64,000 nucleotides of DNA from Ruminococcus sp. Its GTDB lineage: Bacteria > Bacillota > Clostridia > Oscillospirales > Acutalibacteraceae. The stretch covers positions 20,240 through 84,239 of the forward strand of contig JAFQPG010000006.1 in the NCBI GenBank assembly GCA_017411835.1, in the 5' to 3' direction. The first letter of the stretch is position 1, and every line of letters begins with the position of its first letter. Positions 1 to 64,000 of this stretch are shown one piece after another. A program made the position numbers and the translations under genes. The notes under the pieces are model-generated. The model was not told the DNA's origin. It made no database searches and saw only the letters and a program-made list of their open reading frames with translations.

Positions 1-8
1 TTAACGAA

Positions 9-38
9 AAAAGGCTTGACCAATGGGTCAAGCCTTTT
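9..38 (-). terminator. Terminator hairpin downstream of the 44-451 lipoprotein gene
   Basis: Inverted repeat AAAAGGCTTGAC / GTCAAGCCTTTT with a short loop, A/T rich on both sides, so it can act in both directions. It closes the minus-strand lipoprotein gene. The same stem recurs at 661-689, and its two arms recur split apart at 1110-1122 and 1484-1496. Confidence 0.75.
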
Positions 39-43
39 GTAAT

Positions 44-451
44 TTATTCTATGAAATCTTTAAAAATTGAGGCATTATTTTCTGATTCTTTGACAATGCC
101 GTTACTGTAATGTGACAGACAGAAATCGTACTCAACAGATGCATCTGTATTGTTTTTTATGTATAGTGAAAAGAGATACTCACTGTCAACAATATAAGCA
201 CTAAAGTTTACGCCATGTGTATTAAAACAAGATTTTTCTACCGGCAGAATCCACTCGCCGGTTGATAAATAATTGTTTGTAATATCTATAAATTCATCTT
301 TTGTTAATTGCGGATATTCTTCCGATTTTTTCATTATTTCCGAAAGATAATCAGGACGCTCGGTTGTTGATGTGGTATTATCACTTTTGCAAGCAGATAC
401 GGAGATAAGAATAAGCAACATTAATAAAATAACGCATAGTTTTTTAATAAT
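44..451 (-). CDS. Small lipoprotein of unknown function
   Basis: Predicted lipoprotein of about 135 residues. A short basic start, a hydrophobic stretch and the lipobox-like ISVSAC end at a cysteine followed by a Ser/Thr/Asn-rich linker, so it should be exported, lipidated and anchored to the outer face of the membrane. The mature part has no motif I recognise. The start is a problem: an AAAGGAG site lies six bases ahead of an in-frame ATT (449-451), and no ATG, GTG or TTG is properly spaced. Either AUU is used or the original start was lost. The reading frame stays open further upstream to 508, but that part lies in the duplicated promoter segment. The gene sits in a cassette next to an immunity-protein-like gene, so an immunity role is possible but unproven. 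Confidence 0.55.
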   Translation of the reverse strand: MIKKLCVILLMLLILISVSACKSDNTTSTTERPDYLSEIMKKSEEYPQLTKDEFIDITNNYLSTGEWILPVEKSCFNTHGVNFSAYIVDSEYLFSLYIKNNTDASVEYDFCLSHYSNGIVKESENNASIFKDFIE

Positions 452-469
452 ATCACGCTCCTTTATTTT

Positions 470-498
470 ATTATACCACACCGCCGATTTAATGTAAA
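470..498 (-). promoter_or_regulatory. Sigma-A-type promoter of the 44-451 gene
   Basis: On the minus strand TTTACA (498-493), 17 bases, then TATAAT (475-470) preceded by TGTGG. It lies inside the duplicated segment, so the next cassette has an equivalent promoter exactly 450 bp away. Confidence 0.7.
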
Positions 499-656
499 TA
501 TTTTGCAAAACACTGTGTCCTATATTGACAGCAGCAGGGGGATTTATTTTAGGCGTTGGTGCAAAGCTGTTTTCTATCGCAGGACCTGTTATCGTTTACG
601 GCGTTACGGCATCAGTAGTTTACGGACTTATCTACTATATCTACGGTTTGTTCTAA
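498..656 (+). pseudogene. Truncated 3' remnant of a membrane-protein gene, copy 1
   Basis: Open for 52 codons after an in-frame TAA (495-497), with no start codon preceded by a ribosome binding site. From codon 10 it encodes a glycine-rich hydrophobic tail containing TAAGGFILGVG and ending YYIYGLF, then stops just before the shared terminator. This composition suggests the C-terminal transmembrane end of a larger protein whose 5' part is missing. The other plus-strand frames here are arginine/leucine/serine-rich and not credible. Confidence 0.5.
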
Positions 657-660
657 AAGA

Positions 661-689
661 AAAAGGCCTGACCAAGCGGTCAAGCCTTT
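661..689. terminator. Bidirectional terminator between cassettes
   Basis: Stem AAAGGCCTGACC / GGTCAAGCCTTT with loop AAGC. One pair is C-A on the plus strand but G-U on the minus transcript, so it fits minus-strand transcription best. The TGA stop of the 680-898 gene lies inside the stem. Confidence 0.75.
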
Positions 690-898
690 ACTATCTTTTT
701 AAGCAGATATTCCAAAGCATCACTTTCAGATGGAAAACCAACGCAATCGTAATCTTTTCCTCTTTCGCGGAAAAAGACTTCCCATCGGTGGTAGTTTTTT
801 AGTACATAGTATCCGTCTGCAAGAGAGTTTTCAAAGTGTATGAGATTAGTTGAAATATTTTTGCTCTTGCACAGTTCCAGAAATCCTGTTTTCGTCAT
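680..898 (-). CDS. Small immunity-protein-like (Imm59-type) protein
   Basis: A 72-residue soluble protein. Its ATG at 898 follows GAGGTGGG on the minus strand. The sequence contains the pattern WEVFFRERGKD, then FPSESDALEYLLKK, which resembles from memory the small Firmicutes immunity proteins grouped as Imm59 (a W-x-V-Y/F-x-x-ERG core and an acidic S/D-E-x-x-A-x-x-Y-F/L ending). Members are thought to neutralise polymorphic toxins. No intact toxin gene is adjacent: only the truncated membrane tail lies next to it. The TGA stop lies in the terminator stem. The family assignment is tentative; the gene itself is well supported by promoter, ribosome site and terminator. Confidence 0.55.
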   Translation of the reverse strand: MTKTGFLELCKSKNISTNLIHFENSLADGYYVLKNYHRWEVFFRERGKDYDCVGFPSESDALEYLLKKIVKA

Positions 899-919
899 AT
901 TCCCACCTCACTTTATTTC

Positions 920-948
920 ATTATACCACACCGCTGATGTGCTGTAAA
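920..948 (-). promoter_or_regulatory. Promoter of the 680-898 gene
   Basis: Minus strand TTTACA (948-943), 17 bases, TATAAT (925-920), with the same TGTGG ahead of the -10 as in copy 1. Part of the duplicated segment. Confidence 0.7.
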
Positions 949-1106
949 TATTTTGCAAAACACTGTGTCCTATATTGACAGCAGCAGAGGGATTTATTTT
1001 AGGCGTTGGTGCAAAGCTGTTTTCTATCGCAGGACCTGTTATCGTTTACGGCGTTACGGCATCAGTAGTTTACGGAATTATCTACTATATCTACGGTTTG
1101 TTCTAA
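948..1106 (+). pseudogene. Truncated 3' remnant of a membrane-protein gene, copy 2
   Basis: Same 52-codon tail as at 498-656, differing by Gly to Glu in the glycine stretch and Leu to Ile near the end. Preserving the frame in both copies is expected from a recent duplication and is not evidence of function. No start codon with a ribosome site is present. Confidence 0.5.
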
Positions 1107-1109
1107 AAG

Positions 1110-1496
1110 AAAAAGGCCTGACTAACGCAGACACTTCGTAAAGAAGATGTCTACGTTAGTCTATTATAAATAGAAAATGACACTTTCAAGAAAGGAAAGT
1201 GTCATAGTGGGTTACATACTTTTAGAAAGGTAAATACTTGCCGAAAATAAAGCATATCTTTTTCGGCAGGTAAAGTGATATTGCAAACTAAAAGTTTGCA
1301 GTGATAGTCGACCTGCGGTCAAGTTATATGAAAGCCTTGCGGCTTTCGTTATATTATATTCGCCGTGTAAACTGTCCGAAGGACAATATAACTTGGCGAA
1401 AGCCAAATATAACTGCTAAGCAATATAACTCGCCGTAAGGCGAATATAACTGAGGCACACTTCCTTACGGAGTGTGCCTCAAGTGTCAAGCCTTTT
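1110..1496. repeat. Hairpin-array element 1 inside a split terminator
   Basis: Outer arms AAAAAGGCCTGAC (1110-1122) and GTCAAGCCTTTTT (1484-1496) are the two halves of the terminator seen intact at 661-689. Between them lie about a dozen short hairpins. The first three include TAACGCAGACA...TGTCTACGTTA, GACACTTTC...GAAAGTGTC and CTTGCCGAAAA...TTTTCGGCAGG. Then comes a run of tiny hairpins separated by a constant 8-mer: GTGATATT at 1275, a variant at 1301, GTTATATG at 1323, GTTATATT at 1348, then the complementary AATATAAC at 1385, 1406, 1422 and 1443. A GAGGCACAC...GTGTGCCTC hairpin ends it. No credible coding frame. Confidence 0.75.
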
Positions 1497-1509
1497 TTTG
1501 TTAATGAAT

Positions 1510-2514
1510 TTATCTGATACCAAATATTGTACCAATTTTTTGCAACGTCTTATTCTTTTTGGCAATGTACTTAAACAGCTCGTTTACCCCGCATATAAAA
1601 GCGATAACGAAGACGGTAAGCAAAATCGCCTTAAAGGTATTGTGCTTAACCCACAGATGATATCTGAAAAGCTGTACAGATAAGTAGTCAAGAGGTCTGA
1701 GCACCAAATACTGCATTGCCATAATGATAAGCGAGTTTTTGCCTAAGTAAACGAGCAGCTTTGAGTTGCCGATAAAGCTTACGTTTTTAAACAGGATAAA
1801 GTAGAATAAAATACTTGCGAAAGCACTGACAAGGCAAAGCGCGATATTGCCGTAAATCGCTTTTGTGTAAACAATTCGCTCGTTTAAATATGCACCAACT
1901 ACATAGCCTGTTGCAAAAAGTACAACGGCAATCAAAACCTTATATGCGGTTTTAATTACGACAGGCTTTCTTTGCTGCACATCCTTTAAGATATTACCAG
2001 AGCTGTAGAAAATCATCGCATAAGGCACGAGATTTAATTTAAAAATCAACTGTACGTGAGACATAAGCACCATACAAATTAAAGCTACCAAAAGCACCGT
2101 CAATTTTACATAAAGCTTGTCGTTTAAACGCATTATGAGCGCGTAGAGTATGTCTACGATATAAAGCACGAGCAAAAACCAGATAGGAGAATTGAAGCAC
2201 AGCTGACCGTTTACAGTCAGCATTGAAAGCATAGTTTCTTTAAAATCTTCTTTAGTCAGTAAGTCGATTACACTCGATAGAATATCCCACGCTGCAAACG
2301 GCACGAGTAACATAATAGTTTTCTTTTTTATATACGCGCCCAAAGGCTGCTTTTTGCTGTTGAATAAGTATCCCGAAATGAAGAAAAACAAAGGAACATG
2401 GAAGGAATACAAATACTTTTTAAAAGGCATAAAGCAGTTTGCATGACCGAGCGTGATGCAAAAAATGCCAAAGCCTCTAAGGGCATCAATAAAAGATAGT
2501 CGTTTTGTTTCCAT
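1510..2514 (-). CDS. Acyltransferase 3 family membrane protein (OafA/WecH-like)
   Basis: A 334-residue polytopic protein of the Acyltransferase_3 family, which moves acyl groups (often acetyl) onto cell-surface sugars or polymers. It opens with the family signature SFIDALRGFGIFCITLGHA, whose histidine is the conserved catalytic candidate, followed by SFHVPLFFFISGYLF near residues 37-51. About ten hydrophobic segments follow, the normal size for the family. The acceptor cannot be read from the sequence. A weak minus-strand promoter (TTTACT, 17 bases, TAAACT) lies upstream. Its terminator is the split one holding hairpin-array element 1. The biotin ligase gene upstream is on the same strand but 81 bp away. 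Confidence 0.85.
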   Translation of the reverse strand: METKRLSFIDALRGFGIFCITLGHANCFMPFKKYLYSFHVPLFFFISGYLFNSKKQPLGAYIKKKTIMLLVPFAAWDILSSVIDLLTKEDFKETMLSMLTVNGQLCFNSPIWFLLVLYIVDILYALIMRLNDKLYVKLTVLLVALICMVLMSHVQLIFKLNLVPYAMIFYSSGNILKDVQQRKPVVIKTAYKVLIAVVLFATGYVVGAYLNERIVYTKAIYGNIALCLVSAFASILFYFILFKNVSFIGNSKLLVYLGKNSLIIMAMQYLVLRPLDYLSVQLFRYHLWVKHNTFKAILLTVFVIAFICGVNELFKYIAKKNKTLQKIGTIFGIR

Positions 2515-2595
2515 TTAAAACCTCGGATAAAAATTTATGCCATAGTTTAGCATATTTATCTCAAAAAGTAAATGCCGATAAATCTATATCAGCAG

Positions 2596-3408
2596 TCACT
2601 TGTTTAATCTTACACTTATTTCACCGCTACAAAGAGTTTTTGTTTCTTCTCCTGTTTTGATAACAAGTCCGCCGTCTATGTCGATGTCTATAGCGGTAGC
2701 GGTTTTTGCTTGACCGTTTTCAATGTAGGTGATTTCATTACCGAGCACCATTGAACGCTCTTTGTACTTGTCAATAAAATTGCGGTCTTTGATGCTTTTT
2801 TGCATTTGTATGATGTTATCGCAAATCAACGCACAAAGCTTGTTGCGGTCAAGATTTGTGCCGACAGCTCCGGCAATCTGCAAAAGCTCTTTTGGAAAAT
2901 CGGTGGTGCTGATGTTTATACCGATTCCGATTATAATGCCCGAAAGTTTATTTTTGTCCGAGCTGTTTACTCCCTCGCACAAAATACCGCATATTTTTTT
3001 ATCATTTAGGTAAATATCATTTACCCATTTGATTTTAGGGTCTACATCACAAAGCTCTACTAAAGCGTCCGTCACGCAAACAGCAGCAGCAGACGTCATA
3101 CATACAATGTCGCTATACTCAGATTCAATATCTAAATAAAGCGACATATAGAGTCCTGTATCATTTGGGGAGTAAAACTGTCTGCCAAGTCGCCCCCTGC
3201 CCGCCGTTTGCTCGTTTGCAACAAAAAGAGTAGGGGAGCGCATAGCACCTGCGTTTCTTTTAGCTTCATTATTTGTGGAGTCGATAACATCAAAGCAGAT
3301 GATTTTTACATCGTTTTTTAAGTACGCTGATATATCCTTTGCACAAAGCGCAGAGGAGTTTAAGTTCTTATTATCAGTTTGCTTGATAAAAATCTCCTTT
3401 ATTGACAT
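2596..3408 (-). CDS. birA: Biotin--[acetyl-CoA-carboxylase] ligase, monofunctional
   Basis: A 270-residue enzyme that activates biotin with ATP to biotinyl-AMP and attaches it to a lysine of biotin carboxyl carrier proteins in the cytosol. Visible are the DSTN motif (43-46), the biotinyl-AMP loop GRGRLGR (70-76), KWVNDIYLNDKKICGIL in the active site, and a C-terminal SH3-like domain. No N-terminal helix-turn-helix precedes the catalytic domain, so it is unlikely to be the repressor type. I chose the ATG at 3408 after GGTGAGAG rather than the upstream ATG at 3459, because the intervening 17 residues do not belong to the family. Divergent from rpoB. Confidence 0.9.
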   Translation of the reverse strand: MSIKEIFIKQTDNKNLNSSALCAKDISAYLKNDVKIICFDVIDSTNNEAKRNAGAMRSPTLFVANEQTAGRGRLGRQFYSPNDTGLYMSLYLDIESEYSDIVCMTSAAAVCVTDALVELCDVDPKIKWVNDIYLNDKKICGILCEGVNSSDKNKLSGIIIGIGINISTTDFPKELLQIAGAVGTNLDRNKLCALICDNIIQMQKSIKDRNFIDKYKERSMVLGNEITYIENGQAKTATAIDIDIDGGLVIKTGEETKTLCSGEISVRLNK

Positions 3409-3838
3409 TCTCTCACCAACTTTCTTTAATATCTTAGCACAAAAAACGCCTGTTTTCAAACTGACTATATTTATAGAGGAAGTGCAGACACAAACTTTGT
3501 AACTATTTGAAATCTAAAAGACTAAACGCACCCGAGTGTGTCACACGTCTAAAAACACCAATTTGTTTCCATAAAAGAAAATACATAAAAAATATAAGAA
3601 AAATCACAAAAAATGATTGACATTATTCTTTTTTAGATATAAAATAGTAAACTGTACCATTATGGGGGCCTGTGCCCTTATTACACAACAAAGGAATTTA
3701 TAAAATGTGAATATTATCACACTTGAATGTGGTTTGTCAAGAGGTGATTTGAAAACAATTTTGTAATCTTTTGTGGTGCAAATTCAGGGTGTTTTTCGCG
3801 ACAACACCTACACAGATTTTTAAAGGAGTGATACGCCG
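3409..3838 (+). promoter_or_regulatory. rpoB promoter and untranslated leader
   Basis: Non-coding gap of 430 bp between divergent birA and rpoB. A strong promoter faces rpoB: TTGACA (3617-3622), 17 bases, TAAAAT (3640-3645), giving a leader of roughly 190 nt. The leader holds small hairpins (GGGCCTGTGCCC near 3665; GGTGTT...AACACC near 3788) and AAAGGAG before the ATG. I see no intrinsic terminator or recognisable riboswitch. rplJ/rplL, which usually precede rpoB, are absent. Confidence 0.65.
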
Positions 3839-6800
3839 ATGGTTAATGTCAAACCAGTAAAGTTAGGCAACAGCGAGCGACTCAGCTTTGGTAGAATTGA
3901 TGACGTAATCGATATGCCAAATCTGATCGAAGTGCAGAAAAAGTCCTACCAGTGGTTCCTCACAGAAGGTCTTAAGGAAGTGTTCAAGGATGTATCCGGT
4001 ATTACAGATTATCAGGACAACCTCGTACTCGACTTTATTGACTACACTCTTGATGTAGACCACCCGAACTATTCTGTAATCGAGTGTAAGGAAAGAGATG
4101 CTACTTATTCAGCAGCATTGAGAGTTACTGCTCGACTTCTTAACAAAGAGACAGGCGAAATCAAAGAATCAAATGTTTACATGGGTGATTTTCCACTTAT
4201 GACACCTTCAGGCACTTTTGTAATCAACGGTGCTGAGCGTGTTATCGTTTCCCAGCTTGTTCGTTCACCTGGTGTTTACTACAAGATGGACCACGACAAG
4301 ACAGGTAAGGAGCTGTTCTCTTCAACAGTCATCCCTAACCGTGGTGCTTGGCTTGAGTATGAAAACGATGTAAACGACGTGCTTTATGTCCGTATCGATA
4401 AGAACCGTAAAGTTCCGATTACCGTATTTTTAAGAGCTTTAGGTCTTGGCACAAATGCTGAGATTTTAGAAATGTTCGGTGACGATGCTAGAATTAAGGC
4501 TACTTTCGAAAAGGATACTACCACATCAGTTGAGGAAGGTCTTATCGAGGTTTACCGCAAACTTCGACCAAGTGAGCCTCCAACGGTAGAAAGCGCACAG
4601 ACTCATATCAACAACTTATTCTTCGACCCACGACGCTATGATATGTCAAGGGTTGGCAGATATAAATATAATAAAAAGCTCGGCATTTCAAACCGTCTTG
4701 CAGGACAGGTTACTGCTGAGCATATCGTAAACCCACGCACAGGCGAGATTTTAGCTAAGCGTGGCGATACAATCAGCAGAGATTTAGCACTTGAGATTGA
4801 AAACGCAGGTGTTAAAGAAGCTTTTGTTGCCGGTGAAGAGGGCAAAATCATTAAGATTATCTCTAACGGTATGGTTGACATCAACGCTTATGTTTCATTT
4901 GACTGTGAAGAGCTTGGTATCAACGAGAAGGTTAGATTTGATGTTCTTTGCGAAATCTTAGACTCTTGCTCAGATGATGCTCAGTTAAAGGAAGCTATCG
5001 AGAAAAGAGCTCACGAGCTTATCCCTAACCACATCACAACAGACGATATTTTCGCAACAGTGAACTATATGAACACTCTTGCTGAGCATATTGGCACAAC
5101 AGACGACATCGACCATTTAGGTAACAGACGTATCCGTTGTGTTGGCGAGCTTTTACAAAACCAGTTCAGAATTGGTTTTTCAAGACTTGAAAGAGTTATC
5201 CGCGAGCGTATGACACTCCAGGCTCAGGATCCTGAGGCTCTTTCTCCAAGCTCACTTATCAATATCCGTCCTGTAACTGCTGCTATCAGAGAGTTCTTCG
5301 GAAGCTCTCCTCTGTCACAGTTTATGGACCAGACTAACCCGCTTTCAGAGCTTACTCACAAGAGAAGACTCTCAGCACTTGGTCCTGGCGGTCTGTCGCG
5401 AGATCGTGCAGGTTTCGAGGTTCGAGACGTACACTACACACACTACGGTCGTATGTGTCCTATCGAGACTCCTGAAGGTCCTAACATCGGTCTTATCTCA
5501 TACCTTGCTACTTTTGCGAGAATTAACGAGTATGGCTTTGTTGAGGCACCATTTAGAAAAATTGATAAAGAAACAGGCGTTGTAACAGACGAGGTTGTAT
5601 ATATGACGGCCGATATGGAGGACGACTTTGTTGTTGCTCAGGCTAACGAGCCACTCGACGAAAACGGCAAGTTCGTAAACTCTAAGGTTGTCGGCAGATA
5701 CAAAGACGAGTTCGTTGAGTTTGAGCCATCTAAGTTTGACTTTATGGACGTTTCTCCACGAATGGTTGTATCTGTTGCTACTGCTATGATTCCTTTCTTG
5801 GAAAACGACGACGCAAACCGAGCGCTGATGGGCTCTAACATGCAGCGTCAGGCTGTTCCGCTTATGGTAACCGAGTCACCTATCGTTGGTACAGGTATGG
5901 AATACAAGGCAGGTACTGACTCAGGCGTTTGCGTGCTGTCTGAAGAAGACGGTATCGTTATGAGCGTTGATGCTGACCACATCCGTGTTCAGTATGACTC
6001 AGGCAGAATCGGAGATTTCGAGGTTATCAAGTTCCTACGTTCAAACCAGGGCACTTGTGTAAACCAGATTCCTGTTGTTCAAAGAGGCCAGAGAGTTAAA
6101 GCGGGCGAGGTTCTTGCTGACGGTCCTGCTACAAAGAATGGTGAAATTTCACTTGGTAAGAACGCTCTTATCGGCTTTATGACCTGGGAAGGTTACAACT
6201 ACGAGGACGCTGTTCTCATTAATGAAAAAATCGTAAGAGACGATGTTTATACATCTATCCATATTGAAGAATACGAAACAGAAGCAAGAGATACTAAGCT
6301 CGGTCCTGAGGACATCACCCGCGACATTCCTAACGTTGGTGAGGATATGCTCAAAGACCTCGACGAAAACGGTATCATCCATATCGGTGCTGAAGTTCAC
6401 GCAGGTGACATCTTAGTTGGTAAGGTAACACCAAAGGGTGAAACAGAGCTCACAGCAGAGGAAAGACTTTTAAGAGCGATCTTTGGCGAAAAGGCAAGAG
6501 AAGTAAGAGATACTTCTTTAAGAGTTCCTCATGGTGAGTCCGGTATCGTTGTTGACGTTAAGGTGTTCACTCGTGAAGACTCAAGAGACGAGCTTCAGCC
6601 TGGTGTAAACAAGGTAGTAAGATGCTATCTTGCTCAAAAGCGTAAGATTTCTGTCGGCGATAAGATGGCTGGTCGTCACGGTAACAAGGGTGTTGTATCC
6701 CGTATTTTACCTGTTGAGGATATGCCGTTCTTACCTGACGGTACTCCACTTGATATCGTGTTAAACCCACTGGGCGTACCTTCCCGTATGAACATCGGAC

Positions 6801-7630
6801 AGGTACTCGAGGTGCACTTGGGCTATGCTTGTAAGGCGCTTGGCTGGAAGATTATGACTCCGGTATTTGATGGTGCACACGAGCAGGATATCTTCGAGCT
6901 GTTCGAAAAAATCAGAGATAAAGACGATTATCCTGATAAGCGCGAGGTTACAGGCATTGACTTTGGCGAGTGCTTCAAGCACGACGGCATTTCAATGGAA
7001 TGTAAAACAAGACTTAAAGACGGTAGAACAGGTGAGTATTTTGACAACCCTGTTACCGTTGGTTATATGTACTACTTAAAGCTGCATCACCTTGTTGATG
7101 ATAAGATTCACGCAAGAAGTACAGGCCCTTACTCACTCGTTACTCAGCAGCCACTGGGCGGTAAAGCACAGTTTGGTGGTCAGCGTTTCGGTGAGATGGA
7201 AGTTTGGGCACTTGAGGCTTACGGTGCTGCATATACACTTCAGGAAATTCTGACTGTTAAGTCTGACGACGTCGTAGGTCGTGTGAAAACTTACGAGTCT
7301 ATCGTCAAGGGTCAGAATATCCCAACACCTGGTATTCCTGAATCGTTCAAGGTTCTTATCAAAGAGCTCCAGTCATTGTCACTTGATGTACGAGTTCTTG
7401 ATGAAAACGGCGGCGAGATTGACTTAAAACAGAAATTCGACGAGGACGAGGAAGTTGGCGTAGTTGTTGCAGAAGACGAGACTCTAAACGAGGATCAGGT
7501 AATGACTACTATGGACGGTTTCTTGCTCGACGAAGATTCAGAAGAGGGCAATATGTTTGACGAGTCTTCTATCTACGAAGACCAAGACGATATGCTCGAA
7601 TTTGATGACTACGGCAGCGACGAAATGTAA
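3839..7630 (+). CDS. rpoB: DNA-directed RNA polymerase subunit beta
   Basis: A 1263-residue catalytic subunit of RNA polymerase. With beta' it forms the active centre, and it carries the rifamycin pocket. The family's conserved blocks run in order: the N-terminal region, the rifampicin region ([14 protein letters not shown], then [14 protein letters not shown]), the switch/flap regions, [18 protein letters not shown], and the C-terminal block with [18 protein letters not shown]. Asp (FMDQ), His (THKRR) and Ser (RLSAL) at classic resistance sites are wild type, so rifampicin sensitivity is predicted. The last ~75 residues form a strongly acidic tail that is extra to the core. Starts at an ATG ten bases after AAAGGAG; rpoC follows 14 bp downstream. 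Confidence 0.98.
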
Positions 7631-7644
7631 GGAGGAGCAAAACT

Positions 7645-10600
7645 ATGGATAATAACGTATTTGATTCAATTAAAATAGGCCTTGCTTCCCCTGACCAGAT
7701 CAGAGAGTGGTCATACGGCGAGGTTAAAAAGCCTGAAACAATTAACTATCGTACTTTAAAGCCTGAGCGCGACGGTCTTTTCTGCGAGCGTATTTTCGGA
7801 CCTACAAAGGACTGGGAATGCCACTGCGGTAAGTACAAGAGAATCAGATTTAAAGGTAAGGTTTGTGACCGTTGCGGTGTTGAAGTAACACGCGCTAAGG
7901 TCAGAAGAGAAAGAATGGGTCACATCGAGCTCGCTGCTCCTGTGTCACATATCTGGTACTTCAAAGGTATCCCATCAAGAATTTCTCTGATGCTCGACAT
8001 CTCTCCAAGAAATCTTGAAAAGGTACTTTACTTTGCATCATATATCGTAACCGATCCGGGTGATGCAAGAGAGCTTGCTAAAATGCAGTTCTTAAATGAG
8101 CAGGAATATCGCGATATGCGCGAAAAATACGAGGACGACTTCAAAGCTTCTATGGGTGCTGAAGCTATCAAAGAGCTTCTTTCTCAGATTGACCTTGAAG
8201 CATTATCAGCAGAGCTTAAGGAAGAGCTCGAGGGCGCTACAGGTCAAAAGCGTGTAAGACTGCAAAAGCGTCTTGAGGTTGTTGAAGCGTTCAGAGTTTC
8301 GGGTAATCGTCCTGAGTGGATGATTCTTGACGTTGTTCCTGTAATTCCACCGGATATCAGACCTATGGTACAGCTCGACGGCGGTCGTTTTGCAACATCT
8401 GACTTAAACGACCTCTACCGCAGAGTTATCAATAGAAACAACCGTCTTAAGAGACTTTTAGAGCTCGAAGCTCCTGACATCATCATCAGAAATGAAAAGA
8501 GAATGCTTCAGGAAGCTGTAGACGCTCTTATCGACAACGGCAGACGTGGAAGACCTGTTACAGGTCCAAACAACCGTGCGCTTAAGTCACTTTCCGATAT
8601 GCTTAAGGGTAAGCAGGGACGTTTTCGTCAGAACCTGCTTGGTAAGCGTGTTGACTACTCCGGTCGTTCGGTTATCGTTGTTGGTCCTGAGCTTAAGATG
8701 TATCAGTGCGGTCTTCCAAAGGAGATGGCACTTGAGCTGTTCAAACCATTCGTTATGAAGCGCCTTGTAGAAACAAAGGCAGTTCAGAATATCAAAGCAG
8801 CCAGAAAAGCTGTTGAGCGTGCAAAGCCGGAGGTATGGGATGCACTTGAGGTTGTAATCAAGGGCCATCCGGTACTCTTAAACCGAGCACCTACACTTCA
8901 CCGTCTTGGTATACAGGCGTTTGAGCCTGTACTTGTAGAGGGTAGAGCGCTTAAGCTTCACCCACTCGTATGTACTGCGTACAACGCTGACTTCGACGGC
9001 GACCAGATGGCTGTTCACGTTCCACTTTCTGCAGAAGCACAGGCAGAGGCTAGATTCCTTATGCTTGCTGCAGGCAACCTTTTAAAACCATCTGACGGAC
9101 GCCCTGTTGCTGTTCCTACACAGGATATGGTCTTAGGTTCATACTATCTCACCCTTGACAAAGACGGTGAAATAGGCGAGGGCAAGGTGTTTAGAGATAT
9201 CGACGAGGCTATGATGGCTTATCAGGCAGGTGTAGTAACTCTGCACTCAAAGATTAAAGTCAGAAGAACCATCACCGTTGATGGCGTTGAAAAGAGCGGT
9301 ATCGTTGATACAACAGTTGGTAAGATTATCTTCAACCGTCCTATCCCACAGGACTTAGGTTTTGTTGATAGAACAGACCCTGAAAATATGTTCAAGTTCG
9401 AGATTGACTTCCTTGTTGGCAAGAAACAGCTTGGTAAAATCATCGACGCTTGCATCAAGATTCATGGCACAGAGGTTACTTCCGTTGTGCTTGACGAGGT
9501 TAAATCACAGGGTTATAAATACTCAACCCGCGGTGCTATCACCGTTGCTGTTTGTGATGCTAAAATCCCACCTGAGAAGAAGGAGATTATCGCAAAGGCT
9601 GAGGCTGATGTAGATGCTGTAAGAGAAGAATATCTGATGGGTCTTCGTTCAGACGAAGAGCGTTACGAAGAAGTTCTCAAAATCTGGGAAAAGGCTACAA
9701 ACGACGTTACTTCAAAGCTTCAGGGCAACCTTGATAGGTACAATCCTATCTTTATGATGGCTGACTCAGGTGCTCGAGGCAGTATGAGCCAGATTCGTCA
9801 GCTTGCAGGTATGCGTGGTCTTATCGCGAATACATCAGGTAAGACTATCGAAATTCCTATTCGAGCTAACTACCGTGAAGGTCTTAACATTTTAGAGTAC
9901 TTTATTTCATCTCGTGGTGCGCGTAAAGGTCTTGCCGATACAGCGCTTAGAACTGCTGACTCCGGTTACCTTACACGTCGACTTGTTGACGTATCACAGG
10001 ATGTTATCATCCGTGAGGACGACTGTCATTCAAATGAGGGTCTTGAGGTATTTGATATCAAAGCAGGTAAGCAGACAATCGAGGGCTTACACGAGCGTCT
10101 TATCGGTCGTTACCTCGTACACGACTTTACTGACGAGTCAGGCAATGTGCTCGTATCTAAAGATACTCTTATGGGCGACAAGGAAGCAGACATCATCTGT
10201 GCGTCAGGTGTTGAGAAAATCGAGATTCGTTCAATCTTAGGCTGTCATTCAAAGCACGGCGTATGTAAGAAGTGTTACGGCTCTAACCTTGCTAACGGCC
10301 AGCCTGTTACAGTCGGTGAGGCTGTAGGTATTATCGCTGCTCAGTCTATCGGTGAGCCTGGTACTCAGCTTACAATGAGAACCTTCCATACCGGTGGTGT
10401 TGCGTCAGCAGAAGATATCACACAGGGTCTTCCACGTGTCGAAGAACTCTTCGAGTCACGTAAGCCAAAGAGCCTTGCTATCATCAGTGAAATCGACGGT
10501 GAAGTCAGATTTGAAGACATCAAGAACAACCGTCACGCTGTTGTATATAATAAGGAAACATCTGAAGAAAAAGCATATCTTATCCCATTCGGATTCAGAG

Positions 10601-11190
10601 TTGCTGTTGAAGAGGGTCAGCAGATTAAAAAAGGTGACAAAATCACCGACGGTGCAGTTAACCCTCACGATATTCTTGATATCCTTGGCCCTAAGGCTGT
10701 GCAGGACTACCTCATTTCAGAGGTACAGAGCACATACCGCTTACAGGGTGTTGATATCAACGATAAGCATATCGAGGTTATCGTTAGACAGATGATGAAG
10801 AAGGTTAAGGTTGACGACGCAGGTTCAACTGACTTTATGTCTGGTCAGATGTATAACCGCAACGAAGTTATCCACGCTAACAAGCAGATCAGAAAACGCA
10901 TCGAAGCTGGTGAAGAAGGTCTGCAGGAAGCAACATGGACACAGCTTCTGCTCGGTATTACCAAGGCTTCTCTTGCAACCGACAGCTTCTTGTCAGCCGC
11001 ATCATTCCAGGAAACAACCAGAGTTCTTACTGATGCTGCTATCAAGGGTAAGGTTGACCCACTCATCGGTCTTAAGGAAAACGTTCTTATCGGTAAGCTC
11101 GTTCCTGCAGGTACAGGTATGAGAAAGTATAATGGCGTAGAGCTCGAGGAAAACTACATTCCAACCGCTCCAACCGCTCCGATTGAGTAA
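7645..11190 (+). CDS. rpoC: DNA-directed RNA polymerase subunit beta'
   Basis: A 1181-residue subunit holding the catalytic magnesium. The N-terminal zinc ribbon ([10 protein letters not shown]...CDRCG) is near residues 58-80. The absolutely conserved [12 protein letters not shown] is at 447-458, with metal-binding Asp449, Asp451 and Asp453. The bridge helix/trigger loop region includes [21 protein letters not shown], and a second zinc site ([13 protein letters not shown]) lies near residue 870. Cotranscribed with rpoB: AAGGAGG lies in the 14-bp gap. Length and domain order are normal, and a terminator follows. Confidence 0.98.
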
Positions 11191-11205
11191 TAAAGCTTAA
11201 TAACA

Positions 11206-11246
11206 AAATACGGCAGACGCGTTTTTGTGTCTGCCGTTTTGTTTTA
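11206..11246 (+). terminator. rpoBC terminator
   Basis: Stem ACGGCAGAC / GTCTGCCGT with a T-rich tail (TTTTGTTTT), just after the rpoC stop. Confidence 0.9.
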
Positions 11247-11267
11247 TTCTTCGATATTTAAACGCAA

Positions 11268-11306
11268 AAAAATTAACGGCTCAAAGCAAACGCTTTAAGC
11301 CGTTTT
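11268..11306 (-). terminator. Terminator of the 11345-11860 lipoprotein gene
   Basis: Stem AACGGCTCAAAGC / GCTTTAAGCCGTT (one G-U pair). On the minus strand it is followed by AATTTTTTT. Faces the rpoC terminator in a convergent arrangement. Confidence 0.8.
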
Positions 11307-11344
11307 TGTATACATAGTATATAATGTTTAAGAATACTTAAAAA

Positions 11345-11860
11345 TCATATTTTGGTAAAGTCCCTGGTCCAACCCTTTACAGTATAAGTCTTTCCGTTTG
11401 TCATATGAATAACCATGGTTGCTGATATATCGTTATTTATTACTGCAACTATGTCAGCATCAATAGCATATTTATCGCTGAATTTATCATTTTCCAACTG
11501 ATGAGTTTTTTTGCCATCGTTGTAGGTGATTTCTACTTTTTCAAATACAGGAGAGTTCAGAATTTCATACGATATCTCATCTAACTTGAGATGTTGGTTT
11601 CCGTCTCTTCCTTCGTAGTAGATACAAGTAACTGTGAGAGTGGCTGAACCTTCTGCTCCTTTGTCGGACAGATTGATAGAGCCAGAGGATGACTTGCTTC
11701 CAATATGATCATATTCTATCTCGGTTGCTATATTGGTATCTGTATTGGTATCGATCTGGTTATCTGTATTGGTTTCTTTACTACACGAAACTAAACAAAT
11801 CATTACCGAAAGTATTAGCATCAAACAAATACTTCTTTTAAAGAAATAAATTTTCGGCAT
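11345..11860 (-). CDS. Lipoprotein of unknown function
   Basis: About 171 residues. The basic-hydrophobic signal ends in the lipobox MICLVSC, followed by a Thr/Asp/Asn linker that contains a small internal repeat (DTNTDTN), so export and lipid anchoring are predicted. The mature region is mostly polar, with alternating beta-like stretches (VEITYNDGKKTH, TMVIHMTNGKTYTV) resembling small immunoglobulin-like or beta-sandwich domains, but I do not recognise a family. The ATG at 11860 follows GGGAGG; an in-frame ATG five codons earlier overlaps that ribosome site and is rejected. It lies 26 bp downstream of the flavin reductase-rubredoxin gene and may be cotranscribed with it. Confidence 0.75.
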   Translation of the reverse strand: MPKIYFFKRSICLMLILSVMICLVSCSKETNTDNQIDTNTDTNIATEIEYDHIGSKSSSGSINLSDKGAEGSATLTVTCIYYEGRDGNQHLKLDEISYEILNSPVFEKVEITYNDGKKTHQLENDKFSDKYAIDADIVAVINNDISATMVIHMTNGKTYTVKGWTRDFTKI

Positions 11861-11886
11861 AACTAAACCTCCCATTAGCAGGACTG

Positions 11887-12501
11887 TTACTCTATTTTCT
11901 CAAAAGCATCATAACCGTGTTTACATATCGGGCAGACGATGTCTTTTGGCAGTTCGTCGCCCTCATAAACCCAACCACAGATTTTGCATCTATAGCCTTT
12001 TGACTCGGTTTTCTGTGGCTTTGGTTTAACATTTGCGTGGTAATACGAATAGGTCATTGTAGGCTTGTCGGACAAAACCTGCGATTGTGTCACTTCACAG
12101 ATAAACATTGTGTGAGTATCAAGCTCAACTTCCTTTTCGACCTTTAAAGAGATGAATGAATTGGAATAACTAGGGAGAATAACCAGTCCGTTGTCAGAGC
12201 GGTGCAGGTTAGGAGATACAAACTTTTCGACTTCTCTGCCGCTTTGGAAACCGAAATATTCAAAAATCGCAAAAGGAGTTTCTTCGGTTAAACAGCATAC
12301 ATTCATCACACCCGTATTTTTCACCATATCGTGGGTGTAGTTTTGCTTGTTTATGGTAACTGCGACACGCAGTTTTTTATCGGTTACCTGTGTGACCGTG
12401 TTGACTACACATCCGTTGTCTTTGTCATTTTCTCTTGCTGTGACGATGTAAAGTCCGTAGCCGATATTAAATAAAGCAGTAGGGTCGATTTTGTTGCTCA
12501 T
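11887..12501 (-). CDS. Flavin reductase-rubredoxin fusion (high-molecular-weight rubredoxin type)
   Basis: A 204-residue two-domain redox protein. Residues ~1-155 form an FMN-binding flavin reductase (split barrel) domain beginning NIGYGLYIVTARENDK. Residues ~168-204 form a compact rubredoxin-like domain with iron ligands Cys172, Cys175, Cys190 and Cys193 (CKICGWVYEG...CPICK). In acetogens such fusions pass electrons from NAD(P)H to A-type flavodiiron proteins that reduce oxygen or nitric oxide, so a role in oxygen tolerance is the natural inference. The rubredoxin part is short, lacking the usual ~25-residue spacer and so closer to rubrerythrin-type domains. ATG preceded by CGGAGGTATAGCTT. 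No partner flavodiiron protein lies nearby. Confidence 0.85.
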   Translation of the reverse strand: MSNKIDPTALFNIGYGLYIVTARENDKDNGCVVNTVTQVTDKKLRVAVTINKQNYTHDMVKNTGVMNVCCLTEETPFAIFEYFGFQSGREVEKFVSPNLHRSDNGLVILPSYSNSFISLKVEKEVELDTHTMFICEVTQSQVLSDKPTMTYSYYHANVKPKPQKTESKGYRCKICGWVYEGDELPKDIVCPICKHGYDAFEKIE

Positions 12502-12593
12502 AAGCTATACCTCCGAAAAAATTCTACTACTATTGTATCTAAATATTTGTTTTAAGTCAATAATATTATACCCCGAAAATATGGCTTAAATGC

Positions 12594-12623
12594 TTGACAA
12601 AATGGGACTACTTGTGGTATTAT
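12594..12623 (+). promoter_or_regulatory. str operon promoter
   Basis: TTGACA (12594-12599), 18 bases, TATTAT (12618-12623), with TGTGG before the -10. It faces rpsL. Confidence 0.75.
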
Positions 12624-12831
12624 CGATAATTGTGGGAAAGGGCGCATTTTGGGGTTTTTCACTTGGTAAAAACTCTTAAAAAGTGTAGATTTTAACTGCG
12701 TTTTTCGTGCAAATCCCACAATTTACATATTGTGTGTTTTTCAGACCATACTACTATGTGTCTGGTAACATATAGCAAAAGGAAACTTTTGCGGTCAAAA
12801 TTTTCTTATAACTTTGGAAAGGAGGAAAAAC
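12624..12831 (+). promoter_or_regulatory. Structured 5' leader of the str operon
   Basis: About 200 nt between promoter and rpsL with no coding frame. ATTGTGGGA near 12629 can pair over about 80 nt with TCCCACAAT near 12714, closing a large stem. CAGACCATA...TATGTGTCTG and GCAAAAGG...TTTTGC form local hairpins before AAAGGAGG. This fits a ribosomal-protein autoregulatory leader, but I cannot match it to a named family. Confidence 0.5.
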
Positions 12832-13245
12832 ATGCCAACCTTTAATCAGTTAGTTCGTAAGGGCAGAGAGGTAAGTGAGAAGAAGTCAACCGCTCCTGCA
12901 CTTTTGAAGGGCTGGAACTCTCAGAAAAACAGAGCTATCAATCAGAAGTCCCCTCAAAAGCGTGGCGTTTGTACTGCAGTAAAGACTGCTACCCCTAAAA
13001 AGCCTAACTCAGCGCTCAGAAAGATTGCCAGAGTAAGACTTTCAAACGGTATCGAAGTCAGTTCCTACATCCCAGGCGTTGGCCACAACCTTCAGGAGCA
13101 CTCCGTTGTTCTTATTCGTGGCGGACGTGTTAAGGACTTACCTGGTGTACGTTACCATATTATTCGTGGTACACTTGATACACAGGGTGTTACAGGCCGT
13201 AATCAGGCTAGATCAAAGTATGGCGCAAAGCGTCCAAAGAAGTAA
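12832..13245 (+). CDS. rpsL: 30S ribosomal protein S12
   Basis: A 137-residue protein of the decoding centre of the small subunit. [11 protein letters not shown] and [14 protein letters not shown] are intact, and the lysines usually mutated in streptomycin-resistant strains are present, so streptomycin sensitivity is predicted. The ATG at 12832 follows GGAAAGGAGG with good spacing; the upstream in-frame ATG at 12814 overlaps that site. First gene of the str operon, 142 bp before rpsG. Confidence 0.97.
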
Positions 13246-13387
13246 GGAATTGACGACTCACAGTTAAAACTTAACTGAAACTGTATTGCTACAGTGGTTT
13301 TTATACAGACCTCTGTGTGCATATACGGGGGTTAGTCACTTTCGAGTACCTAAGATTTCTCAATATTTGTGAAGGAGGGAAGTAAAG

Positions 13388-13858
13388 ATGCCAAGAAGAG
13401 GTCAGATCGCAAAACGTGACGTTTTGCCAGATCCGGTTTATAACTCAAAGCTCGTTACTCGTCTTATCAACAACATCATGCTCGACGGCAAAAAGGGTGT
13501 TGCTCAGAAAATTGTTTACGGTGCATTCGACATCATTTCAACTAAGACAGGTAAAGACGCTCTCGAAGTTTTCGAGCAGGCTATGGAAAATGTTATGCCA
13601 GAGCTCGAGGTTAAGGCTAGACGTGTCGGCGGTGCAACTTATCAGGTTCCAATCAAGGTAAGAGACGCAAGAAAGCAGACACTTGGTCTTAGATGGTTAA
13701 CAACTTATTCAAGAGCAAGAAGCGAGAGAACAATGAAAGAGAGACTTGCCGGTGAGATCCTTGATGCAGTCAACGGTGCTGGTGGCGCGTTCAAGAAACG
13801 TGAAGACACACACAAGATGGCTGAAGCAAACAAGGCTTTTGCTCACTACAGCTGGTAA
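13388..13858 (+). CDS. rpsG: 30S ribosomal protein S7
   Basis: A 156-residue primary 16S rRNA-binding protein that nucleates the 30S head, of normal length with the usual [16 protein letters not shown] start and a C-terminal [18 protein letters not shown] helix. In many bacteria S7 represses its own operon by binding the rpsL-rpsG spacer. The 142-bp spacer here is long enough to hold such a site, but I could not confirm a fold. AAGGAGGGAAGT precedes the ATG; fusA follows 33 bp on. Confidence 0.97.
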
Positions 13859-13891
13859 GATAGTCTCTAGGCAAGATAAAAGGAGGATATT

Positions 13892-15970
13892 ATGCCAAGG
13901 CAGGTATCGCTTGAAAATACTAGAAACATCGGTATCATGGCTCACATCGATGCCGGTAAAACAACAACAACAGAAAGAATTCTGTACTACACAGGTGTTA
14001 ACCACAAGATTGGTGAAACACATGAAGGCGCTGCTACCATGGACTGGATGGAGCAGGAGCAGGAGCGTGGTATCACAATTACATCTGCTGCTACCACATG
14101 CTTCTGGAAAGAAAACAGAATCAACATCATCGACACACCTGGACACGTTGACTTTACAGTAGAGGTTGAGCGTTCTTTGCGTGTACTCGACGGCTCTGTT
14201 ACAGTACTTTGTGCTAAGGGCGGCGTTGAGCCACAGTCAGAGACAGTTTGGCGTCAGGCTGACAACTACAAGGTTCCAAGAATGGTGTATGTAAATAAGA
14301 TGGACATTATGGGTGCTGATTTCTACCACGTTGTTCAGATGATGAAGGACAGACTTAAATGTAACGCTGTTCCGATTCAGCTTCCAATCGGCGTAGAAGA
14401 CACATTCAACGGTATCATCGACCTCGTTACTATGACTGCTGAAACATACGGCGGTAAAAACGGCGAGGAAAGAATTGCTATCGATATCCCTGAGGATATG
14501 ATGGACAAAGCAAATGAGTATCACGACGCACTTATCGAGGCTGTTGCTGAAACAAGTGAAGAGCTGATGGAAAAGTACTTCGGTGGCGAAGAGCTCACAG
14601 TTGATGAGATTAAAGTTGCTATCCGTAAGGCTACTATCGCTAACGAGATGGTTCCTGTATGCTGCGGTACTTCATATCGTAACAAGGGTGTTCAGAAATT
14701 ACTCGACGCAGTTATCGACTATATGCCTGCTCCAACAGACATTCCTGCTATCAAGGGTGTTGACTGCGAAACAGGCGAAGAGGTAGAAAGACATTCTTCA
14801 GACACAGAGCCTTTTGCAGCTCTTGCGTTTAAGATTGCTACAGACCCTTATGTTGGTAAGCTGTGCTTCTTCAGAGTTTATTCAGGTAAGGTTGATAAGG
14901 GCACAGCCGTTTACAACTCTACTAAGGATAGAACAGAAAGAGTTGGCCGTATCTTACAGATGCACGCTAACGACAGAAAAGATATCGACTGCTGCTACGC
15001 AGGTGATATCGCTGCTGCAGTAGGCTTAAAGCACACTACAACAGGTGACACACTCTGTGATGAGGACAACGCAGTTATCCTTGAGTCTATGGAGTTCCCA
15101 GAGCCGGTTATTAAGGTTGCTATCGAGCCAAAGACTAAGGCAGGTCAGGAGAAGATGGGTATTGCTCTTGCAAAGCTTGCAGAAGAAGACCCAACCTTCA
15201 AGGCTTATACTGACGAAGAAACAGGCCAGACTATCATCGCTGGTATGGGTGAGCTTCACCTTGAAATCATCGTTGACAGACTGCTTAGAGAATTCAAAGT
15301 AGAAGCTAATATCGGTAAGCCACAGGTTGCTTACAAAGAAACTATCCGCCAGGAAGCTGACGTTGACCAGAAATATGCTCGTCAGTCAGGTGGTAAGGGT
15401 CAGTACGGTCACGTTAAGATGAAAATCGCTCCTAACCCAACACAGGGTTATGAGTTCGTAAACTCAGTAGTCGGCGGTGCTATCCCTAAGGAATATATTC
15501 CTGCTGTTGACGCAGGTGTACAGGGCGCTATGCTCTCAGGTATCTTAGCCGGTTACAACGTAGTTGACGTTAAGGTAGAGCTGTACGATGGTTCATACCA
15601 CGAGGTTGACTCTTCTGAAATGGCATTTAAGATTGCCGGTTCTATGGCATTCAAAGAGGCTATGAAGAAAGCTGATCCGGTTTTACTTGAGCCAATTATG
15701 AAGGTTTCAGTTGTTGTTCCTGAGGAATACGCTGGTACAGTATTCGGCGACTTTAACTCACGTCGTGGCGCTGTTACAGGTCAGGAAATTGATAACGGTA
15801 CAGCAAGAATTACTGCTAACGTTCCACTTTCCAATATGTTCGGCTACGCTACAGACCTTCGTTCAAAGACACAGGGTCGTGGACAGTACGTTATGGAACC
15901 ATCACATCACGACGAGGTTCCAAAGTCAGTCGGCGAAGAAATTATGTCCGAGCGTGCAAAGAAGGACTAA
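13892..15970 (+). CDS. fusA: Elongation factor G
   Basis: A 692-residue translational GTPase that drives translocation of tRNA and mRNA on the ribosome and assists recycling. The GTP-binding motifs AHIDAGKTT (near residue 18), DTPGHVDF and NKMD are intact, followed by the beta-barrel, ribosomal-S5-like and two ferredoxin-like domains of the full-length bacterial factor. Third gene of the str operon. AAAGGAGG precedes the ATG. A separate tuf promoter follows, so tuf output is probably partly independent. Confidence 0.97.
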
Positions 15971-15999
15971 TAAATATTTGCACAAATTCATAAAAGCTA

Positions 16000-16028
16000 T
16001 TGCAATTCTTGAAAAGAATTGTTAAAAT
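16000..16028 (+). promoter_or_regulatory. tuf promoter
   Basis: TTGCAA (16000-16005), 17 bases, TAAAAT (16023-16028), in the 108-bp gap between fusA and tuf. Confidence 0.65.
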
Positions 16029-16078
16029 ATGCTCAACTAAGGTTAATCTATTTAACAAATAAAGGGAGGAAATTTCCA

Positions 16079-17281
16079 ATGGCAAGAGAAAAGTTTGAAA
16101 GAAATAAACCGCATGTTAACATCGGTACAATCGGTCACGTTGACCACGGTAAAACAACACTTACAGCTGCTATCACAAAGGTTTTAAACCTCGGTGGCGA
16201 CGCTGAGTTCGTTGATTATGCAAACATCGATAAGGCTCCAGAAGAGAGAGAGCGTGGTATCACAATCAACACAGCACACGTTGAGTACGAGACAGCTAAC
16301 CGTCACTATGCTCACGTTGACTGCCCAGGCCATGCTGACTACGTTAAGAACATGATCACTGGTGCTGCTCAGATGGACGGCGCTATCCTCGTTGTTTCTG
16401 CTGCTGACGGCCCAATGCCACAGACAAGAGAGCACATCCTGCTTTCACGTCAGGTTGGCGTTCCTTACATCGTTGTTTTCATGAACAAATGTGACCAGGT
16501 TGACGACGAAGAGCTCCTCGAGCTCGTAGAGATGGACATCCGTGACCTTCTTAACGAGTACGAGTTCCCTGGCGACGATACACCTATCGTTAAGGGTTCT
16601 GCTTACGTTGCTCTCTCATCTGCATCACAGGATGCTAACGCTGCTGAGTATGCTTGTATCCACGAGCTCATGGCTGCTGTAGACGAGTTCATCCCAACAC
16701 CTGAGAGAAAGGCTGACCAGCCATTCCTTATGCCTGTTGAGGACGTATTCACAATCACAGGTCGTGGTACAGTTGCTACAGGTAGAGTAGAGAGAGGCCA
16801 GATCAACACATCTGAGGAAGTTGAAATCGTTGGTCTTACAGACGAAAAGAGAAAAGTTGTTGTTACAGGTCTTGAAATGTTCAGAAAGACTCTTGACTAT
16901 GCTGAGGCTGGTGACAACGTTGGTGTACTTCTCCGTGGTGTTCAGAGAACAGAGATCGAAAGAGGTCAGGTTCTTGCTAAGCCAGGTACAATTCACCCAC
17001 ACACAAAGTTCAGAGGTCAGGTTTACGTATTGACAAAGGACGAAGGTGGCCGTCATACACCATTCTTCAACAACTACCGTCCACAGTTCTACTTCAGAAC
17101 AACTGACGTTACAGGTACAATCTCACTCCCAGAGGGCGTAGAGATGTGCATGCCTGGTGATAACGTTGAAATGGACGTTGAACTTATCACTCCTATCGCT
17201 ATCGAAGTTGGTCTTCGTTTCGCTATCCGTGAAGGCGGTAGAACAGTAGGTTCAGGCGCAGTTATCGCTATTAACGAATAA
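16079..17281 (+). CDS. tuf: Elongation factor Tu
   Basis: A 400-residue GTPase that delivers aminoacyl-tRNA to the ribosomal A site. [17 protein letters not shown] and NKCD mark the GTP-binding domain. Two beta-barrel domains follow, with the family's C-terminal [11 protein letters not shown]. The ATG at 16079 follows AAGGGAGG; an open frame extends 20 codons upstream from 16019 but runs through the promoter and is not part of the protein. Codon use is strongly biased (repeated GTT, GCT, ACA), typical of very highly expressed genes. A terminator lies about 50 bp downstream, so the str operon ends here instead of running into the S10 operon. Confidence 0.98.
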
Positions 17282-17330
17282 TTCAGTACCTAAGGAACTA
17301 TCCTTAAACTGAAACTCAATATCAAAGCAG

Positions 17331-17365
17331 TACAGCCTCCTCATTTTTGAGGAGGCTGTGTTATT
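17331..17365 (+). terminator. tuf / str operon terminator
   Basis: Stem ACAGCCTCCTCA / TGAGGAGGCTGT with loop TTTT, followed by GTTATTTGT. Confidence 0.85.
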
Positions 17366-17404
17366 TGTGTGCCGACCACCAAAGCCTTCACAAAATCTTT
17401 CTAC

Positions 17405-17433
17405 TTGCAATAAATGCAAAAATGGTGTATCCT
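17405..17433 (+). promoter_or_regulatory. Promoter of the DUF1292 gene
   Basis: TTGCAA (17405-17410), 17 bases, TATCCT (17428-17433), 28 bp before the gene. Confidence 0.55.
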
Positions 17434-17461
17434 TTTATCATCACACTAAGGAGGAAATGCT

Positions 17462-17752
17462 ATGCTTAATAATGAAGATATGGCTATGGAATACGAGCCA
17501 CAGCTTATCACGCTTGAAGACAACGAGGGCAACGAGGTTGAATTTGAGCTTTTAGATGTTATCGATTACGAGGGTGACGAGTACATCATTCTTATCGAAA
17601 ACGACGAAAATGCACAGGACGTTGTGATTTTGAAAATCGAGAGCGTTGACGACGAAACAGAAAACTATGTCGGTATCGACGATGAAGAGCTGCTCTCTAA
17701 TGTTTTCGACGCATTTAAGGAGAAATACAAGGATGAATTCGATTTTGAATAA
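17462..17752 (+). CDS. DUF1292 family protein (YrzB-like)
   Basis: A 96-residue highly acidic protein of the Firmicutes DUF1292 family, whose biochemical function is unknown. The typical middle with LEDNEGNEVEFELLDV, a YILIE-type strand and an acidic DDEE(L) segment is present. Starts at an ATG ten bases after AAGGAGG. Its last 20 bases overlap the start of the following lipoprotein gene, so the two are translationally coupled. Elsewhere the family usually sits with yrrL/ruvX-type genes, which are not here. Confidence 0.85.
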   Translation: MLNNEDMAMEYEPQLITLEDNEGNEVEFELLDVIDYEGDEYIILIENDENAQDVVILKIESVDDETENYVGIDDEELLSNVFDAFKEKYKDEFDFE

Positions 17753-18194
17753 GATACTGCGTTGTTTGCTTGCAGTTTTGCTTTGTGTGTGCATTTGCTT
17801 TTGCTTTACTGCGTGCACTAAAAACACTAAGAACATAAAAAATGTTGACCAGATTTGTGTCAGCGGGTCGTACGCTGAAAGCTGGATGTATGTCTTGACC
17901 GATGAAGAATTTGTCAACGAGATGGTCGAGATTTATAACAGCGTGAAATATGAAAAGTCTGAAGAATATGTCGATATGATGACAGCCGGCGAGGTTTTGT
18001 CTTTTACTTATAGCAATGGTTCAGAAAATGTTGCTACATTCATTGTTGATAAAAACCTCAACCTTGCTTTTAAGGCAGGCGGTAAGCCGTATCGCATCAC
18101 ATCAGAATTTGATTTTAATGATGTTTACAGCAAAGTTAAGGGACAGTCACAAAAGGTTGACGACAGCATCGCTGCAACACCAGACCAGAAATAA
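17733..18194 (+). CDS. Lipoprotein of unknown function
   Basis: About 153 residues. The signal peptide is rich in Leu, Val and Cys and ends in a lipobox-like CFTAC, so a membrane-anchored extracytoplasmic protein is predicted. The mature part contains VSGSYAESWMYVLTDEEFVNEMVEIYNS and a later FSFTYSNGS-type strand, with no recognised domain. I chose the ATG at 17733: AAGGAG lies ten bases upstream inside the 3' end of the DUF1292 gene, and earlier starts in this frame would read through the other gene without a signal peptide. Confidence 0.75.
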   Translation: MNSILNKILRCLLAVLLCVCICFCFTACTKNTKNIKNVDQICVSGSYAESWMYVLTDEEFVNEMVEIYNSVKYEKSEEYVDMMTAGEVLSFTYSNGSENVATFIVDKNLNLAFKAGGKPYRITSEFDFNDVYSKVKGQSQKVDDSIAATPDQK

Positions 18195-18207
18195 ACGCAA
18201 AAATAAA

Positions 18208-18238
18208 GGGAGCATTCGTGATGAATGCTCCTTTTTTT
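18208..18238 (+). terminator. Terminator after the 17733-18194 lipoprotein gene
   Basis: Stem GGAGCATTC / GAATGCTCC followed by TTTTTTT. It overlaps the 3' end of convergent queT, so it probably serves both. Confidence 0.85.
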
Positions 18239-18773
18239 ATATCTGTTTATGTATTTTTTTGAAAAAGTTTAGGTGTTCAAGCAGTTTTACAAACGGCAGT
18301 CCCAAAACAACACATACGAAAAATTCGCCGAGCGCAACTAAACCGCCTTGTAGTAAAAAGCTACCAAAATGAAAAGCTCCGTCAATCAGGAAGATTTCAA
18401 GCTCAAGTCCGATTATAACGCCGTTTGCAATAACAGGCATGAAGGCAGAGAGCAGGGGAAGCTTAAACACTCTGACATCTTTAAATTTGTATATAAGCGA
18501 AACCGCAACAAAGGTCGCAAGCGTGCCAAAAACCGTATCAAGTGGTAAAGCACCCGCGCTTAAGATGTTTGATATAAAGGTAGCGATGGTCAGTCCCCAT
18601 ATAGCAGACGGGGTGAAAATGCACAGCAAGCATAAAAGCTCGCTTAAACGAAACTGCACAGCCAAAGAGGTTGTGCCGGGGAGTAGCAGCTCCTGCGCGT
18701 AAGTAAGCGCAATGTAAAGCGCGCCTATCATCGCACCCTCAACAAGGTAGTAGATTTTACTTTTCTTATTCAT
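18237..18773 (-). CDS. queT: QueT family queuosine-precursor transporter
   Basis: A 178-residue membrane protein with five to six hydrophobic helices, matching the QueT (COG4708) substrate-binding S component of energy-coupling-factor transporters, which imports queuosine precursors such as preQ1. Recognisable blocks are EGAMIGALYIALTYA at the N-terminus, VQFRLSELLCLLCIFTP in the middle (residues ~39-55) and LGLPFVKLLEHL at the C-terminus. The energising EcfA/EcfT proteins are not in this window, as usual for group II ECF transporters. A preQ1-type riboswitch lies in its leader. Starts at an ATG after AGAAGG. Confidence 0.9.
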   Translation of the reverse strand: MNKKSKIYYLVEGAMIGALYIALTYAQELLLPGTTSLAVQFRLSELLCLLCIFTPSAIWGLTIATFISNILSAGALPLDTVFGTLATFVAVSLIYKFKDVRVFKLPLLSAFMPVIANGVIIGLELEIFLIDGAFHFGSFLLQGGLVALGEFFVCVVLGLPFVKLLEHLNFFKKIHKQI

Positions 18774-18786
18774 TTTTTTGCCTTCT

Positions 18787-18828
18787 TTACTTAGTTTTGT
18801 TTAAAGTCAGGAAGTTTTCGAACTGACT
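18787..18828 (-). promoter_or_regulatory. Probable preQ1-I riboswitch controlling queT
   Basis: Read on the minus strand: stem AGTCAG / CTGACT enclosing the loop TTCGAAAACTTC, then the A-rich tail TTAAACAAAACTAAGT. This is the layout of the small preQ1-I aptamer (P1 hairpin plus A-rich tail). ACTT in the loop can pair with AAGT at the tail end to make the H-type pseudoknot. The GAAGG ribosome site follows directly, suggesting translational control. The downstream gene is queT, the expected target. Confidence 0.65.
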
Positions 18829-18834
18829 AGAGGT

Positions 18835-18863
18835 ATTTTAGCATAAATCATGAATGATTGCAA
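18835..18863 (-). promoter_or_regulatory. queT promoter
   Basis: Minus strand TTGCAA (18863-18858), 17 bases, TAAAAT (18840-18835), placing the start just ahead of the riboswitch. Confidence 0.65.
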
Positions 18864-18894
18864 ATCCAAAGCTTTAAGCCTCGGCGCACAAACG

Positions 18895-18923
18895 AAAAAA
18901 CCACCCGATTGCTCGAGTGGTTT
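18895..18923 (-). terminator. Terminator of the HPr-like gene
   Basis: Stem AACCACTCGAG / CTCGGGTGGTT-like pairing (GAGTGG with CCACCC through one G-U) followed on the minus strand by TTTTTTCG. Confidence 0.75.
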
Positions 18924-18983
18924 CTCCGCTTTAGGATTTTTTTGAAATTAACGTAAAAAAAGTAATAAGCTAAAATATAAAAA

Positions 18984-19247
18984 TTAAGCAATCTTTGTGC
19001 TTTCGCCGAGCAGGTTGAATCTAAACAACTTGCTCTCGTCTTCTTTGTTTTCACAGACGATGAACGCTTCAGTAATCTTGCCGCCTTCAATAAGTCTTGT
19101 AAGACCTACCAGCTGACAAAGCTTGCTTTTGAGATTAAGTTTATCTCCCTCGTGGGTTACGAGAAATACATTGCCCTTGCAAGTGTCAAGCACGGTGAGG
19201 AACTGCGAAACGTCTACGTTGTGTAAGCTAATGATAGGTGTCATCAT
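18984..19247 (-). CDS. HPr-like small protein without the phospho-histidine site
   Basis: An 87-residue protein whose pattern (VDVSQFLTVLDTCKGNVFLV, then LNLKSKLCQLVGLTRLI) resembles the HPr fold of phosphotransferase carriers. In particular it matches degenerate HPr-like proteins of clostridia with a KSxLG/LxGLxxL block. The active-site histidine motif expected near residue 15 is missing, so a regulatory or structural role is more likely than phosphate transfer. AAAGGAGGA lies six bases before the ATG at 19247; 12 further in-frame codons upstream include that site and are excluded. It has its own strong promoter and terminator. Confidence 0.6.
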   Translation of the reverse strand: MMTPIISLHNVDVSQFLTVLDTCKGNVFLVTHEGDKLNLKSKLCQLVGLTRLIEGGKITEAFIVCENKEDESKLFRFNLLGESTKIA

Positions 19248-19367
19248 AGTTACTCCTCCTTTATTATTTTTTCGTGCTGCCATTTACCATTTGGCTATAT
19301 TCCTAAAAGTACTGTCGAGCGTGTGTGTGCTCGCAGTAGTCAAGCGGACTTTGTCTTGACTGTTATT

Positions 19368-19395
19368 ATTATAGCAAGGTTTTCGTAAATGTCAA
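19368..19395 (-). promoter_or_regulatory. Promoter of the HPr-like gene
   Basis: Minus strand TTGACA (19395-19390), 16 bases, TATAAT (19373-19368): both hexamers are consensus. The leader is about 120 nt and contains GAGCACACACACGCTC, which can form a hairpin near 19318-19333. Confidence 0.75.
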
Positions 19396-19672
19396 CAAAA
19401 ACAGAGCGTTTGTTTTGTGCATAATGACGACGAACTAAACAAAATAATATTCATATGCCTAAATACTCTTGGTTTATGTGCATAATAAAATCGACAGAAA
19501 AGTTAAAATTTGAAATATCGGTGTAATTTGTTCCGTTATTTTAGACTAAAGAACGTAGTTTTAAAAAAATTTGGTATGCATTGTGCCGAAATTAGTTTTT
19601 GAGTTTGTATTGTATCCTTATGGCATCTTGTGGTATAATCTTTTTGTATAGATAAAATAAAGGGGAATTGCT
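19396..19672 (+). promoter_or_regulatory. AT-rich intergenic region and promoter of the phosphohexomutase gene
   Basis: No coding frame. TGTGGTATAAT, an extended -10, ends at 19639, 33 bp before the ATG; a -35 is not clear (TTGTAT at 19605 is too far away). The rest is AT-rich spacer with TGTGCATAAT written twice (near 19416 and 19477). Confidence 0.5.
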
Positions 19673-21175
19673 ATGTTAAACAAAGAATACGGCATTTTTA
19701 AAAGCGGTACTGATATAAGAGGCGTTGCATCAGAGGGCGTTGAGGGATATGAAGTAAATATGACCAACGAGCGCGTACAGCGTATGGCAAACGGCTTTTT
19801 GCTTTGGCTTTCTAAAAAGGTTAATAAGGACGTCAATACACTTAAAGTTTCTGTTGGTCGCGACAGCAGAATTTCAGGCGAGAGAATTGCTTCCTGCGTT
19901 ATAGGGCAGTTTGAAAAAGCAGGCGTGCAGGTTATTTATACCAACCTTTCTTCAACTCCGTCTATGTTTATGACTACTGTTGATTTGGGCTGTGACGGTG
20001 CTGTGCAGATTACTGCATCACACCATCCGTTTAACCGTAACGGTCTTAAATTCTTTACACGAGGTGGTGGCTTAGAGGGTAGCGACATCGCGCAGATTTT
20101 AGAGTACGCTCAGGAAAACGAAAAGCCTAATGAAGTTGACGGCGGTAGCGTAACAAACGTTGACTATATGAAGCAGTACGCTGAAAATCTTTGCGAGTTT
20201 ATCCGCAAAGAGGTAAACGCAGACGACTATATGTTCCCGCTTAAAGGCTTTCATATCGTTGTGGATGCCGGTAACGGTGTAGGTGGTTTCTACGCTGGCG
20301 ATGTACTCGAAAAGCTCGGTGCTGATACGACAGGCTCACGTTTTTTAGACCCTGACGGAATGTTCCCTAACCACGTGCCAAACCCTGAAGACCCTGACGC
20401 TATGAAGAGCATTTGCGAGGCAGTGCTTGAGAATAACGCTGATTTAGGCGTTATCTTCGATACTGACGTTGACAGAGGCGGTGCTGTTGATAAAAACGGT
20501 AAGGAGATTAACCGCAACCGTTTAGTAGCTCTTGCATCTGTTATCGCACTTGAGGGCAATGACGGCGGTACTATCGTTACCGACTCTATCACATCTCCAG
20601 GTGTAAAAGATTTTATCGAAAAGACTTTAGGCGGAAAGCACTATCGCTATCGCAGAGGCTATAAGAATATTATCAACAAGGCTATTGAGCTAAACGAGCA
20701 GGGCATCAACTGTCCGATTGCGGCTGAAACATCAGGTCATTGCGCGATGAGAGATAACTACTTCTTAGACGACGGCGCGTACCTTTGCACCCGCTTTATT
20801 ATTAAAGCCGCACAGCTTAGAAAAGAGGGCAAGGAAATCGACGATTTAGTATCACAGCTTCAAGAGCCTGTGGAAACTATAGAAATTCGTTACGAAATTT
20901 TAGAGCCTGACTTTAAGGCTTGCGGACTCAGAATTATCGACGAGCTGACTGCTTACGCTCAAAAGACAGAGGGCTGGATAGTAGCTGACGACAACCGCGA
21001 GGGCATACGCGTTTCATTTGGAAAAGACGACGGCGACGGTTGGTTCTTACTCAGACTTTCTGTGCACGACCCGATTATGCCGCTCAATATTGAGTCTGAT
21101 TCTACAGGCGGTGTTGCAATCATCAGAGAAAAGGTAGAAAGCTTCTTAAAAACTACAACGGGCTTGAAAATCTAA
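19673..21175 (+). CDS. Phosphomannomutase/phosphoglucomutase family enzyme
   Basis: A 500-residue alpha-D-phosphohexomutase that interconverts hexose-1- and hexose-6-phosphates for nucleotide-sugar and polysaccharide synthesis. All four active-site loops are present: the phosphoserine loop TASHHPFNRNG (catalytic Ser116), the metal loop DTDVDRGG (Asp263, 265 and 267), the sugar loop AAETSGHCAMRD and a C-terminal phosphate-binding region. Which sugar it prefers (mannose, glucose or glucosamine) cannot be decided. The GRGG-type glucosamine loop of GlmM is not obvious. Monocistronic, with ribosome site AAAGGGGAATTGCT; convergent with pheA across hairpin-array element 2. Confidence 0.9.
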   Translation: MLNKEYGIFKSGTDIRGVASEGVEGYEVNMTNERVQRMANGFLLWLSKKVNKDVNTLKVSVGRDSRISGERIASCVIGQFEKAGVQVIYTNLSSTPSMFMTTVDLGCDGAVQITASHHPFNRNGLKFFTRGGGLEGSDIAQILEYAQENEKPNEVDGGSVTNVDYMKQYAENLCEFIRKEVNADDYMFPLKGFHIVVDAGNGVGGFYAGDVLEKLGADTTGSRFLDPDGMFPNHVPNPEDPDAMKSICEAVLENNADLGVIFDTDVDRGGAVDKNGKEINRNRLVALASVIALEGNDGGTIVTDSITSPGVKDFIEKTLGGKHYRYRRGYKNIINKAIELNEQGINCPIAAETSGHCAMRDNYFLDDGAYLCTRFIIKAAQLRKEGKEIDDLVSQLQEPVETIEIRYEILEPDFKACGLRIIDELTAYAQKTEGWIVADDNREGIRVSFGKDDGDGWFLLRLSVHDPIMPLNIESDSTGGVAIIREKVESFLKTTTGLKI

Positions 21176-21186
21176 TAAGGTAAAAT

Positions 21187-21558
21187 AAAAGACCGAGCGT
21201 TTGCCCAAGTGTTCTTAAGGACACTTGGGCAGTTTTATTCGCCATGCGGCGAGTGATATTGCTACGCAGTTATATTCGGCTAACGCCGAGTGTTATTCGC
21301 TTTGCGAGTTTTAAAAGGCGAATAAAATATCACTAAAACCGTAGGTTTTAATATCACGATTGCCGTCGGCAATCATATCACTCTTTGCGTAGCAAAGAAT
21401 ATCACTATATAAAAATTACTACCCGAAAAAGAGGTTTGTTTTCTCTTCTTCGGGTAGTTTTGTCTTATACTGTCACAAGCAGGGAATTTGTGTGCCAAAT
21501 TCCGTTTTTATTGAAGGTAACTGTCCTTAGGAAACCTGCTCATTCTGCTCGGTCTTTT
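21187..21558. repeat. Hairpin-array element 2 inside a split terminator
   Basis: Outer arms AAAAGACCGAGC (21187-21198) and GCTCGGTCTTTT (21547-21558) are an exact 12-bp inverted repeat, with T runs on both strands, enclosing about 348 bp. Inside are a GCCCAAGTG...CACTTGGGC hairpin and then a run of unique mini-hairpins with 3-4 base loops. The spacers are GTGATATT (21253), GTTATATT (21269) and GTGTTATT (21290), and in the second half AATATCAC (21326, 21350, 21398) and ATATCAC (21375). A second-level stem TTTTATTCGCC / GGCGAATAAAA spans the first half. CTACCCGAA...TTCGGGTAG and two more hairpins follow. No coding frame. Confidence 0.8.
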
Positions 21559-21571
21559 TTAATTTTATCTA

Positions 21572-21723
21572 ATTTTGTGAAGGCTTCGGGGAACGGCGCT
21601 TAGATATCACGCCTCGTTCACCTACGCATCTCTTCAAAAATCTACTGTCTCGCATTGATTTTTTTCGTTGACCGAGTCAACTACAAAAATGCAGACTCGA
21701 CCTTGATTTTGTGAAGGCTTCGG
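21572..21723. repeat. 18-bp direct repeat at the 3' end of pheA
   Basis: ATTTTGTGAAGGCTTCGG occurs at 21572-21589 and 21706-21723. In both copies it is followed about eight bases later by GCGCTTA, which in the second copy includes the pheA stop. The intervening ~115 bp has no coding frame. Probably a small duplication of the gene's end. Confidence 0.6.
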
Positions 21724-21733
21724 TACTCAGCGC

Positions 21734-22855
21734 TTAATCTTCCTCGTAGTTTCCCATAAATGAGAAGACCTTTACCTCCTGCGAGAGTGTGCACAAAAAG
21801 TCCATTACGCTTTTATCCCTAAGATTGCCTGTGAAATCGAGGTAGAACAGGTAGTCAAAATCGGAATTTTTCATCGGTCTGGACTCGATTTTTGTAAGGT
21901 TTAAGCCCAGAAGCGAGAACATATTCAGAACTCTCGAGAGTGCGCCTTCTTCGTGCTCAACGTTAAAGCAAAGGCTGATTTTGTTTGCGTTTTCGCTGAT
22001 GTACGGCTTCTTTGAAATCACGATAAAACGGGTGATGCTTTTTGAGTAGTCCTGAATATCGGTGTCTAAAACCTGTAAGCCGTATTCTTGAGCCGCGAGA
22101 GTTGAGCAAATAGCCGCGCAGTTTAGTCGCTTTTCTTCCATCACCATTTTTGCACCGACTGCGGTGTTCGAATGGGCGATAGGGGTGAAGTTGTTTTTTG
22201 CGATGTACTGAGCGCATTGCGCAAGTGCTTGCGGGTGTGACCATACCTGCTCAATATCTTCAAATGTGCTCTGTTTTAGTGCACAAAGGTTGTGGCTGAT
22301 GTCAAGCGCCTTTGCGCAAACAATGTAGAAATTATGCGACATTAAAAGGTCGTACACCGCAGACACCGAGCCACCGCTGGTGTTTTCAACCGGCAGTACG
22401 CCAAAGTCAGCTTCATCTTTTTCTACTGCATCAAAAACATCGGCAAAGGTTTTGTAAAAAGAAAGCTCGCAGTCATCAAAAATCTCTTTACTTGCTATGT
22501 GGGAGTTTGCTCCTCTTAAGCCCTGACACGCAACCTTTACGCCACCTTTTGGCATATCGGCGATGTTGTTTTCTATAACACTTCTGAAATCACAGTCACC
22601 GATGATGCGGTTTTGTGACATACGCGAAATCTGCATAATATCCTCAAACAAAAAGCGAAGAGACGGTCCGTACTTTTCTGCTTTTTGCTCAACAGTATCG
22701 AGAATTTCCTGCTGCCTTTTTTTGTCTAAAATCGGTATGTTGTGAGAAAGCTTATATTCGCCGACTGCTTTTGCGCAGTCCATTCGCCTTTCAAGCAGTT
22801 TAATAAGCTGCGAGTCGATTTTATCTATTTCTACTCTGATATCTGATAAATCCAT
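21734..22855 (-). CDS. pheA: Bifunctional chorismate mutase/prephenate dehydratase (P-protein)
   Basis: A 373-residue enzyme converting chorismate to prephenate and on to phenylpyruvate, the committed steps of phenylalanine synthesis. Residues ~1-85 form an AroQ-type chorismate mutase helix bundle (VEIDKIDSQLIKLLERRMD). Residues ~105-280 form the dehydratase (ACQGLRGANSHIAS, VLPVENTSGGSV with its Thr, and SITRFIVIS). The last ~85 residues form an ACT domain (FNVEHEEGALSRVLNMF, then LTKIESRPMK) for phenylalanine feedback. Last gene of the aro operon, 13 bp after aroC. Confidence 0.95.
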   Translation of the reverse strand: MDLSDIRVEIDKIDSQLIKLLERRMDCAKAVGEYKLSHNIPILDKKRQQEILDTVEQKAEKYGPSLRFLFEDIMQISRMSQNRIIGDCDFRSVIENNIADMPKGGVKVACQGLRGANSHIASKEIFDDCELSFYKTFADVFDAVEKDEADFGVLPVENTSGGSVSAVYDLLMSHNFYIVCAKALDISHNLCALKQSTFEDIEQVWSHPQALAQCAQYIAKNNFTPIAHSNTAVGAKMVMEEKRLNCAAICSTLAAQEYGLQVLDTDIQDYSKSITRFIVISKKPYISENANKISLCFNVEHEEGALSRVLNMFSLLGLNLTKIESRPMKNSDFDYLFYLDFTGNLRDKSVMDFLCTLSQEVKVFSFMGNYEED

Positions 22856-22868
22856 TTTTATCTGTCCT

Positions 22869-23939
22869 TTAAATCAAATTGATAATCGCGATTGCCGCCA
22901 TAGCGTCAACAATCGGAGAAACTCTTGTTACGATGCATGGGTCATGTCTGCCAACAATTTCAATAGTCGTGTTTTCTTTAGTCTGCAAATTAACGGTGTT
23001 TTGCACTTTTGAGATAGACGGAGTAGGCTTAAACGCTACCTTAAAATTAATCGGCATTCCGTTTGTAATACCGCCCAAAATACCGCCACAGTTGTTAGTT
23101 TTTGTAACGACCTTGCCGTTTTCAAACATGAACTCGTCGTTGTTTTGCGAGCCTCTTATTTTTGCGCTCTCGAAGCCTAAGCCAAACTCGATACCTTTGC
23201 ATGCAGGGATAGAAAACATCGCAGAAGCAATAGCGCTTTCAACGCCGTCGAATATCGCCCCGCCAACACCCGCAGGCATATTTAAAATACTGCATTCTAC
23301 AATACCGCCGACAGAGTCTTTGTCGCTTTTAGCGTCTTCGATTTTCTTAACCATTTTTTCTTTTGCGTTCTCGTCTATTACAGGAAACGAGTCGTTTTTA
23401 AGCTTTTTGTAAAGATTTTGCGTTAAACTTACATCAGCAAAGCTTTTGTCGTTTTCACCGCCGATTTGTGCGATGTGGGATACGATGTCGATGCCGTATT
23501 CTTTGTTTAAAATCTGTCGGCAAATCTCACCGGCAAAAACAACAGGCGCCATCATTCTGCCCGAAAACGGACCGCCACCGCTCATATCAAGCTCGCCGTT
23601 GTATTTAACGAAAGCGGTGTAGTCGGCGTGTCCCGGACGAGGACAAACCTTTAAAGAGCTGTAGTCTTTAGAATGCTGATTTGTGTTTTTTATCACCATT
23701 TTCAGCGTTTGACCTGTAGTGACGTTGTTTTCTACACCCTCTAAAATAAGCGGAAAATCAGCTTCCTTACGAGGGGTTGCAAGGTGCGAGTTGCCCGGTG
23801 CTCGACGTTTTAATTCACATAAAATTCTATCAAAATCAAGTTCAAAGCCTTTTGGTAAGCCATCGATATTTACGCCGATTTCTTTTGCGTGGCTTGCGCC
23901 AAAGACGGTGATTTTTACTTTATCACCCCAAGATGACAT
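22869..23939 (-). CDS. aroC: Chorismate synthase
   Basis: A 356-residue FMN-dependent enzyme catalysing the anti-1,4-elimination of phosphate from 5-enolpyruvylshikimate-3-phosphate to give chorismate. Family blocks include GASHAKEIGVNIDGLPKG, RRAPGNSHLATPRKEAD, RPGHADYTAFVKY, GGGPFSGRMMAPVV and a C-terminal GRHDPCIVTRVSPIVDAM. Normal length. Its first 17 bases overlap the end of aroA, pointing to translational coupling in the operon. Confidence 0.96.
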   Translation of the reverse strand: MSSWGDKVKITVFGASHAKEIGVNIDGLPKGFELDFDRILCELKRRAPGNSHLATPRKEADFPLILEGVENNVTTGQTLKMVIKNTNQHSKDYSSLKVCPRPGHADYTAFVKYNGELDMSGGGPFSGRMMAPVVFAGEICRQILNKEYGIDIVSHIAQIGGENDKSFADVSLTQNLYKKLKNDSFPVIDENAKEKMVKKIEDAKSDKDSVGGIVECSILNMPAGVGGAIFDGVESAIASAMFSIPACKGIEFGLGFESAKIRGSQNNDEFMFENGKVVTKTNNCGGILGGITNGMPINFKVAFKPTPSISKVQNTVNLQTKENTTIEIVGRHDPCIVTRVSPIVDAMAAIAIINLI

Positions 23940-25227
23940 TTGCTTTTCCCCCTAAGCCGTTATAGTCGGTAAAAAAGTCGGAATACGACTTGTTGATTGC
24001 GTTTGCGTCAGATATTTGCACGTCGTTTTCGGTGTTAAGGCCTGCGATAGATGCGGACATAACAATTCTGTGGTCGTTATATCCGTCGACCTTTGAGCCT
24101 TTTAATGCGCCCAAACCCTTGATAGTTAAAGCATCGCTTGTGTAAAAAGCACTACCGCCAAGACTGTTTATCATATCAGTCGTTGATTTCAGTCGGTCGC
24201 TTTCTTTAAATTTCAGCCTTTCTACACCAACAATTTCGGTGTCGCCGACAGCATACGAGCTCAACACAGCGAGCACAGGCACTAAATCGGGTGTGTCGAT
24301 CGCGTTGATTTTTGTGCCTTTAAGCGCAGATTTTTGAACAGATACGCTGTTGTTTTCTATCTTTATATCAGCACCGAAAGCTTTTAAATATTCTACAATC
24401 GCTTTGTCACCTTGCGCAGAATTTACATCGAGATTTGTGACGGTGACATCGCCACATATTGCACCACCGCAAAGGAAAAACGCCGCTTGGGACCAGTCGC
24501 CCTCGACGTTGATGCCAATATCTTCTTTTGTATAATCGTCGTTTAAGATATAGCTTTGACCGCCTTTTATTTTAAATGAATTGTTACATTTTTGCACATT
24601 TACCGAGAACTTACTCATCACGCTTGTGGTGATGTCGACGTACTGACCGCCCAAAAGCTCAGCAGTTAAATTAAGTGTAGTATCATTTTCAAGCAAAGAA
24701 AGTGCAAAAATAAGACCCGATACGTACTGCGAGCTGACTTTTGGAGAAACTTCGAAAATTTCTCCCTTGAGTGCTCCCGAGATTGTAAGCGGTAAAAAGT
24801 CGTCGCCCTTTTGTACTTTTACACCACATTGTGGCAAAAGCGTTAAGTACTCATCAAGCGGTCTTTTAGGCAGTCTGCCTTCGCCAATAAAGGTGACGTT
24901 TAGTCCCAAAGCTGCACAAATTGGTATCATAATACGCAAGGTTGTGCCGCTTTCTTTGCAGTTTAATATAAATTTTTCTTTAGAGTTTTTCTGCACAAAT
25001 GAGGTTGCGTCGCACAAAAGCGTTTTGCCCTTTTTAACAAATTTCGCACCGAGCGCCTCTAAACACGAGATGGTCGCGTCCATATCGTCAGAAAAGGACA
25101 TATTTTTTATATAGCATTTTTGTCTTGATAAAGCCGCACAAATCATAATTCGATGTGCAAAGCTTTTAGACGACGGCGCAGATACAGTCCCGTTTAGTAC
25201 AGATTTTTTTATAATTGCTTTTGACAT
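23923..25227 (-). CDS. aroA: 3-phosphoshikimate 1-carboxyvinyltransferase (EPSP synthase)
   Basis: A 434-residue enzyme joining phosphoenolpyruvate to shikimate-3-phosphate. The N-terminal SAPSSKSFAHR binds shikimate phosphate. The PEP-site loop reads CKESGTTLRIMIP, whose ESGTT form differs from the GNAGT of glyphosate-sensitive class I enzymes. RLKFKESDRL and DHRIVMSASIAG complete the active site. I do not assign a glyphosate phenotype. Overlaps aroC and is 13 bp after aroB. Confidence 0.95.
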   Translation of the reverse strand: MSKAIIKKSVLNGTVSAPSSKSFAHRIMICAALSRQKCYIKNMSFSDDMDATISCLEALGAKFVKKGKTLLCDATSFVQKNSKEKFILNCKESGTTLRIMIPICAALGLNVTFIGEGRLPKRPLDEYLTLLPQCGVKVQKGDDFLPLTISGALKGEIFEVSPKVSSQYVSGLIFALSLLENDTTLNLTAELLGGQYVDITTSVMSKFSVNVQKCNNSFKIKGGQSYILNDDYTKEDIGINVEGDWSQAAFFLCGGAICGDVTVTNLDVNSAQGDKAIVEYLKAFGADIKIENNSVSVQKSALKGTKINAIDTPDLVPVLAVLSSYAVGDTEIVGVERLKFKESDRLKSTTDMINSLGGSAFYTSDALTIKGLGALKGSKVDGYNDHRIVMSASIAGLNTENDVQISDANAINKSYSDFFTDYNGLGGKANVILG

Positions 25228-25240
25228 TTATTTCTCCGTA

Positions 25241-26287
25241 TTATTTAAGAAATTGAGCGAAATCGTTTTTATAAATTGTGTGGATAAAGCACTCGCCAAG
25301 CTCTTTTAAAAGCACGATGTTGAGTTTTTCTCCACTACCTTTTTTATCGTTTTTAGCGCTTTGAGCGATGTCATCAATGCTGAAATTCACGTCAGTATTG
25401 AGATTGCATTTTTTGCAAAGCTCAATGATTTTTAAAGCACTGCCGGCTTTAGTAAGTCCGAGCTTTTCAGACGCCTTTGTAATAAGCACCATACCTTTTG
25501 CAACGCTCTCGCCGTGAGAAAGCGAAAAGTCGCTTAGCTTTTCAATCGAGTGACCTGCGGTATGACCGAAGTTTAAAATCATTCGAATACCGCTTTCACG
25601 CTCGTCTTCGTTTACGACGTCACGCTTGATTTTAAGACATTCTAAAATGATGTCCTCGATATTTTCTTTTATATCTACATTATTAAGCATATCAAAAAGC
25701 TCTACGCTTTTGATACAACCGTATTTGATGACCTCGCCCATACCGTCAGCAAAGTAGTGCTTAGTCAAAGTATCAAGGGTATCTGGATCAATCAAAACAA
25801 GTTTAGGCTGATAAAAAGCACCGACTAAGTTTTTACCGAATCGGGTGTCAACGCCCGTCTTTCCGCCGACTGACGAGTCGACCTGCGACAAAAGCGTTGT
25901 CGGTATCTGAATAAAGTCTATACCACGCATATAGGTAGCCGATGCAAAGCCCGCGATATCTCCGCATACTCCGCCTCCAAGAGCTAAAACGCAGTCTTTT
26001 CTAGTGAAGTCGTTTTCAGACAGCGAGTCGTAAATTTTCTCAACAGTAGAGAGATTTTTGTTTTGCTCGCCTGCAGGGAAAATATGGGTAAAAACAGAGT
26101 AGTCTGTGTTTTCAAAAGCCGACTTAACCGTTTGAAGATAAAGCGGTGCAACATTTGAGTCGGTGATTATCATCACCTTTTTGCCGCAAAGGTGCTCGGT
26201 GATGTACTGCGCACAGTTTTTAAGTATACCTTTTTCAATTAAAATATCGTAGGTAGCAGACTGTGCATTTACGGTTAGTTTTTTCAT
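25241..26287 (-). CDS. aroB: 3-dehydroquinate synthase
   Basis: A 348-residue NAD- and metal-dependent enzyme that cyclises DAHP to 3-dehydroquinate. The signature blocks are present: LALGGGVCGDIAGFASATYMRG, IPTTLLSQVDSSVGGKTGVD, metal ligands in GMGEVIKYGCI, and LNFGHTAGHSIE. Length is typical. Overlaps the end of aroK by four bases (ATGA-type coupling). DAHP synthase, the preceding step, is not in this operon. Confidence 0.96.
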   Translation of the reverse strand: MKKLTVNAQSATYDILIEKGILKNCAQYITEHLCGKKVMIITDSNVAPLYLQTVKSAFENTDYSVFTHIFPAGEQNKNLSTVEKIYDSLSENDFTRKDCVLALGGGVCGDIAGFASATYMRGIDFIQIPTTLLSQVDSSVGGKTGVDTRFGKNLVGAFYQPKLVLIDPDTLDTLTKHYFADGMGEVIKYGCIKSVELFDMLNNVDIKENIEDIILECLKIKRDVVNEDERESGIRMILNFGHTAGHSIEKLSDFSLSHGESVAKGMVLITKASEKLGLTKAGSALKIIELCKKCNLNTDVNFSIDDIAQSAKNDKKGSGEKLNIVLLKELGECFIHTIYKNDFAQFLK

Positions 26288-26793
26288 ATAAATCCTTCTT
26301 TTTTTATCTTGTCGATTATCATTTTTGCAAGCGTTTTGCCATCTTGTGTAGAGCAGGTGATTTTGACATCGCTCACGAAGTTGTAAGTGTTTATACGCTT
26401 ATTGTAGAGTTTGTCTATGTCGTTTGATTTAAGTAGCGGGCGACTGGTGTCGTTTAAAAGACGGTTCTTTATAACGGCTAAATCGGTGTCAAGAAAAACG
26501 ATTAGGTAGCCGTTATCTTTTAAGGCTTTAACATTACGCTCAAACATCACAGCCCCTCCACCTAAAGCGAGTACCAGGTCGCGTTGTTTTGTAAGAGTCA
26601 AAATAGCGCTATGCTCTTTTTCTCTAAAATACTCTTCACCGTATTTTTCAAAAAGCTCTGATATACTCATTAAGCAGTTTTCTTCTATGTATTTGTCAGT
26701 ATCAATGTGTTTAAGGTTGTACTCATTTTCAAGAGCATTTGCGACGGTGGTTTTTCCGCAGCCCATGAACCCGCACAGCGCAATACCTTTCAT
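26284..26793 (-). CDS. aroK: Shikimate kinase
   Basis: A 169-residue P-loop kinase that phosphorylates shikimate at O3. The Walker A motif GFMGCGKTTV is at residues ~8-17, DTDKYIEE binds shikimate and magnesium, and LALGGGAV is the conserved glycine-rich loop. The LID arginine lies in TSRPLL. Lies between aroE and aroB with a 12-bp gap and a 4-bp overlap. Confidence 0.95.
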   Translation of the reverse strand: MKGIALCGFMGCGKTTVANALENEYNLKHIDTDKYIEENCLMSISELFEKYGEEYFREKEHSAILTLTKQRDLVLALGGGAVMFERNVKALKDNGYLIVFLDTDLAVIKNRLLNDTSRPLLKSNDIDKLYNKRINTYNFVSDVKITCSTQDGKTLAKMIIDKIKKEGFI

Positions 26794-26805
26794 ATTATCA
26801 CCCTG

Positions 26806-27639
26806 TTATCTTAGCTTGTCAGCAGTTTTTTCGCAGATAGAAAGCAACTGCTCGTCAGTATATTTTGCGCCTACCCAGATTTCGTGAGCCTTTGCCGCTT
26901 GGTAGACGAGCATATCAATCGAGCCGATTGCGTTTTTGTTAAATTCTTCTGCTTTTTTAAGCAGTTTTGTTTTGAGTGGATTATACACAGCATCAAATAC
27001 TGCATCTGCATTTTTGATTATTTCATCGCTTGCAACACACTCGTCTACATTTGGAAACATACCGACCGGAGTTGCGTTTACAAGAAGCGAAAACTTTTTG
27101 TCATAAGGGATGCTGTCAAGGGAGAAAACCTCAGCTTTTACATTGAGCTTTTGAAATATTTCGTTAGTAAGCTTTTTGCAGTTGTCTAAACTTTTTTGAC
27201 GTACCGCAAAGCTTACTTTACAGCCGTTTTGTATACATTCAAAAGCGATTGCACGCGCAGCACCGCCGTAGCCGAAAATCAGCACGTCTTTTGGTAAAGC
27301 GTTGTTACACTTTGCTTTTACTGCAGATACAAAGCCGTAGCCGTCGGTAGTAAAGCCTTCGCTGATTTTTTCGTTTTTAACAGTGTTTACGCTGTTGCAC
27401 AGCATCGCTTTTTCGCTTATTTTATCAAGCTTACTAATAATACCGATTTTATGGGGGATAGTTACATTGTAGCCGTCAAGGCTTTTAAGCTCTTTTTCAT
27501 AGCTTAAATCAAGATTTTCTATATCAAGCGCTTGATATTGGGCTTGTATATTATCGAGTTTAAAAAGCTCGTTATGGATAAATGGAGAGAGGCTGTGACC
27601 GATTGGGTGACCGATGACAGCGTATTTTTTTACGCTCAT
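26806..27639 (-). CDS. aroE: Shikimate dehydrogenase
   Basis: A 277-residue NADPH-dependent enzyme reducing 3-dehydroshikimate to shikimate. The N-terminal GHPIGHSLSPFIHN and the catalytic lysine/aspartate region (NVTIPHK) bind substrate. IFGYGGAARAIAFECI is the nucleotide-binding loop, and VYNPLKTKLLKKA is the conserved C-terminal motif. First gene of a six-gene minus-strand operon (aroE-aroK-aroB-aroA-aroC-pheA) leading from dehydroshikimate toward phenylpyruvate. aroD/aroQ (dehydroquinase) is not in the window. Ribosome site ATAGGAG. I found no T-box or attenuator in its short leader. Confidence 0.95.
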   Translation of the reverse strand: MSVKKYAVIGHPIGHSLSPFIHNELFKLDNIQAQYQALDIENLDLSYEKELKSLDGYNVTIPHKIGIISKLDKISEKAMLCNSVNTVKNEKISEGFTTDGYGFVSAVKAKCNNALPKDVLIFGYGGAARAIAFECIQNGCKVSFAVRQKSLDNCKKLTNEIFQKLNVKAEVFSLDSIPYDKKFSLLVNATPVGMFPNVDECVASDEIIKNADAVFDAVYNPLKTKLLKKAEEFNKNAIGSIDMLVYQAAKAHEIWVGAKYTDEQLLSICEKTADKLR

Positions 27640-27683
27640 AAATTTCTCCTATAGAAATAACAATTAAAAAATTGACATAATTA

Positions 27684-27712
27684 TTGACAAAGATATTGAA
27701 TACTAATAATAT
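27684..27712 (+). promoter_or_regulatory. acpP promoter
   Basis: TTGACA (27684-27689), 17 bases, TAATAT (27707-27712). The ~150-nt leader contains a possible hairpin (GTGCGCTAC...GTAGCAC, 27730-27767). Confidence 0.65.
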
Positions 27713-27862
27713 GAACTAGTAGATATAAGTGCGCTACCTGTAGATAAAAAACAAAAGGGCAGTAGCACAGGTTGTGTTTTACGGTGGATATTATAGCACA
27801 GAAAATGGTTGTTTGTCTACAAAAAAGCACAGCAAAGCAACATTTTTTGGAGGATTAGAATT

Positions 27863-28090
27863 ATGGTATTAGAGAAAGTTAAATTCATTTTATCTGAACA
27901 GCTTGAGGTCGAAGAAGATACTATCACAGCCCAGACAGATATTCAGGACGATTTAGGCGCAGATTCGCTTGACATCGTTGATATGGTGATGTCACTTGAG
28001 GACGAGTTTGAAATCGAATTGCCTGATGAAGATATCGAAAGTCTGCGTACAGTTGGTGCTCTCGTATCTTACATTGAAGCAAGAATCTGA
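27863..28090 (+). CDS. acpP: Acyl carrier protein
   Basis: A 75-residue acidic helical carrier that holds growing fatty acyl chains on a 4'-phosphopantetheine arm. The attachment site is Ser35 in LGADSLDIVDMV. The typical EDEFEIELPDEDIE helix III region follows. The ATG at 27863 lies after TGGAGG; an open frame extends 18 codons upstream, but acyl carrier proteins do not have such an extension. Monocistronic, with its own promoter and terminator, and no fatty-acid synthesis genes nearby. Confidence 0.95.
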   Translation: MVLEKVKFILSEQLEVEEDTITAQTDIQDDLGADSLDIVDMVMSLEDEFEIELPDEDIESLRTVGALVSYIEARI

Positions 28091-28108
28091 TTTTGTAAAA
28101 ATTTTTCA

Positions 28109-28138
28109 GGCCAGACCTTTGTGTCTGGTCTTTTTTTA
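28109..28138 (+). terminator. acpP terminator
   Basis: Stem CCAGAC / GTCTGG (loop CTTTGT), followed by TCTTTTTTT. Confidence 0.85.
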
Positions 28139-28139
28139 C

Positions 28140-28168
28140 TTGAAAAAGTTTATGTATAATAGTATAAT
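28140..28168 (+). promoter_or_regulatory. proS promoter
   Basis: TTGAAA (28140-28145), 17 bases, TATAAT (28163-28168), 30 bp before the gene. Confidence 0.7.
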
Positions 28169-28197
28169 ATATTGGTTAATACAAAGGAGGGGCAAAA

Positions 28198-29637
28198 ATG
28201 GCTGATAAAAAGAAAATGGTCGAGGCGATTACCAGCCGCGACACCGATTTTGCTAAATGGTACACCGACATAGTTAAGAAGGCTGAGCTTGTAGATTACT
28301 CGGGCGTAAAGGGATGTATGGTTATTCGTCCGTACGGCTACGCTATCTGGGAAAATATTCAGGCTGACTTAGACCGTCGCTTTAAGGAAAAAGGACACGA
28401 AAACGTATATATGCCGATGTTTATTCCTGAAAGCCTTTTACAGAAAGAAAAGGACCACGTAGAGGGTTTTGCTCCTGAGTGTGCGTGGGTTACTATCGGC
28501 GGTAGCGAAAAATTAAACGAAAAGCTTTGCGTGCGCCCAACATCAGAAACACTTTTCTGTGAGCATTACGCAAAGGTTATCAATACATATAGAGATTTAC
28601 CAAAGCTGTATAATCAATGGTGTTCTGTAGTAAGATGGGAAAAAACTACCCGTCCGTTTTTAAGAACATCAGAGTTTTTGTGGCAGGAAGGCCACACAAT
28701 GCACGAAACAGCGCAAGAAGCACAGGAAGAGACGCTCACAATGCTCAAAGTCTACGAGGATTTTTACAGAGAGACTCTTGCTATCCCTGCGGTTGTTGGT
28801 AAAAAGACAGAAAAAGAAAAGTTCGCCGGCGCTTTAGCTACTTACACAATCGAGCCTATGATGCACAACGGTGTAGCATTGCAGGGCGGTACATCACATT
28901 ACTTCGGCGACGGCTTTGCAAAGAGCTTTGACATCAAATATCAGGGTAGAGATAACCAGCTTCATTACCCACACCAGACCTCTTGGGGTGTATCAACTCG
29001 TATGATTGGCGCTATCATTATGGTGCACGGCGACGACGACGGTCTTGTTCTCCCACCAAAGGTGTCACCAATTCAGGTTGCTATCATTCCGATTGCGACC
29101 CACAAAGAGGGCGTACTCGAAAAGGGTAAGGAGCTTTACGACAGATTAAAATCTCAGTTTAGAGTTAAATACGACGACTCAGACCAGTCACCTGGCTGGA
29201 AATTTTCACAGTACGAGATGAAGGGCGTACCTGTACGAGTAGAGCTCGGTCCTAAGGATATCGAGAAAAACCAGTGCGTTATCGTACGCAGAGATACACG
29301 AGAAAAGATTTTTGTTTCTCTTGATAATCTTGAAGCTGAGGTCGAGAAGGCTTTGCAGGCTGTTCACGATGGTATGTACCAGCGTGCACTCGATAATATG
29401 AACGAAAAGACCTTTGTCGCAACTGACTTTGAGCAGTTCGTTAAGATAGCCGAAGAAACACCGGGCTTTATCAAAGCTATGTGGTGTGGCGACAAAGAGT
29501 GTGAAGAAAAAATCAAAGACGTCACAGGTGGCGTAAAGAGTAGATGTATCCCATTTGAAGAAGAGCATCTTTCTGACAAATGCGTTTGCTGCTCAAAGCA
29601 AGCGAAGCATATGGTATATTGGGGCAAACAGTACTGA
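28198..29637 (+). CDS. proS: Prolyl-tRNA synthetase, archaeal/eukaryotic-type
   Basis: A 479-residue class II aminoacyl-tRNA synthetase charging tRNA-Pro. It is the short type without the inserted editing domain of the common bacterial ProRS. Class II motifs are visible: motif 2 in the [22 protein letters not shown] region, and motif 3 in [22 protein letters not shown]. An anticodon-binding domain follows, then a C-terminal zinc-binding-like domain with clustered cysteines ([11 protein letters not shown] ... [10 protein letters not shown]). This type is common in Clostridia. Ribosome site AAAGGAGGGG; metA follows 46 bp later and may be cotranscribed. Confidence 0.95.
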
Positions 29638-29683
29638 TACTATATAAGCTATACTTGAAATTATAAAAAAAGGAGGCGGTAAT

Positions 29684-30619
29684 ATGCCGATTAAAGTTGC
29701 GAATGATTTACCTGCTACAAAGATTTTAGAATCAGAGAACATCTTTGTTATGCCGGAAAAGCGCGCTATCACGCAGGACATCCGTCCGCTTAAGATTATC
29801 ATCGTAAATCTTATGCCGACTAAAATCGTGACCGAAACACAGCTTTTAAGATTGCTCGGTAATTCACCGCTTCAGGTTGATATTGAGCTTTTGCAGATGG
29901 CTTCCCACGAGTCTAAAAACACGTCTAAAAAGCATCTCACCACCTTTTACAAAACCTTTGACGAGATTAAAGACCGAAAGTTTGACGGTATGATTGTGAC
30001 AGGTGCTCCTGTAGAATTGCTACCTTTTGAAGAGGTCGACTACTGGGACGAGCTGTGCGAGATTTTTGAATGGGCTAAAAAGAACGTGTACTCGACTTTC
30101 TTTATTTGTTGGGGTGCACAGGCAGGGCTGTACCACCATTACGGTATCGGCAAAGTCACCTATGATAAGAAGCTAAGCGGTGTGTATCGCCATCGTCCGC
30201 TAAATCCGTTGCACCCTCTGCTACGTGGTTTTGACGATGAGTTTTATTGTCCGCATTCGCGCAACACAGGTGTAAACCACGATGATTTGCAGCATATCGA
30301 AGAACTCGAGATTTTGGCTGCGGGGGATACCACAGGCGTGTCTATCGTCTGCAACAAAAACGGCAGACAGTTTTTCATACTCGGTCACTTTGAGTATGAC
30401 GCCGACACCCTAGCTAACGAGTACTACAGGGACAAGAACAAGGGCATAAATCCTGAAATTCCGTACAACTATTTTCCGAACAATGATGTTACTAAAAAAC
30501 CTGTGATGACTTGGCGCAGTAGTGCGGCTTTGCTTTACTACAACTGGTTAAACTACTATTTGTATCAGCAGACACCGTACGATTTAGAAGACTTAAAGAA
30601 GCTTTACGAGGCTGAATAA
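29684..30619 (+). CDS. metA: Homoserine O-acyltransferase, predicted acetyl-CoA-specific
   Basis: A 311-residue MetA-family enzyme activating homoserine for methionine synthesis. The catalytic cysteine is Cys142 (ICWGAQAG), with His235 and Glu237 (GHFEYD). Residue 111, which decides the acyl donor in this family, is Glu (TGAPVEL). Glu111 favours acetyl-CoA, whereas Gly at this site favours succinyl-CoA. It is therefore probably a homoserine O-acetyltransferase despite its MetA-type sequence. Normal length, ribosome site AAAGGAGGCGG. It ends ahead of the split terminator of hairpin-array element 3, convergent with sigF. Confidence 0.93.
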
Positions 30620-30637
30620 ACTGAATAAAATAAAATG

Positions 30638-31022
30638 GCTCCCGATTTAGCGTGATACTCCAAGCGGAGCATCACGCAACTCTATTCGCCTACGACGATT
30701 TATATTGCTTCGCAGTGATATTATGCTTCGCATAGTGATATTGTCCTGCGGACAGTTATGGCGAATAGAATATCACGAAACCCATAGGTTTCATATCGCT
30801 TTCGCAAAGCGAAAATATCACGCTGACGATAGTCAGCATATAAATTAAAAGACAAAAAGAAAGAGAAGACTCGTTATCCAAACGAATCTTCTCTTTTTCT
30901 GTCGTTAGTGGGTTTGGGCTACTGTCCAAGTGCGTTTGTACATACAAACGCGATGCGGGTTCTCGACGGAAGTTGAGAGATTTTCAAATTCTCCGTTAAG
31001 AACAACACGCTTTTTCGGGAGC
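30638..31022. repeat. Hairpin-array element 3 inside a split terminator
   Basis: Outer arms GCTCCCGA (30638-30645) and TCGGGAGC (31015-31022), with AT-rich tails on both strands, enclose about 369 bp. Inside is GCGTGATACTCC...GGAGCATCACGC, then mini-hairpins separated by GTGATATT (30715, 30735) and the complementary AATATCAC (30769, 30814), plus a degenerate CATATCGC (30792). A second-level stem TATTCGCC / GGCGAATA spans the first half. An AAGAGAAGA...TCTTCTCTT hairpin with a T-rich tail and GCGTTTGTA...TACAAACGC follow. No coding frame. Lies between convergent metA and sigF. Confidence 0.8.
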
Positions 31023-31027
31023 TTATT

Positions 31028-31678
31028 TTATGTCAGTTTTTGTCGCATAAATAGCAGAAGCTTTTTTTCTTTTCGTGATACCTGCACCTGTGTCATATTA
31101 AGCTCTTTTGCAACCTCTACCTGAGTTTTGTGCTTGAAATATCTAAGCTCGATTAGCTTTCTGTCTAGTTTTGGGAGCTCGTTTAATATATCATTTAGTG
31201 ACATTTTTTCGAGCAGGTTGTCTTCAATCGAGCAGGTCGGGATATCAAGCTCTTTTTCGCCGTCGTCAGTCTGCACGCTAAGCGACATCACAAGCGTGTT
31301 TAGTGACAGCGCCTCGTTTGCTTTATATACATCGACGCCGAGCTTACTCGCAAGCAAAGATATCGGGATATCATCAGCGTGGTGCTTTTTGTAGTCGTCG
31401 GCGATTTTGCTCGCTTTTAAGGAAAGCTCCTTTAAGCTTCGGCTGACTTTGATTATTGAGCCGTCTCTGAAAAGTCTTTTTATCTCGCCTAAAATTACGG
31501 GCACGGCGTAGGTAGAAAGCTTAAAGCCTTTTTCGCTGTCGAAGTTGTCAATCGCTTTTATAAGACCAACACAGCCTGTGGAATACAGGTCGTCGTATTC
31601 AATACCCTTGCCGACAAATTTTCTTGCGCACGAATGCACGAGCCCTAAGTTTTGTTTAATCAGCTCATCTCTTGTCAT
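31028..31678 (-). CDS. sigF: Sporulation sigma factor F (SpoIIAC)
   Basis: A 216-residue sigma-70-family factor directing early forespore transcription. Region 2 (NLGLVHSCARKF, YDDLYSTGCVGLIKAIDNFD, FKLSTYAVPVILGEIKR) and region 4 (LDRKLIELRYFKHKTQVEVAKELNMTQVQVS, split over about 30 residues) are intact. Order and size match SpoIIAC. Its start overlaps the end of spoIIAB by 14 bases. The operon implies that the organism forms, or recently formed, endospores. Related SigG cannot be fully excluded by sequence alone, but the operon context decides for SigF. Confidence 0.93.
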   Translation of the reverse strand: MTRDELIKQNLGLVHSCARKFVGKGIEYDDLYSTGCVGLIKAIDNFDSEKGFKLSTYAVPVILGEIKRLFRDGSIIKVSRSLKELSLKASKIADDYKKHHADDIPISLLASKLGVDVYKANEALSLNTLVMSLSVQTDDGEKELDIPTCSIEDNLLEKMSLNDILNELPKLDRKLIELRYFKHKTQVEVAKELNMTQVQVSRKEKKLLLFMRQKLT

Positions 31679-32108
31679 AGCTTGTACGGTAAAGAGTTTT
31701 TTCCATAGTAACTGACGTGCCTACGCCCTCTTTTGAACGCACTTTTACGTTGTCCATAAAGCTTTGCATAACCGCAAAGCCTAAGCCTGCACGCTCGTCG
31801 TTTGAGGTCGTAAAAAGCGGCTCAAGCGCTTGCTTTACGTCAGGAATACCGATGCCCTTGTCGCGAATTTTTATTATTATTTTATTTGTGTCGGTGATTT
31901 TTACGTTTATGTAAATGATGCCTAGATAGTCTGGGTAGCCGTGCACAATGCAGTTCGTCACCGCCTCGGATACGGCGGTTTTTATGTCAGAAAGCTCTGA
32001 AATAGTCGGGTCAAGACAAAGTATAAACGCCGACACCGTTGCTCGTGCAAAGCTTTCGTTTGTGCTTTTTGATAAAAAGCTGAAATTAAGTTCGTTTACA
32101 ACATTCAT
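31665..32108 (-). CDS. spoIIAB: Anti-sigma F factor / serine kinase SpoIIAB
   Basis: A 147-residue GHKL-fold kinase that holds SigF inactive before septation and phosphorylates SpoIIAA. The N box (EAVTNCIVHGYPD), the G1-like IRDKGIGIPD and the G2-type ERAGLGFAVMQSFMD, which binds ATP, are visible. Overlaps spoIIAA by four bases and sigF by 14, the classic coupled arrangement. Confidence 0.93.
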   Translation of the reverse strand: MNVVNELNFSFLSKSTNESFARATVSAFILCLDPTISELSDIKTAVSEAVTNCIVHGYPDYLGIIYINVKITDTNKIIIKIRDKGIGIPDVKQALEPLFTTSNDERAGLGFAVMQSFMDNVKVRSKEGVGTSVTMEKTLYRTSYDKR

Positions 32109-32410
32109 TTTAATACCCCCAGCGAGTCAATTCCCGAAAGACTCATTATTTTTTGCAAAGATTTTGGAACATTTACCACCTTTAGTGTACCGCCGATTAG
32201 CGACACCTGGCGGTATCTGCCCATAATTAAGCCAATGCCCGAGCTGTCCATAAACGACACTCCCGTAAAATCAAGATGGAGCTCTTTTGGACGCAGGCTT
32301 TCTGTCTGACTATCTATTTTGTTTCTTATCGAGCTTGCCTTGTGGTGGTCGATTTCTCCGTACAGCTTTGCTGTCAGTATGTTATCTGTAAAATCAGTTT
32401 CTACTACCAT
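32105..32410 (-). CDS. spoIIAA: Anti-anti-sigma factor SpoIIAA
   Basis: A 101-residue STAS-domain protein that frees SigF from SpoIIAB when dephosphorylated by SpoIIE. The phosphorylation segment is FMDSSGIGLIMGRY, with Ser56/Ser57 aligning with the regulatory serine. The ATG at 32410 follows AGGAAG; an open frame starting at 32464 would have to be translated through a hairpin and is rejected. First gene of the operon; an intrinsic-terminator-like hairpin lies directly upstream. Confidence 0.92.
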   Translation of the reverse strand: MVVETDFTDNILTAKLYGEIDHHKASSIRNKIDSQTESLRPKELHLDFTGVSFMDSSGIGLIMGRYRQVSLIGGTLKVVNVPKSLQKIMSLSGIDSLGVLK

Positions 32411-32426
32411 ATTTTCACTTCCTAAT

Positions 32427-32463
32427 AAAAAATGCCTATACTCATATGATAAGAGTATAGGCA
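32427..32463 (-). terminator. Terminator-like hairpin between folC and spoIIAA
   Basis: Stem TGCCTATACTC / GAGTATAGGCA, followed on the minus strand by TTTTTTATT and, immediately after, the spoIIAA ribosome site. It terminates folC. The gap from folC is only 90 bp, so any spoIIA promoter must lie within or upstream of the hairpin. Confidence 0.75.
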
Positions 32464-32500
32464 TAAATTTTTTGTTGTATTTGCTTGTCGCTATAAGTGA

Positions 32501-33784
32501 TTATTTAAGCTTTTCTAGGATATGCGGTCGGATTTGCCCTGCAAGGTAAAGTGAACCACAGATGCAAAGGGAAAGCTCGTTGTCCTTGCAAAGTGAGTAG
32601 GCGGTATCAAAAGCTGTTTCAGGGTTGCTAATGACGACAACCTTTTCAAAATACTTTTTGCAGATATCGGAAAGCTCGTAGCAGTCGAGATTTCGAGGGT
32701 TTAATACATCGGTGACAACAACAAGGTCGAACATTCCCTTTAAAAGAGAAAGTGAGCTGTCTACGTCTTTGTCCTTTAGCATACCGATAAGAAGTGCTCT
32801 GTTTCCGCTTACAAAGCGCTGTGTTGCGTTTTTAAAGGCTGTCATACCGTTTACGTTATGTGCACCGTCTAAGACGACTACAGGCGATTTAGAAAGAAGT
32901 TCAAAGCGCGCAGGGTTGGTTGCTTTTTTGAAGCCTTCCTTTAAGTCGTCTGCAGTAAAGTCGATAAGTCCGTTTTCTTTTAAAGCGTTTAGGGTGCAGA
33001 TTGCGGTTTTTGCGTTTTCCAGCTGATGCTCGCCTACAAGCGGTAAGCAAAGCTCTAAATCGCTGTAAGTAAACTTGCTTTGCTCAAGCGACAAGGTAAC
33101 ATCAAAAAACTTGATGTCTTGCGCACTATAAAAAGCGTTTTGCTTTGTCTGCGCACTTTCTTTGATGATTTTAAGCGAAACGTCGTTTTGCAAAGCAGAA
33201 ACGGTGAGCGAATTTTCCTTTATAATACCGCATTTTTGCATAGTGATTTCTTCAATCGTGTCGCCTAAAATCGCGGTGTGGTCAAGGTCGATTTTAGTCA
33301 GTACCGAGCACAGCGGTTTTTTAATCAGATTTGTCGAGTCTAAAAGTCCGCCGAGTCCCGTTTCGCATACGATGATGTCGCATTCGTTTTGCTTGTAAAT
33401 ATAAAACGAAAGAGCGGTCAAAAACTCAAACTCGGTTATGATAATGCCCTGCTCATTTAGCTTTTCAATCAAAGGAAAGAGGTCTTCTACCGCTTGTGTC
33501 AGCTCTTCTTTTGAAATAAGCTCGTTGTTAATCTGGATACGCTCTCTAAAATCGGTGATGTACGGCGAAATGAAAAGCCCTGTTTTGTAGCCGCTTTGGG
33601 TGAGTACTGACGACAGCATCTGGCACACAGAGCCTTTTCCGTTTGTGCCCGCGACGTGAATAAACTTTTGCTCTAAAAGTGAAGAAGAGAGCATAGAAAA
33701 AAGCTTTTGTATCCTGTCTAGTCCCGGACGAGAGCCGAATTTATCGAGTGAATGAATTTTTTTCAGTGCTTGTTCGTAGGTCAT
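32501..33784 (-). CDS. folC: Folylpolyglutamate synthase/dihydrofolate synthase
   Basis: A 427-residue Mur-ligase-family enzyme that adds glutamate to dihydropteroate and to folates. The P-loop HVAGTNGKGSVCQML is near residues 41-55, TKIDLDHTAILG is the central motif, NPARFELLSKSPVVVLDGAHN introduces the C-terminal ligase domain, and SLYLAGQ is near the end. Ten bp downstream of rsmI and probably cotranscribed with it and the methyltransferase. No other folate genes nearby. Confidence 0.94.
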   Translation of the reverse strand: MTYEQALKKIHSLDKFGSRPGLDRIQKLFSMLSSSLLEQKFIHVAGTNGKGSVCQMLSSVLTQSGYKTGLFISPYITDFRERIQINNELISKEELTQAVEDLFPLIEKLNEQGIIITEFEFLTALSFYIYKQNECDIIVCETGLGGLLDSTNLIKKPLCSVLTKIDLDHTAILGDTIEEITMQKCGIIKENSLTVSALQNDVSLKIIKESAQTKQNAFYSAQDIKFFDVTLSLEQSKFTYSDLELCLPLVGEHQLENAKTAICTLNALKENGLIDFTADDLKEGFKKATNPARFELLSKSPVVVLDGAHNVNGMTAFKNATQRFVSGNRALLIGMLKDKDVDSSLSLLKGMFDLVVVTDVLNPRNLDCYELSDICKKYFEKVVVISNPETAFDTAYSLCKDNELSLCICGSLYLAGQIRPHILEKLK

Positions 33785-33794
33785 TTTTAGTCCT

Positions 33795-34613
33795 TTAAAT
33801 AAGTTTTTTGTAAATATCGTTTTTGCGAATTTTGGTGATTTTTGCGGCTTCTTTTGCGGCGTCTGTCGGCTTCATACCGTCTGCTATCAGCTTTTTAGCA
33901 ATGTTTAATGCATCATCGATACTGTATGCGTTTGCGCTTTCTTGCACTTTTCCTTCGAGGATAAGCACGATTTCGCCTTTTAGCTGACCGTCAGCATAGT
34001 TTTCAAAAGCCTCTTTTGTTGTTGTGCGGATGATTTCTTCGTGAAGCTTTGTGAGCTCTCTGGCAATAGTTAGCTTACGCTCGCCAAAGGTTTCATATAA
34101 GTCCTTTAAGGTGTTATTAAGCTTGTGAGGTGCTTCGTAAAAAATCATGGTGCGAGTTTCAGTAAGCAAGCTTTCAAGATGCTCGCTACGACTTTTTTTA
34201 TTAACCGATAAAAAGCCCTCAAAGCAAAATCTTCCTGTTGCAAGACCTGATACGCAAAGTGCCGAGATAACCGCACTCGGTCCGGGTACAACGACGGTTT
34301 TGATTGAGTACTGCTCGCATTGTTTTATAAGTAGCTCGCCCGGGTCAGACACACAAGGCATACCCGCATCGGTGACGATAGCACAGCTTTCTCCCGCTTT
34401 TATGCGGTCACAGATAAGCTCTCCGCGATATTCTTTGTTGTGCTCATAGTAGCTTACCATCGGCTTTTTTATACCGAAGTGGTTTAAAAGCTTTAAGGTA
34501 ACTCTAGTGTCCTCAGCCGCAATGAAGTCGACTTTATTAAGCGTTTCTATAGCACGCGGGGACATATCGCCTAAGTTTCCTATCGGAGTTCCAACTACAT
34601 AAAGTGTGCTCAT
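33795..34613 (-). CDS. rsmI: 16S rRNA (cytidine-1402-2'-O)-methyltransferase
   Basis: A 272-residue SAM-dependent tetrapyrrole-methylase-fold enzyme that 2'-O-methylates C1402 in the ribosomal P site. Motifs include TLYVVGTPIGNLGDMSPRA at the N-terminus, AAEDTRVTLKLLNHF, VTDAGMPCVSDPG and PGPSAVISAL. Its start overlaps the upstream methyltransferase gene by four bases, indicating coupling. Confidence 0.95.
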   Translation of the reverse strand: MSTLYVVGTPIGNLGDMSPRAIETLNKVDFIAAEDTRVTLKLLNHFGIKKPMVSYYEHNKEYRGELICDRIKAGESCAIVTDAGMPCVSDPGELLIKQCEQYSIKTVVVPGPSAVISALCVSGLATGRFCFEGFLSVNKKSRSEHLESLLTETRTMIFYEAPHKLNNTLKDLYETFGERKLTIARELTKLHEEIIRTTTKEAFENYADGQLKGEIVLILEGKVQESANAYSIDDALNIAKKLIADGMKPTDAAKEAAKITKIRKNDIYKKLI

Positions 34614-35368
34614 ATTCTTCCTTCTTTATATAAACCGTAAATTCTAGTCATTTCGTCTGAAAAATCGCCCTGCTCGTTTTCGATAAAGAGCGTTGGCATA
34701 ACCTGCATAAAGCCTTTGTTTCCTTTGTATCTTCCCTCTAGTAAAAAGAGCTTTGGCTCTTTAGAAAGTCGTTGCTGAACAAGGCGTAAACGCTTAGGCT
34801 CTATGTCGTGTTTTCGCATCGATTCCATAACATCTGCTAAACGTTCAGGTCGCTGACAGATGCAAAATCTTCCTTGAAATTGCAAAAGCTTAGAGGCTGT
34901 TTTGCATATATCGTCGAGGCTACAGCTTTCTTCGTGGCGTGCAAGCAACTTTTCGCTGTCGGGATTTTTGATGCCACTACCTGACAGCTTATACGGAGGG
35001 TTGCACACAACTACATTGTACTTTGAAAACTCGCATTTGCCTTTAAGGTCTTTTAAATCAGCGCAAAGAGGGGTGATGCATTTTGGGTTTTTATGCCCGT
35101 TTTCAATGTTGTGATTGATGCTGCGGATAAGCATATCTATAGCATTTTCCTGAATATCGATAGCAACGATTTCCTTAATGCTCTCTTTTCTTGTCCACAA
35201 AAGCGGCATCGTTCCGCAACCTGTACCAAGCTCAACGACTCTGTCTGCGCTTTTAACGCCTGCAAAATCAGCAAGCAAAATCGTGTCTGTTGAAAAATGG
35301 TGGGCATCAGAAACGATAATCTCAATCCCGTTCCCGAGCGGTTCAAAGCGTTCATTTTCTTTTAGCAT
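34610..35368 (-). CDS. tRNA1(Val) (adenine-N6)-methyltransferase-like protein
   Basis: A 252-residue class I SAM-dependent methyltransferase similar to TrmN6/YfiC, which modifies A37 of tRNA-Val. RVVELGTGCGTMPLLW binds SAM, DIQENAID is motif II, and VVCNPPYKLSGSG is the N-methyltransferase NPPY motif. In Firmicutes it typically precedes a GIY-YIG protein and rsmI; here it directly precedes rsmI with a 4-bp overlap. The ATG at 35368 follows TTGGAGGTGA. Substrate assignment is by family and context only. Confidence 0.85.
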   Translation of the reverse strand: MLKENERFEPLGNGIEIIVSDAHHFSTDTILLADFAGVKSADRVVELGTGCGTMPLLWTRKESIKEIVAIDIQENAIDMLIRSINHNIENGHKNPKCITPLCADLKDLKGKCEFSKYNVVVCNPPYKLSGSGIKNPDSEKLLARHEESCSLDDICKTASKLLQFQGRFCICQRPERLADVMESMRKHDIEPKRLRLVQQRLSKEPKLFLLEGRYKGNKGFMQVMPTLFIENEQGDFSDEMTRIYGLYKEGRI

Positions 35369-35545
35369 CAAATCACCTCCAAGCTAAGCTTTATTAAATC
35401 ATAAACCCAAAAATAAAAATATCTTAGAAAGCTGTTTATGATTCAATGTTCTCTCAGGTTTCAAAAGGCTTGTGTCAACAAGGCTTTTGCTTAAACCGTG
35501 AGGTTATTAGGTTATTATACCATATAACTGTATTTATGCAAACAA
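35369..35545 (-). promoter_or_regulatory. Promoter and structured leader of the methyltransferase-rsmI-folC operon
   Basis: Minus strand TTGCAT, 16 bases, TATAAT near 35519. The ~140-nt leader then has AAAAGCCTTG...CAAGCCTTTT (near 35464-35490) and a longer-range AATCATAAA / TTTATGATT stem near 35397-35444. I cannot assign it to a known RNA family. Confidence 0.5.
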
Positions 35546-35573
35546 AAAAGCTCACGACAAACGCCGTGAGCTC
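35543..35573 (-). terminator. Ferredoxin terminator
   Basis: Stem AGCTCACG / CGTGAGCT (loop ACAAACGC or similar), followed on the minus strand by TTTTTTG. Confidence 0.85.
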
Positions 35574-35587
35574 TTCAGTTAAGTAAA

Positions 35588-35761
35588 TTAACCCTCAGAG
35601 ATAGCCTCAACAGGGCACTGACCTGCACAAGCACCGCAGTCAACACATGTGTCAGCGTCGATAGCAAACTTGCCGTCACATTCAGCGATAGCCTCGCAAG
35701 GGCACTGATCTGCACAAGCACCACAACCGATGCAAGTATCTTTATCAATTACATAAGCCAT
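35588..35761 (-). CDS. 2[4Fe-4S] ferredoxin
   Basis: A 57-residue clostridial-type electron carrier. Cys10, 13, 16 and 20 (CIGCGACADQC) and Cys39, 42, 45 and 49 (CVDCGACAGQC) form two CxxCxxCxxxC(P) motifs, each binding one cubane cluster. The halves are internally duplicated. Two further cysteines at 22 and 28 are unusual but not in cluster positions. AAGGAGG lies nine bases before the ATG. It is monocistronic, with a plausible promoter (TTGCTT, 16 bases, TACAAT) and its own terminator. Likely serves low-potential electron transfer in fermentation. Confidence 0.95.
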   Translation of the reverse strand: MAYVIDKDTCIGCGACADQCPCEAIAECDGKFAIDADTCVDCGACAGQCPVEAISEG

Positions 35762-35842
35762 TGGGAATTAACCTCCTTATTAAATGATACAAGTATATTG
35801 TAGCATACTTTGCAAAAAAAGCAATTATTTTGTCAAAAATTT

Positions 35843-36709
35843 TTACTCCAGATTTTTCAACTCGTCGAGCTCTTGCTTGTTTACTTTGATGTAGCCGTCT
35901 TTTACGAGCTTTACTTCTTTAACCTTGAAGGTTTGTGGAGCAGCCTCGTCAGGGGTATTGTCAAGCTTCACCTTTAAAGTTTGGGTGAGCAGGTTGTTCT
36001 CGACTACAAGTCCGCGACCAAGCGCAGTTTTGACGATAGCGCCGACCTTCGGGGTGCGTTTAAGCAGGTCGGTGTACGCTTCCTGCTCGTATTTTAAACA
36101 GCACATCAGTCGTCCGCAGGTACCTGAAATCTTAACAGGAGAGAGGGAGAGCCCCTGCTCCTTTGCCATCTTGATGGAAACAGGCTGGAACTCGCCTAAA
36201 AAGCTTGAACAGCAAAACGGCTTTCCGCAAACGCCGAGACCGCCGAGCATTTTTGCTTCATCTCTAACGCCAATCTGTCTTAATTCAATTCTTGTTCTGA
36301 AAACAGACGCGAGGTCTTTTACAAGAGCTCTGAAATCTACTCGACCGTCTGCTGTAAAGTAGAACATAATTTTTGAGTTATCAAATGTATATTCAACATC
36401 AACAAGCTTCATTTCAAGCTCGTGCTGTAAAACGAGTTTTTCGCAGGTTTTAAGCGCGTCTTTTTCTTTTTGCTTGTTTTCTTCTAAATGCTTTAAGTCT
36501 TCTTCAGTTGCTTTTCTGATGACCTTTTTAAGCGGAAAAACGATGTTTTCGTCACTTTCTTCGCGGTTTGACATAGCAACCTCGCCACACTCGACACCGC
36601 GAGCAGTCTCTACGATAACATATTCACCGCTGTTAAATTTTATATCAACAGGGTCAAAGTAATAAATCTTACCGACCTGTTTAAATCTGACTCCGATTAC
36701 CTGTGCCAT
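35843..36709 (-). CDS. ricT: PSP1/RicT family protein (YaaT homologue)
   Basis: A 288-residue cytosolic protein of the PSP1 family. In Bacillus subtilis, RicT (YaaT) works with RicA and RicF in an Fe-S complex affecting RNase Y maturation of mRNAs and, indirectly, sporulation and competence. The cysteine-rich core GGLGVCGKPFCCSSFLGEF and SGTCGRLMCCLKYEQ is present. The ATG at 36709 follows AGGAGGATTTC; the upstream in-frame ATG at 36769 lies inside holB and is rejected. Overlaps holB by 13 bp, the same neighbourhood as in Bacillus. Confidence 0.9.
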   Translation of the reverse strand: MAQVIGVRFKQVGKIYYFDPVDIKFNSGEYVIVETARGVECGEVAMSNREESDENIVFPLKKVIRKATEEDLKHLEENKQKEKDALKTCEKLVLQHELEMKLVDVEYTFDNSKIMFYFTADGRVDFRALVKDLASVFRTRIELRQIGVRDEAKMLGGLGVCGKPFCCSSFLGEFQPVSIKMAKEQGLSLSPVKISGTCGRLMCCLKYEQEAYTDLLKRTPKVGAIVKTALGRGLVVENNLLTQTLKVKLDNTPDEAAPQTFKVKEVKLVKDGYIKVNKQELDELKNLE

Positions 36710-37542
36710 GAAATCCTCCTGTATTCTCCGCATAGCCAAGTGCAAAGTAAAGCCATATTGACATTGCACTCAGCCTTTAAAATCGCCTTTGATGTAAGCT
36801 CGATTAAGCTGATAATTCTTGATTTAGTGAGTTTTTTTGCGATAGCCGATGCGATATTGCATTGAGCTGTTGCACCGACTGATTTATTAAGTCCGAGTCG
36901 CAGGTACTCTGATACAACCAAAAGCACCTCTTTGAACTTTAATCTTGAGTTAAGCTTAACGGTTGCGTAAAGAAGCGAAACCTCGTTCGGGCTTAAAATG
37001 CCATTTATAATCTCTTTTGCAAGCGCGTCTGTTTCTTCGTTTACGCTTACTTCGTTTTTAAGAGAGAACACCTGCACGCGCGACAAAATGGTAGGAAGCA
37101 TACGACTCGAGCTTTCTGCAGTCAGTATGAAAAGCGTGCTTTGAGGTGGTTCTTCAAGTATTTTTAAAAATGCATTCTGCACGATTGGGGACATACACTT
37201 GTCGACATCGTAAAGGATAAAAACTTTCGTGTCTGCTTCATTTGGGATAATGCTCGCATCTTTTATCAGCTCTCTGATTGCTTCAATGCTTATGATGTTT
37301 GTTTTTCCCGAAAGCTTTGGTGTGTAGATGTCGCTGTGTCCGTTAAGACTTGCTTTGATGCAGTTTTTACATTCGCCACAAGGGCGGTTGTCACTACTGC
37401 AAACAGCATAGCGCGACAAAAAGTCGGCTGCTTCTTTTCTGCTTTGTTCATTTGGGCCTTGAATAAGTACAGCGTGAGGCATACGGTGGGCATTAAGCGT
37501 GCCTAAAAACAGCTCTTTAATTTGTTCTTCAAAGATGTCCAC
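36697..37542 (-). CDS. holB: DNA polymerase III subunit delta'
   Basis: A 281-residue clamp-loader AAA+ subunit of the replicative polymerase. PHAVLIQGPNEQSRKEAADFL replaces a canonical Walker A, as expected for the non-hydrolysing delta'. The zinc module CSSDNRPCGECKNC lies at residues ~48-62, and LKILEEPPQSTLFIL with ILSRVQ is the sensor region. Somewhat short at the C-terminus compared with the ~330-residue forms. Coupled to ricT by overlap. tmk, often upstream, is not adjacent. Confidence 0.9.
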   Translation of the reverse strand: MDIFEEQIKELFLGTLNAHRMPHAVLIQGPNEQSRKEAADFLSRYAVCSSDNRPCGECKNCIKASLNGHSDIYTPKLSGKTNIISIEAIRELIKDASIIPNEADTKVFILYDVDKCMSPIVQNAFLKILEEPPQSTLFILTAESSSRMLPTILSRVQVFSLKNEVSVNEETDALAKEIINGILSPNEVSLLYATVKLNSRLKFKEVLLVVSEYLRLGLNKSVGATAQCNIASAIAKKLTKSRIISLIELTSKAILKAECNVNMALLCTWLCGEYRRISWHR

Positions 37543-37601
37543 CCTTATCCCTCCTTAAACCAGTAGCTAATTATATCATAAAATCAGCACAAAATCTACA
37601 G

Positions 37602-38069
37602 TTATTTTAATTTGACTATATTTGTCATTATGCCTTTGTCTGTGATGTCAATATACGCGTAAGACGCGTCGTAGCCGTTTAGTGAACCCGGATTTAAGAT
37701 GTACAGTCCGTCGTCGTATAAAGATACAGCGTTGTGGGTATGACCAAAAAGCACGATGTCGGCGTTTTCCTGCCTTGCTTTACAGCATAGATTATAAAGC
37801 GTCATTTTAGCGTTATATATATGACCATGTGTGATAAAAATCTTCTTGTTTTCTATCGTGATTGTTTCATCAAACGGTAGCATAGATGCAAAATCGCAGT
37901 TGCCCTTGACGGCATAAAAAGCTTTGTCATTATACAGCATTTTGATTTCGTCGAGCTCGCCCTTGCTGTCACCACAGTGGATGATGACTTGCGCTGATTT
38001 TTGCTGTTCTACAGCTTTTTTTAGATTGTATAAATTACCATGGGTATCAGAAACAACAAGTATTCTCAT
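37602..38069 (-). CDS. MJ0936/YfcE-type metallophosphodiesterase
   Basis: A 155-residue calcineurin-like phosphoesterase. RILVVSDTHGN, HCGDSKGELDE, VKGNCDF, FITHGHIYN and LFGHTHNA supply the two-metal ligands. YfcE-type proteins hydrolyse artificial phosphodiesters; the natural substrate is unsettled. The ATG at 38069 follows AGGAG; the earlier ATG at 38084 precedes the ribosome site. Divergent from the 38127 gene, with a 57-bp shared promoter region. Confidence 0.88.
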   Translation of the reverse strand: MRILVVSDTHGNLYNLKKAVEQQKSAQVIIHCGDSKGELDEIKMLYNDKAFYAVKGNCDFASMLPFDETITIENKKIFITHGHIYNAKMTLYNLCCKARQENADIVLFGHTHNAVSLYDDGLYILNPGSLNGYDASYAYIDITDKGIMTNIVKLK

Positions 38070-38126
38070 AAAAACTCCTGACATAATAGTAAGTATTCTG
38101 CATAGTATATTATCGAGGTGTTATAT

Positions 38127-38360
38127 ATGGCAAATAATGAGCAGATAAATTCGCTGATAAATCAGCTGTCGCAAAGATTAAACGCTGACAGCACGCAGGT
38201 AAGAGAAGCACTTGATCGTGGAAATCTTACAAAGTTGCTTTCCAATATGGACAAAAAGCAAGCCGATAAAATCAGCGCGATTTTGTCTGATGAGCAAGAG
38301 GCAAAAAAGGTGCTCGAGAGCCCTCAGGCTCAGGCGCTTATCAAAAAACTGATGGGCTGA
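38127..38360 (+). CDS. Small helical protein of unknown function
   Basis: A 77-residue soluble, probably all-helical protein rich in Gln, Lys and Leu (NEQINSLINQLSQRLN, SDEQEAKKVLESPQ). No family recognised. ATG at 38127 after GAGGTG. Only one base separates its stop from the next gene, and the three genes to 39043 form a compact operon. Length and amphipathic character resemble many small conserved proteins of spore-formers, but function is not inferable. Confidence 0.7.
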   Translation: MANNEQINSLINQLSQRLNADSTQVREALDRGNLTKLLSNMDKKQADKISAILSDEQEAKKVLESPQAQALIKKLMG

Positions 38361-38361
38361 A

Positions 38362-38742
38362 ATGGACGATTTAAGCCAAAAAATTAACGAGATTATGAGC
38401 GATCCCCAATCCCTTGCACAAATCAAAGGGCTTGGGGAGATGCTCGGCCTGAACAACGCCTCAAATCCCAGCGTACATATAAAAGAAGCCGTAGAGCCTA
38501 AAGTTGACAGCTCAAACAAAAACTTGCTTGCAGACTCAAACGCGTTGTCGCTTATTTCAAAATTTATGCCACTTTTATCAAGCATCAATAAAGAGGACGA
38601 CACAACCCGTCTGCTTTTAGCGTTACGCCCGTTTTTGTCTGATGAGCGCAGAAAAAAGCTCGACGAAGCGGGAAAGCTCATTAAAATAATGAAGCTTATT
38701 CCACTTGTGAAAGATTTTAATTTACTAGACTCTTTGTTTTAA
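38362..38742 (+). CDS. Uncharacterised helical protein
   Basis: A 126-residue soluble protein. The N-terminal LSQKINEIMSDPQSLAQIKGL resembles the previous gene's product in style, then a low-complexity linker, then a helical C-terminal half including TTRLLLALRPFLSDERRKKLD and KIMKLIPLVKDF. The ALRPFLSDERRKKLDEAIK type of motif recurs in unannotated clostridial proteins, but I cannot attach a function. It begins two bases after the upstream stop, so it is translationally coupled; 13 bp separate it from the next gene. Confidence 0.7.
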   Translation: MDDLSQKINEIMSDPQSLAQIKGLGEMLGLNNASNPSVHIKEAVEPKVDSSNKNLLADSNALSLISKFMPLLSSINKEDDTTRLLLALRPFLSDERRKKLDEAGKLIKIMKLIPLVKDFNLLDSLF

Positions 38743-38755
38743 CGGGAGATAGCTT

Positions 38756-39043
38756 ATGGCTGATACAATGCAAAATGAAGCAATGGAGCGCCTAAAGCAA
38801 ATGTATTCAAAAGCTCAGCCGTCTAATGCAAATGAGAATAAAGCACAAAGCTTTGAAAAATCTCAAAAAGCACAAAAGCCGGAGCCGATAGAGGAAAAAG
38901 AGCCGATTAATAAAAGCGAAAACCTGCTTGATATTTTTATGCGTGATAAGGAGAAAAGCCTTATCGTTTTGCTTATAGTGATATTACTAAGCGAGAAAGC
39001 TGATACCTCGCTGATACTCGCTTTGATGTATCTTTTCATCTAG
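38756..39043 (+). CDS. Small membrane-anchored protein of unknown function
   Basis: A 95-residue protein with a polar, Gln/Glu/Lys-rich N-terminal ~65 residues and a C-terminal hydrophobic hairpin (LIVLLIVILLSEKADTS then LILALMYLFI). This suggests a cytoplasmic tail with two short membrane segments. No signal peptide. Ends the three-gene operon; convergent with proA. Unknown family. Confidence 0.65.
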   Translation: MADTMQNEAMERLKQMYSKAQPSNANENKAQSFEKSQKAQKPEPIEEKEPINKSENLLDIFMRDKEKSLIVLLIVILLSEKADTSLILALMYLFI

Positions 39044-39073
39044 AATGGTAGTATATCTAAACTAGATTTTTAA

Positions 39074-40318
39074 TTATCTTATCTGTCCCTGACCTCTTAT
39101 TATAAACTTAGTGCTGACTAAGCTTTCAAGTCCCATCGGTCCGCGAGCGTGGAGCTTCTGGGTTGAGATACCGATTTCAGCGCCTAAGCCGAACTGACCG
39201 CCGTCAGTAAAGCGAGTTGACGCATTTACATAAACAGCCGAGGAGTCGATTTCGTTTAAAAAGCGCTCTGCGTTTTCATAATTTTGTGTAATGATAGTTT
39301 CGCTGTGACCGCTTGAAAAGCGCGCAATATGGTCGATAGCACAGTCTATAGAATCTACTACTTTTACCGCGAGAATATAGTCTAAAAACTCGGTTGCGTA
39401 GTCGCTCTCGGTTGCTTTTTTAATATCCTCGCCGAGTATAGCAACGGTCTTTTCGCATCCGCGTATTTCAACATTCTTTTCTTTTAGTTTAAGGTAAATC
39501 GCAGGCAACGCTTTGTCTGCGATTTTTTCGTGTATGAGCATAGTTTCAAGTGCATTGCAAACCGATACGCGAGAGGTCTTAGCGTTGAAGATAATATCAA
39601 CAGCCATATCAACGTCGGCACTTTCGTCTACATACGCGTGACAGTTGCCGACACCTGTTTCAATAACAGGAACTTTTGCGTTTTCAACCACCGCTTTAAT
39701 CAGTCCTGCACCGCCTCGTGGAATGAGTACGTCGAGGTAATCGGTAAGTCCCATAAGCTCTGTAGAGCTTTGGCGGGTGGTGTCTTCAACTAAATTGATG
39801 CAGTCTTTAGGTAAGCCCGCTTTATAGACTGCGTCGCGCATTATAGAAACGATAGCCTTGTTTGAATTGATAGCCTCTTTGCCACCGCGTAAAATAACGC
39901 AGTTGCCCGCCTTTAAGCATAGCGCTGCCGCGTCCGCAGTAACGTTAGGGCGGGACTCAAAAATAATGCCGATAACGCCTAAAGGAACGGTGACCTTATT
40001 GATTTCAAGTCCGTTTTCGAGCTTGTTGCCCGACAAAACTTTGCCCACAGGGTCAGGCATAGCGATGATTTCGTCTATACCCTGTGCGATGCCTTTTATT
40101 CTGTCAAAATCTAAACTTAGTCTGTCTATCATAGCATCGGACAAGCCGTTTGCTCTTCCGTTTTCTATGTCGATATTGTTTGCATCGATAATCATTTGTG
40201 CGTTATCAACAAGAGCAAGAGCGATGTTTTTTAACGCCTGATTTCTTTTATCTGATGCAGTCAAAAGCACGCGCGATGCTTTTTTTGCATTAATACCTAA
40301 TTCTTTTACGCTTAACAT
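39074..40318 (-). CDS. proA: Glutamate-5-semialdehyde dehydrogenase (gamma-glutamyl phosphate reductase)
   Basis: A 414-residue NADPH-dependent enzyme reducing gamma-glutamyl phosphate to the semialdehyde, the second step of proline synthesis. The family signature is near VPLGVIGIIFESRPNVTADAA; GNCHAYVDESADVDMA and the catalytic cysteine (SRVSVCNALETML) are clear. The ATG at 40318 follows AAAGGTG and lies four bases after the proB stop; the frame open to 40399 runs through proB and is rejected. Confidence 0.95.
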   Translation of the reverse strand: MLSVKELGINAKKASRVLLTASDKRNQALKNIALALVDNAQMIIDANNIDIENGRANGLSDAMIDRLSLDFDRIKGIAQGIDEIIAMPDPVGKVLSGNKLENGLEINKVTVPLGVIGIIFESRPNVTADAAALCLKAGNCVILRGGKEAINSNKAIVSIMRDAVYKAGLPKDCINLVEDTTRQSSTELMGLTDYLDVLIPRGGAGLIKAVVENAKVPVIETGVGNCHAYVDESADVDMAVDIIFNAKTSRVSVCNALETMLIHEKIADKALPAIYLKLKEKNVEIRGCEKTVAILGEDIKKATESDYATEFLDYILAVKVVDSIDCAIDHIARFSSGHSETIITQNYENAERFLNEIDSSAVYVNASTRFTDGGQFGLGAEIGISTQKLHARGPMGLESLVSTKFIIRGQGQIR

Positions 40319-40322
40319 ATAA

Positions 40323-41111
40323 TCACCTTTGTCCTTTAAAAAGTGTGCCGACCTGTTTTTTGTCTTCAAAAACATCGTACAAAATTTCAGGGTTGTCACC
40401 GTTTACAACAACACAGTCGATGCCCGATTGCATCACGTGCTTTGCGGCAGAAAGCTTTGTTGCCATACCGCCTGTGCCTCTGTTAGACCCCGAGCCGTGT
40501 GCCATCTGCATAATCTCGTCGGTTATGTTTTCAACGACGTCGATGTGCACCGCATTTTTATTTGTTCTTGGGTTGTCGGTGTATAAGCCGTCTATGTCGG
40601 TAAGGATAATGAGGGTGTCAGCTTCAATCAGTTTTGCAACAATAGCGGAGAGCATATCGTTGTCGCCGAAGTTGTTGCCCTCTAATTCGTCGATAGCAAC
40701 CGTATCGTTTTCGTTGACGATAGGAATAATGCCCATTGATAGCAGGGTGTTGAAGGTGTTGATTACGTTTTCCTTTTGGTGGTCAGAATCAACCGAGTAT
40801 TTTGTAAGAAGTACCTGTGCAACGGTGTTGTTGTACTCGGAAAAAATCTTGTCGTACATAAACATCAGTTCGCATTGTCCAACCGCCGCAAGCGCCTGCT
40901 TTTCTCTTGTTGAGCTTGGACGCTGTGATAGTCCGAGCTTACCAACGCCGACGCCGATAGCGCCCGATGACACAAGCACGACATCGTGTCCGAAGTTTCT
41001 TAAATCGGACAGCACCTTACACAGCTTGTCAACACGTCTTAGATTTATTTTTCCGTTTTCGTATGTAAGGGTGGAGGTGCCTACCTTTACAACAATTCTT
41101 TTTTTATCCAT
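40323..41111 (-). CDS. proB: Glutamate 5-kinase, PUA-less
   Basis: A 262-residue amino-acid-kinase-family enzyme that phosphorylates glutamate, the first and feedback-controlled step of proline synthesis. VVKVGTSTLT, VLVSSGAIGVGVGKL, IPIVNENDTVA, LTDIDGLYTDNP and GTGGMATKLSAAK mark the kinase. It stops before the C-terminal PUA domain of the longer E. coli type, as in many Firmicutes. Paired with proA in an operon; proC is not here. Upstream TATAAT (41168-41163 on the minus strand) with a weak -35. Confidence 0.95.
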   Translation of the reverse strand: MDKKRIVVKVGTSTLTYENGKINLRRVDKLCKVLSDLRNFGHDVVLVSSGAIGVGVGKLGLSQRPSSTREKQALAAVGQCELMFMYDKIFSEYNNTVAQVLLTKYSVDSDHQKENVINTFNTLLSMGIIPIVNENDTVAIDELEGNNFGDNDMLSAIVAKLIEADTLIILTDIDGLYTDNPRTNKNAVHIDVVENITDEIMQMAHGSGSNRGTGGMATKLSAAKHVMQSGIDCVVVNGDNPEILYDVFEDKKQVGTLFKGQR

Positions 41112-41228
41112 AAATAACCTCTTTTTTTGTTATTCTTCAAAGCTAAAAATTCTCCAATTACCATTATACTATATATTTGTCAAAAATAAAAGTATAAAAT
41201 AATCTTCTTTTTATAGATATGCTGAATA

Positions 41229-41257
41229 TTTACAAATAGATTAACTTAGGCTATACT
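41229..41257 (+). promoter_or_regulatory. hflX promoter
   Basis: TTTACA (41229-41234), 17 bases, TATACT (41252-41257), 29 bp ahead of the start codon. Confidence 0.65.
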
Positions 41258-41285
41258 AAGCACATAAAACATTTTGGAGAAAACT

Positions 41286-42533
41286 ATGGAAAATACATTG
41301 GAAGTAAAACCTGTAAGAGCACTTTTAGTCAGCGTTGATACAGGCGATTATGATGCACAGTCGTCGCTGTGCGAACTTTTTGAGCTTGCAAAAAGTGCGG
41401 GTGCAGACCCGATACTTTCTATCGAGCAAAAGCTAAGCCATTTAGAAAGTGCGACTTGTGTCGGCAGCGGAAAGCTTCAAGAAATTGCCGACGCGTGCAA
41501 ATTCAACGAAATAGATTTGCTTATTTTCGATTTAGAGCTTTCACCGGTGCAGATTCGAAATATCGAAGCGCAAACTGATACCCGTACAATCGACCGTACG
41601 ATGCTGATTTTAGACATCTTTGCACAGCGCGCCAAGTCAAAAGAGGGTAAACTTCAAGTAGAGCTTGCACAGCTTAAATATATGATGCCTAGACTTACGG
41701 GTAAGGGTATCGAAATGTCGCGACTTGGTGGTGGTATCGGTACTCGTGGTCCCGGTGAAACAAAGCTTGAGACCGACAAACGACATATCCGCAGACGAAT
41801 GGAAACATTAAAAGAGCAGTTAAAAGATGTTGAGCAACACCGACTCCAGCTTAGAAAACGCAGGAAGAAGGATAACGTCATTACGGTTGCGATTGTTGGC
41901 TATACCAATGCAGGCAAATCGACGCTTATGAACTTTTTGACTCAGGCGGGAGTACTCGCTCAGGACAAGCTTTTTGCGACTCTTGACCCGACCTCACGAG
42001 CTTTAAAACTGCCAAACGGAGTGTCTGTTATGCTCATTGATACGGTAGGACTTGTCAGGCGCTTACCGCACCATCTGGTGCAAGCGTTTAAGTCAACCTT
42101 AGAGGAAGCGGCACTTGCGGATATTATCCTCAACGTATGTGATGCAAGCTCAGAGGAGTCTGCTTTGCATCTTGAGGTTACTGCAGATTTGCTTTGTAGC
42201 TTGGGATGTGTTGATACCCCGATTATCCCTGTGCTTAATAAATGCGATTTGCTAGAAGACGGTGCAGACGATTTTCGTATCAGCAACGCTGTTCGTATAA
42301 GTGCTAAAAACGGCACGGGAATTGATGACCTGCTAAAAGCGGTTGAAGACAACCTCCCTCTTAGAGTAAAAGCGGTCAAGCTTTTATTCCCGTTTGATAA
42401 AGGCGGGGTGCTTGCTTCAATTCGCAACACCTGTACCATAAACTACGAAGAATATACTGCAGATGGCATAGAGGTCGAGGCGGTAATCGACGAAAAAACC
42501 TACGGTAGACTAAGAGAATTTGTAATTGAATAA
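41286..42533 (+). CDS. hflX: Ribosome-associated GTPase HflX
   Basis: A 415-residue GTPase that splits stalled 70S ribosomes during stress. The N-terminal domain is followed by the glycine-rich linker GKGIEMSRLGGGIGTRGPGE, a coiled-coil segment (LEQLKDVEQHRLQLRKRRK-type), then the G domain with GYTNAGKS (205-212), DTVGLVRRLP and NKCD. I start at the ATG (41286) after GGAGAAAACT; a TTG four codons earlier is the only alternative. A strong terminator follows. Confidence 0.93.
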   Translation: MENTLEVKPVRALLVSVDTGDYDAQSSLCELFELAKSAGADPILSIEQKLSHLESATCVGSGKLQEIADACKFNEIDLLIFDLELSPVQIRNIEAQTDTRTIDRTMLILDIFAQRAKSKEGKLQVELAQLKYMMPRLTGKGIEMSRLGGGIGTRGPGETKLETDKRHIRRRMETLKEQLKDVEQHRLQLRKRRKKDNVITVAIVGYTNAGKSTLMNFLTQAGVLAQDKLFATLDPTSRALKLPNGVSVMLIDTVGLVRRLPHHLVQAFKSTLEEAALADIILNVCDASSEESALHLEVTADLLCSLGCVDTPIIPVLNKCDLLEDGADDFRISNAVRISAKNGTGIDDLLKAVEDNLPLRVKAVKLLFPFDKGGVLASIRNTCTINYEEYTADGIEVEAVIDEKTYGRLREFVIE

Positions 42534-42543
42534 GCTTTGAAAA

Positions 42544-42580
42544 AGGGCGGTGTGCAGATTTGCGCACCGCCTTGATATTT
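42544..42580 (+). terminator. hflX terminator
   Basis: Stem GGGCGGTGTGC / GCGCACCGCCT followed by TGATATTTTTG. Confidence 0.85.
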
Positions 42581-42636
42581 TTGCTTTGTTATGCTAATAT
42601 ATATAGTGTGTAAATATGTGAAAACAGGCGGTTTAT

Positions 42637-42822
42637 ATGGATGTAAGAGTTTCTGACAAGTTAATAATGAAAAAGCCACATCCTTGCGGTTGCAACGAGT
42701 TTTTGGTTACGCGCATCGGTATGGACTTTAAAATCAGATGTCTTAAATGCTCCCACGAGGTTATGCTGCCTAGAAAAACTGTAGAAAAAAGCATCAAGCG
42801 TATAGTGCGCGAGGATGATTGA
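42637..42822 (+). CDS. DUF951 family zinc-ribbon-like protein
   Basis: A 61-residue protein of the Firmicutes DUF951 family (YyaB/YchF-neighbour type). Cys17, Cys19, Cys35 and Cys38 (CGCNEF ... CLKCSHEV) look like a zinc site, and the C-terminus is basic. The function is unknown; a nucleic-acid-binding role is plausible from the fold type. It precedes prfA with a 9-bp gap and is probably cotranscribed with prfA, the Sua5-type gene and coaE. Confidence 0.85.
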
Positions 42823-42830
42823 GGATAAAT

Positions 42831-43907
42831 ATGTTTGATAAGTTAGAAATTTTTGATAAAAGATTTGAAGAGCTTTCTAAAAGGCTGTACGAGCCTGACG
42901 TTGCGGCTGACCCTAATCAGTTTCGAAATGTCAACAAGGAGCTCTCCGGTATTACCCCGATTGTTGAAAAATACCGCGAGTATAAAGCGACTAAGCAGGC
43001 GATAGAGGACGCACTTTCTTTGCTTGAAGACAGCTCTGCTGACGACGAACTAAAAGAGCTTGCGCAACTTGAGCTTACCGAAAATAAAGAAAAAATCGGC
43101 ACTATCGAGGAGGAGCTGAAAATCTTACTCTTGCCGAAAGACCCTAACGATGAGCGCAACGTTATTGTAGAAATCAGGGGCGGTACAGGCGGCGAGGAGT
43201 CCTCGCTTTTTGCAAGCGACCTTTTTCGAATGTATGCGATGTACGCTGAGAAAAAAGGCTTTTCGGTAGAGATACTAAACGCAAACGAAACCGAGCTCGG
43301 CGGATATAAGGAAATCTCCTTTATGGTTAACGGCGACGGTGCATACTCACGCTTTAAATTTGAGTCGGGTACACATCGAGTTCAGCGTGTCCCTCAAACA
43401 GAAAGCGGTGGCAGAATACACACCTCTGCAGCGACTGTTGCGGTACTGCCTGAAGCAGACGACGTTGAAATCGACATTAATCCTGCTGATTTGCAGATTG
43501 ACACCTTCCGCTCTTCGGGCGCGGGAGGTCAGCATATTAATAAAACAAGCTCCGCTATCAGAGTGACTCACATCCCTTCAGGTATGGTGGTAGAATGTCA
43601 GGACGAGCGAAGCCAGTATAAAAATAAAGACAAAGCATTAAAGGTGCTTAAAAGCCGACTTTTAAAGGTCGAGCAGGATAAACAGCACCAAGAGATTGCA
43701 CAAGACAGAAAGTCGCAGGTAGGCTCCGGCGACCGCTCTGAAAAAATCCGCACCTATAATTTCCCGCAAAGCCGTCTTACCGACCACAGAATCGGGCTTA
43801 CTCTTTATAAGCTTGACGACATTTTAAACGGCAATCTCGACGAGGTTATTGACGCTCTCATTACTGCTCAACGAGCAGAACAACTAAAAGAAAGTATGGG
43901 AAACTAA
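42831..43907 (+). CDS. prfA: Peptide chain release factor 1
   Basis: A 358-residue factor that terminates translation at UAA and UAG. The catalytic Gly-Gly-Gln is at 232-234 ([15 protein letters not shown]), with the glutamine that PrmC methylates. The codon-recognition domain lies before it. ATG at 42831 after GAGGATAAAT; an upstream TTG at 42819 is less likely. prmC, often next to prfA, is missing here. Confidence 0.96.
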
Positions 43908-43911
43908 GATT

Positions 43912-44946
43912 ATGAATACACTCTTATTAGGCAATAGTATAGCTGATATCAAAAGCGGTGCCGCCCTTATTAAAAAGGGTGGTGTTGTTGCTATGCCTAC
44001 TGAGACTGTCTACGGACTTTCCGCAGATGCGCTTAAAGGTGAAGCTGTCGAAAAGATTTTTAAAGCAAAGGGCAGACCGATGGATAATCCGCTCATTGTG
44101 CACATAAGCGATGTTTCTGACATAGAGCGTTTTAATCTTGTAAAAGAGTTTCCTCAAAAAGCGAGAGCTTTAGCCGAGAAATTCTGGCCCGGTCCGCTTA
44201 CTATGATTTTAAAAAGGTCTGATGTAATACCTACCCAGGTCAGCGCAGGTTTGGATACCGTTGCTATCCGCTTACCGTCGCATACGGTAGCGAGGGTATT
44301 AATCAGAGAAAGCGAAACGGTGCTTGCCGCTCCGTCAGCGAATAAATCGGGCTCACCAAGTCCAACTACCGCACAGCACGTGCTCGATGATTTAGACGGC
44401 TGTATCGATGCGGTTATCGACGGCGGTATGTGTTCTGTCGGTGTTGAAAGTACGGTTATTACTTTAGCGACTGATACCCCTCGACTTTTGCGTCCGGGAT
44501 TTATAACGGTAGAGCAGATTGAAGAAGTTATCGGCGAAATCGAGGTCGATGACGCTGTGCTATTTAAGCTCTCTGATGACAAAAAAGCCGCATCTCCGGG
44601 CATGAAATACAAGCACTATTCTCCAAAAGCTAAGGTGGTGCTTGTAAGCGGAGGCGATGATGCATTTTGCGCATTTGTAAATGAAAAGTATGAGGCTGAT
44701 AAAAGCGTCGGTGCGATTTGCTATGACGAGGATAAATTCGAGCTTTTATGCAAGTGTATTCCTATCGGCAAATCAGACGACTTGGAAAGTCAGGCGCACC
44801 TGCTTTTTGATGCTTTAAGACAGGTAGATGAGCTTATAAATATCTCAACAGTTTATGCGCGCTGTCCGCAAAAGGACGGTGTCGGTATGGCACTTTACAA
44901 CAGGCTTATTCGCGCCGCAGGGTTTGAGGTGATTTGTCTTGAGTAA
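43912..44946 (+). CDS. L-threonylcarbamoyladenylate synthase (Sua5/YwlC)
   Basis: A 344-residue long-form Sua5 enzyme making threonylcarbamoyl-AMP from threonine, bicarbonate and ATP for the t6A modification at position 37 of ANN-decoding tRNAs. The N-terminal YrdC domain (GGVVAMPTETVYGLSADA, KGRPMDNPLIVHI, RLPSHTVARVLI, APSANKSGSPSPTTA) is followed by the Sua5 C-terminal domain after PGMKYKHYSPKA. Four bp after prfA; overlaps coaE by eight bases. Confidence 0.93.
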   Translation: MNTLLLGNSIADIKSGAALIKKGGVVAMPTETVYGLSADALKGEAVEKIFKAKGRPMDNPLIVHISDVSDIERFNLVKEFPQKARALAEKFWPGPLTMILKRSDVIPTQVSAGLDTVAIRLPSHTVARVLIRESETVLAAPSANKSGSPSPTTAQHVLDDLDGCIDAVIDGGMCSVGVESTVITLATDTPRLLRPGFITVEQIEEVIGEIEVDDAVLFKLSDDKKAASPGMKYKHYSPKAKVVLVSGGDDAFCAFVNEKYEADKSVGAICYDEDKFELLCKCIPIGKSDDLESQAHLLFDALRQVDELINISTVYARCPQKDGVGMALYNRLIRAAGFEVICLE

Positions 44947-45559
44947 AAATATTGTAGTAGGGCTGACAGGTCCAATAGGCTCGGGAAAAAGCGCGGTTGC
45001 AAAAATCTTTTGCGAAAACGGTTTTAAGCTTATTGATGCCGACGAGCTTGCAAGAGAAATTACTCAAAAAAGCTCGCCTGTACTAAAAGTACTTGCAGAA
45101 AATTTCGGTACTGATGTGATAAATAATGACGGTACTTTAAACCGCTTAAAATTAGCACAAAAAGCATTTAAAGATAAAGAAAGCACTGATGCTTTAAATG
45201 CGATTACTCACCCGGCTATTTTAGCTTTGGTAAAGCAAAATATCGCTGACTTTTTTGAAAAAGGCGAAAGTAAGGTCATATACGATGCACCACTTTTGTT
45301 TGAATCTAAATCTGACAGCTTATGTGATAAAGTCGTGTGCGTTATCGCAAAAAAACAAGAGAGAATAAGCAGGGTTAGATTAAGGGATAATATGTCTGAG
45401 CACGATATTAAAAATCGAATTTCTGCCCAGCACGACGACAGCTTTTACATCGATAAAGCCGACTATGTAATAGAAAACAATTCGACATACAGTAAGCTTT
45501 TAGAGAATACTTTAAAAGTGATTGAAGATATTTGTGAGGTGCACGATGGCGCGATATGA
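44939..45559 (+). CDS. coaE: Dephospho-CoA kinase
   Basis: A 206-residue P-loop kinase performing the last step of coenzyme A synthesis. GLTGPIGSGKSAVAKIF is the ATP-binding loop, DADELAREI contributes the catalytic aspartate, and DAPLLFESK is the acceptor-binding motif. The start is TTG at 44939, inside the preceding gene, with GAGGTGA upstream. It overlaps the lytic transglycosylase gene by 14 bases. Confidence 0.93.
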   Translation: MSKNIVVGLTGPIGSGKSAVAKIFCENGFKLIDADELAREITQKSSPVLKVLAENFGTDVINNDGTLNRLKLAQKAFKDKESTDALNAITHPAILALVKQNIADFFEKGESKVIYDAPLLFESKSDSLCDKVVCVIAKKQERISRVRLRDNMSEHDIKNRISAQHDDSFYIDKADYVIENNSTYSKLLENTLKVIEDICEVHDGAI

Positions 45560-46166
45560 AGAAAAAAAGAAAAATCGTGGCTGTTGCTGTAGCTTTTTCA
45601 CCTTTATTTTAGTAGCCATAGTTATTTTATGCTTACTGTTTTTCTGCACCGATGCACTTTCCGGGATAAAGTCAAAGGTGATGATGCATTTTTATCCGAA
45701 AGAGTACAGCGAGTATGTAGAAGAATATTCAGAAAAGTATGACGTTGAGCAGTCGCTTATCTATGCGGTGATTCGTACCGAAAGTGGTTTTAGGGCAGAG
45801 GTGGAAAGCTCTGCAGGGGCGATGGGACTTATGCAGATTATGCCCGACACCTTTGACTGGTTGCAAAGTTTAAGCAGTAATGGCGACTCGTATTCAAAGA
45901 GTGATTTGTTAAACCCTGAAATAAATATCGAGTACGGCACGTACTACCTTAGAATTTTGCTTGACCATTATAACGATAATGAGTTGCTTGCTGTAGCGGC
46001 ATACAACGGCGGTTTTGCAAATGTCGACAGTTGGCTACAAGATGAGCGATATTCAAGCGACGGCATAACGCTTTCTGACATTCCGTACAACGAAACATCA
46101 CAGTATGTCGAGCGTGTAGAAAACACAAAACAAGTGTATGAAACGCTTTATTTTGATAACAATTAA
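45546..46166 (+). CDS. Membrane-anchored lytic transglycosylase (SLT family)
   Basis: A 206-residue protein with a basic, cysteine-rich cytoplasmic start (NRGCCC), one transmembrane helix (~residues 15-38) and an extracellular SLT domain that cleaves peptidoglycan glycan strands to anhydromuropeptides. The catalytic glutamate lies in VIRTESGFRAEVESSAGAMG, followed by GLMQIMP, a YGTYYLRILLDHY helix and the AYNGG motif. ATG at 45546 after GAGGTGCACG. Placement after coaE is common in clostridia. Confidence 0.9.
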   Translation: MARYEEKKKNRGCCCSFFTFILVAIVILCLLFFCTDALSGIKSKVMMHFYPKEYSEYVEEYSEKYDVEQSLIYAVIRTESGFRAEVESSAGAMGLMQIMPDTFDWLQSLSSNGDSYSKSDLLNPEINIEYGTYYLRILLDHYNDNELLAVAAYNGGFANVDSWLQDERYSSDGITLSDIPYNETSQYVERVENTKQVYETLYFDNN

Positions 46167-46183
46167 TCACAGGAGGAATATAT

Positions 46184-47581
46184 ATGTCTGAAAAAACAAA
46201 GGCACAGCTTTTAAAAGAAGAAATTATGATGAAGCCTAGAAAAGGCGCAGGAGATTACAAGTCAGACGATTTGAAAAAAGCAGACGAGTTCTGTATCGAT
46301 TACAAAAAGTTTTTAGACTTTTCACGTACCGAGCGTGAGGCGGTTGCCTACAGCGTTGAGCTTGCTAAAAAATACGGCTTTACTGAGTATGACAACACTA
46401 AGTCCTACAAAGCAGGCGACAAGGTGTATATCGTTAATAGAGACAAAGCAGTCGGCTTTGCCGTTATCGGTAAAAATGGTACAAAAAACGGCGTAAAGCT
46501 TGCTATCGCACACGTTGACTCTCCACGTATTGACTTAAAGCCAAACCCACTTTACGAGGATAACAATCTCGCTCTTTTCAAAACTCACTACTACGGCGGT
46601 ATCAAAAAGTACCAGTGGACAACCATTCCGCTTGCACTTCACGGCACAGTAGTTAAGCTCGACGGCACAAAAATCGATATCCGTTTAGGCGATGACGAGT
46701 CAGAGCCTTGCTTCTGCATTACCGATTTGCTTCCACATCTCGATAGAGAACAGGCTACAAAAACAATGAACAAAGCCTTCACCGGTGAGGACCTCAATAT
46801 TTTAGTAGGTTCCCGTCCGTTCTCTGACGATGATGATAAAGATTTAGTTAAGCTTAACGTGATGAATATCTTAAATGAAAAATACGGCATAACCGAGGAC
46901 GATTTCTTATCAAGTGAGCTTTCATTTGTACCTTGCTACAAAACTCGTGATATCGGCTTTGACCGTTCACTTATCGGCGGTTATGGCCACGACGACCGTT
47001 GTTGTGCTTATCCTGCACTTATGGCAGCGCTTGATACTCAAACACCTGAATGTACTGTAATCACTTATCTTACAGATAAAGAGGAAACAGGAAGTGATGG
47101 CAACACAGGTATGCAGTCAGATTTCCTGCGTTACTTTATTTACGATTTAGCAAAAGCAGACGGTGAGGAAGGCTACCACGTGCTTTCAAAAAGCCAGTGT
47201 CTTTCTGCTGATGTAAACGCGGCATTTGACCCAACCTTCTCAAGCGCTTACGAGCCTAAAAACGCAAGCTTTTTAAACGAAGGCGTTGTGATTTCCAAGT
47301 ACACAGGCCACGGCGGTAAGTACGATACTTCTGATGCATCAGCCGAGTATATGGCACAAATCCGCACAATGCTCGAGCAAAGCGAGATTAAATGGCAGAT
47401 TGGCGAGCTCGGTAAGGTTGATATCGGCGGTGGCGGTACAATCGCTAAGTACGTTGCTAATATGAATGTCGACGTTGTTGATTTAGGCGTTGCTGTACTT
47501 TGTATGCACGCACCGTTTGAAATTATCTCAAAAGCTGATATTTATATGGCATACAAGGCATTTTACGCCCTGTTTAATTAA
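46184..47581 (+). CDS. M18 family aminopeptidase
   Basis: A 465-residue dizinc aminopeptidase of the M18 family (aspartyl-aminopeptidase-like), which trims N-terminal residues from peptides in the cytosol. Metal and catalytic motifs are AHVDSPRIDLKPNPLY, GGYGHDDRCCAYPAL, DKEETGSDGNTGMQS and the C-terminal CMHAPFEIISKAD. Length is normal. Ribosome site CACAGGAGG, 17 bp after the transglycosylase gene. tRNA-Arg follows with its own promoter-like sequence. Confidence 0.93.
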   Translation: MSEKTKAQLLKEEIMMKPRKGAGDYKSDDLKKADEFCIDYKKFLDFSRTEREAVAYSVELAKKYGFTEYDNTKSYKAGDKVYIVNRDKAVGFAVIGKNGTKNGVKLAIAHVDSPRIDLKPNPLYEDNNLALFKTHYYGGIKKYQWTTIPLALHGTVVKLDGTKIDIRLGDDESEPCFCITDLLPHLDREQATKTMNKAFTGEDLNILVGSRPFSDDDDKDLVKLNVMNILNEKYGITEDDFLSSELSFVPCYKTRDIGFDRSLIGGYGHDDRCCAYPALMAALDTQTPECTVITYLTDKEETGSDGNTGMQSDFLRYFIYDLAKADGEEGYHVLSKSQCLSADVNAAFDPTFSSAYEPKNASFLNEGVVISKYTGHGGKYDTSDASAEYMAQIRTMLEQSEIKWQIGELGKVDIGGGGTIAKYVANMNVDVVDLGVAVLCMHAPFEIISKADIYMAYKAFYALFN

Positions 47582-47654
47582 AATTTTAAGAATATACTTG
47601 CATTTTTTTACAAAGTGTGTTAGTATAACACTTGCGGTTTTTAACCGCAACCTT

Positions 47655-47731
47655 GCGCTGATAGCTCAGCCGGATAGAGTGACTGGCTACGAACCAGTAG
47701 GTCGGGGGTTCGAGTCCCTCTCAGCGCGCCA
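47655..47731 (+). tRNA. tRNA-Arg (anticodon ACG)
   Basis: A 77-nt cloverleaf: acceptor GCGCTGA paired with TCAGCGC, D arm with AGCTCAG, anticodon stem ACTGG / CCAGT holding CT-ACG-AA, T arm GGGGGTTCGAGTCCC-type, discriminator G and an encoded CCA at 47729-47731. ACG is expected to be modified to ICG and reads CGU, CGC and CGA. Confidence 0.97.
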
Positions 47732-47735
47732 TAGA

Positions 47736-47772
47736 AAAGCCGTACACCCTTTTGGGTGAACGGCTTTTTTAT
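47736..47772 (+). terminator. tRNA-Arg terminator
   Basis: AAAAGCCGT...CACCC / GGGTG...ACGGCTTTTTT hairpin five bases after the tRNA. The tRNA 3' end plus this terminator recur as an identical block at 47956-48008. Confidence 0.9.
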
Positions 47773-47786
47773 TTCTACTGCTAGCA

Positions 47787-47916
47787 CGCTGAGAGATGAC
47801 TCGAAGGCGACCGTGCCGAGGATGATGCGCGAGGTCGCAGAAATCCGAAGGTAAAAACGCTACAGTGTAGCGTTTTTAGGGAGAGCGCAGAAGAAGCGTG
47901 TAAGTTCCCACAACGG
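47787..47916. repeat. Non-coding segment with an inverted copy of the tRNA-Arg T arm
   Basis: CGCTGAGAGATGACTCGAA (47787-47805) is the reverse complement of the tRNA T-arm and acceptor 3' side with two changes. AAAAACGCTACAGTGTAGCGTTTTT (around 47855-47879; described by its arms AAAAACGCTAC and GTAGCGTTTTT) is a near-perfect palindrome. No coding frame and no recognised RNA family. Confidence 0.55.
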
Positions 47917-47971
47917 CAACAAACGAGGTAGCTAAAATATGATAGCAAAAACGTACTCTCAGCGCGCCATA

Positions 47972-48008
47972 GAAAAGCCGTACACCCTTTTGGGTGAACG
48001 GCTTTTTT
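47972..48008 (+). terminator. Second copy of the tRNA-Arg terminator
   Basis: Identical AAAAGCCGT...ACGGCTTTTTTTT hairpin following the second copy of the tRNA 3' end. No gene ends directly upstream of it, so it is probably a by-product of the duplication. Confidence 0.75.
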
Positions 48009-48016
48009 TTGCGCGC

Positions 48017-48189
48017 AGCTAAATTCGATAAATCGAGCTAAATAAAGCAAGCTCAGCTAAATTTCCAAAGGAAGCTAAATGTACCTGCGGTACGCTTTTT
48101 GAATTTAATTTAGCTGTGAGTGAAAACGAACAATTTAGCTATCGAGCATCGCGAGATAATTTCATTGCTGTTATCACAGCAATTTAGCT
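48017..48189. repeat. Hairpin-array element 4 (AGCTAAAT type)
   Basis: The constant 8-mer AGCTAAAT occurs at 48017, 48036, 48055 and 48073, and its complement ATTTAGCT at 48108, 48133 and 48182. Short unique hairpins lie between them (TCGATAAATCGA, TTCCAAAGGAA, GTACCTGCGGTAC, GCTGTTATCACAGC). It has the same architecture as the GTGATATT arrays but a different spacer, and it lies directly upstream of the four-helix-bundle gene within the repeat-bounded cassette. Confidence 0.75.
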
Positions 48190-48240
48190 AATGACAAGTT
48201 GTCTGATTTATGCTATTATTGTTGTAAAAGGAGTGTTAGT

Positions 48241-48600
48241 ATGGCTGATAGTATTATGCTTGAAAAAGCAAAGGACTTTGCGGTAGATATAGTCAACCTA
48301 TGTAAAGAAATAAAATCAACTCAACGTGAGAGTGTATTAACTAATCAGTTGTTGCGCAGTGGTACTTCGGTTGGTGCTAATATCCACGAGTCTAAGTATG
48401 CTCATGGCACTGCTGACTTTATATCAAAAATGCAGATTGCACTAAAAGAGTGTTATGAATCAGAATACTGGTTGGAATTACTGTATCGTACAGGGTATAT
48501 GGATGAACCAAAATATAGTATATTTAGAAATAATTGTGGCACCATTCGTAGAATGCTCATTTCTTCTATTAATACAACAAAGTCTAATAACAAAATATGA
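48241..48600 (+). CDS. Four-helix-bundle protein (S23/Avd-like)
   Basis: A 119-residue basic, all-helical protein of the family that includes 23S rRNA intervening-sequence (S23) proteins and the Avd accessory proteins of diversity-generating retroelements. The signature QLLRSGTSVGANIHESKYA is at residues ~40-58, followed by FISKMQIALKECYESEYWLELL and a third-helix region ending in IRRMLISSI. These proteins form pentameric bundles and are thought to bind nucleic acid; the role of free-standing copies is unclear. ATG at 48241 after AAAGGAG. No reverse transcriptase or rRNA gene is nearby. It lies in a ~0.7-kb cassette bounded by 55-bp direct repeats ending in the tRNA-Arg 3' end. Confidence 0.88.
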   Translation: MADSIMLEKAKDFAVDIVNLCKEIKSTQRESVLTNQLLRSGTSVGANIHESKYAHGTADFISKMQIALKECYESEYWLELLYRTGYMDEPKYSIFRNNCGTIRRMLISSINTTKSNNKI

Positions 48601-48685
48601 TTATGTTTTTGTTGCTACAATGTCAACAAACGAGGTAGCTAAAATATAATAGCAAAAACGTACTCTCAGCGCGCCATAAGAATAG

Positions 48686-48716
48686 AAAACGCAGTACCAA
48701 AATGGTACTGCGTTTT
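48686..48716. terminator. Bidirectional terminator after the M20 peptidase gene
   Basis: Stem AAAACGCAGTACC / GGTACTGCGTTTT, loop AAAAT. Symmetric A/T tails let it serve both the minus-strand peptidase operon and plus-strand transcripts. Confidence 0.85.
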
Positions 48717-48733
48717 ATTATTTCTATATCAAC

Positions 48734-50170
48734 TTAACATTGCTTAATCAGTCTGATGTAAAACTCTACTGCACTGCACGCACATTCTACTCGGATTTTT
48801 TCGTTGTTGCCGTGGATTGTTGCACGTTCTTCTGAAGTTAAATCCATTGCAGAGAAGCGATACACCTTGTCAGAAATTCTGCCGTAGTGGCGTGAGTCTG
48901 AACACTGCACCATCAAATACGGAGAAACTAAACAACCTTTCCAGGTTGAAGCTACAGCCTTTGCGACTTTATTGTATGCATCACAATCGGTCTGCGAGAT
49001 GCGTGACGGGTTCATACCGTTTAAGAGCGTAATATCAACGCTACTGTCATTTACGGTTTTCTTTAAGTATTCAAGGGCAGAGTCGATGTTGTCGTGAGGG
49101 TTTAGTCTGATATTTGAAACTATAGAGGCTTTTGGCGGGATAACGTTCGGCGCTGAGCTTCCGTCCATCTGCGTAAAAGCAACAGTCGTTCTAAGAAGCG
49201 CGTTCATTTCGCCGCCTTGTGTTTTGCCAAGTAGCGATAGTACAGGGGAGAACACCCACAGATTTGCAAATATCATTCTGTATAAAAATGTCGAGTGTCT
49301 GCCTAAGGTGTCGAACATCTCTCTTACAGGCTTTGTAATATGAAACTTAAACGGGTGGTTTTCGACCTTAACACACGCTTTTGAAAGCACGCCGACAGGG
49401 GTGTGTGGCTTTGGTGCAGATGCGTGACCGCCGTTTGATTTTGTTTCGTATTTTACGTTCATCATACCCTTTTCAGCAATTCCGATAAGTCCGCAAGGCT
49501 CTTTAACCCCTGGGAAAACGTTTTCTACTACTGCACCGCCCTCGTCTACTACAAGACCTAAAGTGATGCCGTTTTCTTCAAAGTAGTCGACGATGTTTTT
49601 TGCACCATCGCCGTTGATTTCTTCACCGCCTGAAAACGCAAAGTAGATGTCGCATTTTGGAGTAAAGCCGAGGCTTATGAGGTGGTCAGCGGCAGACAAA
49701 ACGCCATTAAAAGTTACCTTAGTGTCGAGCGTACCGCGTCCCCAGATTACACCGTCTTCGAGTATTGCTTCAAATGGTGGCTTGTCCCACATTTCTTCAT
49801 TTACGGGAACAACGTCGTAGTGTGCCATAAGAACGGTCGGCTCGCCGACTTCTTTTCCTGCCCATTTAAATAAAAGTGCTCTGTCAGGCAGGCGGGAGAA
49901 CTCACAGGCTTTGAAAACATTTGGGTAAAGTTTTGGCAAAGAAGCGATAAGCGCTTCAAATTCCTTGTCGTCTTCCTTTTCGTGGTCGCGATAAGATACT
50001 GTCTTAAAGCGGACGAGTGTACGTAGGTTTTCAATCACCTTGTCTTTGTCAAAGCTTTCTTCGTTTTCAAAAACCTCAGTAGCAGGCTTTTTCGTAAACA
50101 TCGCTGTGCGGATAATTACAACAGCGAAAAAGACGATAAGTAAGCTCAAAATAATATATAAAGCTAGCAT
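48734..50170 (-). CDS. M20 family metallopeptidase, membrane-anchored
   Basis: A 478-residue dizinc peptidase of the M20 family, closest in layout to the long carboxypeptidase-S/PM20D1-like members. One N-terminal transmembrane helix (~1-22) is followed by MAHYDVVPV, GRGTLDTK, the catalytic GGEEINGDGA, and a dimerisation lid domain before the last zinc histidine. It may cleave N-acyl amino acids or dipeptides. The only membrane anchor is at the N-terminus, so orientation is uncertain. Four bp after a membrane-protein gene and part of a three-gene minus-strand operon with a DUF5058 protein. Confidence 0.88.
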   Translation of the reverse strand: MLALYIILSLLIVFFAVVIIRTAMFTKKPATEVFENEESFDKDKVIENLRTLVRFKTVSYRDHEKEDDKEFEALIASLPKLYPNVFKACEFSRLPDRALLFKWAGKEVGEPTVLMAHYDVVPVNEEMWDKPPFEAILEDGVIWGRGTLDTKVTFNGVLSAADHLISLGFTPKCDIYFAFSGGEEINGDGAKNIVDYFEENGITLGLVVDEGGAVVENVFPGVKEPCGLIGIAEKGMMNVKYETKSNGGHASAPKPHTPVGVLSKACVKVENHPFKFHITKPVREMFDTLGRHSTFLYRMIFANLWVFSPVLSLLGKTQGGEMNALLRTTVAFTQMDGSSAPNVIPPKASIVSNIRLNPHDNIDSALEYLKKTVNDSSVDITLLNGMNPSRISQTDCDAYNKVAKAVASTWKGCLVSPYLMVQCSDSRHYGRISDKVYRFSAMDLTSEERATIHGNNEKIRVECACSAVEFYIRLIKQC

Positions 50171-50173
50171 AGA

Positions 50174-50839
50174 TTAAAGCATTCCTTTTTTATACATAAT
50201 TCTTGCAACCGCAACAGTAAAGAGCACGCCTACAGGTACCATAATACCAACAGTGGATGCGTTTAATGCAGGCACAAAGATGAAAAGCACGAGCATTAAA
50301 ATAATCGGTAAAACAGACAGCTTTGCATTCTTTGAAATAAATACAACAGCAAGTCCGCCGAAAAGTGCAGGAAGTATCATATTAAATGCAGGGTCGAGCA
50401 CAGGTGACTCTAAAATCGGAGTAAGCGGAATGATGAGGATAACGCCGAGCAGAATAACTAAGGTTGTAACGATAGAAGAAACAGCGATAGAAATGGTGGA
50501 GATAACCTCGCCTTCTTCAGAGCTTGCCTTGACATTTGCACGCTCCATAGCATCAACAGCACAAGGAAGCTTAAGGTTAGAAATGTTACCTGTAACGAAA
50601 GAAAGGTATGTACCGCCTGCGCCGAGCATCGGAACATAAGTAAACACCTCGACGATACCAACTGCCCAGTACATCGGCAAGGTTGCAAGCAAGCCCTGAC
50701 CAAGTGCTTTGAAGTCAGGTAAGCACGAAAATATAATAGATACAACAAACGGAGTAAGGAAGATAAGCACAAAAATGCTGATACCCCAGATTTTACCGTA
50801 ACGGTGAACAGAGTCCATATAAGATAAATTCTTTTTCAT
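50174..50839 (-). CDS. Polytopic membrane protein, partner of the DUF5058 protein
   Basis: A 221-residue protein with about six transmembrane helices. The central loop carries LGAGGTYLSFVTGNISNLKLP, and an acidic patch follows (KASSEEGEVIS). No named family comes to mind. Its position between a DUF5058 membrane protein (12 bp upstream) and an M20 peptidase (4 bp downstream) suggests that the two membrane proteins form one transporter feeding substrate to the peptidase. That is inference from context. Confidence 0.75.
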   Translation of the reverse strand: MKKNLSYMDSVHRYGKIWGISIFVLIFLTPFVVSIIFSCLPDFKALGQGLLATLPMYWAVGIVEVFTYVPMLGAGGTYLSFVTGNISNLKLPCAVDAMERANVKASSEEGEVISTISIAVSSIVTTLVILLGVILIIPLTPILESPVLDPAFNMILPALFGGLAVVFISKNAKLSVLPIILMLVLFIFVPALNASTVGIMVPVGVLFTVAVARIMYKKGML

Positions 50840-50851
50840 TTTCGCACCTCC

Positions 50852-51613
50852 TTAAGCAGTAATTTCAGGGATAACATATCCGCCGAAAATGTTTGAGAAC
50901 AGTATGGCCGATGCCATACCAACAATCAGAGAAATAGGCAACGCGTAGTCTGTAAGCCATTTGATGTTGCATTTTTTAGAAAGCAGACCGAGTATCGCCA
51001 TAACGACCGCAGAAACAGCCATTACGCAAACAGGAGTAAGTCCCTGCAAATAGCCGTCTTTTAAGTATGTAACGTCGCAGAATACGTAGCCTAAAAATGC
51101 GGAAATCATACCAAGAAACATTGCGTTGTTAAAAATCTCGCCCCATTTTTTGTCTTTCATACCCATCTTCATCATACCGTTTTGAATCTTCTTGGTAACA
51201 AGCGGAGCAAGCACTAAGCTAGCCGCAATACCTAAAGTCATTACCCACAGTACCGTTACATAGACTGACGGGTCGGTGATGGTGGTTTCTGCGCCGATAC
51301 CAAAGGCGTTTAAAGCATTTGACGCGGCAACGGTTTCGTAGGTGATGGAGCCGATGATTGAAAGCCTAAACCAAGGCAGAGCAATGCCTAAGCTCTTAGA
51401 TAGAGCGACAACACCGACGAGCACCGCAACAGCAGGTGCGATAGTAAATACAGCCGCAGAAGAGATAGTTTTCTTTACAGTTGAGTTTTCGATGCCAAGC
51501 TCTTTGGCACGCTTGATAGCACGAACTAAAAAGAAAACCGACTGTGCAACTACAGCCAAAATGACAACTCCGAAAATGATAAACAAAATCGGATTGTTAA
51601 CGGAAAATTCCAT
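50852..51613 (-). CDS. DUF5058 family membrane protein
   Basis: A 253-residue protein with about seven transmembrane helices, matching DUF5058 in size and in blocks such as IKRAKELGIENSTVKKTISSA (split) and APAVAVLVGVVALS, followed by WFRLSIIGSITYET. Function is unknown. The regular pairing with a second small membrane protein and a peptidase or amidohydrolase suggests transport. The ATG at 51613 follows AAAGGAG; the frame extends 14 codons upstream but includes that site. First gene of the operon. Confidence 0.8.
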   Translation of the reverse strand: MEFSVNNPILFIIFGVVILAVVAQSVFFLVRAIKRAKELGIENSTVKKTISSAAVFTIAPAVAVLVGVVALSKSLGIALPWFRLSIIGSITYETVAASNALNAFGIGAETTITDPSVYVTVLWVMTLGIAASLVLAPLVTKKIQNGMMKMGMKDKKWGEIFNNAMFLGMISAFLGYVFCDVTYLKDGYLQGLTPVCVMAVSAVVMAILGLLSKKCNIKWLTDYALPISLIVGMASAILFSNIFGGYVIPEITA

Positions 51614-51714
51614 ATCATATTCTCCTTTTAAATTGATAAGTTGATTATAATACAAAATTTATACAAATACAACAAAAGAAAAAGAGATAATCAAATGTTT
51701 TTGACAATTTTTTC

Positions 51715-51743
51715 TTGACAAAGAATAAATTTTGTTGTACTCT
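51715..51743 (+). promoter_or_regulatory. thiT promoter
   Basis: TTGACA (51715-51720), 17 bases, TACTCT (51738-51743), just before the TPP riboswitch. Confidence 0.7.
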
Positions 51744-51762
51744 TTACTTGCAAATTGAAAAA

Positions 51763-51872
51763 CACCACAGGGGGTGCCGACGCAAAAGTCGGCTGAGATT
51801 GGAATGGATGCTTTCCTGACCCTGCGACAAGTGTCGCGAACCTGATACGGATAATGCCGGCGTAGGGAGTAG
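51763..51872 (+). promoter_or_regulatory. TPP riboswitch (THI element)
   Basis: Conserved core GGGGTGC...GGCTGAGA near 51770-51798, then ACCCTGCGA...GAACCTGATACGGATAATGCCGGCGTAGGGA (the latter from about 51840, named here only by its parts GAACCTGAT and GGATAATGCC). This is the thiamin pyrophosphate aptamer with an ordinary P3 extension. It precedes a terminator and thiT, so bound TPP should switch the gene off. Confidence 0.95.
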
Positions 51873-51885
51873 TTTTTAGTGATTG

Positions 51886-51912
51886 ACACCATACGCAAGT
51901 GTGGTGTTTTTT
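51886..51912 (+). terminator. Riboswitch-controlled terminator before thiT
   Basis: Stem ACACCATAC / GTGTGGTGT-type followed by TTTTTTCG, located between the TPP aptamer and the thiT ribosome site. It is the expression platform for transcriptional attenuation. Confidence 0.85.
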
Positions 51913-51936
51913 CGTTTTAAAAAAGGAGTGTTTTTT

Positions 51937-52584
51937 ATGAAAAATGTAAGCAACAAAACTTTACGACTTGTCACCTCGGGTGTGCTCATCGGCCTTGCGA
52001 CAGTTTTGTCGATGATTAAGGTGTTTGCGTTGCCGTTTGGTGGTTCGGTCACGCTGTTTTCGATGGTGCCGATTTTAGTGCTTTCGTATATGTACGGCGT
52101 TAAATGGGGCCTTCTGGGCTGTACTGTTTACGGTGTACTGCAGATGGTGCTGGGCGCTACAATGAGTCAGGCTTTTGCAGGACTAGAGGGATGGACTGTT
52201 CCTGTTATGGCGTTACTTGACTACATCGTAGCGTATATGGTAATCGGCTTTAGCTCAATGCTTAAGAATAAGCTTAAGAACCACACGGCGGCTTTTTCAA
52301 TCGGTGCATCAGTAGCTATTTTACTCAGACTTGTCTGCCATTTTCTTTCAGGTTGGATTTTATGGGGCAGCTACGCAGCAAGCTACTTTGAAGAGATGAA
52401 CAACTCTTTTGGTGCTTTTATGCTCACAAACTTCGATGGTCAGCTACTCGCTGCTCTTTACTCACTTGTTTACAACGCGTCATATATGCTCCCTGAGCTT
52501 GTTATGTCGGTTATCGGCATCGTTGCTTTGATGGCAGTAAAGCCGCTAAGGGAGAGAATTATAGCAGGCAATAAAAACCTGTGA
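51937..52584 (+). CDS. thiT: Energy-coupled thiamine transporter ThiT
   Basis: A 215-residue S component of an ECF transporter that binds thiamine and is energised by the shared EcfAA'T module. Six hydrophobic helices carry the family motifs GWTVPVMALLDYIVAY and LVCHFLSGWILWGSYA. The ATG at 51937 follows AAAAGGAGTG; the frame is open upstream to 51883 but through the terminator hairpin. The TPP riboswitch upstream confirms the vitamin B1 role. No terminator is obvious directly after the gene. Confidence 0.95.
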   Translation: MKNVSNKTLRLVTSGVLIGLATVLSMIKVFALPFGGSVTLFSMVPILVLSYMYGVKWGLLGCTVYGVLQMVLGATMSQAFAGLEGWTVPVMALLDYIVAYMVIGFSSMLKNKLKNHTAAFSIGASVAILLRLVCHFLSGWILWGSYAASYFEEMNNSFGAFMLTNFDGQLLAALYSLVYNASYMLPELVMSVIGIVALMAVKPLRERIIAGNKNL

Positions 52585-52638
52585 TTATTAACAGAGCGTG
52601 AATAAATGTAATTATTTGTAAACTTAGCGTTTAGCTTG

Positions 52639-52667
52639 TTGAAAATCAAAAATGCATTTGTTATACT
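52639..52667 (+). promoter_or_regulatory. Promoter of the 52722 gene
   Basis: TTGAAA (52639-52644), 17 bases, TATACT (52662-52667). Confidence 0.65.
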
Positions 52668-52721
52668 GACCCTAAAGTGAGTAGAATATATTAGAGCTCA
52701 CTTTAAGAAAAGGGATGTTTA

Positions 52722-53147
52722 ATGAACGCAGAAAATGATAAAAGCTTACCGCTAAAAGTAAGGATATACAGGCAGATTAAAAAGTGGGTTATGGTTATTT
52801 TAAACCCGCGACTGCTTTTGTGTCTTTTTATAGCGTGGATGATAACAAACGGCTGGTGCTATGTTTTTACAGTACTTGGCACCTTGCTTGATATTCCTTG
52901 GATGACAGTCACCGGAGGGGCTTATATGAGCTTGCTGTGGGTACCGTTTACGCCCGAAAAAATCATCACCGTTATTATTGCGATTTTTCTTATGCGTATT
53001 CTTTTTCCAAAGGACGAAAAGACAATCGGTGTTTTACACGACGAGCTTCATAAGCTAAAGGTGTCGTACATTAAAGCACGCGACAAAAGACGAGAAAAAC
53101 GAAGACTACGCAAAAAAATGCGTCAAAGAAAAACTGATATTGTATGA
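52722..53147 (+). CDS. Small membrane protein with a basic tail, unknown function
   Basis: A 141-residue protein with two or three hydrophobic segments (LLLCLFIAWMITNGWCYVF, a short MSLLWVPF re-entrant part, IITVIIAIFLMRILF) and a very basic cytoplasmic C-terminal tail (KARDKRREKRRLRKKMRQR). This composition suggests a membrane protein whose tail contacts nucleic acid or phospholipid head groups. Similar unannotated proteins are common in Clostridia, but I cannot name a family. Monocistronic, with weak ribosome site AAAGGGATG. Confidence 0.75.
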   Translation: MNAENDKSLPLKVRIYRQIKKWVMVILNPRLLLCLFIAWMITNGWCYVFTVLGTLLDIPWMTVTGGAYMSLLWVPFTPEKIITVIIAIFLMRILFPKDEKTIGVLHDELHKLKVSYIKARDKRREKRRLRKKMRQRKTDIV

Positions 53148-53160
53148 TACTTAAAAAGGC

Positions 53161-53192
53161 AAAAGCCCGCACGAAAAAGTGCGGGCTTTTTT
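53161..53192 (+). terminator. Terminator between the 52722 gene and the histidine kinase
   Basis: Stem AAAAGCCCGCAC / GTGCGGGCTTTT, loop GAAAAA, then TTGC. Bidirectional, serving the convergent kinase operon too. Confidence 0.9.
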
Positions 53193-53211
53193 GCGGGGAA
53201 AAGATAAGAGG

Positions 53212-55068
53212 TTACTTTTTAAAGCTTATTGTAAATGTGATTTTTGAGTCGTTTAGTGTGATATCAAGCTTGTAGCCATGTAAATCAACTATAGATTTAA
53301 CGATTGAAAGTCCAAGGCCGTTGCCGTCCGCTCTGCGGTTTTTCTCGACCTTGTAATAAGGCTCTGTAAGATGCTTTACGTCTTCCTTAGTTATGTTACT
53401 GCAAATATTTGAAACCGATAAAGCCTTGTCTTCAATATTTACGGTAATGTCCGTGTTTTCGTCTTTGTATCGTATAGCGTTGTCAACAAGGTTTGTTACA
53501 ACCCTTTGCATCAGCTCTTTGTCAGCAAAAATATTACATTCGCCGTTTACGTTAAGCTTGATTTCGTCTGAACTTACAAGACCGTCAAAGCGGGCGATAA
53601 CCTCGTTTGTAAGTTCATAAACGTTTATGTCATTAAACCTTAAGTCGTCTTCAATTTGCTCGAGCTTTGAAAAATCAAGCATTGTGTGGACAAGCGAGTT
53701 TACCTCTTCAGTGCGGTCGATAATTCGATTGCAGTAGTGCTCACGCTTGTCGGTGTTGATGTTTTCCTTTAAGCTTTGCGCATAACCCGAAATGATAAAC
53801 AACGGAGTTTTTATATCGTGAGCAAGTGCGTTTGTGATGTCTCTGCGTTTTTGTTCCTCGCTCATCTGTGTTTTCATAACTTTCCACATCATAATAGTGA
53901 GAATAACGCCGATGATGAGGAAGAAGATAAACAGAGCAGATACGCCTAAAATCAGGGTGTCGCCACAGCACTGTAGCAGGTTTACTCGTTTTGCGTATCG
54001 CAGACCGATGTTGTAGAAAAGATACTCCACATCAGGCTCAGGAGCATCATAAATAATTGTGTTATCTTCATCTTGACCGACTGCAACAGCCTGCTCTAAA
54101 CTTTCGTCAACTGCTGTGCGATAAGCTATTGCGTATTCGCTTCCATCAAAGCCTAGTGTTTCTACGGGATATTGACCACTTTCATTGAAAATAAAGGTGA
54201 ACAATCCGTCTTTTTCGACTATGCCTGTTTCAGGGTCGTAGAACTCAAGGCTGAGTCTTTCAAAAGGGTTTTCTATAAGACCACCACTTGAAAATTCGTT
54301 GAGTATAAATTCGCCGTCAATTATGCGTGGTTCGTTTTGAGGAAGACTGTATAGCGTAAGTCCTTTTGTGTTTTCAGGCTTTAGTTCAAAGGTTTCTATT
54401 GTTTCAGAAACAGCATAACCGAAAGAGTCTTCGTACGCTTTTGCGATATCTACAGTTTTCGGATAAACGTGTCCGTTTTCAGGATTGTAGTAGCACTCTT
54501 TGTTGACAAGAATGTAGAAGTATCCGTCTTTGTCTTTTTCTGTGTTTAAGTATTCTTTAATAGTTTCGAGCTGTTCCTGCGTCATAGAAGCTACAAATTC
54601 ATCGTAGTTCAGAAGTCCAGATTCACCGCCGTATTCTATGTAATCCTCCTCCAAGAAAGAAATATATGTATCCTTGTCGGTATCCATTATAAGCTTGTCT
54701 TGCATATCTTCTTCGGCTTCACCCGAAAAACTACATCTGTACATAGTTATCTGTAAATCTTTGTCGTAATTACCGATATCAGCACCGCGATTTACTTCTT
54801 CCTCTTCTATGTCGCCTTTTATTATGTCAACATAGTGCTCTTTTGTGATTTGTACGTATTTACACATCTCGTTGTACGGCATAGCGGTAGATGTGATGCT
54901 GTCAACAAGGAAAGTATAATCGTTGTGGGAGTTTGTTATCTGTTTCTGTTTTTCGGCGGTGAGTACTATAGCTGAGAATACTGCCGACACAATAAGCCAC
55001 ACTGCAAACAGTACGGCGGTGATTTTTATAATGATATTTCGTTTTTGTTTTCTATATTTATTTTTCAT
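53212..55068 (-). CDS. Sensor histidine kinase
   Basis: A 618-residue membrane kinase. The first transmembrane helix is at ~11-33, then a large extracytoplasmic acidic sensor region of about 330 residues without a recognised domain, and the second helix at ~368-394. The HisKA domain has phospho-accepting His417 (ALAHDIKTPLF). The HATPase domain has an N box around Asn530 (NLVDNAIRY) and a G box near 582 (GNGLGLSIVKS). The HKTP-type H box (HDIKTP) resembles VanS/SaeS-like kinases. It pairs with the response regulator two bases upstream. The signal is unknown; the neighbouring CPBP protease might be a target. Confidence 0.92.
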   Translation of the reverse strand: MKNKYRKQKRNIIIKITAVLFAVWLIVSAVFSAIVLTAEKQKQITNSHNDYTFLVDSITSTAMPYNEMCKYVQITKEHYVDIIKGDIEEEEVNRGADIGNYDKDLQITMYRCSFSGEAEEDMQDKLIMDTDKDTYISFLEEDYIEYGGESGLLNYDEFVASMTQEQLETIKEYLNTEKDKDGYFYILVNKECYYNPENGHVYPKTVDIAKAYEDSFGYAVSETIETFELKPENTKGLTLYSLPQNEPRIIDGEFILNEFSSGGLIENPFERLSLEFYDPETGIVEKDGLFTFIFNESGQYPVETLGFDGSEYAIAYRTAVDESLEQAVAVGQDEDNTIIYDAPEPDVEYLFYNIGLRYAKRVNLLQCCGDTLILGVSALFIFFLIIGVILTIMMWKVMKTQMSEEQKRRDITNALAHDIKTPLFIISGYAQSLKENINTDKREHYCNRIIDRTEEVNSLVHTMLDFSKLEQIEDDLRFNDINVYELTNEVIARFDGLVSSDEIKLNVNGECNIFADKELMQRVVTNLVDNAIRYKDENTDITVNIEDKALSVSNICSNITKEDVKHLTEPYYKVEKNRRADGNGLGLSIVKSIVDLHGYKLDITLNDSKITFTISFKK

Positions 55069-55070
55069 AT

Positions 55071-55745
55071 TTACTCCTCCAGTATGTATCCGCGTGAACG
55101 AACTGTTTTGATAAGCTTTGCGTTGTCGCCCAAAGCTTTTCTGAGGTTTTTGATGTGAGAGTCAACAATGCGTTCGTCAATATCACAGTCATATCCCCAC
55201 AGTCGTCTGATTATGGTTTCTCTTGTAACAATTCTCTTTTTATTCTCTAAAAGAATTTTAAGTATAGAGAACTCCTTTGGTGTAAGAGCGATTTCAACGC
55301 CCTGCGACTTTACCTTTCCGTTGTTTGGGTTCAAGGTAAGACTGCCTGCATAAAACTGCGGAAGTCGCACCAGTCCCTTTGAACGCTTTATAAGAGCGTT
55401 GACTTTTTGCAAAAGTACAGGTAACGGAAACGGCTTTATTACATAGTCGTCACACCCCAGCGCATAGCCTTTTAGCATATCGCTTTCGTTTGCTCTTGCT
55501 GTGATGAAAACAATCGGCACATCGCAGTCTGCTCTGACCTCTTTACAAATCTCAAAGCCGTCAAGTTCCGGGAGCATAATATCGAGTAGTAGCAGGTCGT
55601 AAGAGTTTTCGTACGCTTTTTCAACGCCTGTTTGTCCGTCGATTGCCGTGTCTACTAAAATAGCACCCTCGCTCTTTGCCTCAAAATAGTCGGTAATGAG
55701 CTCTCTGATGTCTTTGTCGTCTTCAACTAGTAGAACTTTGTACAT
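55071..55745 (-). CDS. OmpR-family response regulator
   Basis: A 224-residue two-domain transcription factor. The receiver domain has the acidic pocket (VEDD), phospho-acceptor Asp55 (LLLLDIMLP), Thr82 and Lys104 (VIKPF). The C-terminal winged helix includes LTPKEFSILKILLENKK and the DNA-recognition region ending VRSRGYIL. It is the partner of the kinase that follows two bases downstream. Ribosome site AGGTGAG. Target genes are not identifiable here. Confidence 0.94.
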   Translation of the reverse strand: MYKVLLVEDDKDIRELITDYFEAKSEGAILVDTAIDGQTGVEKAYENSYDLLLLDIMLPELDGFEICKEVRADCDVPIVFITARANESDMLKGYALGCDDYVIKPFPLPVLLQKVNALIKRSKGLVRLPQFYAGSLTLNPNNGKVKSQGVEIALTPKEFSILKILLENKKRIVTRETIIRRLWGYDCDIDERIVDSHIKNLRKALGDNAKLIKTVRSRGYILEE

Positions 55746-55830
55746 GTTCTTCTCACCTCCAAGAAAAATCTAACACGCGAATATGAATTTTGTGTGGAGT
55801 AAATATATTTTAGCAAACTTTTTGAAAAAT

Positions 55831-55862
55831 AAAAAGCCGTACTTTAACGTGCACGGCTTTTT
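55831..55862. terminator. Terminator between the CPBP gene and the two-component system
   Basis: Stem AAAAAGCCGT(A) / (T)GCACGGCTTTTT. It lies downstream of the minus-strand CPBP gene and upstream of the response regulator. Confidence 0.8.
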
Positions 55863-55878
55863 GTATGTATAAAAATAA

Positions 55879-56880
55879 TTATTGGAAAAGCATAAAGATG
55901 GTTGACGCAGTACAAAGCATAAGGAAAATTATCATACCTGTATTGATGTAAACTGTTTTTATTACAATGTCTTTTGCAAGCTGACAACGAGCTTCCTGCC
56001 ACCGAGCTTTTTTGCCCTTGTCAATCAGCAGTACTAAGCCCCATATAGACATACCCAGTAGTGTTGCAGAATACAGCAATAACAATAAATAAGCAGGCAA
56101 TACGGTCAATAAGTTTTGCACAAGTTGTTCTGATTGCATAGTAGCGTCATCGAGCTTTGATAAATCAGCTACGCTTGACAATTTGATAATCCACGGAGCA
56201 ACAACAGAGCCTAAGAAATTTATGATAGCGTGGAGTATTATAGTGTAGTGCAAACGACTTGAACGTATATATACATATCCAAAAACAAGACCTAATGCAA
56301 AAGCGTAGAAAAACTGATACAGATTCTGATGAAATAAAGCAAAGAGAAATGCAGAAAAAATTACAGCAGTTTTCTCTCCGTATACACGTGTACGGTCGAT
56401 GATTATCTTTCTGAATACGAGCTCTTCTATCATCGGTCCCAAAATGACTACAACAGGAATTTTTAACGGATTAGTATCCATAGCATAATTAAGCAGGCTG
56501 TTTTGAGCCTGTCCTTTTGAGAGAACAAACGACAAAATTGTACCGACAAGGTTGCCTGCGTACATCAAGCACATACAAATCGGTATGAATGTCAGAAGCT
56601 GTCGCACGCTGAACTTTTCTCCATCTGTGGTTTCAGCAGGAAGTTTGCGGATAATCAGCAAGCCAACAGGAATAGCAATCAGATAAAGCGGTACAAAAGA
56701 ACCAATCCACAGACCCCACGATGAAGATGTAAACCAGTTTTCCGTACCTAAAAAGAGCACCGGGATATTAACCCATAAAAGCTGTAAAACAACACTGATT
56801 ACAAGCATCACGCATAGAGAGAACCCTATACGTGAAAATATTCTTCTGATTGATTTATTGTCAAAAAGAGTTTCGTTCAT
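55879..56880 (-). CDS. CPBP family intramembrane metalloprotease
   Basis: A 333-residue polytopic membrane protein of the CPBP/ABI (Rce1-like, CAAX-protease-related) family. Motif 1 is EELVFRK with Glu152, Glu153 and Arg157; motif 2 is FALFHQN with His184; motif 3 is HAIINF with His217 and Asn221. Together these make an intact intramembrane active site. About eight helices. In Firmicutes such proteins process or protect against peptides and are linked to bacteriocin self-immunity; the substrate here is unknown. It is upstream of the two-component genes, on the same strand but separated by a terminator. Confidence 0.88.
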   Translation of the reverse strand: MNETLFDNKSIRRIFSRIGFSLCVMLVISVVLQLLWVNIPVLFLGTENWFTSSSWGLWIGSFVPLYLIAIPVGLLIIRKLPAETTDGEKFSVRQLLTFIPICMCLMYAGNLVGTILSFVLSKGQAQNSLLNYAMDTNPLKIPVVVILGPMIEELVFRKIIIDRTRVYGEKTAVIFSAFLFALFHQNLYQFFYAFALGLVFGYVYIRSSRLHYTIILHAIINFLGSVVAPWIIKLSSVADLSKLDDATMQSEQLVQNLLTVLPAYLLLLLYSATLLGMSIWGLVLLIDKGKKARWQEARCQLAKDIVIKTVYINTGMIIFLMLCTASTIFMLFQ

Positions 56881-57214
56881 ATTATCCCTTCTTTTGATTA
56901 TTATTTTAAGTTACCACAAATAGTTTATAAGTCTAAAAAAATTATAAACAAAATTTTGTCTAGAGTAAATATATTTTAGCATAAAATTGAAATAGTGTGA
57001 ACAAAAACAAAAAGCACGCCCTATAGTGGGTGTGCTTTTCTTTTGGTGGGTCATCTCGTCGTCGTAAACTCTGCTCAACAAAATGCCTGTTGCATTTCTT
57101 TATCGCTTTATTACTCCTCCTCTCCCAAAAATCAAAGATTTTCGGGTACACTGTCCCTGCTGTCAACATCAAAATAATAAAAGGACAGATACCAAAAAGA
57201 TATCTGTCCTTTTA
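56881..57214. other. Non-coding gap with two terminators and a partial tRNA 3'-end copy
   Basis: AT-rich sequence, then a hairpin (AAAAGCACGCC...GGGTGTGCTTTT, 57009-57040). Four bases on is TGGTGGGTCATC (57044-57055), which differs by one base from the 3' end of the CAU tRNA at 57215-57226 read on this strand. The remaining ~120 bp to the tRNA terminator (57178-57213) has no credible coding frame. Confidence 0.5.
57178..57213 (-). terminator. Terminator of the CAU tRNA
   Basis: Stem AAAGGACAGATA / TATCTGTCCTTT, followed on the minus strand by TATTATTTTG, directly after the tRNA CCA. Confidence 0.85.
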
Positions 57215-57291
57215 TGGTGGGCCATCAGGGACTCGAACCCCGGACCAACCGGTTATGAGCCGGTTGCTCTGACCAACTGAGCTAATGGCCC
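57215..57291 (-). tRNA. tRNA with anticodon CAU (Ile2-like or elongator Met)
   Basis: A 77-nt cloverleaf: acceptor GGGCCAT / ATGGCCC, discriminator A, encoded CCA, D arm AGCTCAGTTGGTCAGAGC, anticodon stem ACCGG / CCGGT with loop CT-CAT-AA, and T arm with GGTTCGAGTCC. The CUCAUAA loop and A discriminator are like tRNA-Ile2, whose C34 is changed to lysidine to read AUA, but similar genes are often labelled tRNA-Met. It is not an initiator: the acceptor is fully paired. Confidence 0.93.
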
Positions 57292-57366
57292 TTAGCAAGC
57301 AAAGTATATTATAGCTACCAAAAGTCAATTTGTCAATCAAAAAGTAAGATTGATGCTTATTTTATC

Positions 57367-57576
57367 TTATGCGTCAGTTTTAGACTTATTTCTCAGCTTT
57401 TCAAAAATTGAGTGGGTGTCTGCCTTTTGCTGCGTACTCTTTTTTTCTACGGTGATAATTAAAGCGTCGCCTTCTTTTGCGTCTTGTAAAAGATAGAGCG
57501 GCACATTTACTTTCTCTGAGTTTTCAAGCTCAGCTACAGCGATGTTTTCTTCAATTCTGTCGATTATAAGTTTCAT
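57367..57576 (-). CDS. DUF3006 family protein
   Basis: A 69-residue protein matching DUF3006: the N-terminal IIDRIEENIAVAELEN, then VPLYLLQDAKEGDALIITVE. The fold is probably a small beta barrel. In other Firmicutes it is often encoded beside a ComEC-type or metallo-hydrolase gene, absent here. Function unknown. ATG after GGAGGACGAGT. Monocistronic. Confidence 0.85.
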   Translation of the reverse strand: MKLIIDRIEENIAVAELENSEKVNVPLYLLQDAKEGDALIITVEKKSTQQKADTHSIFEKLRNKSKTDA

Positions 57577-57645
57577 ACTCGTCCTCCGGTTGCCTTTTCT
57601 TAACTTTACCTTAGCAAATAAACTTTGTCAATCTTGTAATTTTTC

Positions 57646-57674
57646 TTGAATGTGCAAGATAATACATATATAAT
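57646..57674 (+). promoter_or_regulatory. Promoter of the PAP2 gene
   Basis: TTGAAT (57646-57651), 17 bases, TATAAT (57669-57674). Confidence 0.7.
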
Positions 57675-57751
57675 GATAAAAAAGCTTAGGGTGAGTAAAA
57701 ATTATCCATCAAATCTGATTTGGATATACTTTATCGCTCTGCGGAGGTAAT

Positions 57752-58321
57752 ATGTTAGAATATATTACTCAGATAGATTTTTCGATACTTGATTTTATTC
57801 AGGCGAATTTACGGACAGATTTTTTAGATTCGCTTATGGTGTTTTTTAGCATGATAGGTGAGGGCGGTGCCGTGTGGTTTATCGTCGCTATCTTGATGCT
57901 GTTTTTTAAAAAGAGCAGAGCCTGTGGCATCGTGATAATTTTGTCTATGGGTGTAACGCTTCTTGTAGGAGAATTCGGACTTAAAAATCTGTTTTGCAGA
58001 GTCCGCCCGTGTAATGTAAATATTGATATCGAAATGCTTGTAAAAAGACCTTCCAGCTTTAGCTTTCCGTCAGGACACACAAGCTCGTCTTTTGCAGCGG
58101 CTACAAGCATATTTATATTTAATAAAAAGCTCGGTGTACCTGCTTTGGTTTTGGCGGCACTTATCGGCTTTTCTCGTTTGTATAACTACGTGCATTATCC
58201 AAGCGACGTGCTTGCAGGAATGATTTTTGGAATAATTGTATCAGTATTGGTATATCATTTGGTTAAGATTTACCATTTAGATAATAAAATCGAAAACCTG
58301 AGGTTTTCAAGAAAGGGTTAA
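57752..58321 (+). CDS. PAP2-family membrane phosphatase
   Basis: A 189-residue protein with five to six transmembrane helices and the three acid-phosphatase motifs: KNLFCRVRP, FPSGHTSSSFA and SRLYNYVHYPSDV (a SRxxxxxHxxxD motif). Bacterial homologues dephosphorylate undecaprenyl pyrophosphate or phosphatidic acid at the outer membrane face, so lipid-carrier recycling is likely. The exact substrate is not determined. ATG after GGAGG; the next gene starts two bases after its stop. Confidence 0.9.
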   Translation: MLEYITQIDFSILDFIQANLRTDFLDSLMVFFSMIGEGGAVWFIVAILMLFFKKSRACGIVIILSMGVTLLVGEFGLKNLFCRVRPCNVNIDIEMLVKRPSSFSFPSGHTSSSFAAATSIFIFNKKLGVPALVLAALIGFSRLYNYVHYPSDVLAGMIFGIIVSVLVYHLVKIYHLDNKIENLRFSRKG

Positions 58322-58323
58322 TT

Positions 58324-58989
58324 ATGGAAAAATTAGCTATTAAAAATTTATATGATTTAGACCACACTATTGCAAAAGAGCTTTTCGAGACTATCACCTA
58401 TCCTTGGGAGGCACTTCCTAAGATTAAAGATTTTATCTTAGAGCTCGGCGAAAAGCTCGACAGAAATCTTTTTGACAAACTTGACGACGATATCTGGGTT
58501 GCAAAAAGTGCCAAGATTGCACCATCTGCTTCTTTAAATGGTCCGCTGATTATTGACGAGGACGCCGAAGTAAGACATTGTGCGTTTATCAGAGGCTCTG
58601 CGATTGTCGGCAAGGGCGCTGTAGTTGGTAACTCAACCGAGCTTAAAAACTGTATCCTTTTTGACAACGTTCAGGTGCCACACTACAACTATGTAGGCGA
58701 CAGCATCTACGGCTTTAAGTCACACACAGGCGCAGGCGTTATTGCATCTAACCTAAAGAGCGATAAATCACTCGTCACAGTTGCGTGTGATGGTGAAAAG
58801 GTAGAAACAGGCGTTAAGAAGTTCGGCGCTATGATTGGTGACTTTGTTGAGGTTGGTTGTAACTCTGTTATGAACCCGGGCACAGTTGTCGGCAGAAACT
58901 CAAATGTTTATCCGCTTTCCTTTGTCAGAGGCTATGTAGAAGAAAGTTCAATCTACAAGCGTCAGGGCGAGGTAGTAAAGAAAAGATAA
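58324..58989 (+). CDS. Left-handed beta-helix acyltransferase/nucleotidyltransferase-like protein
   Basis: A 221-residue protein. A helical N-terminus (~1-55) is followed by hexapeptide-like repeats (IAPSASLNGPLIIDEDAEV, IRGSAIVGKGAVVGNST, VMNPGTVVGRNSNVYPLS), indicating a left-handed parallel beta-helix as in GlmU and LpxA. Such proteins are often labelled UDP-N-acetylglucosamine pyrophosphorylase-related, but no nucleotidyltransferase domain (GxGTRM) is present, so acetyltransferase or regulatory function is more likely. Coupled to the PAP2 gene. Confidence 0.8.
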   Translation: MEKLAIKNLYDLDHTIAKELFETITYPWEALPKIKDFILELGEKLDRNLFDKLDDDIWVAKSAKIAPSASLNGPLIIDEDAEVRHCAFIRGSAIVGKGAVVGNSTELKNCILFDNVQVPHYNYVGDSIYGFKSHTGAGVIASNLKSDKSLVTVACDGEKVETGVKKFGAMIGDFVEVGCNSVMNPGTVVGRNSNVYPLSFVRGYVEESSIYKRQGEVVKKR

Positions 58990-58997
58990 TAAAAGCA

Positions 58998-59031
58998 CAA
59001 AAAGCCGTCCTGAAAATGGACGGCTTTGTTT
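58998..59031. terminator. Convergent terminator
   Basis: Stem AAAGCCGTCC / GGACGGCTTT (loop TGAAAAT), with A/T tails on both sides. It serves the beta-helix gene and the CobA-like gene. Confidence 0.85.
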
Positions 59032-59509
59032 ATTCATCAGCTTTACTGTTTGAAATAAAAGTAGCGTTATTAGAAAGTAAAATGAATTTTTCGCTTATCT
59101 CTACACCTGTGCAGATGATATCGAGGCTGTCGGGCGCATTTGATAAAAACTCGTAGACCTCGCTCTCGGGCAAAAAGCCTTTTGAGATTGCGTCAAATAC
59201 TCCGTCTAAAATAAGCATATCGTATTTATTTGTCAACACGGTGCGTACAGCGCTGTCAAACAGCTCGCGGTAGATTTTTGATGCGTGAGCTTTGTTATCA
59301 ACTGCGGTGTCGAATGTCAGCTCAAGCTCGACAGGAATGCTCGAAACAGCAACAGTGTACATAGTAGAAAGGGCTTTTGTAACGGCTTCGTTGTCCTGCT
59401 TAATAAAGTCGACAAACAAAACCTTTTTATCTTTAGATGCAAATCTGACAGCAACGCCGATTGCACAGCTTGTTTTACCTTTGCCGTCACCATAGTATAA
59501 AGAGAGCAT
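59030..59509 (-). CDS. CobA/CobO/BtuR-like P-loop protein
   Basis: A 159-residue protein with the P-loop YYGDGKGKTSCAIG (GDGKGKTS at 7-14) and VLFVDFIK after strand 2, as in CobA-type corrinoid adenosyltransferases, which transfer 5'-deoxyadenosine to cobalt. LILDGVFDAI stands where CobA has LDE. The usual Glu is replaced, and the protein is about 15 residues shorter than typical CobA, so catalytic activity on cobalamin is uncertain. No other cobalamin genes nearby. Similar truncated forms are common in Ruminococcaceae. Confidence 0.75.
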   Translation of the reverse strand: MLSLYYGDGKGKTSCAIGVAVRFASKDKKVLFVDFIKQDNEAVTKALSTMYTVAVSSIPVELELTFDTAVDNKAHASKIYRELFDSAVRTVLTNKYDMLILDGVFDAISKGFLPESEVYEFLSNAPDSLDIICTGVEISEKFILLSNNATFISNSKADE

Positions 59510-59611
59510 AAAATCATCCTTTCACTATTTATTTTACATCAATAAACAGCAGTTTGCAAACATAAATATTATCGTATATAATATATACATATTTATATAT
59601 AGGAGTAAAAT

Positions 59612-59710
59612 ATGAAGGATAAACGCACCGTTTTTATACGAATTGTCGCACTTGTATGTGCAGGATTGATACTCGGTTCTGTGTTTATGAGTGCAATCTT
59701 TTTGCGATAA
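59612..59710 (+). CDS. 32-residue single-helix membrane peptide
   Basis: AGGAG seven bases before the ATG, then 32 codons to TAA. A basic start (MKDKR) is followed by one hydrophobic helix (IVALVCAGLILGSVFMSAIF) ending in LR. This is the layout of Prli42-type stressosome miniproteins and other clostridial small membrane proteins, but the sequence is too short to assign. An AT-rich region with a weak TATAAT (near 59577) lies upstream. Confidence 0.6.
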   Translation: MKDKRTVFIRIVALVCAGLILGSVFMSAIFLR

Positions 59711-59930
59711 AAGAAAAATAAACCTTTAAATCACCCCGTTTTTGACGAAAAATTATGTAATTTTGCAAATTTTTCAAAAAATTTTTTGCGAGATTTCATT
59801 AAATTTCTAATTTAGAAAAATATATGTTTTGACAAATTTAAGTAAAAACCCTTAAAAACCGCATCAGCATCACGTTTTTTGGCATTTTTGTCGAAAAATC
59901 TGCTTTTGTGAATAATGCACAAAAAGACCA

Positions 59931-59976
59931 CCCGAATTTCTCTGAATTTTCTACACAAGAAATTCGGGCGTTTTTG
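59931..59976 (+). terminator. Terminator upstream of the S10 promoter
   Basis: Stem CCCGAATTTC / GAAATTCGGG, long loop, followed by CGTTTTTG. It isolates the S10 operon from the upstream small gene. Confidence 0.75.
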
Positions 59977-60005
59977 TTGATTTTGTAATATATATATTGT
60001 ATAAT
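59977..60005 (+). promoter_or_regulatory. S10 operon promoter
   Basis: TTGATT (59977-59982), 17 bases, TATAAT (60000-60005). Confidence 0.7.
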
Positions 60006-60286
60006 TAGCGATGCGTGACTGCAATTGATATGCGATGAAGCGGGAGGTTGCGACCAAAAGGTCGGTTTTTCCGTGGAGTATGTCCGATTTTAAACCGGGC
60101 GAAAGAATACTTTTTTGTGAGCGAAGTGACATTGGGGTTGCTATGTCGCTAAGCCATCAAAGCGCTTTTCACTATCCGGTTAACAAGAAAAGTTAATCGG
60201 TTTTTTAATGGACTGGGTGGAAACACCCGGCAAGGTGGAAAGGTTTTGCGAACGCCCGCCAACTAAATTTTCAAGGAGGCGACGAT
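60006..60286 (+). promoter_or_regulatory. Structured S10 operon leader with an attenuator-like hairpin
   Basis: About 280 nt without a gene. Visible pairings include AAGTGACAT...ATGTCGCT near 60124-60149, an intrinsic-terminator-like CCGGTTAAC / GTTAATCGG followed by TTTTTT (60176-60206), and GGGTGGAAACACCC near 60215. AAGGAGG precedes rpsJ. Known S10 leaders are controlled by ribosomal protein L4, encoded here by the third gene; a clostridial L4 leader is the likely identity. Confidence 0.6.
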
Positions 60287-60598
60287 ATGGCAGTCAAGGA
60301 AAAAATCAGAATAAGACTTAAGGGTTACGATCATCAGCTGGTAGATCAGTCTGCTGAGCGTATCGTAGCAACAGCAAAGAGAACAGGTGCCAGAGTATCA
60401 GGTCCAGTTCCGCTCCCAACAGAGAAGCAGGTTGTTACTATCCTTAGAGCTGTCCACAAGTATAAGGACAGCCGTGAGCAGTTCGAAATGAGAACTCACA
60501 AGCGTCTTATCGACATTTTAAGACCGTCAAACAAGACAGTCGAGGCTCTTATGAGCTTAGAGCTCCCTGCCGGCGTTGAGATCGAGATTAAGTTATAA
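60287..60598 (+). CDS. rpsJ: 30S ribosomal protein S10
   Basis: A 103-residue protein of the 30S head, also the NusE partner of NusB in antitermination. [21 protein letters not shown] and [21 protein letters not shown] (split by a short interval) are typical. Normal length. First gene of the S10 operon; rplC begins about 75 bp later, after a small GTCGGTGCAAACCGAC hairpin. Confidence 0.97.
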
Positions 60599-60673
60599 TC
60601 TTATCCCAACCTACAAGCAGACAGGATCATGTCGGTGCAAACCGACCAATAATCTAACAAGGAGGAATAGATG

Positions 60674-61306
60674 ATGCAGAAAGCATTAATCGGAAAGAAG
60701 ATCGGTATGACTCAGATCTTCGACGAAAAGGGAAAAGTTGTTCCCGTAACTGTTGTTGAAGCAGGCCCATGTGTTGTTTCAATGAAGAAGACAGTTGAAA
60801 GCGATGGCTACGAAGCAGTTCAGCTCGGCTTCGGTGACATCAAACCAAAGCACGTTACAAAGCCTTTACAGGGTCACTTCAAGAAGGCTGACGTAGCACC
60901 AAAGAGAACTCTTAAGGAGTTCCGTTTTGATGATTGCAACGCTTACGAGCTTGGTCAGATCATCAAAGCAGATTTATTCGAAACAGGCAACAAGGTAGAC
61001 GTAACAGGTACCAGCAAAGGTAAAGGCTATGCAGGCGTTATCAAGCGTTGGAACTTCGCTCGTCTTAAGGAGACTCACGGTTCTGGTCCTGTAGCTCGTC
61101 ACGGTGGTTCAATGGGCGCTTGTTCATCACCATCAAGAGTTTGGAAGGGCAAGAAGATGGCTGGTCACCTCGGTGCTGAAAAGGTTACAGTACAGAACCT
61201 TACAGTTGTTAAAGTAGACGCTGAAAACAACCTCATCGCTATCAAGGGTGCTATCCCGGGTCCTAACGGCGGTACAGTTGTTATCAAAAACAGCGTAAAG
61301 GCTTAA
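60674..61306 (+). CDS. rplC: 50S ribosomal protein L3
   Basis: A 210-residue 50S assembly initiator close to the peptidyl-transferase centre. [20 protein letters not shown] at the start and the [20 protein letters not shown] loop with its nearby [20 protein letters not shown] are diagnostic. Two adjacent ATGs (60671, 60674) are possible; the second is better spaced from AAGGAGG and gives the usual MQKALIGKK start. Confidence 0.97.
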
Positions 61307-61322
61307 GGAAGGAGGAAATAAT

Positions 61323-61946
61323 ATGCCAAACGTAGCAGTTGTTGATATGGAAGGCAAGAAGGTTTCTACTATCGACCTTGTTGATTCTATATTCGGAATT
61401 GAACCAAATGCCGCAGTTATGCATCAGCTTGTTGTAAGCTATCTTGCTAACCAGCGTCAGGGCACACAGTCAGCTTTAACAAGAGCTGAAGTATCCGGCG
61501 GCGGTAAAAAGCCTTGGAGACAAAAAGGTACAGGTCGTGCACGTCAGGGCTCAACAAGAGCTCCACAGTGGTACCACGGCGGCGTAGTATTTGCTCCAAA
61601 GCCAAGAGACTACAGATTCTCAGTAAATAAGAAGGTAAGAAGACTTGCTATGAAGTCAGCTTTCTCTACAAAGGCTGCTGGTGAAGAGATCATCGTTGTT
61701 GATTCTATCGCTTTAGATGAAATCAAAACTCAGGCTATCGTTAAGATGCTTGCAGCTATCGGCAGTGAAAAGAAGGCACTTATCGTTTTACCTTCTGTTG
61801 ATGAAAAGGTTATCAAGTCAGCAAGAAACATCGCAGGCGTTAAGACTGCTCAGGTTAACGAGCTCAACGTTTACGACATCTTAAACGCTGATAAGCTTAT
61901 CATCGCTAAAGATGCACTTGCAAAAATTGAGGAGGTATACGCATGA
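61323..61946 (+). CDS. rplD: 50S ribosomal protein L4
   Basis: A 207-residue protein lining the exit tunnel. The tunnel loop [18 protein letters not shown] is intact, with no change suggesting macrolide resistance. It is the probable autoregulator of the S10 operon through the leader RNA. Follows rplC by 16 bp with AAGGAGG; its last bases overlap the rplW start (ATGA). Confidence 0.97.
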
Positions 61947-62233
61947 GAGCACAGGATATCATAATTCGCCCAATCATCACTGAAAAGTCAATGTTGGGTG
62001 TTGCTGAAAAGAAGTATACTTTTGAAGTTGCAAAGTCAGCTACAAAGATCGACATCGCTAGAGCTGTTGAAGAGCTCTTCAAAGTTAAGGTAGACAAAGT
62101 AAATACTGTTCACGTAAGAGGTCATCTCCGTCGTCAGGGCAGATTTGAAGGCTACACAAGAGCTTGGAAGAAAGCTTACGTTACATTAACAGCAGACAGC
62201 AAAACTATTGAATTTTTTGAAGGCATGATGTAA
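61943..62233 (+). CDS. rplW: 50S ribosomal protein L23
   Basis: A 96-residue protein at the tunnel exit where trigger factor and SRP dock. [21 protein letters not shown] is the family start. Four-base overlap with rplD. An 87-bp gap with a GGGATACGCCATTATCCC hairpin separates it from rplB. Confidence 0.97.
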
Positions 62234-62320
62234 GCCTGTAAAAATCAAAAATAATTAACAGGCAGAATGTATGGGATACGCCATTATCCCGCAAAGCCAT
62301 CATGAGGAGAGTGAAACTAC

Positions 62321-63154
62321 ATGGCTATTAAAGTTTACAAGCCGACCACTAACGCTAGACGTAATATGTCGGTTACTGATTACTCAGGACTTTCAAAGGT
62401 AGCTCCGGAAAAGAGTTTGCTCGAGCCACTTAAGAAGAACTCAGGTCGTAACAGCTACGGCCGCATCACAGTTCGTCACAGAGGCGGCGGCAACCGTAGA
62501 AAGTATCGTGTAATCGATTTCAAGAGACAGAAGTTCGATGTTGAGGCTACAGTACTCACACTCGAATACGATCCAAACCGTTCAGCATTTATCGCACTTG
62601 TTGAATACACAGACGGCGAGAAAGCATATATCATCGCTCCACAGGGTCTCAAGGTTGGTGACAAGATCACAGCCGGCGAGAACGCTGATATCAAGCCTGG
62701 TAATGCACTTCCACTTACTGCTATTCCAACAGGTACATTTATCCACAACGTTGAGCTTTATCCTGGCAGAGGCGCACAGCTCGCTCGTGCTGCTGGTAAC
62801 ATGGCTCAGCTTATGGCTAAAGAGAACGGCTTGGCACTTTTAAGACTCCCATCAGGCGAGCTTAGAAACGTACCGGAAAACTGTATGGCTACAATCGGTC
62901 AGGTTGGTAACACAGATCACGAGAACGTTAAGATTGGTAAAGCCGGCAGAAAGAGAAATATGGGTATCAGACCAACAGTAAGAGGTTCTGTAATGAACCC
63001 ATGCGACCACCCACACGGTGGTGGTGAGGGTAAATCTCCAGTAGGTCGCCCAGGCCCTGTAACACCTTGGGGTAAACCAGCCCTCGGTTACAAGACCAGA
63101 AAAACACACAAAGCGTCTGACAAGTTAATTGTTAAGCGTAGAAACAGCAAGTAA
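62321..63154 (+). CDS. rplB: 50S ribosomal protein L2
   Basis: A 277-residue rRNA-binding protein needed for subunit joining and peptidyl transfer. [19 protein letters not shown], the [21 protein letters not shown] region with its functionally critical histidine, and a C-terminal basic [17 protein letters not shown] are present. Ribosome site GAGGAGAGTG. Confidence 0.98.
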
Positions 63155-63178
63155 GGCAGAAAGGAAGGAACTTAATTT

Positions 63179-63451
63179 ATGAGTAGAAGTACTAAAAAAG
63201 GACCTTTTGTTCAGCCGGTGCTGCTCAAAAGAGTTCAGGAAATGAACGCAGCTGGTGAGAAGAGAATTTTAAAGACTTGGTCAAGAAGTTCTACTATCTT
63301 CCCAGAATTCGTAGGTCACACATTTGCTGTCCATGACGGCAGAAAACATGTTCCAGTATATGTAACTGAAGATATGGTTGGTCACAAGCTCGGCGAGTTT
63401 GCTCCAACAAGAACCTTCAGAGGCCATGCTGGTGCAAAAACCACAAGATAA
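63179..63451 (+). CDS. rpsS: 30S ribosomal protein S19
   Basis: A 90-residue 30S head protein that contacts the A-site finger and S13. [40 protein letters not shown] and [15 protein letters not shown] are characteristic. Spaced 24 bp after rplB, 19 bp before rplV. Confidence 0.97.
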
Positions 63452-63470
63452 GGCTAAAGGAGAGATTGCA

Positions 63471-63806
63471 ATGGAATCAAAGGCATATTTAAATTATGTC
63501 CGTATCGCACCTCGCAAGGTTTCTATTGTCCTGGATTTAATCCGCGGCAAGGATGTTAAGCTTGCTAAGGCTATTCTCGAGCAGACCCCTAAGGCCGCTT
63601 GTGAGCCACTTTTAAAGCTGCTCAAGTCAGCTATGGCAAATGCTGAGAATAACCACGATATGGATGTGGCAAGTCTTTACGTTGCAGCTTGCAGCGTAAG
63701 TCAGGGCCCTACACTCAAGAGAATCCGTCCAAGAGCACAGGGAAGAGCTTTCAGAATTAATAAGAAAACTTCTCATATCACACTCGTGCTCAAGGAAAGA
63801 GAATAA
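63471..63806 (+). CDS. rplV: 50S ribosomal protein L22
   Basis: A 111-residue protein whose hairpin loop lines the exit tunnel. [20 protein letters not shown] and the C-terminal [20 protein letters not shown] are typical, and the tunnel loop has no insertion or deletion suggesting macrolide resistance. ATG at 63471 after AAAGGAGAG; the frame open from 63378 lies inside rpsS and is not used. Confidence 0.96.
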
Positions 63807-63820
63807 GGAGGTAAGAGTAT

Positions 63821-64000
63821 ATGGGTCAGAAAGTTAATCCACACGGTTTACGTGTAGGTATCATCAAAGATTGGGATTCACGTTGGTTTGCTAGCAAGAA
63901 AGACTTCGGCGATACACTCGTTGAGGACTACAACCTTCGTAAAACACTTAAAGCTCAGCTTTACAGTGCAGGTATCCCAAAGATTGAGATTGAACGTGAC
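63821..64000 (+). CDS. rpsC: 30S ribosomal protein S3 (5' part only)
   Basis: The first 60 codons of S3, cut by the window end. [20 protein letters not shown] is the conserved N-terminus, and the KH domain would follow. ATG eight bases after GGAGG, 14 bp after rplV. The operon clearly continues (rplP, rpmC expected). Confidence 0.96.

What the first reader, a model, noticed from the sequence alone, without database searches (positions are those of the whole stretch)
1110..31022. Family of ~370-390-bp hairpin arrays nested inside split bidirectional terminators (elements 1-3)
Seen directly: three loci (1110-1496, 21187-21558, 30638-31022) share four properties. (1) Each lies between convergent genes. 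(2) Each is bounded by an inverted repeat that by itself looks like an intrinsic terminator stem, with the element in its loop. (3) The interior is a run of mini-hairpins with different stems and 3-5 base loops. (4) The hairpins are separated by a constant 8-mer, GTGATATT/GTTATATT in the left half and its reverse complement in the right half, so the whole element can fold as a multi-armed structure. Inference: a dispersed, expandable non-coding element that targets terminator loops, or a mechanism that builds hairpins within terminators. I do not recognise a named repeat family.
Basis: partly seen in the sequence, partly recalled or inferred. Interest (0 to 1): 0.82.

Follow-up and report, generated by a model that had tools for sequence, protein, structure and literature searches.

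The report
Hairpin-array elements inside transcription terminators
Three non-coding DNA segments in this bacterium belong to a widespread family of dispersed, mobile-looking elements made of small hairpins joined by a fixed 8-letter word; they sit inside the loops of transcription-terminator hairpins, and full-length relatives carry a gene of a small protein family whose job is unknown.

Summary
In detail: three arrays of mini-hairpins, joined by GTKATATT on the left and AATATMAC on the right, each inside the loop of a split terminator. The genome has 14 copies. Across 89 copies the stems covary: 627 two-sided changes against 161 shuffled. G·U and A·C cells are equally rare (27 and 30 of 2,714), pointing to DNA palindromes rather than one-strand RNA. 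Empty sites exist: in relative G014 one site is an uninterrupted terminator with the same 10-bp stem. No array was found at 70 of 70 orthologous places over six sites. Own flanks pair beyond swapped flanks (18 of 48 vs 3 of 2,256).

About a third of 92 IVP loci have such arrays, with different words, and the word tracks the protein clade (17 changes vs 38.8 shuffled). Phage contigs carry them.

Best reading: a mobile element family in hairpin loops, like rRNA IVSs but in terminators, with IVP as word-specific binder. Dispersal and coupling are shown; binding and mobility are inferred.

The parts
1110..1122 (.). element 1 (W1): left terminator arm AAAAAGGCCTGAC
   Evidence: in relative G016 the same place is an uninterrupted terminator AAAGGCTTCC-loop-GGAAGCCTTT
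1274..1452 (-). element 1: core hairpin array (seven hairpins, word GTKATATT, clamp ATTCGCC/GGCGAAT), canonical orientation on the minus strand
   Evidence: CM R1 178 bits, in the model's seed
1452..1480 (-). element 1: outer palindrome H0 / 5' terminal inverted repeat (canonical GAGGCACACTCCGTAAGGAAGTGTGCCTC)
1123..1273 (-). element 1: tail with further hairpins and 3' terminal repeat (canonical ..TTTACGAAGTGTCTGCG)
1485..1499 (.). element 1: right terminator arm GTCAAGCC + T-run
21187..21198 (.). element 2 (W2): left terminator arm AAAAGACCGAGC
   Evidence: plain terminators at this site in G016, G079, G011, G025 and, by eye, G014
21203..21230 (+). element 2: outer palindrome H0 / 5' terminal repeat GCCCAAGTGTTCTTAAGGACACTTGGGC
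21230..21406 (+). element 2: core hairpin array
   Evidence: CM R1 174.9 bits, seed
21407..21546 (+). element 2: tail (hairpin CTACCCGAAAAAGAGG..CTTCTTCGGGTAG) and 3' terminal repeat CTGTCCTTAGGAAACCTGCTC
21547..21560 (.). element 2: right terminator arm GCTCGGTC + T-run
30638..30645 (.). element 3 (W3): left terminator arm GCTCCCGA
   Evidence: G079 has AAACAGCTCCCTGAAAGGGAGCTGTTT at this site
30650..30677 (+). element 3: outer palindrome H0 / 5' terminal repeat GCGTGATACTCCAAGCGGAGCATCACGC
30677..30845 (+). element 3: core hairpin array
   Evidence: CM R1 161.2 bits, seed
30846..31014 (+). element 3: tail (GGGTTTGGGC..CAAACGCGATGC) and 3' terminal repeat TCCGTTAAGAACAACACGC
31015..31029 (.). 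element 3: right terminator arm TCGGGAGC + T-rich run
48017..48190 (+). parallel family in the same window: array with word AGCTAAA left and TTTAGCT right, after a tRNA-linked terminator
   Evidence: 5 forward + 3 reverse 7-mers, maximum 3 in 20 shuffles
48241..48600 (+). IVP gene (PF05635 / TIGR02436, four helix bundle protein, 119 aa) coupled to that array
   Evidence: PF05635 E 2.9e-27, TIGR02436 1.1e-31

Best explanation
The three loci are gene-less copies of a dispersed insertion element. Its parts in order: a 5' palindrome (H0) that holds one terminal inverted repeat; a core of seven small DNA palindromes joined by a fixed word S (AGTGATATT) on the left and its reverse complement on the right, with a clamp ATTCGCC/GGCGAAT; in full-length copies an IVP gene (PF05635) behind a promoter-like sequence; a tail; and a 3' terminal repeat. 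The element sits inside the loop of an intrinsic terminator, so its terminal repeats can extend the terminator stem and termination is probably spared. Shown: copy number, shared anatomy, covarying palindromes, uninterrupted terminators at orthologous sites, coupling of arrays to IVP genes, and a word that follows the IVP protein clade. Inferred: the IVP multimer (relatives form rings of four-helix bundles) binds the word repeats in its own array, holds the folded or single-stranded array as a nucleoprotein complex, and this complex is inserted by unknown enzymes into hairpin loops. Gene-less copies would spread in trans. The parallel is the IVS that replaces loops of 23S rRNA helices.
For: Empty sites: C5:25196 in G014 AAGTCCGTTTCA-TAA-TGAAACGGACTT against own GTCCGTTTCA..element..TGAAACGGAC; W3 in G079 CAGCTCCCTGAAAGGGAGCTG; C5:6521 in G016 GGCTCCTGTAAAAACAGGAGC; no array in 70 of 70 orthologous places over 6 sites. 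Own flanks pair beyond swapped flanks, 18 of 48 vs 3 of 2,256. Covariation; strand symmetry. IVP coupling: best 7-mer counted both ways >=5 in 33 of 92 upstream regions vs 3 of 86 downstream; hairpins >=5 in 35 of 88 upstream vs 15 of 85 downstream and 2 of 440 shuffles. Word follows clade: 17 changes, minimum 10, shuffled 38.8, 0 of 200 as low. The gene-bearing copy C10 shares tail sequence with gene-less copies. Horizontal spread: IVP identity G014-G045 92.9% although RpoB of own genome is 95% identical to G014's and 68% to G045's. A viral contig carries a gene-less copy inside its own terminator.
Against: No transposition, excision product, transcript or protein binding was observed. No enzyme is known; only Y1 transposases were searched, and they do not fit. 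G045 has many array matches, yet none of its four IVP loci belongs to the GTGATATT clade. No clear target-site duplication. Only one empty site has a fully identical stem; elsewhere terminators match in part or differ. In 24 of 48 elements the own flank was not the best partner, partly tandem or gene-bearing copies. In C10 no matching terminator arm was seen after the IVP gene. Downstream regions of IVP genes also have some excess of hairpins. The large covariation count uses an alignment fitted to the structure; word labels were chosen after seeing the data.
Confidence: 0.7

Rival explanations
1. Host-maintained 3'-end element: the array is a bidirectional terminator/insulator or mRNA-stability structure between convergent genes (REP/BIME-like in role), multiplied because it is useful.
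For: Lies in terminators, often between convergent genes (8 of 12 sites by eye); very stable folding; strand symmetry fits two-way transcription.
Against: Close relatives do with plain terminators at the same sites; patchy within the genus, 12 of 36 genomes including own; some copies are followed by a protein gene with the same tail; occurs on viral contigs.
Confidence: 0.12
2. The arrays are operators: the IVP protein is a regulator that binds its word repeats upstream of its own promoter, and dispersed copies form a regulon or decoys.
For: Word follows IVP clade; promoter-like TTGAAA..TATAAT directly after the last word in several loci (read by eye).
Against: Gene-less copies sit at gene 3' ends in terminators; an operator needs no covarying palindromes nor flanks that form a split terminator.
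Confidence: 0.1
3. A REP/PATE-like element mobilised by a Y1 (IS200/IS605 or RAYT) transposase acting on hairpins in single-stranded DNA.
For: DNA-level palindromes, no clear target duplication, hairpin targets; own genome has one Y1 gene.
Against: Array-bearing genomes without a Y1 match: G038, G050, G053, G054 (98-100% complete), G046 and G058 (85-86% complete). The own Y1 gene is on contig C4, which holds no copy. The coupled gene is IVP.
Confidence: 0.08
4. Mutational origin: template switching during replication builds and perfects palindromes inside terminator loops, with no element moving.
For: Stems are nearly perfect and usually differ on both sides at once.
Against: Position-by-position homology of seven hairpins, clamp, tail and ends across genera; near-identical copies at different sites, C5:154 kb, C5:183 kb and C5:66 kb.
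Confidence: 0.04

Closest known systems
Intervening sequences (IVS) of bacterial 23S rRNA genes
   Same: Same protein family (PF05635); replace the loop of a hairpin; bordered by complementary sequences that extend the stem; sporadic, horizontally acquired (PMC4990558: abstract, introduction and the start of the methods read).
   Different: Here the hosts are transcription terminators and tRNA-operon ends, not rRNA; many dispersed and gene-less copies; word-hairpin array with clade-specific words; RNase III excision untested.
MITEs (miniature inverted-repeat transposable elements; features recalled)
   Same: Short, non-coding, dispersed, terminal inverted repeats, presumably moved in trans.
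   Different: No clear target duplication, no transposase partner known; nested in terminator loops; internal array of covarying palindromes.
REP/BIME elements with RAYT (Y1) proteins (features recalled)
   Same: Extragenic palindromes at gene 3' ends, many copies.
   Different: Seven different palindromes with a constant spacer word in one element; no Y1 match in six array-bearing genomes.
Diversity-generating retroelement accessory protein Avd
   Same: Structural relative of PF05635 (PMC10053308, passages read).
   Different: No reverse transcriptase or template/variable repeat was looked for here; arrays of this kind are not part of DGRs as I recall them.
Hypervariable interspersed repeat arrays / CRISPR-like arrays
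   Same: Constant repeat with variable parts between, next to a protein gene; a figure legend of PMC10910872 (passages read) lists 23S rRNA IVP among CRISPR-linked proteins.
   Different: Variable parts are palindromes, the repeat inverts at mid-element, and the element is dispersed with ends of its own.

Membership tests
23S rRNA IVS | located inside 23S (or 16S) rRNA genes | tested here: not met
   All 14 own copies are intergenic, in protein-gene or tRNA-operon terminators
23S rRNA IVS | S23p/IVP open reading frame | tested here: met
   PF05635 gene after the array in C10 (8.7e-27) and at window 48241 (2.9e-27); not in the three copies of the finding
23S rRNA IVS | replaces a hairpin loop and is bordered by complementary ends | tested here: met
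   Empty sites and flank pairing
23S rRNA IVS | excised from the transcript by RNase III | not testable with these tools
   needs RNA
MITE | terminal inverted repeats | tested here: met
   e.g. GCGTGATACTCTTATC / GATAAGAACATCACGC, read by eye; no statistic was made
MITE | target-site duplication | tested here: inconclusive
   junction leftovers of about 3-5 nt differ between the two sides in most copies read; ancestral loop unknown
MITE | derived from a transposase element in the same genomes | not tested
   only Y1 transposases were searched
REP/BIME-RAYT | Y1 (RAYT) protein in the genomes that carry the repeat | tested here: not met
   no Y1 match in G038, G046, G050, G053, G054, G058 although arrays match there; G046 and G058 are 85-86% complete
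Rfam families | match above gathering score | tested here: not met
   only two tRNAs and an S10 leader in the window
DGR | reverse transcriptase with template and variable repeats | not tested
   no RT search was run

The most novel reading that the evidence does not exclude
IVP/Avd-like four-helix-bundle proteins are the core of a general class of mobile elements that home into nucleic-acid hairpin loops. Each protein lineage recognises its own short word, repeated in both orientations around an array of palindromes; terminator-loop elements, tRNA-end elements and rRNA IVSs would be branches of one class, and the word-protein pairs a natural series of matched binding specificities.
Probability: 0.4. 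Interest if true: 0.9.

Novelty: categorically new. Interest (0 to 1): 0.82.

Why it matters
The IVP/S23p proteins are said to have no known function (PMC4990558, introduction). Finding that different IVP clades each go with a different repeated word gives a direct, cheap test: does each protein bind its own word? It also reveals a common class of dispersed elements in gut Clostridia that seems to avoid harm by lying inside terminator loops, and suggests a relation between them and the intervening sequences of rRNA.

Tried and rejected
Single-strand RNA element: rejected as the main reading because G·U and A·C cells are equally rare (27 vs 30 of 2,714) and the model hits both strands of the same copies. 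The clamp ATTCGCC/GGCGAAT is conserved but does not covary within the GTGATATT family (95.7% paired against 95.0% shuffled), so its pairing is not supported there; across families it changes with the word, seen by eye only. Y1 transposase as general partner: rejected. Rfam: no match. Papers: no hit for the word sequences (0 papers); none seen for IVP with hairpin arrays in the listings; the library is open-access only. PMC4679880 (TAACTGA repeats, passages only) holds none of 'four helix', 'intervening sequence', '23S'.

Weaker results and dropped rows. The first flank-pairing score was swamped by A/T runs: own partner best in 17 of 49, and 2,214 of 2,352 swapped pairs passed the cut. I then changed to a G/C-weighted score and a narrower 3' range; the figures quoted are from that second version. 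The 71 elements are 14 own copies and 57 of the 60 uncut matches above 100 bits, which searched 80 of the 114 loci (L081:16, L097 and L069 left out). Of the 71, 15 tRNA-type or odd copies and 8 with short flanks were dropped to reach 48. IVP statistics used 92 loci: 30 returned, 60 fetched, plus C10 and the window copy; the remaining, mostly weak or contig-edge, matches were not fetched. The tree used 85 of the 92 (7 under 85 aa); word labels are regular expressions written, and some loci with many hairpins (L317, L326) are labelled 'none'. In the orthologue count one W2 locus (L264) reads partly N and one C5:183 locus has 408 nt instead of 500. Tail comparison: the C10 tail beats the maximum of 200 shuffles against 4 of 7 gene-less tails, the L203 tail against 6 of 7. 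Some counts in my notebook (11 of 36, 13 of 23, 33 of 90) were wrong and are recounted here.
Full report
WHAT IS THERE. The three loci were read directly. Each has an A-tract and a short G+C-rich arm, a long palindrome (H0), a core array, a tail with more hairpins, and the complementary arm followed by T's (element 1 in reverse). They fold far better than shuffled sequence (z -13.3, -12.3, -10.4; 0 of 100 shuffles each). The word GTKATATT occurs 18 times in the window against 4.8 expected. In the whole 1.7-Mb genome the spaced word pair gives 43 matches, with 0 for the reversed control; they fall at 12 insertion sites with 14 copies. Aligned, the copies are homologous position by position: H0; hairpin 0 with the left clamp arm ATTCGCC; hairpins 1-3 separated by GTKATATT; right clamp arm GGCGAAT; AATATMAC; hairpins 4-6 separated by AATATMAC; tail. 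C5:6521 lacks hairpin 5, and C10 and C1 lack or change the tail.

COVARIATION. On the 14 own copies the seven-hairpin structure has 93.6% paired cells and 63 two-sided changes against 16.3 in shuffles and 6-19 when partners are slid. On 89 copies aligned to the model (87 distinct rows) it has 97.2% paired and 627 two-sided changes against 161 shuffled and 35-89 slid; that alignment was fitted to this structure, which favours it. Leaving out the constant frame pairs, 2,714 cells hold 2,604 Watson-Crick, 27 G·U and 30 A·C; left half 13 and 21, right half 14 and 9. A hairpin needed as RNA from one strand should tolerate G·U more than A·C; near-equality suggests that both strands count. I take this as evidence for palindromes kept at DNA level, or read on both strands.

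TERMINATOR LOOPS AND EMPTY SITES. In close relatives of the same genus the orthologous places hold plain terminators. C5:25196: own GTCCGTTTCA-element-TGAAACGGAC; G014 GTCCGTTTCA-TAA-TGAAACGGAC, next gene the same by eye. W3: G079 CAGCTCCCTGAAAGGGAGCTG. C5:6521: G016 GGCTCCTGTAAAAACAGGAGC. W1: G016 AAAGGCTTCCTTTTTAGGAAGCCTTT. W2 and C5:183 kb: terminators of other sequence. Counting GTKATATT words in the 500 nt after the gene, three or more were found in 0 of 29 W2, 0 of 29 W3, 0 of 2 C5:25, 0 of 4 C5:183 and 0 of 5 C5:6 orthologues, and none in the 400 nt around the W1 site of G016. The wider W2 and W3 orthologues often have other neighbours, so the 21 closest weigh most; of these the script finds a terminator-like hairpin in 18, and by eye the other three have longer or imperfect ones. 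Across 48 copies, the 5' flank pairs with the copy's own 3' flank at score 24 or more in 18, against 3 of 2,256 swapped pairs, and the own partner ranks first in 24 (the first, noisier version is told in Tried and rejected). The 3' arm lies at near-constant distance from the core within some subfamilies (167-169 nt in five TAGCGTGATACTC copies, 138-139 in four TTGCCCAAG copies) and varies more in others, so the ends look like the element's own. Terminal inverted repeats are visible by eye, e.g. GCGTGATACTCTTATC with GATAAGAACATCACGC. Copies after tRNA operons lack the split arms; their core follows the terminator directly.

THE PARTNER GENE. In C10 (L037) the array is followed within about 60 nt by a 119-aa gene and then by the tail motif ACAAATGCGATGCTGG known from gene-less copies (alignment with C14 scores 68 against a maximum of 54 in 200 shuffles; 4 of 7 gene-less tails exceed their shuffles). 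The protein is PF05635, 23S rRNA intervening sequence protein (8.7e-27), and TIGR02436 four helix bundle protein; the only solved chain found is 2rld, five chains in one entry. PF05635 occurs in 40 of 59 genomes and in 0 of 14 control genomes. Reading around these genes showed further arrays with other words and the same plan. The best 7-mer counted in both orientations reaches 5 in 33 of 92 upstream and 3 of 86 downstream regions; five or more hairpins occur in 35 of 88 upstream, 15 of 85 downstream and 2 of 440 shuffled regions. Word and protein go together: on a tree of 85 IVPs, 11 labels need 17 changes where 10 is the least possible and shuffles need 38.8 (0 of 200 as low); among 40 array-bearing rows 10 words need 10 changes. 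Not every word is one clade: RTGAAGT needs 4 changes, several others 2. Of the 45 rows labelled 'none', 36 lie outside the clade of 47 that holds 38 of the 40 array rows. Several IVPs without hairpin arrays, and plasmid IVPs of Bernardetia, Planktothrix, Treponema and Monoglobus, have tandem short words upstream and the inverted word downstream, a looser form of the same theme seen by eye.

SPREAD. The model R1 finds arrays in 12 of 36 genomes of the own genus (own included) and in 12 of 23 genomes of other families of the order; it also catches some other word families, so these are counts of the broad class. IVP identity across families exceeds RpoB identity: G014-G045 92.9%, G010-G045 88.7%, own-G053 82.8%, against RpoB of own vs G045 68% and vs G053 70%. 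Two viral contigs hold the pattern. L360 has terminase-, portal- and capsid-like genes (by eye) and a gene-less copy inside its own terminator ACGGTAGG/CCTACCGT. Two unannotated faecal phage scaffolds of GenBank (marked UNVERIFIED) carry array plus IVP, by eye.

HOW IT MAY WORK. Shown: a dispersed element inside terminator loops, a coupled IVP gene, and a word that follows the protein clade. Inferred: IVP binds the words. The word appears in both orientations, which suits a double-stranded or two-strand DNA target, and a ring of several four-helix bundles could hold several words at once. Insertion into loops would follow from affinity for hairpins or single-stranded loops and would do little harm because the terminator stem closes again around the element. 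What cuts and joins DNA is unknown. The nearest parallel is the IVS of 23S rRNA: same protein family, loop replaced by an extended stem-loop, sporadic horizontal occurrence (PMC4990558). It fails the rRNA-location test, so I do not call it an IVS.

JUDGEMENT. Ordinary explanations (host terminator element, operator, Y1-moved REP) each leave major facts unexplained. I rate it categorically new with the caution that the literature was searched only in an open-access library and that mobility and binding are untested.

Noticed in passing
window 47718-48690: The end of a tRNA gene plus its terminator (CTCAGCGCGCCATAGAAAAGCCGTACACCC..) is repeated at about 47720 and 47960, with a shorter copy near 48665, bracketing a segment of about 215 bp and the AGCTAAA array with its IVP gene: looks like tandem insertions at a tRNA 3' end.
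   Followed up: partly
L195, L198, L208, L294, L305, L309 upstream of IVP genes: Terminators in front of these arrays, mostly of tRNA genes, share an apical sequence like TTTGTCTACNAGACAAA inside variable lower stems, as if the terminator loop itself had been replaced.
   Followed up: no
L363 (Bernardetia), L364 (Planktothrix), L366 (Treponema), L367 (Monoglobus): Plasmid IVP genes are preceded by tandem short words (e.g. AGTGATT repeated many times) and followed by the inverted word, without hairpins between.
   Followed up: partly
C5:154034-154575 and C5:182908-183427 (L035, L036): Tandem pairs of near-identical elements lying within one pair of terminator arms.
   Followed up: no
PMC10910872 figure legend: 23S rRNA IVP is listed among CRISPR-linked proteins in a repeat-array survey; IVP word arrays might be mistaken for CRISPR-like arrays.
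   Followed up: no
L037:2274-2711 (-): A GNAT-like acetyltransferase gene (by eye) follows directly after the tail of the IVP-bearing element; possibly extra cargo or a simple neighbour.
   Followed up: no
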